From: Loxodes magnus
Taxonomy: Eukaryota; Ciliophora; Karyorelictea; Loxodida; Loxodidae
Reading direction: 5' to 3'
Assembly: GCA_946699065.1 (NCBI GenBank)
Contig: CAMPDV010000686.1
Coordinates: 62,001 to 126,000 of the forward strand
Length of the DNA: 64,000 bases
Positions 1 to 64,000 of the stretch are shown here, in pieces. The translations under genes and the position numbers were made by a program. Under the pieces are notes generated by a model. It saw nothing but the letters and a program-made list of their open reading frames with translations. It was not told the origin of the DNA and did not search any database. Position 1 is the first letter of the stretch, and each line of letters opens with the position of its first letter.

Positions 1-556
1 GTAGAGATTACTTTCATTTCACTTACATATTTTCATCCACAGACTCGCGATATAGCTAGACTCTTTGGTCCGTGCTTCAAGACGGGACGGTCTGTCCACT
101 ATATCCTTGCAATACTTCTTTTCAAAGTTTTGCTCAGATTTATTGTAGACTCAAAGCTTCCTTCCCAACTATTTCAGGTTTTTAACTCTCTTTCCAAAGT
201 GCTTTTCACTTTTCCCTTACGGTACTTGTGCACTATTGAACTCTGGACGTATTTAGCCTTACGAGGAGTTTACCTCGCACTTTGGACAGCAATCCCAAGC
301 TGTCCGACTCTTAGATAGTTTGGTTTTCAATCTAATTGAACCTCACGGGGTTATCACCCTTCATGACGTGTCATTCCTGACCACTTAGGTTCAATCAAAC
401 CTTCACCATTCTTCCCTTGCTTATAATTCCGAAGATTTACAAATGGGTTTTGACCGCTTCATTATCCGTTACTAAGGCCATCCTTGTTAGTTTCTTTTCC
501 TCCGCTTACTGATATGTTTAAGTTCATCGGGTTATCTTGCTCCCCTCAAATCACAA
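1..556 (-). rRNA. 28S rRNA, 5' part, copy 1 (partial, probably pseudogene)
   Basis: The reverse complement matches the beginning of large-subunit rRNA, including the conserved stretch that pairs with 5.8S and the following domain I. The gene runs off the window edge. Against the copy at 53.6-55.9 kb it has many substitutions, several at positions that are normally invariant, so it is likely non-functional. The 5' end is estimated from the usual 28S start motif near 550. Confidence 0.85.
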
Positions 557-619
557 ATACATATACTCAGTTTTTTCACTTGGTAAGAGAATTCTTATTC
601 ACTTACATTTGTATTTTAT

Positions 620-769
620 ATGATACTGAAAGGAACATACCTTGAGTTTCCCCAAGGTGTCTGTTGTGTTGGGAAACCTGATGACTCACGAAATCCTGCA
701 ATTCGCATTGAATTTCGTGCTTCGCTGTGTCCTTCATCGACGTCAGAGCCTAGGCATCTATTGTTGGGG
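620..769 (-). rRNA. 5.8S rRNA, copy 1
   Basis: The reverse complement contains the hallmark 5.8S core (CGATGAAGGAC, then GAATTGCAGGA and TTTCGTGAGTCATC). Ends are set by the usual ~150-nt length. It differs from copy 2 at several core sites, for example GACGCAGCG is GACACAGCG here. ITS2 to 28S is only about 60 nt and ITS1 about 93 nt, both very short. Confidence 0.85.
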
Positions 770-862
770 CTTTTGTTTTGTTTAGGTTTATATATTTGAT
801 AAAATGAAAAGCAGCATAAAGCTGTAAATAGATTTGATTTTTGTAATGTTTGATATTAATAT

Positions 863-1394
863 TAATGATCCATCCGCAGGTTCAACTACGGATATCTTGT
901 TACAACTTCTCCTTCCTCTAAGTAATAAGGTTCACTTAACTTCCCATTAGTCCGAGAGGTTCACCTGATTACTCGAAACTCGGTAGAAGCGACGGGCGGT
1001 GTGTATAAAGGGGAGAGACTTAATCAGTGCAAGCTGATGACTTGCGCTTACTAGGAATTCCTAGTTGATGACCAAGAATTGTAAGGGTCAATCCCAACTA
1101 CGACGCAGTTACGAGGTTGCCGGAGTAGCTATACTTAGGAACTCATTGGCTAGTGCATTGTAGCGCGCGTATGGCCCAGGACATCTAAGGGCATCACAGA
1201 CCTGTTATTGCCTCACACTTCCTCCAACTAAAAGCTGGAAGTTCCTCTAAAAAGACAACTTCCTCGGATAGAAAGAGTCTATTTAGCAAGTTGAGGTCCC
1301 GTTCGTTATCAGAATTAACCAGACAGATCACTCCACTAACTAAGAACGGCCATGAACCACCACCCATAGAATCAAGAAAGAGCTCTTAATCTGC

Positions 1395-1428
<34 letters not shown>

Positions 1429-1642
1429 CCGTGTTGAGTCAAATTAAGCCGCAGGTTCCACTTCTTGTGGTGCCCTTCCGTAAATTCCTTTAAATTTCAG
1501 TCTTGCGACCACATTTCCCCAGAGCCCAAAGACTTTGATTTCTCGGAAGGTGCAGAGGAGATTTATACGGTCTCCCCGATTCCTAGTCGGCATAATTTAT
1601 GATTAAGACTAGGACGGTATCTGATCGTCTTGGATCCCTAAA
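863..1642 (-). rRNA. 18S rRNA, 3' half, copy 1 (5'-truncated)
   Basis: On the minus strand this runs from about E. coli-equivalent position 780 to the universal 3' end (GGATCATTA, here at 863-871). The 3' end has changes in the normally invariant GGTGAACCTGCGG sequence. Homology to 18S stops near 1642, just upstream of the conserved GACGATCAGATACCGTC block. AT-rich non-rRNA sequence follows. The 5' half of the gene is not contiguous, so this is a truncated gene. Confidence 0.88.
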
Positions 1643-2150
1643 CTCAAAAACTTAAATTTTTATATTACTTTTTTTATAAAACTGGAGAATAAGTTAAATT
1701 TAGCAGTTAAGCAAAAATAGTTAATTTTTACATAGTTCTGATTTTTACATTGTAATAAATAAGATATCTAGTTATTTAGCAATAAATAAGTTAATTCTCT
1801 AAAATTTTATAATCTCTTTACTATTTTATTATGTGATTACAGTTTTTTAGTTAAAAACTAATTGAGAATTAGATTATTTCTATTTTGTTAAACTTAATTA
1901 AATTTTACACTTTTCAAAACTATTTTAATTTCTCATAAAATATACCAAATAATCCTTTTTATATTATTCTCTTTAATTAATTAATAATATGTTTTTTTAA
2001 TTAATAGTAGAACCTTTATTTTATAATTTCAATAGTGCCATTTTTTTAGTACTTGATAAATTCAATTTTATTTACTTATTTAAGAGTTTTCATCTTTTTA
2101 TCTATAATCAACTGTTTCGTAGATTAGCTAGGATTATATTATCTAAGTTT
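1643..2150. other. AT-rich junction segment next to truncated 18S
   Basis: I see no gene here. The stretch is very AT-rich and is repeated almost unchanged at 56944-57455. It separates the 18S break from the kinase-like sequence. It could be an inserted or internally eliminated type of sequence; I cannot show this without a macronuclear or RNA counterpart. Confidence 0.6.
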
Positions 2151-2159
2151 CTAACATTT

Positions 2160-3480
2160 AGAAAATAGATGAGATTGCTAAGGGTGGCTTTAGAGTTTTT
2201 GAAAAGCTTTACTGAAGGAAGAACATTAATAGCGATAAAGAGTTTTACAATTAAAGTTTATCTTAGGCAGCTAAGAAAGAGATGGAATAGGAGCTATCAA
2301 TACCTAAAAGATGCATCATCCTAATAGTATCTTTATATGAGTACTGTCCTTAGCTGCTGTGTTTGGTATTGGAATATCTGCCTTACAATTTATACTAGCT
2401 TATATAAAATAAGCAATATATATCATAGAAAATACGATATAACATAAGCTTGGATATGTCTAGAGTGTATTATCGAGAAGAACATTATTCACAGAGATCT
2501 TAAGAGTAATAACATATTACTGGACAAGAATTTAAGAGCTAAAATAACAGGTTTTAATTTGTCAAAAGTGAGAATAGAAACTTAATCTTTCGAATCAAAA
2601 ACTTAGATAGGCAACATTCGTTGGATAGCTCCTGAATTGATGTGCTTAAAGCCTAAATACAGAAATAACCAGATATTTTTGCTTTGGGAGTCATTTTTTG
2701 GGAAATTGCAACTAATTAAGTGTCCTATTAGGAAACTGATAAATTATCTATAAGAGAGGACATAAAAGCTGGAGATAGAGAAAAAATTCCTGAGGAATTT
2801 CCTCAGGATTATAAGATTTTATTTGAAAAATTTTGGACTTAAAATTCAAATGAGAGAGCAAGTCTGGAAACTATATAAAGCTTACTATTGAGTAGCTTAG
2901 AAAAAATTAAAAAATAAGCCCCAAAATAAGATCCATAAGTAATGAAAAATTCAACTAAAATGGAAAATTTGAGGATTCCTGCATTAAAGGAAATCAAGGT
3001 TTTCACTTAACCTTTATTAATTATTAACTTGCATAAAAATAAAGTAAAGGTAAATATATATCTTTTAGGCTAAACTTTGATGGGACACTCGGGAGGAGTT
3101 TGATCTGTAGTGATATCTGGTGACTAGAAATTAATTGTATCGGCTAGTTATGATATAAACTTAAAAATATGAGAGTTTCTTGCTGGAACTTGTAAGAGAA
3201 TTTTGATGGGACACTAGAATTGAGCTTTATCCGTAAATCCAGCGATCTTCATCGTATAATTTACTCCTCATTTCCATAGTTGGCCTATCTTTTATTAAAT
3301 TCTTTTTGAGTATATCTACTAACAGCTTCTTCACCAAACTAGCTAATTAAAAACCAGAATTTTATGTATGCAGTACATATTTATGCTCAGAAGATAGAAG
3401 AATAATCTTAATTACCGCTTCAGATTCTTCAAAGGTAAGAAATGCTTAATCTCTTTAGATCAAAGATTAAATTCTAGATA
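2160..3480 (+). pseudogene. Decayed protein kinase with WD40 repeats, copy 1
   Basis: A TKL-like kinase is recognisable in pieces. A glycine-loop-like GGF is near 2180 and an HHPN remnant near 2312. The catalytic loop [12 protein letters not shown] is intact at about 2495-2530, followed by RWIAPEL. The DFG-equivalent reads TGF. A frameshift lies near 2670, before the DIFAFGVIFWE stretch, and there are further shifts in the N-lobe. The frame then continues through a KVKV...LGQ linker into WD40-like blades at 3070-3230 (LMGHSGGVWSVV, with Trp as TGA; LKIWEF) and a weak blade at 3380-3450. TAA and TAG fill Gln positions. The frameshifts and missing motifs argue for a pseudogene shared with copy 2. 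Confidence 0.75.
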
Positions 3481-5400
3481 TTTAAGATATTTTAACTTAA
3501 TAGTTTTAGATTTTGATGATTAATAGAATAAAATTCTATAATGGGCTAGAATGGTAAATTATCAAAGTTCTTTCTGAGTAAGAACAAAAAAAGCGTGAAA
3601 AATTTTAACGGCTAGGATAATTTATAGTTGGTTGGAAAGAAGGAGTATTGATAAGGCTTTTAATTACAAGATATATAAGTTAGGATGATTGTGGAAATGC
3701 TCACTAATTTTATTAATTAATACTAAGAGTTTGGTATAAACCATATTTTGATATATGAATTCCAGAAGTTAAGGAAGTAAGAGAGTTATATCCTAATCCC
3801 ATCTTAAAACAGGTAGAAAAGGAAATCCTATTTATTCACTTTATTTTGTATAAGTACCATGAGAATAAAATTAACATTCTCCATTTTCATTTTCGTAAGT
3901 TCGAAGCTACAAGGTCATCTCAAATAAAGTTAAGTTAGGACTCAGTATCGAGGAATATTGTAAATTTTATAATTAGTTTGCAGACTTTTTAGTTATATCA
4001 AAACATCCTTTAAGAACTCTGCTAAAAAACATTAGCATTCACTTATAATAAGTCATAACATAATCCCAATCTTAAAATCTTCTTAACTATCTTTGATGAC
4101 TTTAATATCCTTTCATTATTTCAAATCTATTAATATAAAATCATCTTAAGAGTAAAACCCGGAAAATAATCCTAAGTAAATAGCCATAAAATTATCAAAT
4201 GTGCTAAATGCAGTCATCCCTCTATTCTTTGATATTTCTCCTTTTTTTAGAAATTAAAAAGTTTTCAGATTGTAAGAATAAATTTATTTATCATTGTAAT
4301 TATGTAAATATACAACTCATGAAATGAATAGATTATTTCCTTATTCGTAAATATTACAGTGCAAGAGTTTTCTTGGATAATCTTAATCTTTGCTGAAAAG
4401 TAATCATACATTGAATCCTAAAGCAAAAAAAAATTTGGCTGGTTCTCCTGGAATAGTTTATCCATCAAACTTGTATAAATATTTTCCATAAATTATGTCA
4501 TATGTTATTTTTTTGGTAGTTGGAAGTTTATTTTGTGAGACCTGCTCTTAAGTTCTACTAATTGTATTGTACTTATACACATAATTTTAAATTGCTGACT
4601 ATCTTTAATCCCTATATTATCAAAAAATTTTAAATTTTGAGCAGCTGTATTCCCGAATCTTTTCTACAACAAGGATTCAAATATTTGAACTTGCTACCAC
4701 ATCCATTTTTCATTTAGCTTTAAAATATTGCTAAGAAAATCTTACTCTGAGTTTTTGCTTCTAAAGATATACACATTTCCCTAGATTATATTCATAGTGT
4801 AGTAATCTAAAGGTTCAGGAAAATCGATACAATGGTAGATAATTTCTCACTGCAATTATTATTTTTACAAGCTAAATATGATTTTGTACACTAGCCTAAG
4901 CCTTGTATGATGGAAATTTGATAATGATAGGTTGGTGTAAGGGGTTTAGAATAAATTAGGTTAGTATAAATATTAATTGAGTAAATGAAAAATGTCCCTT
5001 ACATATAGACTTTGGATGGATGGTAGTTTGTATTAATGGAGTAGTGAAAATAGATTGGAATTAGCGCATTGCAATATGAAATTAGAACTAAATAATTAAG
5101 CATTTAACAATTTACAAATTATTACAATATTTATATTTTTTCTATCAATGATATTTGGTAGCATCAAGACTTCATTAACTAAATATTTAACCATGGAAGT
5201 GAATTTAGTTTATTGAAGAAATAATAGGAAATGACATATTTAATAAATTAGAAATTGCTTAATGTAAATCATTGAGAGCTTAAATAGACTTACCTTTCTG
5301 TATGTAAAATGAATCGATAGAACAATTCATAAAACTGTAACATTACCTATGATAACGTATGATATTATTAAAGAAGATCGCTACTCCTAAACTAAGCCTC
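3481..5400. other. No recognisable gene; mostly duplicated AT-rich sequence
   Basis: Up to 5172 this is duplicated at 58.8-60.47 kb with high similarity, but I cannot assign a protein. The similarity is spread evenly and is not codon-like, so it is more likely ageing non-coding or pseudogenic DNA. Confidence 0.5.
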
Positions 5401-5439
5401 ATATTAGATAGATGAATGTGTCGGTTATTAAAAAGTAGC

Positions 5440-6400
5440 AATTTTTATTTGAAATTTATTCTAAAAATGTACTGAAAACTTTATAACTGAGTGATGAAAT
5501 AATTACCCAAAAAAAGCTGATGTTGAAGAAAATAGTAGTAAAAATAAAGGAGTAAATTAAGTTTCATAATTGGGTAAAAGTCTTAGAACGAAAGTGAAAC
5601 ACGTGAGTCTATTTCAATTATTGCAACAAATGATTGGAAAGCTTCATTTAGGACTGCCAAATTATCTTAGATATAATAAGCATAGAAAATAAGAAATATG
5701 CTATTTATTTTTAAATTACGTACGAATATAGTGGTGCAGCGTAAACTCTAAAAGAAAGGCATCCCATTGAAGATGCAAATTGCAGATTAGGTTAGTAAGG
5801 GAAATAAGACACATAATATTTACGAAAATCATAACAGAAGTCTATGAAAAATCTTACTTTAATAAATTTACTTCAGAGATAGTTAAGGATTCAAATTTTA
5901 ATGAAATCTGGACATAGTTGATATCGTGTGAGGAAGCTACAAATTTGAGTAATTAATACGGAATCTTTAGGAAAGTTTTCGAGAAAGCAAATAAACCAAA
6001 TAATAACTGATCACAAAAAAGAATTTTAGAAATAAGAAGAAGAGGTTATTTAGACAAAACTATACTTCAACAACAAATAATAGGAAAATACTACAGAGCA
6101 GGTACCAATGAATACACATAGTTACTAAGGGAACTAACTAGAGAGAAAAAATGCATTAAGAACAGTTGGAATATTTAGCAAAACAAAAATTGAATTAAAT
6201 CTAAAAAAGTTAAATAAAAGTTTACAAACAGCAAAGAAGTAGAAAGACAATAAAAAATTAGCAAAAAAATGGAACTCGAGCAAAGAATGATATTATTGCA
6301 AAAAGACTTAATACTAGATTTGAACTGGATAAGCAATGATGGAATTAATGGAAGAATAACTCTAAAAATAAGAAAACCAAGAATGTAAGTTTAAAAAAGA
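5440..6400 (+). other. Unassigned coding-like stretch
   Basis: With Gln/Trp reassignment, one frame stays open and is rich in K, Q, E and N, with segments such as SDEIITQKKLMLKK and FSRKQINQIITDHKKEFQKQEEE. This looks like a charged helical or coiled-coil protein. Because this code has no clear stops, openness alone proves little. I do not recognise a family and see no clear start. Confidence 0.3.
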
Positions 6401-6559
6401 GACAATATCAAACTTTACCTAAAGTTTATCTGAATTTTTATTTAATAGTAAAAAATTAGGAAAAAGATATTTAAAATTGTATATAAAAATAATAAGTTTA
6501 ATACTACCAAATTTATTAAAGTTCTAGTATAATTTTTGATGATGGGTATGATTAAAGTA

Positions 6560-7860
6560 GTGAAGAGGAAGATTAAATTATCTATTTAATCTAAAAAATG
6601 AATATCGATGCATGGAAATAGAATAAGATTGAATTAGGAGCAGTATATGAGATTATAACAAGGGAGAAGTAAGTGTATTACTAGTAGGTGTATTTGGGTA
6701 GCATGAGTAGTTTAAACTCTTGGAGAACATAAATATAATAAAGAAGCATAAATGATTATCTGCTATTTAAATAATTTTTAGAGCTATAGATTAATTGGAA
6801 AGAAAAAGAATAATTAGAGTAAGCTATTTTCTATTTCTTAAACTTACTAATTAAGAAATGAAATAATTTAACTTGCTCTGTTTGATTTTAATAAATTTGC
6901 TTAAAAAGCTTAAAGAAGTTATGTAATCACATTTTAAAATCACTAAGAAAAGAACAACTATCTTTTACATTAATAATCATAGCAAATATGAAAATAATTA
7001 CCCTCATTATTGCAAGGTTATTATATGTGATTTAATTCATAGATTATAAAAAGTAGATTCTAGTCTTTACTTAAATCTATATACAAAGCTACTTATAATA
7101 CATAAAATACCTTTACTATACCTACTGTTCCTTTTTATTCATATTCTCTAAATTTATTAATAACAATCGATAGGTATTACTCTTAGCAAATTATCGTATT
7201 TATTATTGAATAATCTAATAGCTTATTTCCAAAATTCATTATTCTTTATTATTCATAAAGTTTTAATTTAAATTTCTAGAGTAAACTATCTATCATTATC
7301 ATAAGTCTAACCCCTAATAGACTTTTAGTGATATATAAGACTTAATATACTCATTTCTTTATATATAGCAAATCACTGTCTGCTTTATTTAATACTAGAT
7401 TTTATTTCAATACTTGTATATCCATTCTAGTTTTTAACTCATTTTAATCCTTATATCATTAAAGTATTATTCCCCTAAAAATTTTTTCATATACATCAGT
7501 AATTTTGCTATCAAAGATATGCTGAAAGCCAATTTCCAGCTTATTGCAACTTAGCCGTATAACTTCACATGAAGCAATCCTTTAACTCTCTTTTTTCTGC
7601 GTCCATTTGAAATAGAAACTTTTCTCTTAAGCACTAATTAGCGAAAGCCATTTTAGCTTTAAATCTTAAGTCATTCAACCATCTACTTACTTAGGCCTAA
7701 ATGATCATACTAACTTTCTTTCCTTCCTCTTATCTACTTATTAGCTAGTGTTATTCACCTCCTTTTGAATGATACTAGTGTAGTATAATAACGAATATTA
7801 AGGTAGAGTTAATATTAAGTGAATAAGAATGCTAATAAGCAAGCTAAAGAGTTGATAGTT
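6560..7860. other. AT-rich interval, nothing supported
   Basis: I see no domain, RNA or repeat structure that I can support here. Confidence 0.4.
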
Positions 7861-7959
7861 TGGATCAGTAAGAAGGGATTATGAAATTTAGTTAAAGGAC
7901 TAAGCATAAAACCGTTTAGAGTATCAAAAACTATTTGCAACTACTTTGAAAGAAATCTT

Positions 7960-9125
7960 GAATGAACCTAAAAATTAGCTGCTGGGTTAGATACCAATTT
8001 TCATATAAGTAATAAGAAATAAAGCAAGTTGAATATGACACCTAAGACCTAAAGTCTGTTTATAAGATAATAAGGTGATCACATTAAAGTAGTTATTAAA
8101 TAAATACTTTATAAATAAATGAAGTCTAAATAAGAGTCAATAACTCCTGTCTTATTTCTTCGATCTATTGGGAAATAAAAAAGAGGGAACAAACTTGCTA
8201 GACTATATGGTAAGATTCCTATCCTTCTGTCTAAATACGAGATATTCAATAGCTACTAGTATAACAACTAATTCGTCTATCATTTGTAGAATGGAAGCTG
8301 CTATATGTATGTCTATTGGGTTCTTAAAGATAAGCTTTTAGAAGTAAATATAAAAGAAGAAATACCTAATTTTGCTGCTAACTTGAAAGTGAATAATTTT
8401 GTATATATAATAGGAGGAAATTACTATTAAACTGGAGTATATGATGCTTGAAGTATTAATATTAATAGTTAAAAACTTAGTTGACTACCTAGGCTACTTC
8501 TACCAGTAAGTTCATCAGCAGCTGCGTATTTTAAAAACGAAATTTATGTAATAGGAGGACATTTATCAATTAGAAAGATAAAAGATGTTCAATGCTATAA
8601 CTTAAAAGAAAATAAATGAAGGAAAAAATCACCGATTAAATAAGAAAGGTCAGAACATCAAGCAGTTGTTTATAAGAGCAAACTCATGATTTGTGGAGGA
8701 AGTTCTGATACCTAAGAGTATTCCAGTTTTGAAGTGTACGATGATATAAACGATAAGTGAAGTGCTAGTGACATAACTTTGCCAGCTCCATATTTGTGCT
8801 TTGGAATTTGGCCTAAACCTTTGATGATTGTAGGAGGATATAATATAGCATATGACTAAGTTAACAATCTATTTATCATGAGCAACTAAAAAAAATGAAA
8901 AGCATTTCCTTTTGAACTTCAAATAGGAGTCGAGAATCCTATACTTTTGATAAGAAACTAGATCTATATGATAAGGAAGCATTCAGCCAAATGTTCTGTA
9001 AAAAGATAAATAGAAGGCTAGAAGGTAACTGACTAAAATTTAGAAGCGACTTCTAATCAATAGCATTCCATAATGATATATTAGATAACTATGTCAGAGC
9101 ATGATTTTGCGTGATGAATCTGGAG
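7960..9125 (+). CDS. Kelch-repeat protein
   Basis: The frame that is clear from about 8210 shows successive kelch blades. Double-glycine turns are VYIIGGN at 8401, YVIGGH near 8545, MICGGSS near 8690 and MIVGGY near 8825. Each is followed by a Tyr and a Trp at kelch spacing (YDAW, NKWRK, DKWSA, KKWKA). Most of these Trp are TGA (8449, 8617, 8758), which supports the TGA=Trp reading. Five or so blades suggest a beta-propeller scaffold, a fold usually used for protein binding. The N-terminal 250 bp is charged and uncertain. No start or stop can be fixed. The partner and process are unknown. Confidence 0.72.
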
Positions 9126-10389
9126 GAAATAACGCTATTTTACTTTAAATCTAAATATCTTTATATTATATTAAGAAAGGCCATCTTGTTATGTTTAAAT
9201 CAGTTATATTAATAAAACTTAACTTCTAAGAATAAGATTGAAGGAAACTGAAAAATTAATTTTCTTCAGCGAGTGATTTCAGCTTGTTGTAAAAATATCG
9301 AACCTAAAGAAAAAAATCCGGATCTAAAAAAAAGCAATTCATCACGCTATCCAATGAGTAATTTTAACTCCCTTGATTAATTTAACTAAGAAAGGATAAT
9401 TTTCTCAGAGTAAGGCAACATAAAAAGAGTAAGGAGAACAAATTCGTTTTAAAGATTTAGTATTAAACTGAAATTTCAGTAACAGAATGCTTGATATTTA
9501 TAGTTGTTATGAAGCAATATGCAAATGAAGATATGCTCACATCTTAAATCCTTCATACCAAAATAAAATTTCTCATGCCTCAGTTTTGTAACAGCAAAAG
9601 GTATTTTATACTATTTTGCTTTCAGCTTGACTTTAGGATGGCACTACAATTCTAGTTATAATTCGTTTAATAGCTATTATTTCACTTTATTTCTTTAAGG
9701 TAATAAAATAATTAAAGCTTATTGAAAGAGTTTATCTGAATAAAGAAGGAAAATTAATCTACAAAAAATGAAAAAATCTATTGGCATCATTACTAAGCTC
9801 TTCCCAATTCCTTATTCATCTATAAAAGGACTAGAAATAAAAATCTCTTTTACCTTTCTATTCTGGGAAAGATTAAGAACCTTTACATCCGTATTAGTTG
9901 TCAAAGAGCTCATCTAGCTTTCAGAATGATTTTATATCCTTAAAATGACAGTTGGCTTAATTATTTGCTTATTAACTAGTTAATGGATACTCCTAATTAG
10001 CTATATATGCACTAAAGTTTAAATTTAGTAGTTCTTTATTAAATTAGTTAAATAAAAGGAAAGTATCTAGAGTTAATGATTGATATTCAACTATTAAATT
10101 AAATAAAAAATAGTATTTCTCTATAAGCATAATAATAATACAGTCTATAAGCATTAAATCAAACTCTAATTATTCTACATTATATTAGCTAAATCTCTAC
10201 ATTTATAATTACAAGAATTTATAAAAGATCATTATAGCTAATTTTCTTTTCAAAACTCAAGAAAGTATCACTTGCTATCTCCCTAAGCTATCATTGATTA
10301 TTAACGAATATATAACAGATAAGGTTTTTCTTATGAAAGATAAGTTTTTCTAGTAAATAATTTATTTATCATTTTAAATAGCTTAACCA

Positions 10390-11170
10390 AAATAAAGATA
10401 TAAAAGCTATAGAGAAGCTTACCTTATTTAAGCAGATAATTCTGAAGCTATATATGCTTAGGATATTATCAAAGATTATACGGATTATAGAGCTTTCTTA
10501 GTTTGTCCTTTTTCAGGCGATTTTTCTCAATAGTACAATTAAAGAAGCATATTCTTATTTTAAGTTTCTAGAGTTTCCTCTCTTAAATTCTAAAGATCCT
10601 CCTTTTTAAAAGAGAAATATAAATGTTCAGTCCTTTATTATATCTAAGAAGTGGGAAAAGCAATAAAGCTGGAATAGCTTATCAATGTCATATTCGTTTT
10701 AACCAGCTAGTTATTCTACGAAATTAGAAAATGAAAATATTAGCAAAGTTATTCTAATGTAGTTAACGTTTTATCCATTCCTCACGAAAAAAACTTAGAT
10801 GTAAATAGTGTGATTTGGATGATACGCAACAAAGGTACATTCTTCAGGCCTAGGTAGTGATATTTAAGAAGATAGAAATTAGAATAAGAATAAGACTAAA
10901 TAAAGCAATATGATGAGAACATAATTTCGTTGATTAGTGATATAAAGGAATGGAATAAATTATATTACTTATTTTATTGATGGAAGCTGTCCTTCAGATT
11001 AATTAATAGCAGATCTGCTAAAATATACAGAAAGATAATTTTCTAATTAAAAAAGTAACTTACTCTAAAGCAGTTTAAGTATGAAGCATTACAAATTTCA
11101 TCTGCAACCTCTAGAAAGAATTCAAATATGTAGATCAGGATTCATTTTAGGTTCTTAGCAGTTGCAAAAA
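10390..11170 (+). CDS. Hypothetical protein, degenerate or unknown
   Basis: One frame with TAA/TAG=Gln reads as plausible protein (for example TIKEAYSYFKFLEFPLLN and SFIISKKWEKQQSWNSLS, with Trp as TGG and TGA). I recognise no domain. It lies upstream of a stretch that is related to 15.7-16.4 kb. The start and end are not defined. Confidence 0.3.
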
Positions 11171-11730
11171 TTATTTAAGTACTGAATATTAAACTAATAT
11201 CGTGATATATAGAGACTATGGCTAAACAGAAAGACTAATTAAGGATAAAAAGAAATAGTAAATTTCTTTCTTGCTTCCTAAATACAGCTGAACAAGATTA
11301 AACTTTCTCATACAATAGAAAGATCAAAAAATGATAAGCAGTATTACTTTAAAGACGTGAAAAGTATATTCTATTGCTTAAACCGATATAAAATTTAGTT
11401 TCAAGCCAAGAGCAAATTTTCCACCAATTATCACGCAATTTACTTGCATTTAAGAAAATAATTTACCGATATTAATATTAAAAATTGATTGAAAGTTCAG
11501 AAAACGAACTTTATAAGGAAAGCAAGGTTTCTCAAGCTAGACCTCTCAGTCAAAGACGAATCAAGAAAATTATACATTAAAATACTGAACTCAGAAAATA
11601 CTGATTGCAGAATACCAATCTAGAACAAAAATGCAAGAAAAGATTTGCACTGGAAACTCTTGAGATAACCCAAATAACCTCACTAGATAAATACTCATGT
11701 TCATCCTAGATCTAGAACTATCTTTTTAGT
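11030..11730 (+). repeat. Dispersed repeat family member, related to 15720-16440
   Basis: The sequence from about 11480 (GACGAATCAAGAAAATTATA...) to 11730 (CCTAGATCTAGAACTATCTTTTTAG) resembles 16210-16440 closely enough to recognise the same blocks in order. Divergence is high. In the 16-kb copy this unit sits directly upstream of a TPR-kinase gene. Confidence 0.45.
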
Positions 11731-11739
11731 TTATTTTCT

Positions 11740-14700
11740 TCTATTCTTAATTATCTCTCATTCGAATTCGTTTATTCAGCGTTATTTAGTTTAAACTATT
11801 TATAATTGCTCAATAACTAAATTTTAATTTATTGTTCTACCTTTTTTTAATTTTCTTACTATATCTATTATCTTATAGCAAAATTTATTTAGTCATATTT
11901 TAACAAAGAATCCATTACTCTCATTTGAATGAAATTTTATTTTCCTTTCTTTATTTGAGTATAAAATCATATGTCTTTCTTAATCCTTCAATCTCTCCTA
12001 ATTTTCTTAGAGTTTATTTTAAATCTTTCAATTACTTCCTATTTGAGATTATATCTAATTTTATACCCCAAAACTATTATTATTTTGTTGCTCTTCAATT
12101 TTTTACTAAATTATATTTCATAACTAGCTTTTATTCCTACTATGCTTCTTAAAAATTTATAGCTCTTTACTGATTTCTCTAATTTTTCTTATTATTTAAG
12201 AGTCAAATTCAGTTTTACTAATAAATCTTCACACTAGTTTTACTATCTGTTATAGATAAGCATTTACTTATTTTATTAAATTTATTGTTTTATTCTCTTT
12301 TATATTGCTTAATTTAAAATTCTTATCATTTTAACCTTCCCTTCTCAACAGGATGTTTTTAATTAAAAAGATAAATATATGCTCATAGACTTGTCATAGA
12401 TCACTGTTGAAAAATCCTAATTTTAAACAAAAGTACAAATCTATAATGTTTTTGCTCCATAGTTTATTAATTAACAGCATTATCTACATTGACTATTCCT
12501 TTATTTACAAAAATACCAATATCAAGAATACATTTTACTACATCAGAGCATTTTCTTAATGACAAATATCTAACATTTTTACTGATACTCTGCCACTAGT
12601 AAAAGGACATTCTTCAGCTATCCTAAAAATTAAATTCCAGAGGGCAAATAATCTTATAATTCTGGAATTGAAAGTCAAAGTAACTACTTAAGTTCCCCTT
12701 CTTTAGCAGAATTTATGATAATCTTAGAGTTTCAGTAATTTGGAGTAATTTTAATGATAACAGGAATTTTTTTATTTTATACTACCCATCTGTCGATTTC
12801 TTTAATGATTTAAGGATTCTCTCCATAAACTCTTCTCCTTCTTTTTTATTTTCTAAGTATGGACAAGAAAGATTTATTTAAAAGCATTGAAGTTAACACT
12901 ATAGAGCACTCTTGTACTTCTGGGAATGTTTTTTGTATATAAATATAGAAAAGTGGGGAATGTTATGAGTAAAGTGTTTCTTAGTATAATTAGCTCCTTC
13001 TATTAAGCATTTTAAAGTTTTATCTCTTATCATCTCTAGATTTAAAAATGAAGCTTCTTGTTTTTTTTGTCACATAATGCTTTAAAAATTCTTAGTGAAA
13101 TATCAGAAATTAAATTTTAGTCCAAAACGAAGGATTTTATTTAATGCAAATCCTCATCTACATTAAAAAGGTCTTCGAATAATGGGATAAGAGATTGTAA
13201 TTTGAGGGTAGTCTAAAGCTAAAGGATTTAGCATTTGAAAAGCCACTATCTGAGTTGATAAATAAAGTTGCTGTATATTAGTGAAAAAATGTAGTAACTG
13301 CGGTTAATTTGGAACTATATTATATGTTTTCTCTTATGTTTATGGATATACCAAGAAGTTACACTAGGATAAATAATCTACAATAATAAGTACGATTATA
13401 CTGACTAATGATATTTGAAGTCATAAATAAAAGATTAAGTTGTAACTAAATGAAAACCTAATTAACTATAAATAAAGCATATAAAACATTAAAACTACTG
13501 TACATCATAATTCTAAGCTAATAACATATTTAAGTTATAATGATAGATGATTAAACTTCTATTCTAAAATGCTATCACTTGTATATAATAGGTAAGATAT
13601 TTGAGATTCTAGTTTTACATTTACACTTTTTAACAGTGTAATCAATATTATCCAAATATAAGAATAATCAAACCAATACAACTATTTAAATATATCATCT
13701 TCAAATAGAAACATTACTAGTATGTCTTTAATATACTTTTAGTTAAGTTACTAAAACTTTCTCACTATCATTAAGTTCATCTTAGTTTAAACCAGCTTGA
13801 CATCCGGAATAGGTATCTTCCTCGCAACCAGTTATACTGGTTTAGACTAGGAAATGATATAAGACAAAAAGTCTCGTAATGTTTAATTAAAATCAGTGAG
13901 ATAGAATTTAAAGTAAAAAATAATTATTTTATTAAGGTTTTTAGAAGATACAGTGATGAAAATATAATTCAAATGCTATGTTTAATAGAAGTTTATAACT
14001 TCTATTATTCTAATTATAGCATATGAGAGTATGTTACTAAACAAAGCTAGGTATTAATATTTATAGATAATCTTACCTAGTAATTTATAATTTTGACTTT
14101 ATTCTTAATAACTAAAAACGAAATGTATTTGAAGTTTTAACTCCAAATATTTTAAGCTTGTAATTTAATATCTATTTTATTATTCTTGCTATTTTATGTA
14201 ATAGCAGTGATCCTTTAATAACTTTTAAACTTTTGGACTAATTTTTAAGATCAAATTAATGAAAATGGTATTTATTTTGTTTTCATTGCTTTTTTACTTT
14301 TTAACCAATTTAAATAATTGTTAGCAACTATAGAATACACAAATTAGGTTCTTAAATAAATATAGATTCTTAGAATTTATATTCATTTTAAAATACAGCT
14401 TTATTAGCTTGAGTTTATTGAAGATTTAATAATGATTTAATTCTTGAGAATGAGTTTTTAAATTGAACTAACTATTAACAAAATTAAGAACCACTTTCAT
14501 TAATTCATCCAATTATATTTGAAACTAAATCCTTCTATTTTAATAAGCTAATTTATTGAAATTATATCCTAAATCTTTTAGCTTGCTAATAGTATTTATA
14601 CTGGAATTATTATTATACTTCCCTTTATCTGAAAACAAGTTTCATTAATGGAACTTACTTCGTTATAAACATTTTAATTAACTAGTTTTTAATATTGAGT

Positions 14701-14810
14701 GTACTTCTAAAATAAGGAGTTGCTTTAGTCTTCATAACTGTGAAAATTACGCTATTTAACTACCCAGATAAATGTTAATTTTATTTATTTTAGAGCTCAA
14801 TCAAGAACTA
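11740..14810. other. Long AT-rich interval, nothing supported
   Basis: I found no convincing domain in either strand. Short open stretches here are expected by chance in T-rich DNA. Confidence 0.45.
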
Positions 14811-14814
14811 CAAG

Positions 14815-15095
14815 GTAAAAAGTAAAGACTTGAGTCTTATCTTAAGGATAGCTCTTTTCATCAGAAAGATTTGTTACTTCAATTATTATAGAAATCAAAT
14901 AAGCTCTTCTAGGAAATAAGTTCAGACTTAATGTTGCTCATTGGATCATTCATTTCATCAGCTACATTCTTTGCTTTATATAAATATAGAGCTCAATAAT
15001 TCTTTTCAAGGAAACAAGTTCAGACTTAAGGATTTTCTTAAACAATAATTTAGCTACTTTTAATTAATATATTTAATTCCTTAATAGCTTATGCT
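14815..15095 (-). repeat. Short stretch of the 'CTTGAGTCTTA' helical-repeat family
   Basis: Repeated fragments such as GAGTCTTATCTTAAGGATAGCTCTTTTCATC, and AAGTTCAGACTTAA found twice (near 14920 and 15018), resemble units of the large array at 29.2-33.7 kb and of 20.5-21.4 and 22.9-23.2 kb. On the minus strand these would encode short K/E/L-rich helical repeats. The copy is poor. Confidence 0.35.
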
Positions 15096-15352
15096 TAAAT
15101 TAAGAAGCTAATATTATCAAAATGTTATCTTAAATAACAAGTAACCATGCTTATTTAATATCAAAACACTAAGATTTAACTGTAAGTCTTCATTTTCTTC
15201 CAAGAAGGATATCTCTATAAATCTTATTTTCAATAACCAGAACCAACTTCTGCTTTTTACTCTTATATGCCTATTTTTTTCCATCCAACTCAATTCTATT
15301 TTTCGCTGACATACAGCTTAGCTTAGAAGCATCTTGTGCATTCTTTTTTAAA

Positions 15353-16440
15353 GATTATGTAGTGATAGTTGATAAATGTGAATTGCAATGGTAGTAAAAT
15401 TAAATAAAAAGCAATATTATGGTAACTTATTTTACTATTCAGTGATAATAGGATAGAGATAGAGCATCATTACTTAAATTTTTATAGAAGTTGCTCTTAA
15501 GACTAACTAAGATTTTTTAAAGGGTACAGAGAATATTTATCTAATTAAATAGAAATAAATTGCAAAATAAGTAGATAGACTGGAACTTATCATGCTTTGC
15601 TTCAATAAGCTACAAGATTCCATCAGAAGCTTTTAATTAAATATGCAAGCAGGGCCTAATATTTGGAACTTAACATTAATTTTAAGTAGCAAGTCTATTA
15701 CTAAATAGAATTATTGAGCTAAACTATTTTCTTTAGAATACAGCTAATCTCTTACTTTATTTTCGAATTTAATTAAAAAAGAAAGCTGATAAAACCTCGC
15801 TCAAAACTAGAAAATATTTATTAGAAACAAAGAGAAGATTACGAGAGTTCTTTAACTTCTAAGTAGAAACTTATATTACGATTTGGAGACTAATGATAAG
15901 TAGAAAGACTAAATAACAAAAATTAACAAAATTTAAGTTGCCTGCTGAATACTACTCTGATAACTTAGTTCTTCCTTAGTAGTAGAAAGAACAAAGATTT
16001 TGATTGCTTTTAATTAAAAAAATGTATTTTATGAGAAATAGCATGATCGATATAAAAATCAGTTACAGTATCAAGCACAGATTTTGTAATAATCGTCTAC
16101 AAATTTGCAATAGCTTAGAAAAAGATTATAGACATTAAAGTTAAAAAATTATTTAACCCCAAGTGAGAAATTTCTAAACAAAGTTGTTTAAATCATAATA
16201 TTTAACTAAAAACGATGAATCAAGAAATATTTATAGTAAAATTACTAAATAGAAAATACAGACAGTACAATAACGGTCTAAAATGAAAGATATACAAGAA
16301 AATGAAATGATTGGAAACTCATGAAATTAAACCTAAATTACCTCAATAATTAAATTATCTCTTTCTTTTATAAAATTATGTGCAAAAAAGAGTTATCCAT
16401 ATCTCTAGAACCAGAACTAGGATATTCTTTTCGTAACTCC
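15353..16440 (+). repeat. Dispersed repeat upstream of TPR-kinase, copy A
   Basis: This matches 28246-28890 over several blocks: the TATTTTACTATTCAGTGATAATAGGA region, GAGCATCATTACTTAAA, and AAACTATTTTCTTTAGAATACAG. It also shares a stretch that translates to KADKTSLK with Gln/Trp reassignment, ending in CCTGCTGAATACTACTCTGA. In both places it lies just upstream of TPR sequence, so it is probably the 5' part of one gene locus that was copied. Whether it is an exon or a flank is not clear. Confidence 0.65.
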
Positions 16441-16980
16441 TATTTTTATAGATAGTCAGGTAGTAAAACGTTCGGAGTTATAGAAGGATTTTTAACTACT
16501 TTCCCGCTAATTATAGGGATAGCTTCAGAAACTAAAATTAACATTGAAAATTTTCTATCATCTCACTCTCTGCCTTCCATACTCCGCTTGAGGTCTTCCA
16601 TTTCTCTGTCTATACTTTTCTTCATTGTTCTTGTAAAATGATCCTAGCACATCACAGTATAGTCTTTCTGTTACCTTCACAAATTTAATAAGTTTAGGAT
16701 TATTACTAGATTTGTAATGTAAATGAATTTTATTGTAGAAAAGTGTTAATAGATAGTTAAATATAGAGTGTAAGATATAAAATGGATGTAGGTAAAATTG
16801 TTTGATAATAATAAGTTTAATTAAAGGAAAATAGTTATCTTTAATTATAAATTAAGTAGTTCATAAACTATTAATATTAAATATGTAGGAACAGATATAA
16901 TATACTATTATAGCAAAGTAATCATCCTAATTACCAAACTATTAAGAACCTATACCAATTCTAATTATAAACCTGCCTGA

Positions 16981-19060
16981 AACTAAAAAGGATTAGTTTT
17001 AAACCGTTTATAGAAATATGAAGAAGCTATTGAGTGCTTTGACAAAGCTATTGGACTTGATCCTTATGACGTGACTGCCTATCACTATAAAGGATTAAGT
17101 TTAAACTTTTTAGAAAGAGATATTGAAGCTATAGAGTGCTATGATAAGGCTATAAAACTCGATCCAAGAATACTAACTGCTTATCACTAAAAAGGACTAT
17201 CTTTACACTATTTAGGGAAATATTAAGAAGCTATCGAGTGCTTTGACATATCTTTAAATCTGGATCCTAATTTAACGAAAGCTTATCATAATAAAGCATT
17301 AACTTTATAAAAGCTAGGAAAATATGATGATTCTATTGAGTGCTATAACATAGCTATATCGAAAAATCTTAATGACGTAACTGCCTACTACAACAAAGGA
17401 TTAATTTTAGCAAATTAAGGAAAATTTGTCGAAGCTATTGACTGCTACGATAAGGGAATTTAAATTGACTCTAAAGATAAGAATATCTATCACTAAAAAG
17501 GACTTGCTTTGGCTAAACAAGGTTAGATGAATGATTCTATTGAGTGTTACAATATGGCTATACAACTTGATCCTACCTACGCTATTGCTTACTATGATAA
17601 AGGATTAGCTTTAATTTAATTACAAAAATAAGCTGAAGCTTATTAATGTTTCAATATAGCAAAAAGTTTAAGTCCTGACTCAACAATTATCTACTAAAAT
17701 AGTGAGTAACAACTAGACGCTTTAGAAAAATATGATATGACTAAATAATACTAAAGCATAGTTAGTCCATTAAACTACAAACAAATTGAAGATAAGCAAA
17801 TCTAAGAAGAAAATATACCAACATAAAGTTAGGAACATTAAGAAATTCAGGTTTTAAACTTCTCGTTTTAATAAAGATCACAGTAACATAGTCAGACTTA
17901 AAAGTCAACTACTATAGATGATATTTGAAACCTTCTATTTGAAAATGGAGCTGGATTTAATGAAGGATCTAGAATAAGAATTTGAAACTTCTAATAATTA
18001 ATCCCTAACTAATAAGCTTTAAATAGCTTGAAAGTCTTAGGCAAAGGATCATAAGGCAAAGTCTATCTTAAAAGTATCGAAGGCTTTAATTATGCGCTAA
18101 AAGTAATTAACTAAGAGGAAAATATTCAAGAGTTGATAGATAGTTTTTATAAAGAATGCAAAGCTCTCCTAGAAATAAACAGCAATAGAGTTCTAAAACT
18201 CTTAGGGGTATCAATTGACACTTCTGTAATAGGGTGTTATCGATTTTGCCATTTAACAGATTTTATGACTAAAGGAGTTTATTTAATGCAATAAATAGCG
18301 GAAAATTATTCTCCGATTATTAAAAAGCATCTCCAATAAGATTTTATAAGAAACTGAACTTATTAAGTTAAATAGCAGAAGGAGTTGAAGCAATTAATTG
18401 CAAGAATCTAATTCATAGAGATCTTAAATCTTAAAACATTTTACTAGATGATTATGATAATCCTAAAATAGCAGATCTTGGTCTTGTTAATGAAGCTAAT
18501 ATAACTACTACTTTGAAATAAAGAGGCTCTTACTAATGAATGGCACCTGAGTTATTTGATAACAAAGTAAGTTAAAAAAGTGACATATGGTCTCTTGCTT
18601 GTGTTGCGGTTGAGATTTTTAATGAAAGTCTACCTTATTCGAATCAAGCTTCATTGGCATAAATAATAAAAGCAGTTAGTGTTGATTAACAAATTCCTTT
18701 CTTTAAAAGTGAAATAACATAGGAACCTGAATTAGCTAAGCTGTTATATAAATCTCTTATATATAACTAGAGCTAAAGACTAGATATCTATACTTTTAAA
18801 AGTTAATTAGATTAAATAAAGTAAAAATGAAAAGAGTTAAGCTATTAATCATAGAATGCTTCAATCAAAAGAGAATAGCTATCTAACTAGAAACATGAAA
18901 TTAATTAGGTAAGAATTATATACCATAATCAGCAAAATCTACCATCCTAGAAGAATAGCATAGACTCAGTCTTTCAGAGATTGAATATCTAAACTATTGA
19001 TCAAAGTTTTGAAAGCAAAGATACAAATATGAATAGATTAAAGCTGAATTGAATGAAATT
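16981..19060 (+). CDS. TPR-repeat protein kinase (seven TPRs, catalytically complete motifs)
   Basis: Seven 34-residue TPR units run from 16981 to about 17694, each of the pattern (H/Y)xKGLxLxxLxKYxEAIECYDxAIxLDPxxxxAY. A Q/S-rich linker follows. The kinase domain starts near 18022 with glycine loop GKGSQGKV and ALKVIN, the probable VAIK lysine. It continues with HRDLKSQNILLD near 18412, DLG in place of DFG, YQWMAPEL near 18535 (Trp is TGA at 18537), SDIWSLACV, and the C-lobe to about 18830. All motifs needed for catalysis are present. One frame change is needed near 18262-18290, between LTDFMTK and SLFNAINSG. It could be a 1-nt deletion, a programmed shift or an assembly error. The N-terminus before 16981 does not stay in frame, so the start is unknown. 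TPRs normally bind peptides or partner proteins, which suggests a scaffolded Ser/Thr kinase; the substrate is unknown. Confidence 0.85.
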
Positions 19061-20480
19061 ATAGACGATAACACAAACTTAATTATACTAGTAAAGTTAA
19101 AAGGCTTTAATTATTTCGCTCTTCCATTATAAAAATTAACTTAAGTTAAATATAGGTTATATAAAATAAAAGTAATAGTAATATGAATATCTATATATAA
19201 ACCTTTTATATACTAGTAACCTAAAAGATATTAGAGTCTAATAAAATAAAGATAGAAGGATAAATTGGGATTTATGACTTAAGATATCTTATATTATAAT
19301 TAAGGACTTATAAATTAATTTCCAAAGTCTTATTTGGGATATTTAGTCTATAAATAAAAATATTTCATAAGAAGTTAGACTGAAGAAGATTTTAATTTAT
19401 GTAAATAGGCAAATTTAAAAGAAAAAAATACAAGAAGGGACTATAATAAGATTAATTGAAAATTGATGAAATTAAGATTATATTTAAAAAACATTTAAAA
19501 CACTTACTAACTTTCATATTAAAAGAATCAATTCTTACAGTAAGGGTATTAAATACTCTTTTAGTTTACAAATTTAAAAATTATAATTCATTTCTCTTAA
19601 ATAGGAGAAAATCAACAGTTAAAAACACTTAAACACCATAACTCATTATTTTATAAAAAGGACAAGAAAGCCAAAAATAAACTATCAATATAAAAGCCAC
19701 TCAAATATTTAGTAAACTATACCAAAAGGATTTTTTATTTCGATAATCTAAAATATTATCTACCTGTGATTTTAATCTTCAAAATATTCCACTAAAAGTA
19801 GAAATCGATAGCCTATATTTCTTTCTAATATAATTCTAGTTTATAATGTAATTATAAGGTGTTTGATATATTATAACATATATATTCTAGTGCCTAATTA
19901 TGTTATACAATACTCTCTTTATCTGATTATAGCATTATTTTTTTAGTTTGCTACTTGCTTTATTTCCTCACTAACTCATTCATTATTATTTAGCTTTTAA
20001 TTTAAACTTCAAAGCTTTATTTATAAGCAAATAAGGGTTTTAAAATATTTATCATGAGTTATAAATACAGCGGCTCTGCTCTTTAAAGTGATGTATAAAA
20101 ATGGTTGATGTTTGGATATATTAAAAATTATAATAGCTTTATGAAAAAAGAAGGTATAAATTAAATCTACTAATTTTAATATTTTTAATTTTCCTTCAAC
20201 TTAAGTTTAAAGTAAGCAGTTAATTATAGTAGCAAGATTAAAAATATTACTTACTTATTGAAATGGTACACTTGAAGAATACATATCTTAAAATAATAAA
20301 TCTATTTATGGAAATTGCGACAGATAAGTAAAATAAGCATAAATAAAAAGATAGAAAAAGATAGTGAAATACTATAAAAAGCATTAAAGAAGGTTGATCA
20401 ATCATTTATACTAGCTAAGTTAAATAGCTTGGTATTACTTTAGTTATTAATACTTGCTTCTAAAAAAGATCTAGTACAAT
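19061..20480. other. AT-rich interval downstream of TPR-kinase
   Basis: No domain is visible. The first part could still be the kinase C-terminal tail, because with this code its end cannot be read from sequence. Confidence 0.4.
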
Positions 20481-20489
20481 AATTTAATC

Positions 20490-21420
20490 AAAATTAGATG
20501 CGTGAATAGAATCTAATTTTATAGTTTATGTCTTTACTCAGACATCTTTTTATAACTGGATTAAGCTTTAAAAGAGAACTGAGTATGCTATTTTTTCTTT
20601 TCAACTACTGCATATCATATAGTTTCAATACTCAGGCTTTATTTTTTCACTAGGTTAAACTCTTTAAGAGAACTTTTGTTAGTCTTTATTTACTTTTTAT
20701 TTAATTTTCTTCATCGTTATTTCTTCTAATGAGATTTACTTTTTACTTGGACTTATTTTTTAGTAAGTTCCAGTTCTTATGTTGATCTGCTATAATTTTA
20801 AGTTTCAACTTTAAAGCCTTCTCTTCATCGGATTACTTAATTACTCAGATTTCTTTTAAGAACTGAATCAAGCTCTTAAGTAAAATTGAATATACCTAAA
20901 GGTTAAATTTTCAAGCTATAATTCATTTTCTCGTTTCACTAATTAGACTTATTTTTAGAAATAGTTCAAGCTCATAAAGCGAACTTAGTTTTGCCTTAAA
21001 ATTCAAATATTAAATTTCAGTTTATCGTCTAGTTTCATTGTGAAAACTAAATCTTAAAACTATTTCTAACTTTTTTACTTTTTCTCTTTTTAACTATTTT
21101 TTTGAGCTTTCAAGTCTTTTTAGAGATTGTAATCGCATTAATAATTTTTTGGTTTTTTTTAGTTTTATCTTTTTTAAAGGGTTAAGTCCATTACATTTTT
21201 ATGAACTTATAAGTCCTTTATTTTATTGTACATCTTCGCTTTATTTTTAAAATAGTTACTTTTTTTCTTTTCTAAGGGATAGAACATTTCTTAATGTCCT
21301 ATAGTTAAGCTATTTTAATAGTATTTTCTTAACAAGATTTTTTGATTTTTTTCCTAAAATTCTAACTAAAAATTTTTATTTAAAGATTGTTTCTTATTTT
21401 ATTTCATTCTTTGATTTAAA
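20490..21420 (-). repeat. Degenerate helical-repeat region, same family as 29.2-33.7 kb
   Basis: Units such as CTCAGATTTCTTTTAAGAACTGAATCAAGCTCTTAAG and AGACTTATTTTTAGAAATAGTTCAAGCTCATAAAG recur at roughly 100-bp steps. They resemble the main array (GACTTATTTTGAGAAC...GAGCTCTCAAG). On the minus strand they would encode K/E/L-rich helices. They are highly diverged and may be a pseudogene. Confidence 0.4.
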
Positions 21421-21429
21421 TGATCATAG

Positions 21430-22850
21430 GGATTTCTCAATAAATTAGAGATAATAATATGATTTCCATTTAATTTTAGCTAGCATTGTATTGTTCTTCA
21501 TTATTTTCTAAGATATATCTCTTAGAAAGCACTTAACTAAATTAACAATGCTCATTATTTTTCATGATTATTCTAATAAGAAATAATTTAATCTTTCTGA
21601 GTTGCACTTAATTATTAAATCTAAATATCAATTTTTTTAGCTTATTTATTTTTCTTTTTACCGTATTCTGCATATAATTATGAAGATTTCTCTTCAGGAG
21701 TTACTTAATTATCGTAATATTTTCTTTGTAACTATTGTTTCTAATAAATTCTTTCAAGTTTTAAGAGTGATACTTGTCTGTTCCTTTCTTATACTTGTTT
21801 CGATAAATTAAGTCAAAATCCAACTGCTACTCCCATGAAAATAGTTTATTACAACGACTCTATTAAACAATAAGCTTTCGATTAAAGTATACTACTAAGA
21901 CTCTAAAATAAACCCTGGCCCGCATATTCAAATATATATAATAAAGATTGCTGCTGTTGTACTTCATAGTAAAGCACCTCATTAAGTTCTAGTTCTAATC
22001 AAATCTACTTTATAATGACTTTTAGCTGCTCCATATTAAGAAAAATTTAATTCTCTTTAGTATTAAAAAAGTCTTATTTAAATTAGTTTTAAGGATAAAT
22101 ATCATCAATCAAATAAAAGTAATGATGATTTATTCCATTTCTTTTCAAAATAATTAGCAGTAAAATTAAATTCTCAACGAATCTTTTTATTTTATTATTA
22201 TCAAAGTATTACTATCTTCTTAATTATACCATCAATAACTTATAAATATTCATCCATTGCTGAATATCAATTAACTTACAATATTTATTTCGAAGCTTGT
22301 ATAATAAGGACTAGAAAAAGTCATATGAAATTGAGAATAACCTAGTTCATATACTTATTCTCAATTTTTTCATGGAAATATTAGCAGTCAAATCAAACTA
22401 GTTATAATTAAACTATCCAAGCTATAAAACTTTTTCGCTTCTTAAACTTGGTAGGATTAATAATTACATATGCGTTCTCTGAACGAAGCATTAAAAAATC
22501 TAGAGGCATGATTTTTGTTATTTCAAAAAGATTATTCTTATTTACTTTCTCTCTTTAGAGAAACCTGAAAAACATAAGCAAAGAAGAAGCTACCTCTTTT
22601 AATCACATTCAAGGATGTGTGATGATTTATTTTCGCCTACTAAAATTTCTGAAAATTATCATCTAAGATACTAGAATACCAAAATTTGATATTTAGTTTC
22701 AGCAGACCAAAACTTAGAAAAAAGATTCTTAAGCAAGCTCCTAAATAAATATCATTAAGTGGTAGAGATATAAATTTTAATGTCATTCTTGAAAAAACAG
22801 TATCATACAAGCCTGAAGGTTAAGATGAGCTTTGATACAAATAAAATAAG
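21430..22850. other. AT-rich interval, nothing supported
   Basis: No domain, RNA or repeat is supported. A short inverted repeat (ATTGAGAATAACCTAGTTCATATACTTATTCTCAATT, arms at about 22332-22342 and 22356-22366) can form a 10-11-bp hairpin of unknown role. Confidence 0.4.
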
Positions 22851-22859
22851 TCTGAATTA

Positions 22860-23190
22860 AGAATTATCTTTTAGTATTAGTATATTCATATTTTCTCAGT
22901 TTAAATCTGGAAATAGTGCTTTAATAACTCCTTTTTGAGAGTTATTAATTAATTAATAATTTAAGATACTAGCTCTTTAAAAAACTTTTGACTTAAAATT
23001 TATCTTTAGCGTCTCTCATTTCAAAAGCTAGTTTTATTATTCAGACTATTTTTTTGAGTTAGATCTTGAACTTAAAGGCAAAGATTTTTTACTAAATATT
23101 AGTTTTTCTGGTCTTAATTTTATTAGCTATCATCATTTCTCAGATTTAGTTTTAGAGTTAAATCAAGTTCTTTAAAAAATCAAGTTTAGA
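22860..23190 (-). repeat. Another fragment of the helical-repeat family
   Basis: The stretch carries phrases such as CAGACTATTTTTTTGAGTTAGATCTTGAACTTAAAGG and CTCAGATTTAGTTTTAGAGTTAAATCAAGTTCTTTAA, like units at 20.5-21.4 and 29.2-33.7 kb. Three or so units are present. Confidence 0.4.
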
Positions 23191-23879
23191 CTTAAGGTAA
23201 GCCTTTAATTCCCTCAGTTCAAGAATTATGGCAATTTATCATAAGTAAAAAGTAAAGTAAATAGAACTTTAATAGGAAATAACTAAATGAAAGGAGATAG
23301 ATTTAAATCTTAGATATTTATAAGTAGAGTTCTTTTAGATATGCTAGGAACTAAATGAGAAACCTTTTTTTTGGTATCCTAGCTTTCTTTTTTCTAATAT
23401 GCTTTTTATATAGTCTTTATTGTAAGGCATCTATTAGAACTCATCACTTCACTTATAATGACCAAATTCAGTTTTCAATCTGGTAGCTACTCCTAATTAT
23501 TTGGTAAACTTCACCCTAGTTAACATTATATTTGCTTAATGTTATTTGATTTATTTGATTTAGCTCTTACTATTAACAGAGGACTCAAATCTATTTGGAA
23601 TTGATTAAGAAATGTATTTATACTCTGGGCCGTTACGACAATGTTACTTTCTGACATTGTAAAATACTTTTTTGCATGTTTATGTTACTTAAGTCTGAAT
23701 ATAGAGGTGAGGAAATGTCTTGAACTGTAATGAAAGGAATATGTAATATGAAAGGAAAAAATAAACAAAAGCATGCATACGATGAAAAGAAAGGCTTTAC
23801 AGTCGCTATCTCTGCTTATACTGCATAGACTTCAAATGACTACTATTTTAAAACATTATGATAAAACGCTTTTTCCATT

Positions 23880-24740
23880 TCTAGTTCAAAATACGGAAAG
23901 AATCTTTGAATTATCCAGAATCTGAATAAGAAAATTATTTGAATGCAATTGAAACTAAAAATCTTTATCTTTTAGTAAGTAAAGAAGATGTTTTTAGTTT
24001 ATGGAAAAAACTTTGAGAATCTAATAATGATTTCCAACTTACTTTCTATTGAGAACTTTATAGAAGAATAATCAAGAAACTAGTTCTATTAAGAAGCAAT
24101 TTTACGCTATAGAGACATACACATCTTGCAGATATTCAGAGATTAACTTGAAGGACTTTAGAAATTTCCGGAAATAAATCACACTAAATTTAGCAAGAAA
24201 TATAGAAAAGCATTTATCTCAAACTTAAGTTGCTAATTCATTATTATAGTTTTCAAATTATTTACATTTGCAGCATTATCATGTGAAAAGTTATCCCTAT
24301 ATTAGCTAAGGAAAAGGAATTTTTAGACATATCTTCAAATGTGTCTACTATTTGGAACTTAATTAGAAATTTTTCTGAGAAATTTGATGGCAGAAATTAG
24401 TTAAGACTAATCACATACAACTATCTACTTAAACTAATATTTTACTTCTAATCAATAATCAGAAATAGACCTTCGGATTAAAAATTTTCACTGGAATCTG
24501 CATAGTAAAAGAATTAATATTTAGATAAAGCACATCGAATTAGATAGAGCTATAGGTAGAATAAAAAGAAAGCTTTAGAAGCGATGATGAAAAGTAAGAA
24601 GATATAAGAAACCAAATGAAAAGAGAAGGCTGACATTAATAAACTTAAACTTATATAAATGTAGTATCTGAAGTAAATAAGAAGCTTCATACAAAAACTC
24701 TTTTATTAAAGTGAAACATTATTTCAAGTTAAATAAAAAG
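23880..24740 (+). pseudogene. Unassigned helical protein, frameshifted (possibly HEAT/ARM-like)
   Basis: With reassigned stops the sequence reads as convincing protein in blocks. One block near 23905-24130 includes NYPESEQENYLNAIE and KEDVFSLWKKLWESNND. Another at 24185-24270 includes EKHLSQTQVANSLLQFSNYL. A third at 24280-24740 includes VIPILAKEKEFLDISSNVS, ending in a basic helical tail (NKKKALEAMMKSKKIQETKW). At least two frame changes separate them. The alternating hydrophobic helices suggest an alpha-solenoid, but no family is certain. It lies about 660 bp upstream of the second TPR-kinase, on the same strand. Confidence 0.45.
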
Positions 24741-24744
24741 GGTT

Positions 24745-25403
24745 AGTTTATTATATTTTTTCAGTATTCTTTGAGATATCTTTTTAAAATTTTAGGGAGA
24801 ACTTCTTTCTGCACTTGAATAGTAATAGATAGTCTTCTGCATCCAAAAAGAATATAGGATAGAATATAATGTTTTATATAATCACATAAAGTTCTTGCTT
24901 AAATAGCAAAAGCATAAATAATTAAAGAAATCTATCATAGAGATCTAAAAATGAAATATAAATTGATTTCTATTTATTGGATATGGATAAAGCATCTAGA
25001 ATTATTTAAATAAATGTTTATTTACACTAAATATAAAAGATACTAGCATTAATATTATCCTACTTAGTTATTTAAACAATAAGCATCTAGTAAGCATTAT
25101 AACTAAATATCTATTTACTACTAACAAATATAAATAATAAACACTAATTAATAAATAAATAATCTTAACTAAATAGTCTTAATAGCTACTAATAATAACT
25201 ATTATATATAGAATTAACTAACTAACTTTTAGTTAAAGTATTAACTAAATGCTAATATTTAATTAATAAATTAACTACTTTATTTTAGAAATTAACATCA
25301 TAAAAGTAACTATCTTCCTTATTATTATTTCATCAAACAATATTAAATTATTATCAAATATTAAATATTAAATCTTATTATCATTCTATTAACATTTATA
25401 AAT
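24745..25403. other. AT-rich 5' flank of second TPR-kinase
   Basis: This flank is rich in TTAACTAA and ATTAATAAAT-like words, with no coding signal. It probably holds the promoter of the gene starting at 25404, but I cannot name elements. Confidence 0.4.
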
Positions 25404-27800
25404 ATGTCACAACCAACTTAGTATAATCGAAAAGGAATCTAATTATTCAAAGAGGGAAATTATCTTTAAGCTATTGAGTATTTCAATATAACTTTAATAT
25501 TAGATCCTAAAGATGCAGTTGTATATAATAACAAAGGATTGACATTGGTAAAGTTAGGGAAATACTAAGAAGCGATTTAAAGCTATGATGTAGCTCTTAA
25601 ACTAGACCCTAATGATGCAGCTGTACATAATAACAAAGGATTTACATTGGTAAAGTTAGGGAAATACTAAGAAGCGATTTAGAGCTATGATGTAGCTCTT
25701 AAACTAGACCCTAATAATCCAACTGTACATTGTAACAAAGGATCGGTATTGGAATAGTTAGGGAAATACTAAGAAGCGATTTAGAGCTATGATGTAGCTC
25801 TTAAACTAGACCCTAATGATGCAGCTGTACATAATAACAAAGGATCGGCATTGGAAAAGTTAGGGAAATACTAAGAAGCGATTTAGAGCTATGATGTAGC
25901 TCTTAAACTAGACCCTAATAATCCAACTGTACATTGTAACAAAGGATCGGTATTGGAAAAGTTAGGGAAATACTAAGAAGCGATTTAGAGCTATGATGTA
26001 GCTCTTAAACTAGACCCTAATGATGCAGCTGTACATAATAACAAAGTATCGGCATTGGAAAAGTTAGGGAAATACTAAGAAGCGATTTAAAGCTATGATG
26101 TAGCTCTTAAACTAGACCCTAATGATGCAGCTGTACATTGTAACAAAGGATCGGTATTGGAATAGTTAGGGAAATACTAAGAAGCGATTTAGAGCTATGA
26201 TGTAGCTCTTAAACTAGACCCTAATGATGCAGCTGTACATAATAACAAAGTATCGGCATTGGAAAAGTTAGGGAAATACTAAGAAGCGATTTAGAGCTAT
26301 GATGTAGCTCTTAAACTAGACCCTAATGATGCAGCTGTACATAATAGCAAAGTATCGGCATTGGAAAAGTTAGGGAAATACTAAGAAGCGATTTAAAGCA
26401 TTAACAAAGCTATTCAGCTAAATTCTATTCTTCCAGAATTTTACTAACATAAAGATTATTCACTTTATTAGCTAAGTAATTTTTCTGAAGCAATCTAGTG
26501 TCTTAACACAGCTATTTAGCTTAATTCAAATTATGCAGAAGCATATTACTACAAAGGTTTATCTTTGTAAGCTTTAAACAAAACTATTGAATCTCTCTAA
26601 TGTTTTATTGAAGCTAATAAATTAGACCCCTAGTTTAAAATTCCCTAAATAGATATTGATTCTTTAGATATATAATAATAAAATTGCATTACTATAGATC
26701 ATATATGACAGCTTTTATATTAAAATGGTGCTGGTTATGATAATAATTCTAAAATTAGAATATTGAACTATAGAATCTTAATTCCTAATATTGCATTTCT
26801 AGATAACTTATAAGAATTAGCTAAAGATTAGTACGGAATTGTCTATCTTATTACTAATGAGGGATATAGTTATGCTCTTAAGCAATTTAACTCAAAGTCT
26901 GATCAATAGAAATTAATAGATTAGTTCTATTATGAGTGCAAAGAACTTCTATTAATAAATAGTTCAAGAGTTAAAAGACTTACAGGAGTTGCTATTGATA
27001 CTTAAGAACAAGGAAGTTACTATTTATGCCTTTTAACTGATTTAGAGTTTAAAGCAAGTTTATTATAATCAATTTAGACTAAGTAGCTATTCAAAGAAAG
27101 TTAAATAGGATCTCCTTTAAGATATTACTAGAAACTAAATTTACTTAGTTAAATAGCAGAAGGATTAAAGGCTATTCACTCTAGAAACTTAATACATAAA
27201 GAACTAAAATCTCTAAATATTCTACTAGATAAGAAATATTAACCCAAAATAGTTATTTTAGGATTATTCGATTCGACTCATTGGTTAACAACAATAGAAT
27301 AAAGAGGATTACATTAATGAATGGCTCCTGAATAATTTGAGTAATAAGTTACTTAAAAGAGCGACATCTGATCTTTAGGTTGTATCGGAGTGGAGATATT
27401 CAATGAAGAAATGGTTTATCCAAATATAAATGAATAAGAATAACTAAAATAAATAGTTTATATTAATAAAATGATTCCTAGGTTTTCAAACGAAATACTA
27501 TAAGAACCTGAATTAACTGATCTATTTTACAGATGCTTAGTTTTCGACCAGAACATTAGACCTGATATAGATTATTTTATAAATTAGATAGAAAGATTAA
27601 AATAAAAGTGAAATCCATAAAGATAAGATGGAGATATAAGTTAGTAGGGTCAAACTAAAAAAATGAAGTAAGAATAAAGTATAAAATAATAAAGTTAAGG
27701 TTAAGTTTTTTTATTAGAGGAAGACTCATAAGAATTCAAGTTTGAAAGTTTAAAAATAAGTAAGATGGATGAGAAAAAGAGTTGAAGGGAGAAACTTTAT
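25404..27800 (+). CDS. TPR-repeat pseudokinase with homogenised TPR array
   Basis: ATG at 25404 (MSQPTQYNRKGIQLF) opens directly into TPR 1. About nine near-identical TPRs follow, then more diverged TPRs to about 26640, a Q-rich linker with LLYQNGAG (shared with the 17-kb paralog as LLFENGAG), and a kinase domain from about 26760 to 27615. In the kinase the glycine loop is degraded (AKDQYGIV). The catalytic loop reads HKELKS near 27193, where active kinases have HRDLKS, so the catalytic Asp is Glu. The DFG/DLG site reads ILG. The fold motifs LHQWMAPE (Trp is TGA), SDIWSLGC (TGA) and a C-lobe Arg are kept, and I saw no frameshift. This points to a maintained pseudokinase rather than a dead gene. 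The end is uncertain; the frame stays open past 27800. Confidence 0.85.
25516..26396 (+). repeat. 102-bp tandem repeats (34-residue TPR units), about nine copies
   Basis: The marker AGTTAGGGAAATACTAAGAAGCG recurs at 25552, 25654, 25756, 25858, 25960, 26062, 26164, 26266 and 26368, a strict 102-bp period. Units are almost identical at the DNA level, including silent sites. Two variants alternate: one with NDAAVHNNK(G/V), the other with NNPTVHCNKG, so the early part has a 204-bp higher-order period. This indicates recent unequal exchange or gene conversion. Confidence 0.95.
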
Positions 27801-28245
27801 ATAAACGATATAATTTTATAAGTTCTTTATGAAAGTTAATAAACTAATTTAAGTTTCTATATTTATAGTATTTGTAACTTTATTGAAATAAATATTCTAT
27901 AGTAACTTTGTAAAATAGATAAATAAATTAAGAGGTTGAGACATAATTAGATAGAAAGAAGATAAATTAGAGTTATTATTTTATAAGCAAAAGAAAGTAG
28001 TTAAGGTATTTGAAAATAGTAAGAAAAGACTTATATAATTGTCTATTATATATAAAATAGTTGGTTATAAACTTAAAGGAGTATTTTTATTTACCAATTT
28101 AATAAAATTAAAACATCCTTTACTGCTTAAACTTAGTTTACAGAAAGCTCTATGTTCCATCAAACAAAATTTATCTATATTATTCAGATTAAGCAGTAGT
28201 TGCTTTATTTATAGTAGGAAATATACACTCCTAAAGACGATGTAG
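27801..28245. other. AT-rich interval after TPR-pseudokinase
   Basis: No domain is visible. It may contain the C-terminal tail and 3' end of the preceding gene. Confidence 0.4.
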
Positions 28246-28890
28246 TGATATTAAAGAAAAGAGAATTATAATAGCAATAAGACTAATAACGAGCAATACT
28301 ATGGAAACCTAATTTTACTATTCAGGGATAAAAGGAATGGAATAAAGCATCATTACTTAAAAGTTTTGTTTATAGAATTTCTTTTTAAGATTATAGATGC
28401 AAGGCTTTCTGAAAATTACGGAGAATATGTATTTATCTTAGTAAAATAGCTATAGTAATAAACTGAAAAATAAGTAAATACAACACCAACTTTTGTATCA
28501 TACTTTACATTAATATGCTCAAAAGAAGCTTTTTAATTTAATATGCTCAAAAGAAGCTTTTTAATTTAATATGCTGCCAGGTCTATATTAGGTATCTTTC
28601 ATTAGTTTTTAGTAGTAAATAGAGATGATGCGCTAAACTATTTTCTTTAGAATACAGTTATGTTGTTAAAACACAAAGCTGACAAAACTTCGCTTAAAAC
28701 TTGAGAAAATTTAGTAGAAAAAATTTATTACAAAGAGAAGCTTACGAAAATTCCTTAATTTCTGAGTAAAAACTTATATCACAATTTGGAGACTAATGCT
28801 ACGTAGAAAAACTAAGTAAAAGAAAAAGCAAACTAAAAATTTGCCTGCTGAATACTACTCTGAAAACTTAAGTTTTTTTCTTAGTAGTAG
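28246..28890 (+). repeat. Dispersed repeat upstream of TPR sequence, copy B
   Basis: This is the counterpart of 15353-15990, with the same blocks in the same order (TTTTACTATTCAGGGATAAAAGGA, GAGACTAATGCTACGTAG, CCTGCTGAATACTACTCTGA). A 26-bp piece, GCTCAAAAGAAGCTTTTTAATTTAATAT, is doubled near 28518-28572. It leads straight into TPR remnants, as copy A does. Confidence 0.7.
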
Positions 28891-28916
28891 AAAGATAAAA
28901 AAGTGTTATAAAAATT

Positions 28917-29170
28917 AGATAAAAATAAAGATTCTGTTGAGTGTAATAGCAAAGCTTTATAGAAAAATCCTAGTGATGTAACTGCCTACTAATATAAAGG
29001 GTTAAATTTAGAAAATTAAGGAAAATTTGTTGAACCTAATGATTGCTGAGACAAGGGAATTTAAATTGATTCAAAGATAAGAATATCTACCACTAAAAAG
29101 GGATTTGCTTTGCTAATAATGGAAAACATAACGATTCTATTAGTGCTAAAACATGACTATACAACTCGAT
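28917..29170 (+). pseudogene. TPR-kinase gene fragment
   Basis: The fragment encodes DSVECNSKALQKNPSDVTAY, then QYKGLNLENQGKFVEPNDCW, then frameshifted TPR remnants (KGIQIDSK, GFALLIMENITI). It matches TPRs 4-6 of the 17-kb gene, including its unusual GKFVEAIDCYDKGIQIDS unit. It is cut off where the tandem array begins near 29185. With copy B of the upstream repeat it forms a truncated duplicate of the 15.3-17.6 kb locus. Confidence 0.75.
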
Positions 29171-29974
29171 CTTACTTTCCATCGATTAAGTTTTTATCTT
29201 TATCGCGACTCAGTCTTTTTCTGAGAAATTGAGCAGAGCTCACGAAAAGAATTTTCTTAACTCTAAGCTTTATTTCATACTCTTAAGTTCTTCAGTTTAA
29301 TCGAGATTCAATCTTATTTTGAGAAATAGTTAAGAGCTTCAAGTAGAATTCTTTCATTTCTTTAAGTTCAAGTTTCCACGATACGAAAACTAGCTTTATC
29401 GCTTATCAATATTTCTATGAGAACTCAAGTATAATGGTTTAGAACGAAGCAAAAATTAAGTAAATAAGTACTTCCGCTTTTTCGCTTCTATGACAAATTT
29501 TGAGAAAAAGAACTTAGTTCTTAAGAAAAACGGAGTCTTAACTTATAGTTCGACTCAAAGTCTTAAATTACGACAGATTTATTGTTTCTAAGAATTGTAA
29601 TTTTATCTAGAACAGAGCTCTCTAGTAGAACCGAGTCTTGACTCCTTGTTACACTAATATTCTTTTAGTACTTAATGTTACAAGCCATTCTCGACCTTAA
29701 ATGTGATCTAGAACAGAACTCTCAAGTTCATCGAAGTTAAAAAACCGAAATACTTCTTTCATTCTTAAATTATTTCAGATTTATGGATTCTAAGACTTTA
29801 TATTAATCCATAACAAGCTATCGAGTTTAACGGAATCTAAATTAAAGTGAATTTTTAAACTTGTAAGTTTTAAGCTTTAAAACTTCTAAGAACTGCCATG
29901 TCATCTAGAGACGAGCTCTAAACTAAAATCGAAACTTAACTCCTTTTTCTATTGCAAGTCTCAAAGTATTTCCG

Positions 29975-30885
29975 CGTTATCGATTCTAAGATATTATTTG
30001 AGACTATAAATAGATCTTAAGTATAAGCGAGTCTTGATATCTCGTACAACTCCAAGTCTTTAAGAATTTGAAATTTTTATCTTAAAGAACTGCAATTCGA
30101 TTAAGTGCTAAGCTCTCGACATTGTCCGAAACTTCTTTCTTATCTATCTCATAGACTTAAATTACTTCCGAATTGTTAAATCTCAGATTTGTCATGTTAT
30201 CTGGAATAGAACTCTCAACTTAAATCGAGTTTTGACTTCTTGTTATACTCATGATCTTTTAGAATTTCCGCATTATCGCTTCTAGGTTTTTATTTAAGAA
30301 CTTTAAATAGCTCTTGATAGAAACAGTACTCTGATTCTTGTTCTTCATCAATTCTTTAAGTACTTAAGTTTTGAACTTCTAAGACTTGCAATTTGTTTAC
30401 GAGAAGAGCTCACGACTATAACCGATACTTCTTTCTTATCCCATAGACTTAAATTACTTCCGAATCGTTAAATCTCAGATTTGTCATGTTATCAGGAACA
30501 GAACTCTTTACTTAAATCGAGTTTTGACTTCTTGTTATACTCATATTCTTTAGGTACTTAATTTTAAAGCTTTCTCGACCTTAAATGTGATCTGAACAGA
30601 ACTCTCAAGTTCATCGAAGTTGAACATTTAAATTCTTCTTTCATTCTTTAGATACTTCAGATTTATGATTTCTAAGACTTTATATGTTATCTAAAGAGAT
30701 GTCAAGTATCACGAATTCTTAACTCAAAGTTAAATTTTAATTTTGTAAGTTCTTCAGATACTAAGCTTCTCAGAATCGATATGATAGATAAACAGAGCTG
30801 TCGAGTAAAACGGAAACTTAACTACTAGTTCGAATTCAAAGCTTTAAGTACTTCAGTCTCATGGATTCTCTGACTTATTATGATA
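29975..30885. repeat. Higher-order duplication inside the array, copy 1
   Basis: This ~0.9-kb block recurs at about 32828-33735 (offset about 2.83-2.85 kb) with long identical runs, for example from GATAGAAACAGTACTCTGATTC near 30322 and 33152 onward. A few units carry small changes. The block duplication is much younger than the divergence among single units. Confidence 0.85.
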
Positions 30886-32827
30886 ATCGAGCAGAGCTCT
30901 CAAGTAGAACGGAGACTCGATTCGTAGTTCAACTTCAGATCTTTAAGTATTTAACTCTTTCGAATTCTCAGACATTTATGTGATAGGACCAGAGTTCATA
31001 AGGTTAAAGGTTCTAACCTCAAAATTCAACTCTAACCCTTTGATTATTTCTTTTTTAAGCTTTCAAGGATTGATACGTTATCAAGAACTGAGTTCTAAGG
31101 CTCATCGAAAATAAAAACAGAAGCTCTTCTAACATTCTAAAAGTACATATAACATGACTTTTCAGACTAAACATGTGATCTAAAACGGGGTTCTCGACAA
31201 TAGCCGAGACTTGTTTCTTAATTCTACTCCAAGTCTTAATAAACTTCAGATTTATTGATTCTTAGACTTATTATGTTATCTAGAAAAGAATTTTCAACTT
31301 AAATTGAGACTTGACTACTTGTTCTACTCCAAAGCTTAAATTGCTTTCCCTTTATCGCTTCTATGATTTGACTTGAGAACTATAAAGATCTCTTGAGTTG
31401 AAACTATCTTTACTTCTTTTTCTTCTGCAAATGTTTAAGTACTTCAGATTTGTAACTTCTAAGAACTGCTATTTGGCCTTGAGCAGAGTCACGACTATAA
31501 ATTGAGACTTCTTTCTTAATTCTACTCCAAGTCTCTAATTACTTCAGTTTTATTGAATCTAAGAATTCTCATGTTATCTATAACAGAGCTCTCGAGGTAA
31601 ACCGATACTTTACTCCTTGTTCTACTCCGAGTCTTTAAGTACTTAAATTTATAGCTTCTCGACCTTAAATGTGATCTAGAACAGAACACTCAAGTTCATC
31701 GAAGTTAAACACCTAAATCTTCTTTCATTCCTGCGATACTTAAAGTTTACCGCTTATAAGACTTTTTATGTAATCTATAACAGAGCTTTCAATATAACAG
31801 AACCTAAATCCAAGGTTCATTTTTAAGTCAGTAAATTCTTCATATACTAAATTTCTCAGAATCGATATAATAGACAAACAGAGAAAAGAACCGAGATTTG
31901 ACTTATTGTTCTACTCCAAGTAAGTACTTTATATTTATTGTTTCTAAGAATTGATATGCAATCTAGAAAAGAGCTCAAAATCAGAACCGTGACTTGATTC
32001 TCAGTTCATTTTTAATCTTTAATTACTTCAAATTATCGCTTTATAAACTTATTTAGACAATAAGACAGAACTCCTAAACTTCATCGAAGTTAAAAGCCGA
32101 AATTTATCTATCATTCTTTAAGTTCTCCAGTTTTTTCGCTTTTCAGATTTGATTTTAGAAACAAGAAACGAGCTATTAAGTTTTTAGTATTCTAAACTTA
32201 AAATTCTTCTAACAGTCTTTTAAATTCTTCAGCTTTATTTCTAATCAGACTTATATGATAGATAGAATAGAGCTCTTAAGTAGAACGGAGACTTAACTCG
32301 TAGTTCTACTCCAAGTTTTTTGTACTTCCGCTTTATCGCTTCTTGGATTTGTTTTGATAACAAGACAAAGTTCACAAGTTCAACTAAGTTTAAAATAAAT
32401 TTTCTTCCTTCATCTTAAAGTACTTCCGATTTATCGCTTCTCAGACTTATTTTAAGAACTTGACTCTAAACTATAACGGAATCAAAGCTCAAAGTTCAAC
32501 TTTAAGTATTTAAATTCTTCAGCTTTATCGTAACTTTGACTTAATATGAGATCTCAATTATAACGGAATCTTAACTCAAAGTTCTTCTTTCATTTTTTAT
32601 TTTTTTAGTTTTATTTATTCTCAGACTTGATTTTATAACTAGATCAATCTTTTTATTAATTTGAGGATAATTCAAGGTTCAGCTTTTAAATTTTGGCTTT
32701 TCTCGATACTTAAACTTGCTTTTCTAACTATTTCACTTTCAATCTTCGTTAGTCTTTAATTTTCTAATTCAAAACCTTTGAAATTTTCGACTAGTTTCTA
32801 TATTCGGACTTTCTTTCAGATCTTGCT

Positions 32828-33735
32828 TCTAAGATATTATTTGAGACTATAAGTAGATCTCAAGTATAAGCGAGTCTTGACACCTCGTACAACTCCAAGT
32901 CTTTAAGTATTTGAAATTTTTATCTTAAAGAACTGCAATTCGATTAAGTGCTAAAGCTCTCGACATTGCTCGAAACTTGTTTCTTATCTATCTCCGAGTC
33001 TTAAATTACTTCATAATTTTTTTTCTAATATTTATAACTTTAACTGGAACAGAACTCTCAACTTAAATCGATACTTAACTCCTTTTTCTACTCCTTGTCT
33101 TAAAGTATTTTCGTATTATCGCGTTCAGAATTGAATTTAGTACTACAAATAGCTCTCGATAGAAACAGTACTCTGATTCTTGTTCTTCATCAATTCTTTA
33201 AGTACTTAAGTTTTGAACTTCTAAGACTTGCAATTTGTTTACGAGAAGAGCTCACGACTATAACCGATACTTCTTTCTTATCCCATAGACTTAAATTACT
33301 ATATAATTTTGTTTCTAAGACTTATTGCGTTATCTGGAACAGAACTCTTTACTTAAATCGAGTTTTGACTTCTTGTTATACTCATATTCTTTAGGTACTT
33401 AATTTTAAAGCTTTCTCGACCTTAAATGTGATCTGAACAGAACTCTCAAGTTCATCGAAGTTGAACATTTAAATTCTTCTTTCATTCTTTAGATACTTCA
33501 GATTTATGATTTCTAAGACTTTATATGTTATCTAAAGAGATGTCAAGTATCACGAATTCTTAACTCAAAGTTAAATTTTAATTTTGTAAGTTCTTCAGAT
33601 ACTAAGCTTCTCAGAATCGATATGATAGATAAACAGAGCTGTCGAGTAAAACGGAAACTTAACTACTAGTTCGAATTCAAAGCTTTAAGTACTTCAGTCT
33701 CATGGATTCTCAGACTTATTTTGATAATCGAGCAG
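32828..33735. repeat. Higher-order duplication inside the array, copy 2
   Basis: This is the counterpart of 29975-30885. The shared sequence ends at the right edge of the array near 33735 (AATCGAGCAGAG), where unique AT-rich DNA starts, so the last event is at the array boundary. Confidence 0.85.
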
Positions 33736-33739
33736 AGAA

Positions 33740-36590
33740 TAAAAAACTGAAAGTAGCAAGTTCAAACGAACCAAAAAACAACTTTAAAGTACTAACCTCA
33801 GAGTTAATAAATTCATTAAAGTATTTAATTGATTATTTATTATATTGGAGCATTACTAGTTAAATTAATAAATTATTAAGATTACTAGATTCAGTATCTT
33901 TAATTAAAGATAGCCTAATTCTGTATAATACTTCTTATTTATGTATCTTAATAAATTAACAAGATACATTAAACCTTTAAATATACTATATATTTCATTC
34001 TAAGCTTTTATTTACAAGAAATTTGCTAATAAGTATCAATAAATTAATTTAAAAATAAAATTTAGCTTTAAAACTTTTTTATGGTAGTTAATATTTAAGG
34101 TTTATTTTAACTTAGAGATATAAGAAAAATCAAAATAGAGTAAAAAAATCTAAATTAAGAAAAGGGAAGTTAAGCAGATAGAGTTTTAAAAGATTTGATT
34201 GATAATGTTTTCAAGAGACTAAAGTATAGATGTTGTTGTAATTTTGGGGTTTAAATTTATGCCTATTGAATAGTGTAGTGAATGAAGCAGAAATTCAATC
34301 TAAGATATTGCAAAGTAGGAGAAAAGGACAGCAATTTTTTATATTCCAAAGAAAATAAAAGATAAACGCAATTGAAAATTTTTGATTTAAGATAATCAAG
34401 AAAATGAAAAACTTAAAGAGTGTGTACAATTATACTTCTTTGAGAATTTAAATCTCAAACTATTGCATGAATGTTTCAATCTACATTTTATAAAGGCCAT
34501 TGAATATTTGTAGTTCTAGAAGGATTTGCACTTTTTTGTTTTTTTCAAAAGGACAATTCTTAGATTTATAAGTTCAAAATAAACATTTTGGCAACCCCTT
34601 TGGACATGTACATTTCTCATTTATTCGCCGCTTTTTTATTTATGGCTTTGATTAATTAAATTTTAGCGACTTCGTTTTTTAATTTAGAAACACCGGAATT
34701 CTATAATTATTTAATTCTGTTTTAAAACTTTTGTTATTCTATTTTATATTAAGAAACACTTGTTAAACCACGCTCAGTATCCAATCTGTAACTACTTGAA
34801 AGCTTAAATATTTTTTAAATATCAAGCATGCCTTTTTGTTGCAATTGATTATTTTAATTTATTCAGAAAAATGGTAATTTAGCAGCTATTTAATTCTAGT
34901 TTGTAAGTGATAGTCTTGAATCTTTTAATTAATAAACTTAAATTTAAGCTTTAAAACTTTTTTCTTTTAGGTTTAATTTTTTTCTCACTTTCATTATGTT
35001 TATTTAAATCCTTTCTTATTACTACTAAAGACTGTATTATTTTTAAATCTTATGACTAAAGTCAATTAGACTAGGATTTATTGTGACAATCATTTTAGTT
35101 TTAAATAACTTATATTAGCTAATCTAATACTTATATTATCTAATGCTTATTACAAAGAAGCATATTGTGTTAAGTTTACTCTTTCTATTAATTCAGAAAA
35201 TAATAATAGAATATAGTAAAAATATATTTTCTTTCTTAAAAATGCTTATAATTTTCTTAATAGCAAACAACTTATTTTAAGAAAGAGAGTATTAATGTAG
35301 TAGCAATATAATATAGATTTATATAGAATAATAGAATTAAGTTTTTATCTTTAAATAATCTAGAATAATTTAGGTATTAATAATTTGAAATGATAATTAC
35401 AAAAATAACATAAATAATAAATATAATATTAGTTTGCTATAAAAGAGAAAGTTATCTAAATGTGTTAATTATAACTAATCTAATATCTTTATTAATTAAA
35501 GAGAAATTAATTAATAACTAATAAAGCTAAAAGGATAAAATATTAAGTATTTAATAGACATAATTAAACATATTAAAGCTTATTTTAATAATATAATTAA
35601 ATATTACTATTTAATAATTATAAGATAAAATTAGTGATACACCATTTATAGTTAGTTTAAATATTTACTTTCTACTACTTATATTTATTACATTTATATA
35701 ACCTATTTTACTTAGAATCAGCATTATAAGTAATAAATGATATTAGTTTATTATTTTAAGAGAGACCTTTATAAATAAAAAGTTTTAATGAAATAGTAGT
35801 AAGAAAGTGGACAATTAAAAGATTCTATCTTATAAATTATAAAAATTGCTTTGTTTTAAATAATTTGATTTTTTTAATTTCTATTTAAGCTAATTAATAA
35901 GAAACTTACTTTATTTCATTTTTTTTAATTAGTAAATAGCTTAAAGAAATAATTTTTTGATTAGATGTAAGAGAAAAATAATAATTAATAACAGTAGATT
36001 TAAAAAAATGGCAATATTTTATTTATAATTTAAAAGAGTCTACAACGAACTAAGGTTTTCTTATTAAGAGTCTTTGATTTAAAGCACAAATAAGTAGTAA
36101 ATGTATATTAAAGTTATTATAATAAGGAAATAAATTCTTCGTTATAAACTTTTGATATAATAGATTATTCTTTTATTTAAAAGTAAAAAGATATAAAATA
36201 ATTAAAATTGTAAAAGCATGTACACTATTAGTTTAATATCTTGTCTTGCTTCAAAACAAAAATAGAAAAATCAATGATTTAGAAATAAGATATTTATAAG
36301 TATGCTTAATAAATAATTTAATTATTTAATTATATTGAAATTGAGTCGTAAAATTTATAGAGTTATTTTAATTAAATAATTATTGAAGTAAGTTATAAAA
36401 ATTAAAATGGAGAAAAAAGAAAAGCAATTTACTAAAAGTATTTTTTTAAGAAAACTCTTAAGAGCTAGAAGCTACATTTTAGGAAAAGTATCTCTACTTC
36501 ATTTTAAGTATGAAATTCTGCCTAACTTATGCTACTAAAATTAAATAAATAAGATTAGCTATGACCAAAGTAAAGGTATTTCTTTAATAT
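33740..36590. other. AT-rich interval with a weak coding-like patch
   Basis: Most of this is simple AT-rich sequence. About 34170-34400 reads in one frame as a Cys- and Lys-containing stretch (KRLKYRCCCNFG, YCKVGEKDSNFLYSKENK), which I cannot assign. Nothing else is supported. Confidence 0.35.
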
Positions 36591-37350
36591 TTTTTAGGCT
36601 AAGTCCTTACTGGCACTTCACCTGTGTTATCGGTAGCCATATCAAGTGACCTGAATTAAATTGTATCAGGTTCAGAATATCCTGAAAATTCGATAAAGAT
36701 TTGGAAATTCCAGACAGGTGCTCTCCTAAGAACTATAACAGGACATACTTCTACTATTTGATCGGTAGTAATCTCCTCAGACTCTAGATATATTGTATCA
36801 GGATACGAAGACAATACTATAAAGATCTGAAATTTCCACAATGGTGATCTCCAAAGAACTTTGTCGGGACATACTGATTGAGTTAGATCGGTAGTAATTT
36901 CCTATGGCTCTAGATATATTATATCGGGATCTTGGGATACAACTTTAAAGATCTGGAATTTCTAGACTGGCCAGCTTGTGCGAACTCTTACTGGGCATTC
37001 AGAATTAGTTTGATCGGTAAAACTGTCTAAGTATAATAGGTATATAATATCTGGTTCTGGCGACAGTACTATTAAGATATGGGACTTCTCATCTGGTTAG
37101 TGTATTCGTACTCTTTAAGGTCATAAAGGTGGTGTACGAAGTATTCAGTTAAGTGTTGATTCAAGTGTAATATTTTCTGGTTCTTATGACAGAACAATCA
37201 AGATCTGGAACTTTAATAAGGGTGAGTGTATTAAGACTTTATAAGGGCATATTGGATGAATATATTCTATAGCATTGAGTGTTGATAATAGATGGTTGGT
37301 ATCGGGAGCGGGTGACAATACGATAAGAAAAAAGAGGGTTTCGAGTTGAG
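36540..37350 (+). CDS. WD40-repeat protein
   Basis: Seven consecutive blades of about 42 residues are visible, for example GHTSTIWSVVISSDSRYIVS and SGYEDNTIKIWNF. Later blades have GSWDTTLKIWNF, GSGDSTIKIWDF and GSYDRTIKIWNF, and the last ends at GAGDNTIRKK. Trp at conserved sites is encoded by both TGG (6) and TGA (5), and TAA/TAG encode Gln in LRTLQGH. Seven blades make one complete propeller, a protein-interaction platform. A KVKV...LGQ linker just before blade 1 is shared with the kinase/WD40 pseudogene at 3.0 kb, so this may be a relative that lost or lacks the kinase. The last blade lacks its closing Trp and runs into AT-rich sequence. Start and stop are unclear. Confidence 0.85.
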
Positions 37351-37744
37351 TAACTTGCTATTTGACTTAATTTAATTTTACGATTAAATATAAGATATTG
37401 GTTATTCATTTAAATGAGTGTTTAATGCTAATAATGTTTGTAATTTTATGAAGTGTTTGCTTTATATTTATTAAAAGGTTGTACATTCTTAAATATTCTT
37501 GGTTTAAAAAAGGAATAATATAGGTTATTAAAGATAGTGAGGTATGTTGATTTAAAGTGGTAATGTTTAAGAATATTTTAAATATAATTTTGTTAAATGA
37601 AGACATGAAATAAGTTTAAATTTTATTTTTATTTTATAAATTTTATAGATTTATTTTTAGATTTTGTAAAAATTTCAAGTTAAGTAAAAATTTTAATTTT
37701 TTTTTGTGGAGTAGTTTAAATATTATATATATATATAGTAAACT
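37351..37744. repeat. AT-rich stretch with (TA)n at 37722-37737
   Basis: No gene is supported. A short TA microsatellite sits directly at the 3' end of the ORF1-like element to the right. The plus-strand copy of that element likewise ends next to a (TAT)n run at about 45185-45207. Confidence 0.5.
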
Positions 37745-38553
37745 AAAAGTAATTAAATTTTAGCATTCCCTGGATTTTCAACCAGGTTTTTGCTACCATT
37801 TTTTTAGCGTGGATGGATACCACGCCATTTTTTTTTGTGGATGGAACCACTGAGAATCTTCTGTCTTTTATAAGAATATCTTCTTCTTGTAAATTCCCGT
37901 TTCGGTGATTCAGAGTCTGCTAAGCATTCTTAACGTTCTTTGTTGTTCTTTCATCTAAATTTATCTCCACTGATCGCAATTTTGTAATAGGTGTCACTTT
38001 GATTTGCAATAATAGCAATTTTTGATTGGTCTTTTCTTGAATCTCTTCAGAAATACTTTTTTTTCAAGTTAATCGATTCTTTGGAGTAATTCTATATTAA
38101 TCTTTTCGTCATTCTATTTTTCTTGGATGTTTGTTTATGTAGAAACTTTTTCAATAATCATATTTTGTTCTTGCTTAAAATTCGATTGAGATTATTCATA
38201 TAGTTACTATTCCGTGACTAAATTATTTTAAATCAATTGTCGTCTTATTATTAGTAGCTCGTTGTTTTAATCTTCGATAGTATTCATTAGTTCTCTTATT
38301 TTTTCCCCTTGATTGTAAATTGTTTCCTAATAATTTTGTATTATTGTTTTCATTTAGTCAATTTATATTTAGATTTCTGATTATTTTTGTACTTTTACTG
38401 GATTCGTCTCTATTGTTCCAATTATAACTTTTCCTTCAGATGAGGAACTTGATTTATCTTCTTCTTGTTATTGTTTCTGCATTAGTTTCGCAGCTTTCCT
38501 TTTTGCGTTCTTAATTTGGTTTTTGGAAAGGCGAATAGATTATTCCATTTTTT
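37745..38553 (-). mobile_element. Retroelement ORF1-like gene with CCHC knuckle, minus copy
   Basis: ATG at 38553 starts MEQSIRLSKNQIKNAKRKAA. An SSSSEGKVIIGTIE motif, a long Q/E/L coiled coil and a basic stretch follow. A zinc knuckle CX2CX4HX4C (CYYCKSKWHLLQNC) lies at 37976-38017, with Trp as TGA. Knuckle plus coiled coil is typical of the RNA-binding ORF1 of non-LTR retrotransposons. A plus-strand relative lies at 44460-45195 with the same order. The gene ends in a series of hairpins (37769-37850) and then a TA repeat. It appears unbroken in frame to about 37860. No ORF2 follows on this side, so it is either a non-autonomous element or a cut one. Confidence 0.75.
37769..37850 (-). promoter_or_regulatory. 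Chain of hairpins at ORF1 element 3' end
   Basis: Four inverted repeats follow one another on the minus strand: GTGG/CCAC (37837-37850), GCGTGG/CCACGC (37807-37825), GGT/ACC (37785-37797) and CCTGG/CCAGG (37769-37786), separated by A-runs. The plus-strand copy has hairpins in equivalent places with different stem and loop bases. A role in template recognition by the reverse transcriptase is a guess based on known LINE 3' stem-loops. Confidence 0.7.
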
Positions 38554-38559
38554 TTTTAT

Positions 38560-39470
38560 TAGTTTAAATATTATTTGTAAGGTTAAAGTTAGTTATAATT
38601 TTGATTATTTTTAAAAATTTAATTAAGTATTTTATTTTATTTAAAATTTTGTTTTATATTATTTATTTTTTATGACTGATATTTAATATTGATTATTATT
38701 GATTATTATTTCAAAATTTTAAATTTTAAATTTTATGTTTAACATTTATTGCTTCCGATTGGAAAATTAATTTTTCTGATAATAAGTTTTATTTATCTTT
38801 CAGGTTTAGAGCTTAAATTTCATGAAAATGGAAAATTTGTTTTTTTACTCAGTATTTTACATTACCAAATATTTTCGGCACGGAATAATTTTTTTTCGGA
38901 ATAAAAAATTTTAAAATCGGAATAAAAATTTTGAAAGTAGTTTTTAAAAAGTTTTTAAAATTCTTTGAAAAATGTTTCTAAAATAATTTTTAAAATAGTT
39001 ATCTAAAATCGTTTTGGAAATAAAATTTGGAAATTAATTGTAAAAATCTTTGAATTTTTTTAGAAATTTTTTTATAAGCATTTCTGGGATGGGATACATT
39101 TTTTTAATATGTAAAAGATGGGGAATTTTTTTTCTTAGAATAAACATTTTTAATTTAAATATTTCTATGTTTATTAAACTCTTTGAAATCATCAATTATA
39201 ATGATTATTTGCAAATATTCATAAGTAAGCAAGGTTTTGATTATCTTGATAACTCTTCATTTTAAAAAATGGTTATCTTACATCAGATTTATTTCGTTGC
39301 TCTGATTTTGAGAATAAAGATTAAATGGTGTAATTTTTATCTTTTTACTAAGTAGAATTATTTTTGTTAAATTGGAGCTAGCATTGCTGATATTATAATG
39401 AAAGTTAAAAATCAACTAGTATTCCCAACATTAGTGCAATATTTAATGATTTATAGATAGCTAATCTAAA
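38560..39470. other. AT-rich, T-run-rich interval
   Basis: The interval contains short repeats of TTTTTAAAA and CGGAATAAAAATTTT type around 38880-39020, and no clear gene. It lies between an ORF2 C-terminus on the right and the ORF1-like gene on the left, so it may be a retroelement 3' untranslated region. Confidence 0.4.
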
Positions 39471-39479
39471 TCTTTCTCT

Positions 39480-40140
39480 TACACATGTTATTCTTAAATT
39501 TAAATTTAACTAAAAGAGTCTTGAGACATCTTTTCATTGTTGGAATTATTTCCTTCAATTAAAGAAGTTATAATGTTTTTTAAAAGTTTTTCAACTCAAA
39601 CACTTTCTACTTCATCTTCTTATTCGGCTTTATTATCTTCGTTATCAGTTTATTCATTCTAATCTTCCACTTACTCATCTTTTTCTTCTTGTTCTTCTTT
39701 TTCTTCCTCATTTTCATTATTCTCTTCATCTTTATCTTGCTCTTTCGCTTCTTTACCCTTAGTCTCAGAACTTTCTTATTATAAGTTTTTTTGAATTCGA
39801 ATAATTCTAATCTCCTTTTAAGCAACATCCTATGGAAATTTTAATTTGCAGATCAATGTATTCTAATTTTTTTTTTGGAAATTAATTGATATAATTTGGT
39901 CATAGGTTATTAATTTTCTAATATCGCATTTTTCAATTTATGCTATTAACCATTCTCGCATATCTATATAGCAATCGCATTCCAGAATATTTTCAAATTA
40001 ATCAAATCTCCACACATACAATGGGAATTTTCAACTAAATAATGTCTGTCTTAAAGATCCTTGCGAAAGTTGTAACTTTAGATTCTGAGTTTGTATATAC
40101 TAACTATTTCTTTTCGATACTATTTATTTAGTATTGGATA
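39480..40140 (-). mobile_element. LINE ORF2 C-terminal part, copy 1
   Basis: On the minus strand a DRHYLVENSHCMCGD stretch near 40015-40055 gives a CxC finger, followed after a frame change by ENILECDCYIDMREW. This resembles the Cys/His motif found C-terminal to LINE reverse transcriptases. A strongly acidic run (39780-39600; EENNENEEEKEEQEEKDEQ) follows, then WVEKLLKNIITSLIEGNN near 39575. The same order, with moderate divergence, recurs at 45900-46480. It is damaged by at least one frameshift. Confidence 0.6.
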
Positions 40141-40549
40141 GGTAATTTAGGGGAATTATTATTATTATTCTAATTATTCTATAAATAACTTTGCAGTGGC
40201 ATCCTTTTTAGTCTTTTAATAGTTACTTCATAAAATTAATGTTGAATCTTACTTTTAATATATTTTGTAAAAGTATTAAAGCTACTATTATATTCCTAAT
40301 TATTAATATCTATTTCGTAACATTCAGATAGTCTTGTTACTTAATCTCTATATTAATATCCTTCTTACCAATTGCTCTTAAAAAGGGAATTACTTATTAA
40401 TTAATTCTTCCAAACTACGCGTGAGTTTCTTTATATACTTAATTAGCTCTTTTAACTTCAATATACTTCTTTATGAGGTCTTTTGTAAGTTTATTATATT
40501 TAGGGTCTGGAATAAATGAACCTAATATTACATCTGCATTATCTTAATA

Positions 40550-41757
40550 CATGAGTATTAATCCTCTAAATTATTCCTATCAATTTGAAAAATTCATTAT
40601 AAGTTTCAAAAAAAGATTCTTAATATTTTTATCTGTCAATAGGGTCTTGCAGCCTGTTAATTTTATATTTTCTTTAGGTAATTATGTCCTAATAGAGAAT
40701 TGTGTTGAAGAGAAAATTTACCGTAATTGGTATGTGGTCAGTAAATAGTTAGTTATAATGAGCCTAGAAGTTTTCAAATTGATTAATATTCAGGTGATTG
40801 TTTATTACAATATAGTTATTGCAATACATAAAATATGTTCCTTTATGTATGCAAGTGTTGCTGTTCATATTATTTACTATTTCAAGATACTTCTGAATAA
40901 TAAGTTCCTAGAATCTGTTTGTATTATCATAGTCATTATTAGGATTATCTACATAATTTTATAGGAGAGCATTGAAATTTCTCATTAGAATATGTGAGTT
41001 ATTTGGGAATTGATTAAGTAGCAAATTAATATAGTCATATGCTTGATCTTTTATGTTCTCATTTTAGCTATTATCTGGCATGTAACTGGACGTAATAAAT
41101 ATATTATCTAGTTTGGCTATGATAAATCGATTCTAGGATACATCAATTATATTAGTTTCTTCAGTACTACTGAGTTCTTCTTTAATAACTAGACATACAT
41201 CTCCTCCTTTTCCTGAATTTTTGTAATAAGTCCTATAACCTTATATTAATATTGGATGAAATCTTGTTTTTACCAAGTTTCATTAATTGAAAAAATGTCA
41301 ATACTATTTTCTCTTATAAATTCTTCTACTTTATATAGTTTACTTGCTAATCCATTTATGTTGACATATCCAATCTTAATTTGATTGATGCTACTTCTTT
41401 TTTAGTGATTATCTTGATCTAAAATAATTTGTTTTCCTTGTTGATTTAGTTAAGAACCTCCTTTCCATCCATGTTCATAAATTAAAATTTCTTTTTTTGT
41501 CCACTGATTTCAAGATGAACGTATTTTTTAATGTTATTTATTTTAGTCATAAAATTAAATTATAATATAGAGATATTTTCTGCTATATATCTTTAATAAT
41601 CTCTTATCAATGTTAATTTTAACTACTTGACTTTCAATCTATCCTTTACCAAGTTCCTAGTCAAGTACAACGTATCTGTTTTAAATTATAGTTTAGAAAT
41701 TAATTTTTCTTCAAAAGTTAGCTAATATATAGTCTTTTAGCTATTTTGATTTGACAT
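40550..41757 (-). mobile_element. LINE ORF2 endonuclease (EEP) region
   Basis: ATG at 41757 (MSNQNSQKTIYQLTFEEKL) leads into an apurinic-type endonuclease domain: KIGYVNINGLASKLYKVEEF, IDIFSINETW, YRTYYKNSGKGGDVCLV after one frameshift, NIFITSSYMPDN, ILMRNFNALL and TDHIPITVNF. The catalytic Asp of the GDxN motif is replaced (RNFN), while the final DH pair is kept. The reverse transcriptase that should follow is missing or unrecognisable before the C-terminal part at 40.1 kb. The element is thus dead or internally deleted. Confidence 0.78.
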
Positions 41758-42099
41758 TGTAATTTTTTATGGAAGCCTAATTTTCTTCCATTTTATTGAT
41801 ATGTTATTTAGTAGATGGAAAATATGGATCTGGATATTTTCTCTTTAATTAATTTATAGAATCTTATTCCAAAGAATTTCTTAAGTATCCTATTTTAGAT
41901 TTTATGAATGAGAGTTGTTGAAAATCTAAAAAGATTATTCACAGAATTTTATGGATAGAAATGTTAAATTGGAAGAAATTTACTACTTTAAAATTTGGCT
42001 CTATTTCAGATTTTCCATTAAAGTACATTTTTCTGATACAGCTTTATCAAAAGCTTTGATTTAATTGATTAGTAGCTCATTTAATTGATCATATTATTT

Positions 42100-43460
42100 A
42101 TTATGTATTTAGAATCAATAAAGTCGCACTAGGAAATTTAATTCAAATGTAATAGGTCTGCTCCAGTAGCTGTATCTAAAGTCAAAATAATTGTTTTAAT
42201 TTTTTAATCACTGGATTAAATTTCAACCTGTGTGTAATAATTCTATAGTTAAGGTATTTTTGTTTATGTGAAAGCATCTTTAAATTCTTGGATATACTTA
42301 TTTTTTTTACAAAAGTAATAACTTAATATGCTTTAATAATCCAATTCTTTAAGTTATAGATTCTATTAAAAATTATTACATAAATCCTATTTCCAAGAAA
42401 TATTTCTTTTCTCATTCAAAGTTTAAAATTTAAAGTTAGCTTTATAATATTTATACTTTATCAGTTATTTTTTAATTTTAAGATTTCAGTTATTAATTAT
42501 AATTCAAGTTCAATATTAGTTTTTTATTATCAAACTTCTTAAAGTTGTTACCAAATGTGTTGTTGTCCAAAAAATTACTATTAGTAGAATGAAATTTATT
42601 ATTTTAAATATTCCTATTTTGAATATAATAATGATTCTTAATTTTATGTTTGACTCATTTATAATTTTATCTATTGCGTTTACGCTTCTTAATTTATAAA
42701 AACTCTATTGTTAATTTGAAATCTTTATTCAATACATTTCATTATAAAATCAGTTTAAACAGTTATCTCTTTAGAATTGACATAAATTGTTTATACTGAT
42801 TATTCGTGAACTATTATTTACTCTTTGGATTAAAATGAAAAATAATTCCTCTCAAATTTTTATTTAAACATTTCCTAAAGTAGTTATTAATTATGTTTTA
42901 CTATAGAAAGATATTATTTAAAAGTAACATTATCTAATAAAAATTGTTCAGTTTAATTTTCTACTTTAAAATTATTAATAGGTTATTTTTTATCTGTTAT
43001 AATATTTAATTATTTTTCAATAGCTTTTCCTAATAATATTATAAGTCAAATTTTAGTAACTAATTTTTATTTTTTTGTATTTCTAATTAATTTTATCAAT
43101 ATATGCTTTATAATATGCTTTTGATGATTCTTAGTAATTTATCAAGGTTTATTTTTTCTAGTTCGTATTTTGTTTCTGTACTATCTAACTTTTCATTTAA
43201 TAAATAGTTCTTATCTATTAATCTTTATAAATCATATTTAAGTACTTTTATTTCTAAAATAAACTAATTTTCATTAAATGAGTTATTAATTGCTTAATTT
43301 TATATTGCATTTATTGGGTCATCATTTTATTAAAATTGCTTATTTTAATTCTAAAGATCAGATAAATTTTGATACTTTGAATTAACAGAATTAATATTAT
43401 TGTCTTACTTTTAACTGTTTTTATTACATTCAATTTAATCGAATTTGATTACTATTATTC
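42100..43460 (-). other. Retroelement-associated coiled-coil region upstream of ORF2
   Basis: On the minus strand about 43290-42980 reads as a long coiled coil (EIKVLKYDLQRLIDKNYLLN, then NEKLDSTETKYELEKINLDK). About 42180 has an LDTATGADLLHLN stretch that resembles the D-T-G-A of aspartic proteases but with an insertion. Position and orientation suggest this belongs to the element with ORF2 at 41.7 kb, perhaps as its ORF1. No CCHC is visible. Low certainty. Confidence 0.35.
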
Positions 43461-43688
43461 AAAAATAAATCTTAAGTTTACGTACTTTTTGACTATTATA
43501 AAAGTATATTTTTATTTAATATTTAATTCAGATTTGAAAGCATATCTTAAGAGATCGGAGTGTCTTAGATAATATCTTAATTTTGAGAAGATTTTTTGGA
43601 TGATCTTTTTGTATCTTCGGCGTAATATTTTGGGCGGTTAAACTAGTTTTCTACCTATAGGTTTATTTTTCTTTCAATAGATGCTAAA

Positions 43689-43922
43689 ATTGATGTCCAC
43701 GATGAAGAGAATTTCGAAGTAATTTCAGTGGAATACGAAAGAATTTATTTTCTAGTTTTTAACTACAGATATTTAGTAATTTTCTTAATAAATCCATTAT
43801 TATGTTTACTTATTTTATTTATAGCAACTCTAATTCTTTTATTTGGAGGTTTTTATGCACCTACCTGTGCTTTATCTACGAGTTTGAAGCTTCTTTATAA
43901 TCAATTAAAGAAGAGTCGCTAG
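43689..43922 (+). CDS. Small membrane protein candidate
   Basis: The frame KIDVHDEENFEVISVEYERI is followed by a strongly hydrophobic stretch (FLINPLLCLLILFIATLILL, then FGGFYAP) and a basic end (NQLKKSR). That is one or two membrane spans in about 76 residues. The frame contains no TAA, TAG or TGA until 43920, unusual for this window. The DNA around it (43550-43690) is slightly less AT-rich. The upstream start is unclear. The function is unknown and it could be chance. Confidence 0.4.
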   Translation: MDVHDEENFEVISVEYERIYFLVFNYRYLVIFLINPLLCLLILFIATLILLFGGFYAPTCALSTSLKLLYNQLKKSR

Positions 43923-44459
43923 TTAAAACTAGTGAATTTTAAGTATTTTAATTTTTTTTACTTTAAATTGGTGCTTATAATGATATAATCATTACACCAC
44001 AATTATACAGTTTCTTTGTATACATGAATTTAACTTTACTATCATTCATTATTTCAAGATCATTTTTTAGGAGAAATTCTTATAATCTTATGTATTATCA
44101 AAATATTTTCAGGATTGTATACAAAACCTTATAAAAGAGTGTTGAAATTTCCCGTCAGTATATGTTGATTCTAATCAAACTTATTTAGCAATGTGTTAAA
44201 AATTTCATAAGCTTAATCTTTTATATCTTAATTTAAAAACCATTGTTAAAAATTTTTATATCTATCAAAAATCTAATCCTTTTTTTTAATTTATCCATCT
44301 TGAAAATTTTTTGAAGTGTAAGACTCAGAGCTAAAAAATAAAAAATAATTGTTCCCAATTTCATTCTTTACTTTCTTTTCTCTCTTTTTAATTGAGATCC
44401 TTTTCAATTAAGTAAATTCTTATAAAATTAAAAAATTTTATCACTAGTTTTTTCGTTTA

Positions 44460-45195
44460 CCAACGAGAGGAGTCAAGTTCGTCATCAGAAGGTAAAGTGA
44501 TGGTAGGATCTATAGAGATAAGATAACCTAAGAACGAATCTGATCAAAAACTTTAAATTTAACTAGATCAAATGTAAAAATTAATTTCAAAGTATGAAGA
44601 AATAGCTTATAACTAAGGAGAAAAAACAAGGGAATTAATGAATAGCATAGAGGATTAAAAAAACGAATTATTAATACTCAGAAGACAGCTCATTCAAAGC
44701 AATTTGATAACGGAAGAACAACTCTGAACTTAGTCACAATAAAACTTTAAATATGACACGAAAATGGAAATAGAAAAAATACCAATAGAATTAAAAACAG
44801 AATTGAATCCAGAAAAAGAAATGATTGCTGCAAGTTTCATTAAAAGATTAGAAAATATAGAAAATAAATTATCATAAAAAAGAACGAAATAAAGACAATA
44901 ATACAAACTTTGTTGATGTTGCAAATCAAATCAACATATTTTAAAAAACTGTTGATAATGAAAGAAAATAAACGAATAAGAGCAGAAAAGAACATGGAGA
45001 CAACTCAATAAACTATGAATAACTCCAACAGGGATCTACAAATAAAAGCTTTTTGCAAGACCACTTGAACGGTTACAGTGATAACCTTCCACTTAATAAA
45101 AAGGTCGTGGATCACACCCACGTTAAAAAAACTGTCCGCAGGAACTGGTTGCAATTCCAGAGAGTGCAAAACTCTACTAACTTTAAGTATATTAT
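44460..45195 (+). mobile_element. Retroelement ORF1-like gene with CCHC knuckle, plus copy
   Basis: This is a relative of 38553-37745: SSSSEGKVMVGSIEI, the same QLDQM coiled coil, NQGEKTRELMNSIEDQKNEL, and a knuckle CWCCKSNQHILKNC at 44911-44952 (CX2CX4HX4C). The terminal WITPTGIYK matches WITETGIYK of the other copy. Divergence is large, but knuckle and coiled coil are kept, which suggests past selection. The N-terminal 30 residues seen in the minus copy are not clear here. It ends with hairpins and a TAT repeat about 200 bp before tRNA-Ala. Confidence 0.75.
45071..45173 (+). promoter_or_regulatory. Chain of hairpins at ORF1 element 3' end, plus copy
   Basis: Four consecutive inverted repeats are present: GGTT/AACC (45071-45086), CGTGG/CCACG (45106-45122), CTGG/CCAG (45144-45159) and AGAGT/ACTCT (45159-45173). 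The second and third match in place and partly in sequence to the minus copy, with stem bases changed in pairs. Confidence 0.7.
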
Positions 45196-45404
45196 TATTA
45201 TTATTATAAATGATTATAATTAGTCTATTAGGATAACTTTAATATTGCTTTAAAGTTGTTGGTTGTATATAAATTATTTTATATAAATAAGGGATAAAAA
45301 TTGGAAATGTATTTGAGTTCATTAAAATATAAACTATAAGAATTCTTAGATAACTTAGAAACTAATTTTTAATATTTAAGAAAACGGTGAGGCTATAATT
45401 AAAA

Positions 45405-45477
45405 GGGAATCTAGCTCAAATGCTAGAGCGCTCCTTTCGCATACGAGAGGCAACGGGATCGATACCCGTGTTCTCCA
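45405..45477 (+). tRNA. tRNA-Ala(CGC)-like, degenerate
   Basis: Cloverleaf of 73 nt: D arm GCTC...GAGC, anticodon loop TTCGCAT (anticodon CGC), T arm ACGGG/CCCGT with GATCGATAC-like loop and B box GGATCGATACC, discriminator A. The acceptor stem has two mismatches and one G-T pair, the anticodon stem has a C-C mismatch, and the D loop lacks GG. It is probably a pseudogene or a tRNA-derived repeat. Confidence 0.7.
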
Positions 45478-45553
45478 TTTTTATGAAAGTAAAATGATAA
45501 ATAATTTATAAAGATATTAGTTATTTTTAAATAAGTGATATAATAATAAATAA

Positions 45554-45585
45554 GCCGGTTTAGCTCAGTCGGTAGAGCGCCAGCA
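45554..45585 (+). pseudogene. tRNA 5' half (truncated)
   Basis: GCCGGTTTAGCTCAGTCGG continues with TAGAGCGCCAGC, a perfect acceptor 5' strand, A box and D arm. Homology stops within the anticodon arm, no T arm follows, and I did not notice the 3' half elsewhere. The isotype cannot be told. The break lies near the 3' end of a minus-strand LINE remnant. Confidence 0.7.
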
Positions 45586-45899
45586 CAGTCTATAATAGAT
45601 CTATAAAGCAGTAAAAAAAGACTTTAATAAATCTTAAAAAGAAATATTTTACATTCTAAATTTGAAAAAATAGATTGAAGTTAGTTAAATAAACATTAAG
45701 ACTTAGTTTAAAGGCTAATGTTGAGATTTGTAAAGAAATTTAGGAAAATAAATGTATAAAAATTTTATTTTTTAATTAAAAAACTAAAATTATTAGATGT
45801 GAATAATTATATTCAAAAGTATATTATATCAAATAATTTAATTTTGTTTCCAAATAGTGTTCAAATTCTTTGATTGTTTTTAAAAATATGTAGAAAGTT

Positions 45900-46480
45900 T
45901 ATTATTTTAATTAATTCAAATGTTTTAATTAAAATTTCTAAACTAAAAGAGTTTTTTGACATTTATAACTGTAAGAATTGTTTTCTTCAATTATAGACGT
46001 TAGTAAATATTTGTATAGCTTTTTAACATTTTTAATGCTTTGTAAATTAATCTTGATCTCATCAATTTTTAATTACTAATGCTGTATCCTTATCTTTTAT
46101 TTCTTACTTTTTGCTTTTTCCATTTCTAATGATTCTAGTCTTCTTGATATAAGTTTCATGTGAAATATTTTTATTTATAAATCTAAATATCCCAAATAAG
46201 ACTTCGAAAGGAGTTTATAAGTCCTTAATCATATAATATAAGCCTCTTAAGTTATAATTCCCAATCTTTAAAATAATCAATTCTTATATTAGATCAACAT
46301 ATATATTTAAAAATCTGCTCGAATGTATAATACTCTCCACACATACAGTAGGGATTATCAATAGGATAATGACAATCTTAAAGATCTTTTCGAAAATTAT
46401 AGGATTGTGTTCTAAGTTTATATATACTAAAATTTCCTGTCTAAATTATTTGTTTAACTTAGAGTAAATAATTAGTGGAA
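45900..46480 (-). mobile_element. LINE ORF2 C-terminal part, copy 2
   Basis: The minus strand gives RKDLQDCHYPIDNPYCMCGE near 46330-46400 and VKKLYKYLLTSIIEENN near 46020, in line with copy 1 at 39.5-40.1 kb. The acidic run of copy 1 is not preserved. No reverse transcriptase is recognisable upstream (46.5-47.3 kb), so the remnant is 5'-truncated or decayed. Confidence 0.55.
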
Positions 46481-48650
46481 ATTGGTAAATATTATTAAAC
46501 AGCTTATCATATATTTTAGCTTTTTTCATTCTCTTAAAGTTTTATGTATCTGTATTATAGAAATAATGTTGTATTTTGTCTCTTATATATTTAGTAAAAT
46601 TTTTTGAGCTTATACTAATCTAGGAATTCTACAAATCGATATTATAAAAGTCTAATCCATGTAGATTTTTATTTCAAATTTTTTCGTAGAAATCTACTAA
46701 AAAAAGAATTTAATTTGTAGTTAAAAGCATAAATAATTAATTGGAATCTAAAAGAACAACAAGAAAGCACAAGAAGCAAGGGGTAAGAGTTGGAAGATGA
46801 AACGAAGGATACATAACTTTAAGGAGATAATAAAAATGAAGTATCTGATTCATATGATAAGTTAATTTAAATATAATTTTTGAATGAATTCTCAAGCAAA
46901 AGATTGATATTATTTCTTTCTTATACATTTGCTAAGTTTAATATAGTTATTTTCTGGAAATTTCTAAAATCTTTGATGTTGTTATCTGAATATATGTGCA
47001 GTGGCATGTCTATATAAGGTAAATTTGGTTTTTAATAAAATGTTTATTTAATTTTTTGGTTTTATAGTTCTCAAAAGGAAATTGGGTAGAAATAATGATT
47101 TGGTCATAATTTGTATCCCATAAATCTGTTAATTATATGAACTGAAATAAAAGTTATGACTTTGTGGAAGTGAATTTAATTTTAAAGGTATTTAGGAAAA
47201 AGTTTAGGTTATTACTAATCTGACTATATTTCTGATATTAAGACTAAAATTATGTTTAGTAATAATAAAATGTAATAAAAGTAGTACTTTTTAGAATAGC
47301 TTTATTAATAATTAATATTTCTTTAAAAAATGTAATTAATTCTTTTTTATTAACTTGTTACTCAAATATTGTAAATGCTAAAATATAAAAATGTATACTA
47401 TTTTTTTAATAATAAGCATACTAATTATTATCCTTAAAATGAAATTAATTTTTAAACTAGAAAGTTAAATTATTAGATAAGATATTTTATAGCTTATTAT
47501 TAATCATTTAAAACATTCTTTTACCTTCATTATTAAAAAATACTTTTTATTTATTAGTTTTATTTCATAGTTAATAGTAATATATTTATTTAGATTTATA
47601 TAATTAATTGAGCAATCTTTTAGTTACATTTTAAAGCTTACAAATTTATTTTACTTAAAATTAATTTCATTATTATTTAATTATAAACAATCAATAATTT
47701 AGGTTTATAATTAACTAATTAGTTGCATAGGCTTTATTTTAAACTTCAAATATTGATAAAACATAAATAGTAGTGATATATATAAACTAGTTATAAAATA
47801 GATTTAAACTTAAAATTTTATATTTATTTCTAAGAATTAATTGAATATCTTATTTAAATTTCTCATGCTATAAATCATTTAAAAAACTACTATTTTTATT
47901 ATAAAAATCTTAATTTCTTAAAATTTTATTATGAATCAGTATTTAATACTTTAATATACTCATTTTTTAATTACTTACTTACCATTTCATTTTGTTTCTC
48001 ATATCATTATTTCATTTTTTAATCAATCAATGTTTTTTAATATCTCTTCAATCATAAATAAAGTATTAAATATCTTATTTATTCTCAAAATAACCTATAC
48101 CATTATCATTTATATTTAATCAAAAATATTACTTATTTAAAACATATTCTTTAGTATCAACTAATTTTACTACTTTCCATACTTCAACTATTTAGACTCT
48201 TCAATTTATACAGTTAGTATCTTTCTTATTTTATTCAAATACTATTTTAATATTATAATCAATCATTAATTTGCCTTAAGATATTTTGCTTTTTCTTTTA
48301 TTAAAAAAATCTTTTTCTGCATTTTAAAACTTCTGAGATAGAAAAAGTTTATTTTTACTTTAATATTTTCGCTTAATAAGTTTCTCTATTAAATGACTTC
48401 GGAAATAACATGCTGAAAAAAATAATTGATATTAAAGTATTAGTCTGAAATTTTTCAAAAAAATTTATTCCGTTCGAGAATTTTCCTGTAGTGTAAAACG
48501 TTGAGCAAAAAACAAATTTCTTATTTTCACAAAAATTACACTCAAATAACAATCTTATCACACTAATTAAATACAAATTTAAATTAAAAATTTAATTTAA
48601 TTTAATTTTAATTTTAATTTTATTTAAATTAACTACACCTTCTAAATAAT
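46481..48650. other. AT-rich interval, nothing supported
   Basis: No domain, RNA or repeat is supported. The first few hundred bases may be remains of the LINE on the right of its C-terminal part. Confidence 0.4.
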
Positions 48651-48654
48651 TCAT

Positions 48655-48840
48655 CCGTAAAATCCTAAAAAAATTTTATAAATTAAATATTGCAACATAA
48701 ATTTTTACAACAGAAAAAAATTACAACAGAAAATTTATAACAGAAACTTTTATATCATAAAAATTTTTATAACAGAATAATTTATAACAGAAAACTTTTA
48801 TAGTAGAAACTTTTAGAATTAAAAAAATTATTACTTTTAT
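48655..48840. repeat. Minisatellite of TTATAACAGAAA type
   Basis: Irregular copies of (A)TTTATAACAGAAA and ACTTTTATA occur eight or so times. Units are 15-25 bp and imperfect. Confidence 0.7.
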
Positions 48841-49334
48841 AATTTTCCAAATACTTTCTTTTTATACTCTTTAAATTATTCAGTACTCTCTCTTCTCACA
48901 AAACACTATTCCCAATCTTTATTATAAACAATTATAAATAAACATTCCACTATTCTTAAAACAAATTTTCCTTTTAAAATACTTAAACAATAACGTAATT
49001 AGTCTTTTAGATTTAAAAAAACACATTCAATTCTTTATTTAGTACATACTTACTTCCTCTTTGACACAAATTTAATCATAATCCAAATTACATACTCTTG
49101 TCTTACATACACATCAACAATTTAAACAAAAACTTATACCATTATACTTTATTATTAATATTATATTTATTCAACTACATTGACACTTTGTTATTTTGCT
49201 ACTTTATTGCTTAGAGTCGTAACTCAACTTTAGTATATATTAAATACATTATCATATCTTTTTAACTTTATAATATCATTGTAATTTTTATATATGAGTT
49301 TAATAGTATAACAAAATTATAGATTAGTATTATA

Positions 49335-49485
49335 ACAGTATAACAGTATAACAATATAATAGTATAACTGTATAACAATATAATAGTATAACAGTATAAC
49401 TGTATAATTGTATAACAGTACAACAGTATAACTGTATAACAGTATAACTTTATATCAGTGTAACAATATAACAGTATAATAGAGT
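49335..49485. repeat. 8-bp minisatellite (GTATAACA)n
   Basis: About 17 consecutive units of GTATAACA, GTATAACT, GTATAATA and the like are present. It lies about 250 bp past the C-terminal end of the minus-strand WD40 gene. Confidence 0.88.
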
Positions 49486-49739
49486 GCTGTTTATTTAAAT
49501 ACTTAAATTCATTAATTTAAATAAATATATTAATTTAATAAGTTCATTAATTTAATAAAAACATCTCATCTCATACTTCTATTCAAGTCCTACTCACTCA
49601 TCTATATGTTGTTTGTTTCACAATTACTCAATCTCATTCCATAATGAGCATATACCTCATTCCAATCCAACTACTTTATTATTAAATTAATTAAATTGAC
49701 ACCTACCTATCCTACAGATTCATCAACACTTAACAACCT

Positions 49740-52200
49740 CTATACATTCCATCTTCTCAAGCTACCAATACCATCCCCAGAATAGATCCATCTTGAATCC
49801 CTTGATAATGTCAACGACCATATTGAATATTCGTGACCACTCAAAGTTAATACACACTAACCAGCTGAAAAAGACCATATCTTTATTGTTAAGTCAGCAG
49901 AGGCTGATACTATGTATCTAGAGTCATAGGAGATTACTACCGATCTAATACGATCAGTATGTCCCTCTAAAGTTCTCAGGAGAGTACCCTTGGGGAAATT
50001 TCAGATCTTTATGGTTAAGTCATGTGATGCTGATATGATGTATCTAGAGTCATAGGAGATTACTACCGAAGAAATAGTATTTGCATGTCCTACTAAAGTT
50101 TTAACACATGAACTAGATAAAAAATCTCAAAATGAACTTTATAACTTTCATATCTTGATAGTTTTATCATCAGATGCTGATACTATATATCTAGAGTCAT
50201 AGGAGATTACTACCGAGGAAATAGAATCAGTATGTCCCACTAAAGTTCTCAGGAGAGTACCATCACGGAAATTTCAGATCTTTATGGTTTTGTCAGATGA
50301 TGCTGATACTATATAACTAGAGTCATTGGAGATTACTACCGAGTTAATAGCAGAAGTATGTCCCTTTAAAGTTCTAAGGAGAGTATCATTAGAGAAATTT
50401 CAAATCTTTATGGTTAGGTCATCAGAGGCTGATATGATATATCTAGAGTCAAAGGAGATTACTACCGAGTTAATAGCAGAAGTATGTCCCTTTAAAGTTC
50501 TCAGGAGAGTACCATTAGAGAAATTTCAGATCTTTATGGTTTTGTCATCAGATGCTGATACTATATAACTAGAGTCAAAGGAGATTACTACCGAGATAAT
50601 AAAAGAAGTATGTCCCTTTAAAGTATTGATTAAGGCAGATGCTTAATAATCTCAGACCTTAATTGTATTATCATATGAACCAGTGATGATATATTGATTG
50701 TCAGGAGAGATAGCTATTGATCTGATGCATCAGGAATGACCTTTAAGTTCATGCGGATACTCAGTTGCTATTTCGGATAGATCAGCATTACTCAATACAC
50801 AACCGATAAACTTAGTATTCCTTAAATTACATAGATGGAAACTTGAATTAGAGAAATCACATTCAGTAAATATCATGTCCGATAGATCTGCTTGCACTAA
50901 TCTCATGTTGGAGAAATTTTATTATGATGCAAACTTAACATTCAGGTAGTTAAGTATCGTTATCACATTCGATGATAACTACGATACTTCCTATGATTTC
51001 CTAGATAACTCTAACACCTAATTTAATTTATTACCCAGTTATATATCTTATATTCTAGATAACTATAATAAGATCGATGTCTAAAAGGTTAAGCTTGAGT
51101 GATTTAAAGGATATTACTTCAAATATTAAATATCGATACTTTGTTGTTGTATTAGTTGGTTTAAAATTTGATTTAACTATTCGAACGTTAGAGTATTGAA
51201 ATTCACTAAGGTTTATTTTATCAAGTTTGGCTGCTCTTACAATTATTGAACTTAAAAGTTCTATTACTCAAACTAAAGTTCAAGGATATATTGAAGCAAC
51301 TGCTAATCTTTTCTTTATAGAGTACTTGAAACTTCTTGGTATATTTTAAACTGAGATTAGTCTTTTTATATTAGTTACTCTTAAACTTATTATTTGTCTT
51401 AATTTTAGTGTCTTAGGGAGGCTTAGTCTTAATATAAGTATTATAATTATTAGTTTTGTTATATACCTTATTATTGGAGATCATAAACTTGTTATTGTTG
51501 AAACTACTTTTATTATTATTGACCTTAACATAGACCACTTACTACATTTTATTAACTGAAATAAGATTCTATTAACTAACTAGCTTTTTAATAAGTTAAT
51601 ATCTAACCCTATGAATGATCTCTCAGAAAATTGAAGGCATTTAAGAGATATTACTGAATATTGTATCGCAAACCTTAATCACTCAAATTTAAATTTTATT
51701 CTTACTTCATCTCATTGATTTCTCTTAGTATTTCCGTAAATTACTACTATTATTCTTATAGCTAATACTGATTTGCCTACTGGTGGATATGCTAGCGCTA
51801 TTACTATTATTAAATGTTGAGTTCCGATAATCGATTCAATAAATTCTTAATCTTATTCACTCTTTAAGTATATTATTCTATCAAGATCTTAAATATTCAT
51901 TTAATTACCTACTAGCAGATATTATTCCACTACTAACTAACACCATTAATAACATTCCTTATAAACTATAGCTACTCTTATTTCTAATTCTATTAATCCT
52001 ATAACCAATCGAGTAATTGATTTAACCATAATTAATCCAATGCACGAAGTTGTTGAGGCAACTAAGGCTATTCTAGTTATTGTATCATAAAGTTTTGTAG
52101 ATCCTAAGGCCTGACATTAAAAGTTTGTTGATGATTCGTGCAAACTATCAATTACGTAATCTAGAATACTGTATTTAAACAGTTGAAACATGAAATGCAG
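49740..52200 (-). CDS. P-loop-like, pentapeptide-like and WD40 protein
   Basis: Eight WD40 blades lie at 50750-49780 on the minus strand, each about 126 bp, with consensus LRTLKGHTSAINSVVIS and SRYIVSASDDKTIKIWNF. Several are nearly identical in DNA. Upstream, 50935-50770 encodes pentapeptide-like repeats (VQADLSDMIFTECDFSNSSF, then HLCNLRNTKF and NADLSEI). Further upstream the same strand has AYPPVGKSVLA near 51795, like a Walker A site whose first Gly is Ala. The whole would resemble STAND-type NTPases that carry a WD40 sensor. The upstream 1.2 kb is low-complexity I/L/V/T and only weakly protein-like, so the NTPase part is inference and may be decayed. Trp again uses TGA and TGG. The start is unknown; the end is near 49740. 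Confidence 0.7.
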
Positions 52201-52249
52201 TTGCAAGGAAGTTGCTTGGCTTAAAACTAACCTTAATCGAAAGCATTTC

Positions 52250-52532
52250 TACAGTTAGGACACTGTTACATATCCATTTATAAAAAATAAAATTAGTTTT
52301 AGTATTTAGAAACTAATTACAATGAAATAAAAATTAAAATATTTAAAATTTAATTATTAAATTTAATTTATTAATAAATGAAAACTAATAAAGATTAATT
52401 TCTCTTAGAGAATAAGGAAAAAGAGATGGTTTATACCCAAAATAAAGGGGGCCAAATCACAAAAGATGGGCTCTCCTATCTAAAAATCCGAAAAGAGAAA
52501 ATAAATTTAGGTAAGAGACACTGAATCTCCAA
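52250..52532. other. Junction segment between WD40 gene and 18S 5' fragment
   Basis: The sequence GAGATGGTTTATACCCAAAATAAAGGGGGCC and following is less AT-rich than usual but I cannot match it to 18S. It marks where 18S homology stops on its 3' side. Confidence 0.5.
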
Positions 52533-52938
52533 TCATCGAGACGAAGCCCAGTGTCGTTATTTATTGTATCTACCTCAGGATTGGGTAATTTACACGACTG
52601 CTGCCTTCCTTAGATGTGGTCTCTCAGGCTCCGGAATCGAACCCTAATTCTCCGTTACCCGTCACTGCCATACTAATCCAATACCATCGAAAACTGATAG
52701 GGCAGAAACTTGAATGACCTGCCATGCTTCATGGTCCTTGTGTATTATAATTCTCACACAAACTAAATATCTAATAAACATCTTGCATGCATTCTAGAAT
52801 TACTACGGTTATCTAACACACCATCAAATAAACTATCACTGCTTTAATGAACCATTCACAGTTCCACGAGTAAATGCTTAAACATGCATGGCTTAGTCTT
52901 TGAGACAAACGTATGACTACTGGCAGGATCAACCAGAT
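52533..52938 (-). rRNA. 18S rRNA, 5' ~400 nt (truncated)
   Basis: On the minus strand the gene starts at 52938 with TGGTTGATCCTGCCAG and follows standard 18S through GGAAGGCAGCAGTCGTGTAAATTAC to about the ACACTGGGC region. Homology then stops. The middle of 18S, roughly 500 nt including the CAGCAGCCGCGG loop, is not in the window. The fragment keeps most universal bases. Confidence 0.9.
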
Positions 52939-53480
52939 TTATACTTTTCTATTTCCATCCACTTTTTCTATATACTCCTTTCCTCCCCCTTCATTTATGT
53001 TTCATAACACTACGTATCAACTATCCATACTTCAACCTACCTTTTACTCCAACTTGTCTTAAAAAATATACACTAAGCCACCACTATAGGCATCAAGATC
53101 TTTTTACCTTCTAAGCCAATCTTCATTTCTTATATATGTATTTCTCAATTTTTAGATTCACGCCTTTGTCACACATAACTCATTCATCTAAGCCATCAAT
53201 TTTTTCTTTCAAGTCTCTTTTCTACTTTTTATCTGCTTATATTGAATCTTCTTTTCTCAAAAGGTAGCACTTAAAGCGCTTCATACTTATGTTTCATCTT
53301 CTTCGTTCCATTCTTCATCTATCAAAACTTTTTCTTTTACTTTCTCTTTTTTCAAATTTTCGAAAATTTGAAATTTTGTACTTTAATAATCAAAGTAAGT
53401 TAAAGTAAGAAAACCCCAGCAGAGATAGTAATGAGAATCTTGATGTAAAATCCTAGATAGATGATACAAAGATAAGTAAC
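52939..53480 (-). other. rDNA spacer (external transcribed / intergenic)
   Basis: T- and C-rich sequence lies between 28S (right) and 18S (left) on the minus strand, where an intergenic spacer and 5' ETS would sit. It has no coding signal. An AAAATTTCGAAAATTT-type hairpin is near 53355. Confidence 0.6.
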
Positions 53481-53487
53481 TAAAGGA

Positions 53488-53597
53488 AAGACTAGGTACT
53501 ACTAGGTACTACTAGGTAAGATTAGGTACTATTAGGTACAACTTCTTTTTAACTAGGTACTAATAGGTACATGTACTCGGTACAACTAGGTACGACT
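53488..53597. repeat. ACTAGGTAC short repeats at the 28S truncation
   Basis: About ten copies of (A)CTAGGTACT/ATTAGGTAC end directly at the point where 28S homology starts (near 53597). Confidence 0.85.
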
Positions 53598-53962
53598 GTG
53601 AGCGGTTTCTGTCAGTTCTGAGCTGGCTGTAGGACACCTGTGCTATCTTTTAACGGATGTACCGCCCCGGCCAAACTCCCCACCTTACGGTTTCTCCAAC
53701 CCAGTTACATTACTAGAAAGTTACTGCATGACAGTATAAGTAAAGTGACATTAGTAGTGGTATTTCAAGATCGCGGCCTCCTACTTATTCTACGCCTCCC
53801 ACGCCGCTCTACGCGCCAGACTAGAGTCAATCTCAACAGGGTCTTCTTTCCTTGCTGATTATGCCAAGTCCGTTCCCTTGGCAGTGGCATCGCTAGGTAG
53901 TAGATAGGGACAGTAGGAATCTCGTTATCCATTCATGCACGTCACTAATTAGATGACGAAGA

Positions 53963-53996
<34 letters not shown>

Positions 53997-55855
53997 TGCC
54001 GTTTACTCGCGCTTCGTTGAATTTCATCACTTTGACTTTCAGAGCACTGGGCAGAAATCACATTTTGTTAACATATCACCTTCACAATGCTTTGTTTTAA
54101 TTAAACAGTCGGATTCCTCCTGCCGCTCCAGTTCTGAGGTGGTCATTCGCCGCAGGGCCGACCACCTTCGGTCATGGCGTCAAACTCCCACTTCCGTGAA
54201 AATTAAGTCAAACAATCCCTCCAGTGGAGATTTCTACCTGGCCCTCAGAGCCAATCTTTCTCCCGAAGTTACAGATCTAATTTGCCGACTTCCCTTACCT
54301 ACATTTCTATTGACTAGAGGCTGTTAACCTTGGAGACCTGCTGCGGTATAGGAACGAATACTCCTACATATTACATACCGCAAGTTTCATGGATCGTAAT
54401 TGGTGCTCTAGAAAAAACATAAAGTGTGTTGCTCTTCCATACATCACGCCTCTCACTATAATGTATCCAGGCGCACATATATGTTAGACAGAAAAGACAA
54501 CTCTCCCCAGGACCAACCCTGACATATTACGACATACTGTGTCACCACTATGTAGTAAGTACCATTTGAATATTAACCATATTCCCTTTCCCTCGTAAGG
54601 TTAGGATCGGGTGACTCATGATCCAGTGCGGTTCTCATGAAAACCTTTTCCACTTCAGTCTTCCAAGTTGGTATTGGAATACTTGCTAATACCACCAAGA
54701 TCCGCACTAATACATGCTCATAGCTCTTCACAGAATTACCTCCATGCAGATACTACGCCCTCCTACACCAGAGGGCAGAGTATGGGCACCCGCCTTTCAC
54801 GACTACCATTTTCAGGGCTAGTCCATTCTGTAGGTGAGTTGTTACATTCCTTAGCAGGTTCCGACTTCCATGACTTCCGTCCTACTGTCTAAATGGATTA
54901 ACGACTTTTCTTGCAGACGGGTTCTGTCGCCTTAACTCCGTTTCAGGTTGGGCCCTCATCGCCATTTCTGCTTACCAGGATTGTCCCACTAGGGACATTT
55001 ATGTCATGTCACGTTCATTTATGAAACGTTATTGCACCCATTTAAGTTTGATAATAGGAGGAAGAAGTTACTCCTCTCGAACCTCTATTCATTGGCTTTA
55101 CCGGATAACACGAAAAGTCCCAGCTATCCTGAGGTAAACTTCGGAAGGAACCAGCTACTAGATGGTTCGATGAGTCTTTCGCCCTATACTCAGATCCACA
55201 GAGCGATTTGCACGTCAGCACCTACACGAACCTCCAATCAGAGTTTCCCCTGGCTTCGTCCTGCCCAAGCATAACTTACCATCTTTCGGGCCTCTATTGA
55301 TGGTAGAGATTACTTTCATTTCGCCTAACATTTTCATGCACAGACTCACGATATAGCTAGATTCCTTGGTCCGTGTTTCAAGACGGGACGGTTCGTCCAC
55401 TATATCCTTGCAATACTTCTTTTCAAAACTTTGCTCAGATTTATTGTAGACGCACAGCTTCCTTTCCAACTATTTAGGTTTTTTAACTCTCTTTCCAAAG
55501 TGCTTTTCACTTTTCCCTCACGGTACTTGTGCACTATTGGGTTCTGGACGTATTTAGCCTTATGAGGAGTTTACCTCGCACTTTGGATAGGAATCCCAAG
55601 CTATCTCTTAGATAGTTTGGTTTTTAATCTAATTGAACCTCACGGGGTTATCACCCTCTATGACGTGTCATTCCTGACTAATTTGGTCAATCAAACCAAC
55701 ACCATTCCTCCCTAACTTAGATAATTCCGAAGATTTACAAGTGGGTTTTGGCCGCTTCATTCTCCGTTACTAAGGCCATCCTTGTTAGTTTCTTTTCCTT
55801 CGCTTACTGATATGCTTAAGTTCAGCAGATTATCTTGCTCCCCTCAGATCACAAT
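53597..55855 (-). rRNA. 28S rRNA, 5' two-thirds (3'-truncated)
   Basis: On the minus strand this runs from the 28S start through domains I-IV into domain V. Recognisable landmarks are AAACTCCTCATAAGGCTAAATACG, GTAGCTGGTTC, TGCCGAAGCTG-type helices, ACTCTCTTAAGGTAGCCAAATG and GGGGAGTTTGGCCGGGGCGG. Homology ends shortly after GGTGTCCTA. The peptidyl-transferase ring 3' part and domain VI are missing. Core positions are mostly intact, more so than in copy 1. About 2.26 kb of the usual 3.2-3.5 kb is present. Small apparent open frames inside it are not genes. Confidence 0.93.
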
Positions 55856-55920
55856 TACAAATACTCAGTTTTTTCACTTAGTAAAAGAATTCTTATTCAC
55901 TTACATTTGTATTTTATATG

Positions 55921-56075
55921 ATACTGAAAGGAACATACCTTGAGTTTCCCCAAGGTGTCTGTTTCGTTGGGAAACCTGATGACTCACGAAATCCTGCAAT
56001 TCGCATTGAATTTCGTGCTTCGCTGCGTCCTTCATCGACGCCAGAGTTTAGGCATCTATTGTTGGGGCTTTTGTT
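55921..56075 (-). rRNA. 5.8S rRNA, copy 2
   Basis: CGATGAAGGACGCAGCGAAG, then GCGAATTGCAGG and TTTCGTGAGTCATC are all canonical. ITS2 between this and 28S is about 65 nt and ITS1 about 85 nt. Confidence 0.9.
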
Positions 56076-56160
56076 TTGCTTAGGTTTATATATTTGATAA
56101 AATGAAAAGCAGCATAAAACTGTAAATAAATTTGGATTTTGTAATGTTTGATATTAATGT

Positions 56161-56690
56161 TAATGATCCATCCGCAGGCCCACCTACAGATATCTTGTTA
56201 CAACTTCTCCTTCCTCTAAGTGATAAGGTTCAATTAACTTCCCATTAGTCCGAGAGGTTCACCTGATCACTCGAAATCGGTAGAAGCGACGGGGGATGTG
56301 CACAAAGGGGAGGAACTTAATCAGTGCAAGCTGATGACTTGCGCTTACTAGGAATTCCTAGTTGACGACCAAGAATTGCAAGGATCAATCCCAACTACGA
56401 CGTAGTTAAAAAGTTGCCGGAGTAGCTATACTTAGGAACTCATTGGCTGAGTCAGTGTAGCTTGCGTGCGGCCAGGACATCTAAGGGCATCACAGACCTG
56501 TTATTGCCTCACACTTCCTCCAACTAAAAGCTGGAAGTCCCTCTAAGAAGACAACTTCCTCGGATAGAAAGAGTCTATTTAGCAAGTTGAGATCCCGTTC
56601 GTTATCAGAATTAACCAGACAAATCACTCCACCAACTAAGAACGGCCATGCACCACCACCCATAGAATCAAGAAAGAGCTCTCAATCTGC

Positions 56691-56724
<34 letters not shown>

Positions 56725-56761
56725 CCGTGTTGAGTCAATTAAGCCGCAGGTTCCACTCTTT

Positions 56762-56795
<34 letters not shown>

Positions 56796-56943
56796 TCTTG
56801 CGACCATACTCTCTCCAGAATTCAAAGACTTTGATTTCTCGGAAGGTGCCGAGGAGATTTATACGGTTTCCCCGATCCCTAGTCGGCATAATTTATGGTT
56901 AAGACTAGGACGGTATCTGATCGTCTTGGATCCCTTAACTCAA
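56161..56943 (-). rRNA. 18S rRNA, 3' half, copy 2 (5'-truncated)
   Basis: Same extent as 863-1642. It carries damage at universal sites: the decoding-region GACGGGCGGTGTGTACAAAG is changed (GACGGGGGATGTGCACAAAG, on this strand) and one A is lost from TTGAGTCAAATTAAG near 56737. It is therefore very likely a pseudogene, although the linked 28S looks better kept. Confidence 0.9.
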
Positions 56944-57459
56944 AAACTTAAATTTTTATATTATTTTTTTTATAAAACTGGAGAATAAGTTAAATTTAGC
57001 AGTTAAGCAAAAATAGTTAATTTTTACATAGTTCTGATTTGTACATTCTAATAAATAAGATATCTAGTTATTTAGCAATAAATAAGTAAATTCTCTAAAA
57101 TTTTATAATCTCTTTACTATTTTATTATGTGATTACAGTTTTTTAGTTAAAAACTAATTGAGAATTAGATTATTTCTATTTTGTTAAACTTAATTAAATT
57201 TTACACTTTTCAAAACTATTTTAATTTCTCATAAAATATACCAAATAATCCTTTTTATATTATTCTCTTTAATTAATTAATAATATGTTTTTTTAATTAA
57301 TAGTAGAACCTTTATTTTATAATTTCAATAGTGCCATTTTTTTAGTACTTGATAAATTCAATTTTATTTACTTATTTAAGAGTTTTCATCTTTTTATCTA
57401 TAATCAACTGTTTCGTAGATTAGCTAGGATTATATTATCTAAGTTTCTAACATTTAGAA

Positions 57460-58790
57460 AATAGATGAGATTGCTAAGGGTGGCTTTAGAGTTTTTTGAA
57501 AAGCTTTACTGAAGGAAGAACATTAATAGCGATAAAGAGTTTTACAATTAAAGTTTATCTTAGGCAGCTAAGAAAGAGATGGAATAGCAGCTATCAATAC
57601 CTAAAAGATGCATCATCCTAATAGTATCTTTATATGAGTACTGTCCTTAGCTGCTGTGTTTGGTATTGGAATGTCTGCCTTACAATTTATACTAGCTTAT
57701 AAAAAATAAGCAATATCTATCATAGAAAATCAGATATAACATAAGCTTGGATATCGTGATATGTCTAGAGTGTATTATCAAGAAGAATATTATTCACAGA
57801 GATCTTAAGAGTAATAACATATTACTGGACAATAATTTAAGAGCTAAAATAACAGGTTTTAATTTGTCAAAAGTGAGAATGGAAACTTAATCTTTCGAAT
57901 CAAAAACTTAGATAGGCAATATTCGTTGGATAGCTCCTGAATTGATGTGCATAAAGCCTAAATACAGAAATAACCAGATATTTTTGCTTTTGGAGTCATT
58001 TTTTGGGAAATTGCAACTAATTAAGTGTCCTATTAAGAAACTAATAACTTATCTATAAGAGAGGATATAAAAGCTGGAGATAGAGAAAAAATTCCTGAGG
58101 AATTTCCTCAGGATTATAAGATTTTATTTGAAAAATTTTGGACTTAAAATTCAAATGAGAGAGCAAGTCTGGAAACTGTATAAAGCTTACTATTGAGTAG
58201 CTTAGAAAAATCTACAAATAAGCCCCAAAATAAGATCCATAAGTAATGAAAAATTCAACTAAAATGGAAAATTTGAGAATTCCTGCATTAAAGGAAATCA
58301 AGGCTTTCACTTAACTTTTATTAATTATTAACTTGCATAAAAATAAAATAAAGGTAAATATTTATCTTTTAGGCTCAACTTTGATGGGACGCTAGGGAGG
58401 AGTTTGATCTGTAGTGATATCTGGTGACTAGAAATTAATTGTATCGGCTAGTTATGATATAAACTTAAAAATATGAGAGTTTCTTGCTGGAACTTGTAAG
58501 AGAATTTTGATGGGACACTAGAATTTAGTTTTATCCGTAAATCCAGTGATCTTCACCGTATAATTTTCTCCTCATTTCCTTAGTTGGCCTATCTCTTATT
58601 AAATTCTTTTTGAGCATATCTACTAACAGCTTCTTCACCAAACTAGCTCATTAAAAGCCAGAATCTTATCTATGCAGTACATATTTATGCTCAGAAGATA
58701 GAAGAATAATCTTAATTACCACTTCAGATTCTTCAAAGGTAAGAAATGCTTAATCTCTTTAGATTAAAGATTAAATTCTAGATATTTAAG
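57460..58790 (+). pseudogene. Decayed protein kinase with WD40 repeats, copy 2
   Basis: Same structure as 2160-3480. The catalytic loop ([14 protein letters not shown]) is near 57795, RWIAPEL near 57930, DIFAFGVIFWE after the same frame change, and LMGR/WSVV at 58380-58420. Some differences from copy 1 are single-base indels (for example an extra T near 57496 and a 9-bp insertion, ATATCGTG-like, near 57755), which fit neutral decay. The shared frameshift predates the duplication. Confidence 0.75.
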
Positions 58791-60471
58791 ATATTTTAAC
58801 TTAATAGATTAAGATTTTGACGATTTATAGAATAAAATTCTATAATGGGCTAGAATGGTAAATTATCAGAGTTCTTTCTGAGTAACAACAAAAAAGCGTG
58901 AAAAGTTTTAACGGTTAGGATAATTTATAGTTGATTGGAAAGAAGGAGTATTGGTAAGGCTTTTAATTACAAGATATATAAGTTAGGACGATTGTGGAAA
59001 TGCTCACTAATTTTATTAATTAATACTAAGAGTTTGGTATAAACCATATTTTGATATATGAATTCCAGAAGTTAAGGAAGTAAGAGAGTTATATCCTAAT
59101 CCCATCTTAAAACAGGTAGACAAGGAAATCCTATTTATTCACTTTATTTTGTATAAGTACCATGAGAATAGAATTAACATTCTCCATTTTCATTTTCGTA
59201 AGTTCGTAGCTACAAGGTCATCTAAAATAAAGCTAAGTTAGGACTGCAGTATCGAGGAATATCGTAAATTTTATAATTAGTTTGCAGACTTTTTAGTTAT
59301 ATCGAAACATCCTTTAAGAACTCTGCTAAAAAACATTAGCATTCACTTATAATAAGTCATAACATAATCCCAATCTTAAAATCTTCTTAACTATCTTTGA
59401 TGACTTTAATATCCTTTCGTTATTTCAAATCTATTAATATAAGATCATCTTAAGAGTAAAACCCGCAAAATAATACTAAGCAAATAGCCATAAAATTATC
59501 AACTGTGCTAAATGCAGTTATCCCTCAATTCTTTGATATTTCTCCTTTTTCTAGAAATTAAAAAGTTTTCAGATTGTAAGAATAAATCTATTTATCATTG
59601 TAATTATGTAAATATATAACTCATGAAATGTATAGAATATTTCCGTATTTGTAAAGATTACAGTGCAAGAGTTTTCTTGGAAAATCTTAATCTTTGTTCA
59701 GAAGTAATCATACACTGGATCCTAAATCTAAAAATAATATTACGTATTTTCTCCCGAAATCGTTTATCCACAGAAACATTTCTCAATAAGGTGCCACAGA
59801 TCGATTTTTTTGCAGTTGGAAATTTATTTTCTGAGACCTGTTCTTAAATTCTAATAATTGTATTGTACTTATACATATCATTTTAAATTACTAGCTATCC
59901 TTAATCTCCTATATTATCAAAAAATTTCGATTTTTGACTTCTATACACCCGAATCTTTTCTACAACAAGGATTCAAATATTTGAACTTGCTACCACATCC
60001 ATTTTTCATTTAGCTTTAAAATATTGCTAAGAAGATCTTATTCTGAGTTTTTGCTTCTAAAGACATACACATTTCCCTAGATTATATTCATAGTATAGTA
60101 ATGTAAAGGTTCAGGAAAATCGATACAATGGTAGATAATTTCTCACTGCAATTATTATTTTTACATGCTAAATATGATTTTGTACACTAGCGCTAAGTCT
60201 TGTATGATGGAAATTTGATAATGATAGGGTGGTAAGGGGTTTAGAATAAATTAGGTTAGTATAAATATTAATTGAGCAAATGAAAAAGGTGTCCCTTACA
60301 TATAGACTTTGGATGGATGGTAGTTTGTATTAATGAAGTAAGTGAAAATAGATTGGAATTAGCGCATTGCAATATGAAATTAGAACTAAATAATTAAGCA
60401 TTTAACAATTTACAAATTATTACAATATTTATATTTTTTCTATCAATGAGACTTGGCAGCATTAAGACTTT
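58791..60471. other. Duplicated AT-rich sequence, no gene recognised
   Basis: Counterpart of 3481-5172. A patch at 59630-59840 diverges more from copy 1 than its surroundings (copy 1 at 4330-4545) and reads as a longer open frame, but I see no family. Confidence 0.45.
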
Positions 60472-62420
60472 GCTCCTATATAAATTAAAGGATATAGAAG
60501 TTTTTATAAAAACAGTGATGAAACTGAAAGAGCTGGTGGAGTTTGGTTGATTGTTAAAGATGCTGATTGGAGACAAATAGAGGATTTTATTTAATAAGAT
60601 GATAGGTTTCTACTAGTAAAAATAAAGAATATTTATTTCACAACATGTTATATGCCAACAGATGAAAAACCTATATTAGTTAAAGAATAATCATATTCAA
60701 ACTTAGATCTTATTCTTAATGTAGTTGGAGACTATCCTATTATATTAATGGGAGATTTGAATGCTCTTTTATAAGGTTATGGAAGTAATAATAGACATAA
60801 CTTATAAGATAATGCTTAAAGATTACAAACATTGATTGAAGAATATGATTTACAAATAATAAACGATTAAAGTTTTGATACTTTTAGAAGTAGAGCAAAC
60901 TATAAAACTTATTTCAATTATTATATTATACCTAACTATCACATTAACATTAACCAATTCCCCTATTTCTCTACAAACCACTGCACTTCATACAGATCAA
61001 TATTCCTAAAATTCACTACTTCAAATATCAATACAAATCCTCCAATTCTTGCTCCTAGAGTCTATTTCAACACTTATAACCATTAGAGTTTAGCTATACC
61101 ACTTCAATATAAAGCTAAATTTGAAGGATGCTTAAATTATTTTTAACTAATAGAAGAACAAAATTTAGAAACTTAATATCAGTATATTCTGCTAACTTTT
61201 AATCCTAATTGCTATTTACTACTAGGCCTACTAAATAACTAAACTATCTTACAGGATTATTAATTCTTTAAATGAAAATTCAAGGTTAAATAAGCCTAAG
61301 AAGATAGAGAAATAATGAACTAATCATCTTCTAAAATGTTTTAATAGCAAGAAAAATTCTAAGCCCAAGAATTAGAAACAATATGTATATGGATTCTGAA
61401 ATTTTTTCTTAAGTTGTAAATAACTGAGAAGATAATGCTTTTAATAAGCATTCAACATTGATGTCGAAGAGATAAAGAACTGTAGCATAAAGCTTCTTAT
61501 TAGTAAGAATTTAGTTTAATAAGTTTAAAAGAAGTTAAATAAATCATCAGGAAATTGGCAATTTATAAAGCATCAGGAGCAAATGATATCAAAGCCGAAC
61601 TCTTCAAATACGCTAGTAATGAATTTTATGAAGTATTTTAAAGATTTATGAATTATATGTTAAGAAAATTAATAATTCCATACTAGCTCAAATAAGTAAG
61701 AATCATTCCAGTTTATAAAAAAGGATCAAGGAGAATTGAAAGAACTGGAGACCTAGTGTGGTTATAAATATTATCCTCAAAAATATGATAAAATAATAAC
61801 TTAGAGAATTTTTGGATACATTTATGAGAGTAAGATCATACACCTTTCAGAGCAAGAATTTTCAAAGAAGAGATAAACATTACATCAAGTTTGAACTATA
61901 TAATCAAATGTTGACTTACACAGAAGATGAGAAAGAGGAAATATCTTCTAGCTACTCTTATAGATGTAGAAAAAATGTACGATAACATTAACAGAGATTT
62001 GCTGTTTGGACATTTATATAGAATTAAGTTTCCTCTTGCACTAATAAATTATCTCGAATCATTCTAGTCTCATCTAGAATTTAGATTTATTTTAGACGGA
62101 ATATTATCAAGAAATTTAAATTATAGCAATGGGATTTTGCAAGGAATTTCACATGATCCAGTTCTTGCCATTATTTTCTATGGCATTTTAATCTTATATT
62201 TGAAACTTTAAAAAAAAACTTGGACTTATAATTTGTGTACGTTTATTTGTTTCCAAAGCTTGAGCAGATTAATTTTTATTACTGTCTAATAAAGATAATA
62301 TGAGTTAATTAATTTAGGCCACATGTAAAGTATTTGATTGAGTTAAATTGACTATAAATACTGAAAAATGCGAATATATCTGCTTTAGAAGTAAGAACTA
62401 AAAACATGAAAATTAAATAA
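60472..62420 (+). mobile_element. LINE (non-LTR retrotransposon) ORF2, 5'-truncated, frameshifted
   Basis: Open frame from about 60482: GYRSFYKNSDETERAGGVWL, VKIKNIYFTTCYMPTDE, then ILMGDLNALLQG at 60740-60775 (endonuclease GDxN). The final DH pair is not seen (HCTSYRS). The first third of the endonuclease is absent. The reverse transcriptase region from about 61550 has KASGANDIKAELFKYAS, VRIIPVYKKGSRR, then after shifts LIDVEKMYDNINRDLLF (motif A) and GILQGISHDPVLAIIF (motif B'). The YADD box is not recognisable near 62235. INTEKCEYICFRS matches the segment after it. The element is inactive. 5' truncation is the usual result of incomplete target-primed reverse transcription. Confidence 0.85.
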
Positions 62421-63380
62421 AACTATGATTCGAGAAATAGTATCAATTTAAAAAATTAAGTACCTTTAGTTACAATTTTTAGTATAATTTGAATAAAGGC
62501 TCTATTAAATAAAACATTCTGTAATTAGCATTCGAGGAGAATAAGATACCTATTAACATATTTCTTAGTGTGAAGCTCTGCAAGATTTAATAGAAGAATT
62601 TAATGATTTCAGGAATTACAATTCAATTAAACCTATAACTTACAATCAAAATTACATTAATCTTAACTTCCCTACTAGAAGATAACTTTAATAAATTGAT
62701 TTAAGAATTAAATACTTTCATTAAAGTTTCTTTGCAGAAGAATTTAAATTTTAGATCAAAATGACAATCAAGTGTAAGAATTATTGGAATAATAATTTTT
62801 CTAGTGAGCAAACAAAAAAGAAAATGATTAAAGAAAATTGAATAAAACTTATTTAGAAGGAAGTTACAAAGGATTTTTTATTAGGTATATGAAATATAGT
62901 AAAAATATATGAAATTTGAATTAATTAATTATATTATTTTCTAATTTAATTAAATTAAATATAATAGCATTTTAATATTCTATAATTTTAGTATATCATA
63001 GCTTTATTTATATAATATATTTTTTAATATGATATAAAAGGAAAATTTTAGTATTTAAATATTGCATTTATTTTTTAATTTAATCTTCTTACATTTTTTC
63101 AGACATAAATATATGTGTAAAAATAGTATTTTTTATAAATTAGTTTACTAATGTTACCTTTATTTTTATTAAATATCTTATGTATAATAATTTTAGATAA
63201 GATATTGTTATTTATTTAATTATTCTAAATTTAATATATTTTAACTTATAATGCTTTAACTTTTATTTTTATCTAATTACCATAAAAATTAAGACAATAA
63301 AACTTTAATATACTTTATTTACAAAACTATTATATTATATATATAAATCAAATTACAATATTACTCTATATCAAGTAGTA
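62421..63380. other. Probable LINE tail, then AT-rich sequence
   Basis: The first 450 bp still reads partly as basic protein (YNSIKPITYNQNYI, KMTIKCKNYWNN) and may be the ORF2 C-terminus. From about 62890 it is simple AT-rich DNA with no gene. Confidence 0.4.
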
Positions 63381-63559
63381 ATCCCACTTTTCACATCTTG
63401 CCAGTCCTGGATCAGGCCTGCTTGATAAATTTAAAAAGGGCATGAAAGAGCTTTATAGTTTAATCAGATCTTTGATACTATTTTTAATAAAACGATTCTG
63501 TCGTAAAACTTTAAACTTCTAGGAGGAATTAAATGAAAAAGGACTGAAATCTTAAAAAA

Positions 63560-64000
63560 TAACAATCTATCAAAAAGAGTAGGTAATTTAGAACGTCAAA
63601 CCAAACAACAGTTCTGTGCAAATCTTTATAATGGAAGAAGAAAATAACGAGCAAATGCCATAAATGGTAACTAGAATATGCAGCTAAAAACAGCTAAAAG
63701 GGTAGGATTTATTTATTTCAGTGGGAGATACTGCAACCAAAGTCTCAGGTTAGCAAAAATGTAAGAAGATGAAATCGTTCATGGTAAAAATATTGAAAGT
63801 GTGAAAATCCTTCAGACAGGAATAAGTATTATATGATTCAAAAATAAGGAAACAATCATACAATTCGGGAATAATAAAATATATAAGTGCAGAAATTTTG
63901 TAATACTAACAGAGCAAAGAAATATAGAAAAAATTTACAACATCAAGAAATATCAGATTCATTGAACATTTAACATGTATTCAAATTTGAACCAGGTGGA
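63560..64000 (+). CDS. Unassigned coding-like frame, cut by window end
   Basis: A frame from about 63650 reads GFIYFSGRYCNQSLRLAKMQ and KNKETIIQFGNNKIYKCRNF, with sensible amino-acid mix and TGA as Trp in ISIIWFKNK. No family is recognised. The DNA is less T-rich than its left flank. It could be the start of another element. Confidence 0.35.

Follow-up and report, generated by a model that had tools for sequence, protein, structure and literature searches.

Genes and relics of the window

The window, by which we mean the whole 64,000-nucleotide stretch of DNA analysed here, holds the genes and relics collected in Table 1. Two long genes among these carry many in-frame stop triplets: TPR-kinase gene 2 contains 48 TAA, 22 TAG, and 4 internal TGA codons (74 internal stop triplets), and the RING-like/coiled-coil/WD40 gene contains 58 TAA, 40 TAG, and 9 internal TGA codons (107 in all). 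By eye, the kinase part of gene 2 is seen to be without the standard catalytic motifs (HKELKSLN, ILG), and none of 348 candidates qualifies at E 0.001 as a homologue of kinase 2 when its stops are masked. In the other long gene the coiled coil and a RING-like arrangement of Cys residues are likewise by-eye readings, Pfam giving no match in its N-terminal 459 amino acids. The 334-codon endonuclease stretch carries 16 TAA, 2 TAG, and 3 TGA, and neither CCHC knuckle frame has a Pfam match.

Table 1. Features of the window, with the basis on which each was assigned
Feature	Position	Strand	Basis and remarks
rDNA relic: SSU 3' part, 5.8S, LSU 5' part	1..1889	-	Rfam
Kinase-WD40 relic, copy A, frame broken	2303..3262	+	Pfam kinase and WD40 fragments
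Kelch-repeat gene	8302..9114	+	Pfam kelch; five internal TGA, end TGATGA (9112-9117); 8302 is not a mapped 5' end
TPR-kinase gene 1, paralogue of gene 2	16954..19052	+	Pfam; end TGA 19050-19052; 16954 is not a mapped 5' end
TPR-kinase gene 2	25404..27785	+	Pfam TPR, Pkinase; one frame, presumed ATG to terminal TGA, 793 codons
WD40 repeats	36522..37349	+	Pfam; 5 internal TGA, 6 TGG, then TGA 37347 at the homology end
CCHC knuckle frame, homologous to the next	37400..38299 (knuckle 37976-38017)	-	Pattern search, paralogue alignment; limits are those of the searched stretch
Gag-like CCHC knuckle frame	44701..45301 (knuckle 44911-44952)	+	Pattern search, paralogue alignment; limits are those of the searched stretch
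RING-like/coiled-coil/WD40 gene	49566..52277	-	Pfam WD40; one frame, presumed ATG to terminal TGA, 903 codons
rDNA relic: SSU 3' part, 5.8S, LSU, then SSU 5' part	52498..57209	-	Rfam
Kinase-WD40 relic, copy B, frame broken	57513..58560	+	Pfam fragments in three different frames
Non-LTR-type element endonuclease	60199..61200	+	Pfam Exo_endo_phos_2, 29.4 bits vs cut-off 27.4

The frame of TPR-kinase gene 1 shifts by one base near 18255, within a T run. A programmed frameshift was considered here and dropped, this being one case, in a T run, for which mutation or sequencing error is equally likely; a short intron at this point does not fit the paralogue. No introns were identified in the window, unlike in the karyorelicts that use NCBI table 27.

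Parts of the window really are decayed, namely the rDNA and the duplicated kinase-WD40 relics. The LSU of the second rDNA relic is matched by Rfam up to model position 2659 of 3401. The two kinase-WD40 relics share 98% mean column identity, and further kinase motifs can be seen by eye in another frame of copy A. Rfam gives a single tRNA family match for the window, at 45405-45477; by eye this is a tRNA-Ala, and so it has no bearing on suppressor tRNAs; a tRNA search of the window returned no gene, and 197 local-search matches obtained under permissive settings were taken as spurious.

Codon-usage gene finding seeded on the known genes locked onto the rDNA and, with this masked, gave ten segments. 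Additional Pfam scans covered three frames of the plus strand (57.3-60.3, 60.8-63.8, 28.5-31.5, and 3.0-6.0 kb), three frames of the minus strand (29.5-32.5 and 32.0-35.0 kb), and single frames of the minus strand (21.0-22.5 and 20.5-23.0 kb); above cut-off, these stretches yielded kinase and WD40 relics only. A Cas6_I-A match was set aside as below threshold (20.2 vs a cut-off of 27 bits).

UGA is read as tryptophan

UGA encodes Trp as a sense codon in genes under purifying selection. Protein-family profiles with the stops masked were built from the 120 listed of 411 WD40 matches and all 29 kinase matches (hereafter the masked profiles). In these, W is the call for TGA, leading the second-ranked residue by 61.6 nats across 21 columns, and Q is the call for TAA, by 11.3 nats across 28 columns, with E outside the top three; for these two assignments the original prediction, that all the stop codons are used as sense codons, holds. 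The same test called 46 of 50 control codons correctly, and a control Gln codon, CAA, was miscalled on 5 columns.

Alternative-code scoring with Pfam agrees on TGA. The kelch score is highest with TGA as W (71.4 bits), the top of ten residues tried, with F second at 63.2; for kinase 2, W scores 110.3 against 96.7 for C, 94.8 for R, and 94.0 for G, these four alone having been tried. In internal comparisons TGA exchanges with TGG seven times vs 0.2 expected. Between the two CCHC frames, TGA stands opposite TGG in two pairs, opposite TGA in one, and opposite Tyr, Gln, or Asp in four.

TGA is found at every base quoted earlier for the kelch and kinase Trp positions (8449, 8617, 8758, 18537, and 27318), with two further TGA codons in the kelch frame (8482 and 8896). 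The earlier WD40 tally of five TGA against six TGG is right if the TGA at the homology end is left out, and becomes six against six if it is counted. The further claim that TGA is confined to expected Trp positions was overstated: W-dominated columns make up 9 of the 21 TGA columns in the masked profiles (two of the nine being the duplicate relic copies), and the kinase column adjoining APE is mostly Tyr among the 29 homologues (Y 0.61-0.68, W 0.16-0.23).

UAA and UAG

UAA is read as Gln, as a sense codon, in genes under purifying selection. The same meaning for UAG is partly supported; the evidence, mainly the exchange of TAG with TAA, does not set Gln apart from Glu or Lys. In Pfam scoring of kinase 2, Q is best for TAA among Q, E, K, and Y, while for TAG alone Q, K, and E lie within 1.1 bits, Gln ahead. 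When TAA and TAG are swapped jointly, kinase 1 gives Q 106.6 vs E 103.5 and K 102.6, and TPR region 1, under the TPR_1 model, gives Q 189.4 vs K 185.6 and E 184.7; three other TPR models place Lys or Glu ahead of Gln in that region. TPR region 2, under TPR_1, prefers Glu to Gln for TAA and both Glu and Lys to Gln for TAG, a result to which a single column, recurring about nine times, contributes most. In the masked profiles TAG, across 18 columns, has R, K, and G on top. The proposal that both codons sit at Gln positions stands for TAA, but the profiles do not show Gln for TAG.

Internal comparisons are similarly divided. The strongest partner of TAG is TAA (5 exchanges vs 1.1 expected); its exchange with Glu codons (4 vs 1.3 expected) is as strong as that with CAA/CAG (2 vs 0.5 expected). 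For TAA, Gln (2 vs 1.5 expected) comes behind the best standard partners, Asn, Glu, and Lys. BLOSUM sums over these internal partners, uncorrected for composition, favour K for TAA and, for TAG, E (24) over Q (22).

One might ask whether UGA is Trp but UAR is Glu, as in a Blastocrithidia-like code, which we take to be NCBI table 31, or whether UAG is something other than Gln. The scores of TPR region 2, the profile calls for TAG, and the equal exchange of TAG with Glu and Gln all point that way, and the Blastocrithidia code, described in the accounts available to us as UAR=Glu and UGA=Trp, resembles the present one in using all three stops as sense codons with TGA as Trp. It differs in that TAA is here Gln, TPR region 2 showing the opposite: Q is ahead of E for this codon in the profiles, in both kinases, and in TPR region 1 under TPR_1. 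Gln is likewise the residue these last three regions prefer (for TAG alone by those 1.1 bits only), and TAG exchanges best with TAA. We regard a code of this kind as highly improbable in the window.

Reassignment rather than decay

The presence of genuinely decayed DNA raises the alternative that the reading frames above belong to pseudogenes of an AT-drifting genome, in which C-to-T and G-to-A changes have made CAA, CAG, and TGG into TAA, TAG, and TGA. Consistent with this, the truncated rDNA is accompanied by two frame-broken kinase-WD40 relics within a 5.2 kb duplication whose copies are 94% identical, 169 of the 263 differences between the duplicates are transitions, and kinase gene 1 has its one-base frame change. 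A decaying TGG, however, yields TAG as often as TGA, yet the conserved-Trp columns of the masked profiles hold 9 TGA, 6 TGG, and neither TAG nor TAA; the chance of seeing no TAG is about 0.004 if 8 columns (the relic pair counted once) are taken as independent, a condition that tandem WD40 repeats do not fully satisfy. Stop triplets also avoid the conserved columns of the same profiles that are neither W nor Q, occurring in 7 of 375 (two of the seven being duplicate relic copies) vs about 22 expected from their overall share.

Selection tells against decay as well. Under this code three of the four paralogue pairs give dN/dS between 0.17 and 0.43 (kinase 0.317, WD40 0.427, TPR 0.173), the fourth being saturated. 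The two long genes, moreover, keep separate domains in one frame over 793 and 903 codons, with TAA and TAG making up 90% and 76% of their Gln codons. Decay is a poor explanation because the conserved-Trp columns hold TGA or TGG but never TAG and because paralogue dN/dS is low; we judge it the least probable of the alternatives weighed here. The masked profiles, the Pfam code scores, the purifying selection, and the single frames of the long genes together support reassignment, not decay, as had been proposed.

Gene ends and the choice of code

That UGA is also the terminal codon is partly supported. All four of the gene ends inspected have TGA, two of them at matching paralogue positions, kinases 1 and 2 both ending 11 codons past a shared FES. 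This evidence is weak because ends were picked as the first TGA after homology, a rule that itself looks for TGA and could not find a TAA or TAG end; the homologous end positions of the two paralogues do support it. GC drops after the gene ends. Among the last codons before them TAA makes up 2 of 80 vs 71 of 1665 in gene bodies, a difference that is not significant, and TAG makes up 4 of 80, TGA being excluded by construction; two of the ends are preceded by a TAG, at distances of 10 and 8 codons.

These observations may be set against the known codes. In Loxodes magnus, UGA is given as the sole stop, with depletion of UGA and UAA, though not of UAG, over about 20 codons before it, and with chromosomal rDNA (available text of PMC11441545). 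The window resembles the table 27 karyorelicts (Loxodes magnus, Parduczia sp.) in TGA as Trp and TAA as Gln within genes, in TGA at the four inspected ends, in TAG close to two of these, in GC-poor DNA with a fall in GC past the ends, and in chromosomal rDNA. Condylostoma magnum (table 28) shares the sense meanings of all three codons. There, however, all three terminate and all three are depleted upstream of gene ends (PMC4967479, in the part available), whereas here only TGA ends were met, by a TGA-seeking rule, and TAG lies within ten codons of two of them. The sense assignments are identical and only four ends could be examined, yet a Condylostoma-type code in which all three codons can also terminate strikes us as unlikely; we favour table 27 as the better fit to the gene ends, though this is unproved. 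The Blepharisma code (UGA=Trp, UAR stop; PMC6935857, in the part available) is alike in TGA as Trp and unlike in that TAA and TAG are sense codons here.

A ciliate reverse primer matches both SSU relics, with 1 and 2 mismatches, and the ciliate forward primer has no match in the window; we take the primers matched to the SSU relics to be ciliate-specific. A search of viral and prokaryotic contigs with a 24-base 5.8S pattern gave no exact match. The reverse-primer matches speak against some other lineage with the same codon meanings, for example the dinoflagellate Amoebophrya sp. ex Karlodinium, in which all three stops are read in context, probably as Gln and Trp (available text of PMC12005148); such an origin appears very unlikely.

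We consider it probable, then, that the window comes from the nuclear genome of a eukaryote, most likely a karyorelict ciliate of the Loxodes kind, with NCBI table 27 in use. UAA and UAG would be read as Gln, and UGA would be Trp in the gene body but would end translation near the 3' end of the mRNA. By analogy with published work, this may involve stop-cognate Gln tRNAs and a UGA-reading tRNA-Trp, with release-factor action presumably favoured near the poly(A) tail. We go no further than probable because Glu and Gln are equally strong exchange partners of TAG. Counted against this reading, too, is the account of sampled karyorelicts, including Loxodes, in which UGA is a stop and UAR is Gln, and which, in the part of PMC6935857 available, does not mention UGA as a sense codon. 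The observation itself is right but not new, such a code having already been described for karyorelict ciliates; the attribution to a karyorelictean or Condylostoma type made at the outset agrees with PMC4967479 and PMC11441545, as far as their available text goes.

Implications of a probable code without a dedicated stop

TGA is the majority Trp codon of the window (28 of 46) and 28 of 2939 codons overall. This share, 0.95%, is far above the published values of 0.120% for Parduczia and 0.042% for Condylostoma magnum (PMC4967479, in the part available); a published value for L. magnus was not found in the portions of the literature searched. The A-ending share of Trp codons, 0.61, is the lowest of the two-codon sets compared but close to the six others, which run from 0.68 (Lys) to 0.82 (Arg). 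In the RING-like/WD40 gene TGG replaces TGA toward the 3' end: of the 12 Trp codons that precede codon 800, 9 are TGA, and of the 5 that follow it, none. Other genes still have sense TGA 57 and 72 codons before they end. It is conceivable, although we think it doubtful, that UGA is the organism's majority Trp codon, almost as freely used as other codons ending in A, while seemingly serving as the only stop too, termination context overriding a near-full reassignment, unlike in Parduczia or Condylostoma, in which UGA is rare as a sense codon.

Standard gene callers would find almost nothing here, the longest stretch free of standard-code stops being 124 codons, over the rDNA. In a code without a dedicated stop codon, of which few have been described, translation has to distinguish a sense codon from a stop by where it lies along the mRNA, and a window with majority-UGA Trp, long genes, and paralogous ends is a useful one in which to ask how far upstream UGA stays sense.

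Codon Meaning in Conserved Columns

The question of whether TGA is read as Trp, and TAA and TAG as Gln, was put to the kinase and WD40 regions, together with their relic fragments, by masking all three stop triplets in their translations, aligning these with homologues from the database (for WD40 the best 120 of 411 matches, for kinase all 29), and inferring the meaning of each codon from the homologue columns facing it. Among standard codons with at least 4 columns, 46 of 50 were called correctly; the four miscalled (CTC, CAA, GCC, and CGT, 4 to 6 columns each) include an ordinary Gln codon, CAA. For TGA, 21 columns favor Trp with a margin of 61.6 nats, which among all scored codons only GAT (64.8) surpasses; for TAA, 28 columns favor Gln, the margin being 11.3 nats. 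The original prediction, which took the code for a ciliate one already known, put TGA where Trp is expected in kelch, kinase, WD40, and CCHC motifs; the triplet is indeed present at every quoted base, and its reading as Trp holds. Its companion claim, that TAA and TAG sit at Gln positions, stands for TAA and is not shown by the columns for TAG, for which no single residue emerges on 18 columns (at least 6 of them within relics), with R, K, and G in the lead.

Alternative codes scored on protein families bear this out unevenly. With TGA as Trp, the kelch region scores 71.4 bits against the Kelch_1 model, as opposed to 63.2 for Phe and less for eight further residues, and kinase 2, the second of two paralogous TPR-kinase genes, scores 110.3 (Cys 96.7, Arg 94.8, Gly 94.0). 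For that same kinase, Gln (110.3) exceeds Glu, Lys, and Tyr both for TAA (104.6, 104.4, 97.8) and, narrowly, for TAG (109.2, 109.7, 101.2), and joint switching of the two triplets in kinase 1 gives Gln 106.6, Glu 103.5, Lys 102.6, Tyr 93.2, and Leu 88.8. The TPR region of kinase 1 also favors Gln under the TPR_1 model (189.4; Lys 185.6, Glu 184.7, Leu 169.9, Tyr 150.7), while three other TPR models place Lys or Glu above it by 0.5 to 3.5 bits. Contrary to Gln (309.4), the TPR region of kinase 2 prefers Glu for TAA (322.6) and Glu or Lys for TAG (313.3, 310.4) under TPR_1, scores that count nearly one column many times because a single unit is repeated some nine times.

Codon exchange was counted over 968 codon pairs from aligned homologous genes within the window. 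The strongest partner of TGA is TGG (7 pairs versus 0.2 expected), and TAA and TAG are each other's strongest partners (5 versus 1.1). TAG next prefers Gln (2 versus 0.5) and Glu (4 versus 1.3) about equally; for TAA, Asn (9 versus 5.1), Glu (7 versus 3.9), and Lys (11 versus 7.1) all precede Gln (2 versus 1.5), and uncorrected BLOSUM sums place Lys best for TAA and Glu narrowly best for TAG. One TPR column holds TAG 6, TAA 5, GAG 6, and GAC 1 times; the conserved WD40 Trp column holds TGA 7, TGG 5, and a Lys codon once. The exchange pairs thus point to the same or a similar meaning for TAA and TAG, and do not say that it is Gln.

Reassignment and Decay

Decayed DNA is present in the window: truncated and rearranged rDNA pieces, and a duplication carrying an rDNA relic together with a frame-broken kinase-WD40 relic (see table). 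The pattern in the main genes, however, cannot be produced by decay. Mutation of TGG would give TAG and TGA equally readily, yet conserved Trp columns hold 9 TGA, 6 TGG, and neither TAG nor TAA; one relic contributes two of the nine TGA through its two copies, and tandem repeats are independent of each other only in part. With the triplets read in their reassigned sense, dN/dS comes to 0.317 (kinases), 0.427 (WD40 regions), and 0.173 (TPR regions), and is saturated for the CCHC pair. Since no triplet reads as stop, an open frame carries no weight by itself; what matters is that separate parts lie in a common one. Kinase 2 opens at a presumed ATG, spans 793 codons, and closes with a terminal TGA, with TPR and kinase in one frame and TAA/TAG supplying 70 of 78 Gln, and the RING-like/WD40 gene does likewise over 903 codons (98 of 129 Gln), joining WD40 repeats to an N-terminal Cys-rich motif identified by eye.

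Features of the window
Feature	Position	Strand	Remarks
Segmental duplication, 5.2 kb	1-5172 and 55303-60470		94.1% identity; rDNA and kinase-WD40 relics aboard
rDNA pieces	52498-57209 and 1-1889	minus	matches to Rfam rRNA models
Kinase 1, frame change	18250-18262		one base, in T run; gene otherwise conserved
Kinase 2	25404-27785	plus	
TPR units of kinase 2	25501-26399		nearly nine tandem 102-base units, ~93% matches
Kinase part of kinase 2	26700-27614		by eye, without catalytic HRD Asp and DFG-like Asp
Repeat cluster	29526-33737		diverged, ~65-92% identical; offsets ~1.1 and 2.8 kb among others
tRNA family match	45405-45477		Rfam 36.7 bits
Tandem array	49331-49479		8-base unit TATAACAG, ~18 copies
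RING-like/WD40 gene	52277-49566	minus	

The frame change in kinase 1 is a mutation or a sequencing error. By eye, this gene keeps HRDLKSQN and DLG; kinase 2, because both Asp residues are missing, is probably a pseudokinase. Its TPR units are a recent expansion within the gene.

The rDNA pieces are taken as relics because universal motifs of the SSU 3'-terminal region find no exact match there. The SSU 5' part is weakly matched in both copies, the LSU match reaches model position 2659 only, and a separate SSU 5' piece lies downstream of LSU. Differences between the duplicates, in 500-base bins, amount to 6-8% at 1-1500 (rDNA), 2-4% at 1501-4000, and 7-9% at 4001-5000. In the frames scanned, no Pfam family exceeded its cut-off in the repeat cluster, which lies in a C-rich stretch (30-34 kb).

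Putative Gene Ends

Gene ends were placed at the first TGA past the last homologous residue, a rule that by construction cannot return an end at TAA or TAG; by it, the four genes would end at 9112, 19050, 27783, and 49568-49566. Both kinase paralogues end 11 codons past a common FES, and GC drops past every one of the four ends. In Loxodes magnus, one study gives UGA as the sole stop, with the ~20 codons preceding it depleted in UGA and UAA and not in UAG, short 3' UTRs, and chromosomal rDNA (PMC11441545). In Condylostoma, by contrast, each of the three codons also serves as a stop and shows depletion (PMC4967479); here TAG lies 10 codons before the kelch end and 8 before the WD40 end. TAA occupies 2 of 80 codons before the ends versus 71 of 1665, a deficit that is not significant. 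Under this TGA-only end rule, the window leans toward the karyorelict pattern (table 27) over that of Condylostoma (table 28). Termination most likely follows a published model (PMC4967479), in which tRNAs would outcompete release factor in the message body and lose to it near the 3' end.

The sole tRNA family match, which ARAGORN did not report, looks by eye like tRNA-Ala. The 8-base array lies shortly past the end of the RING-like/WD40 gene.

Abundance of Sense TGA

In six gene pieces, 28 of 2939 codons (0.95%) are TGA, out of 46 Trp codons in all; across both long frames the count is 13 of 1696 (0.77%). Compare the 0.95% with UGA shares of 0.042% in Condylostoma, 0.120% in Parduczia, and 0.059% in Blepharisma (PMC4967479); in the literature searched on L. 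magnus we found no UGA share for comparison. The A-ending share of Trp codons (0.61) is the lowest of the sets compared, yet near the others (Lys 0.68, two Gln sets 0.68 and 0.71, Glu 0.75, Leu TTR 0.75, Arg AGR 0.82). In the RING-like/WD40 gene, TGA accounts for 9 of the 12 Trp codons that precede codon 800 and for none of the 5 beyond it (Fisher p 0.009, the split chosen post hoc). No such early loss is seen in the TPR-kinase, where codon 736 of 793 is a sense TGA, or in the kelch gene, with one at 8896, 72 codons upstream of its end.

Since one report handles UGA as the stop codon of its sampled karyorelicts, Loxodes among them (PMC6935857), expressed genes may contain less sense UGA. The high TGA share of the window may be ordinary for the genus, or may be peculiar to repeat-rich gene families.
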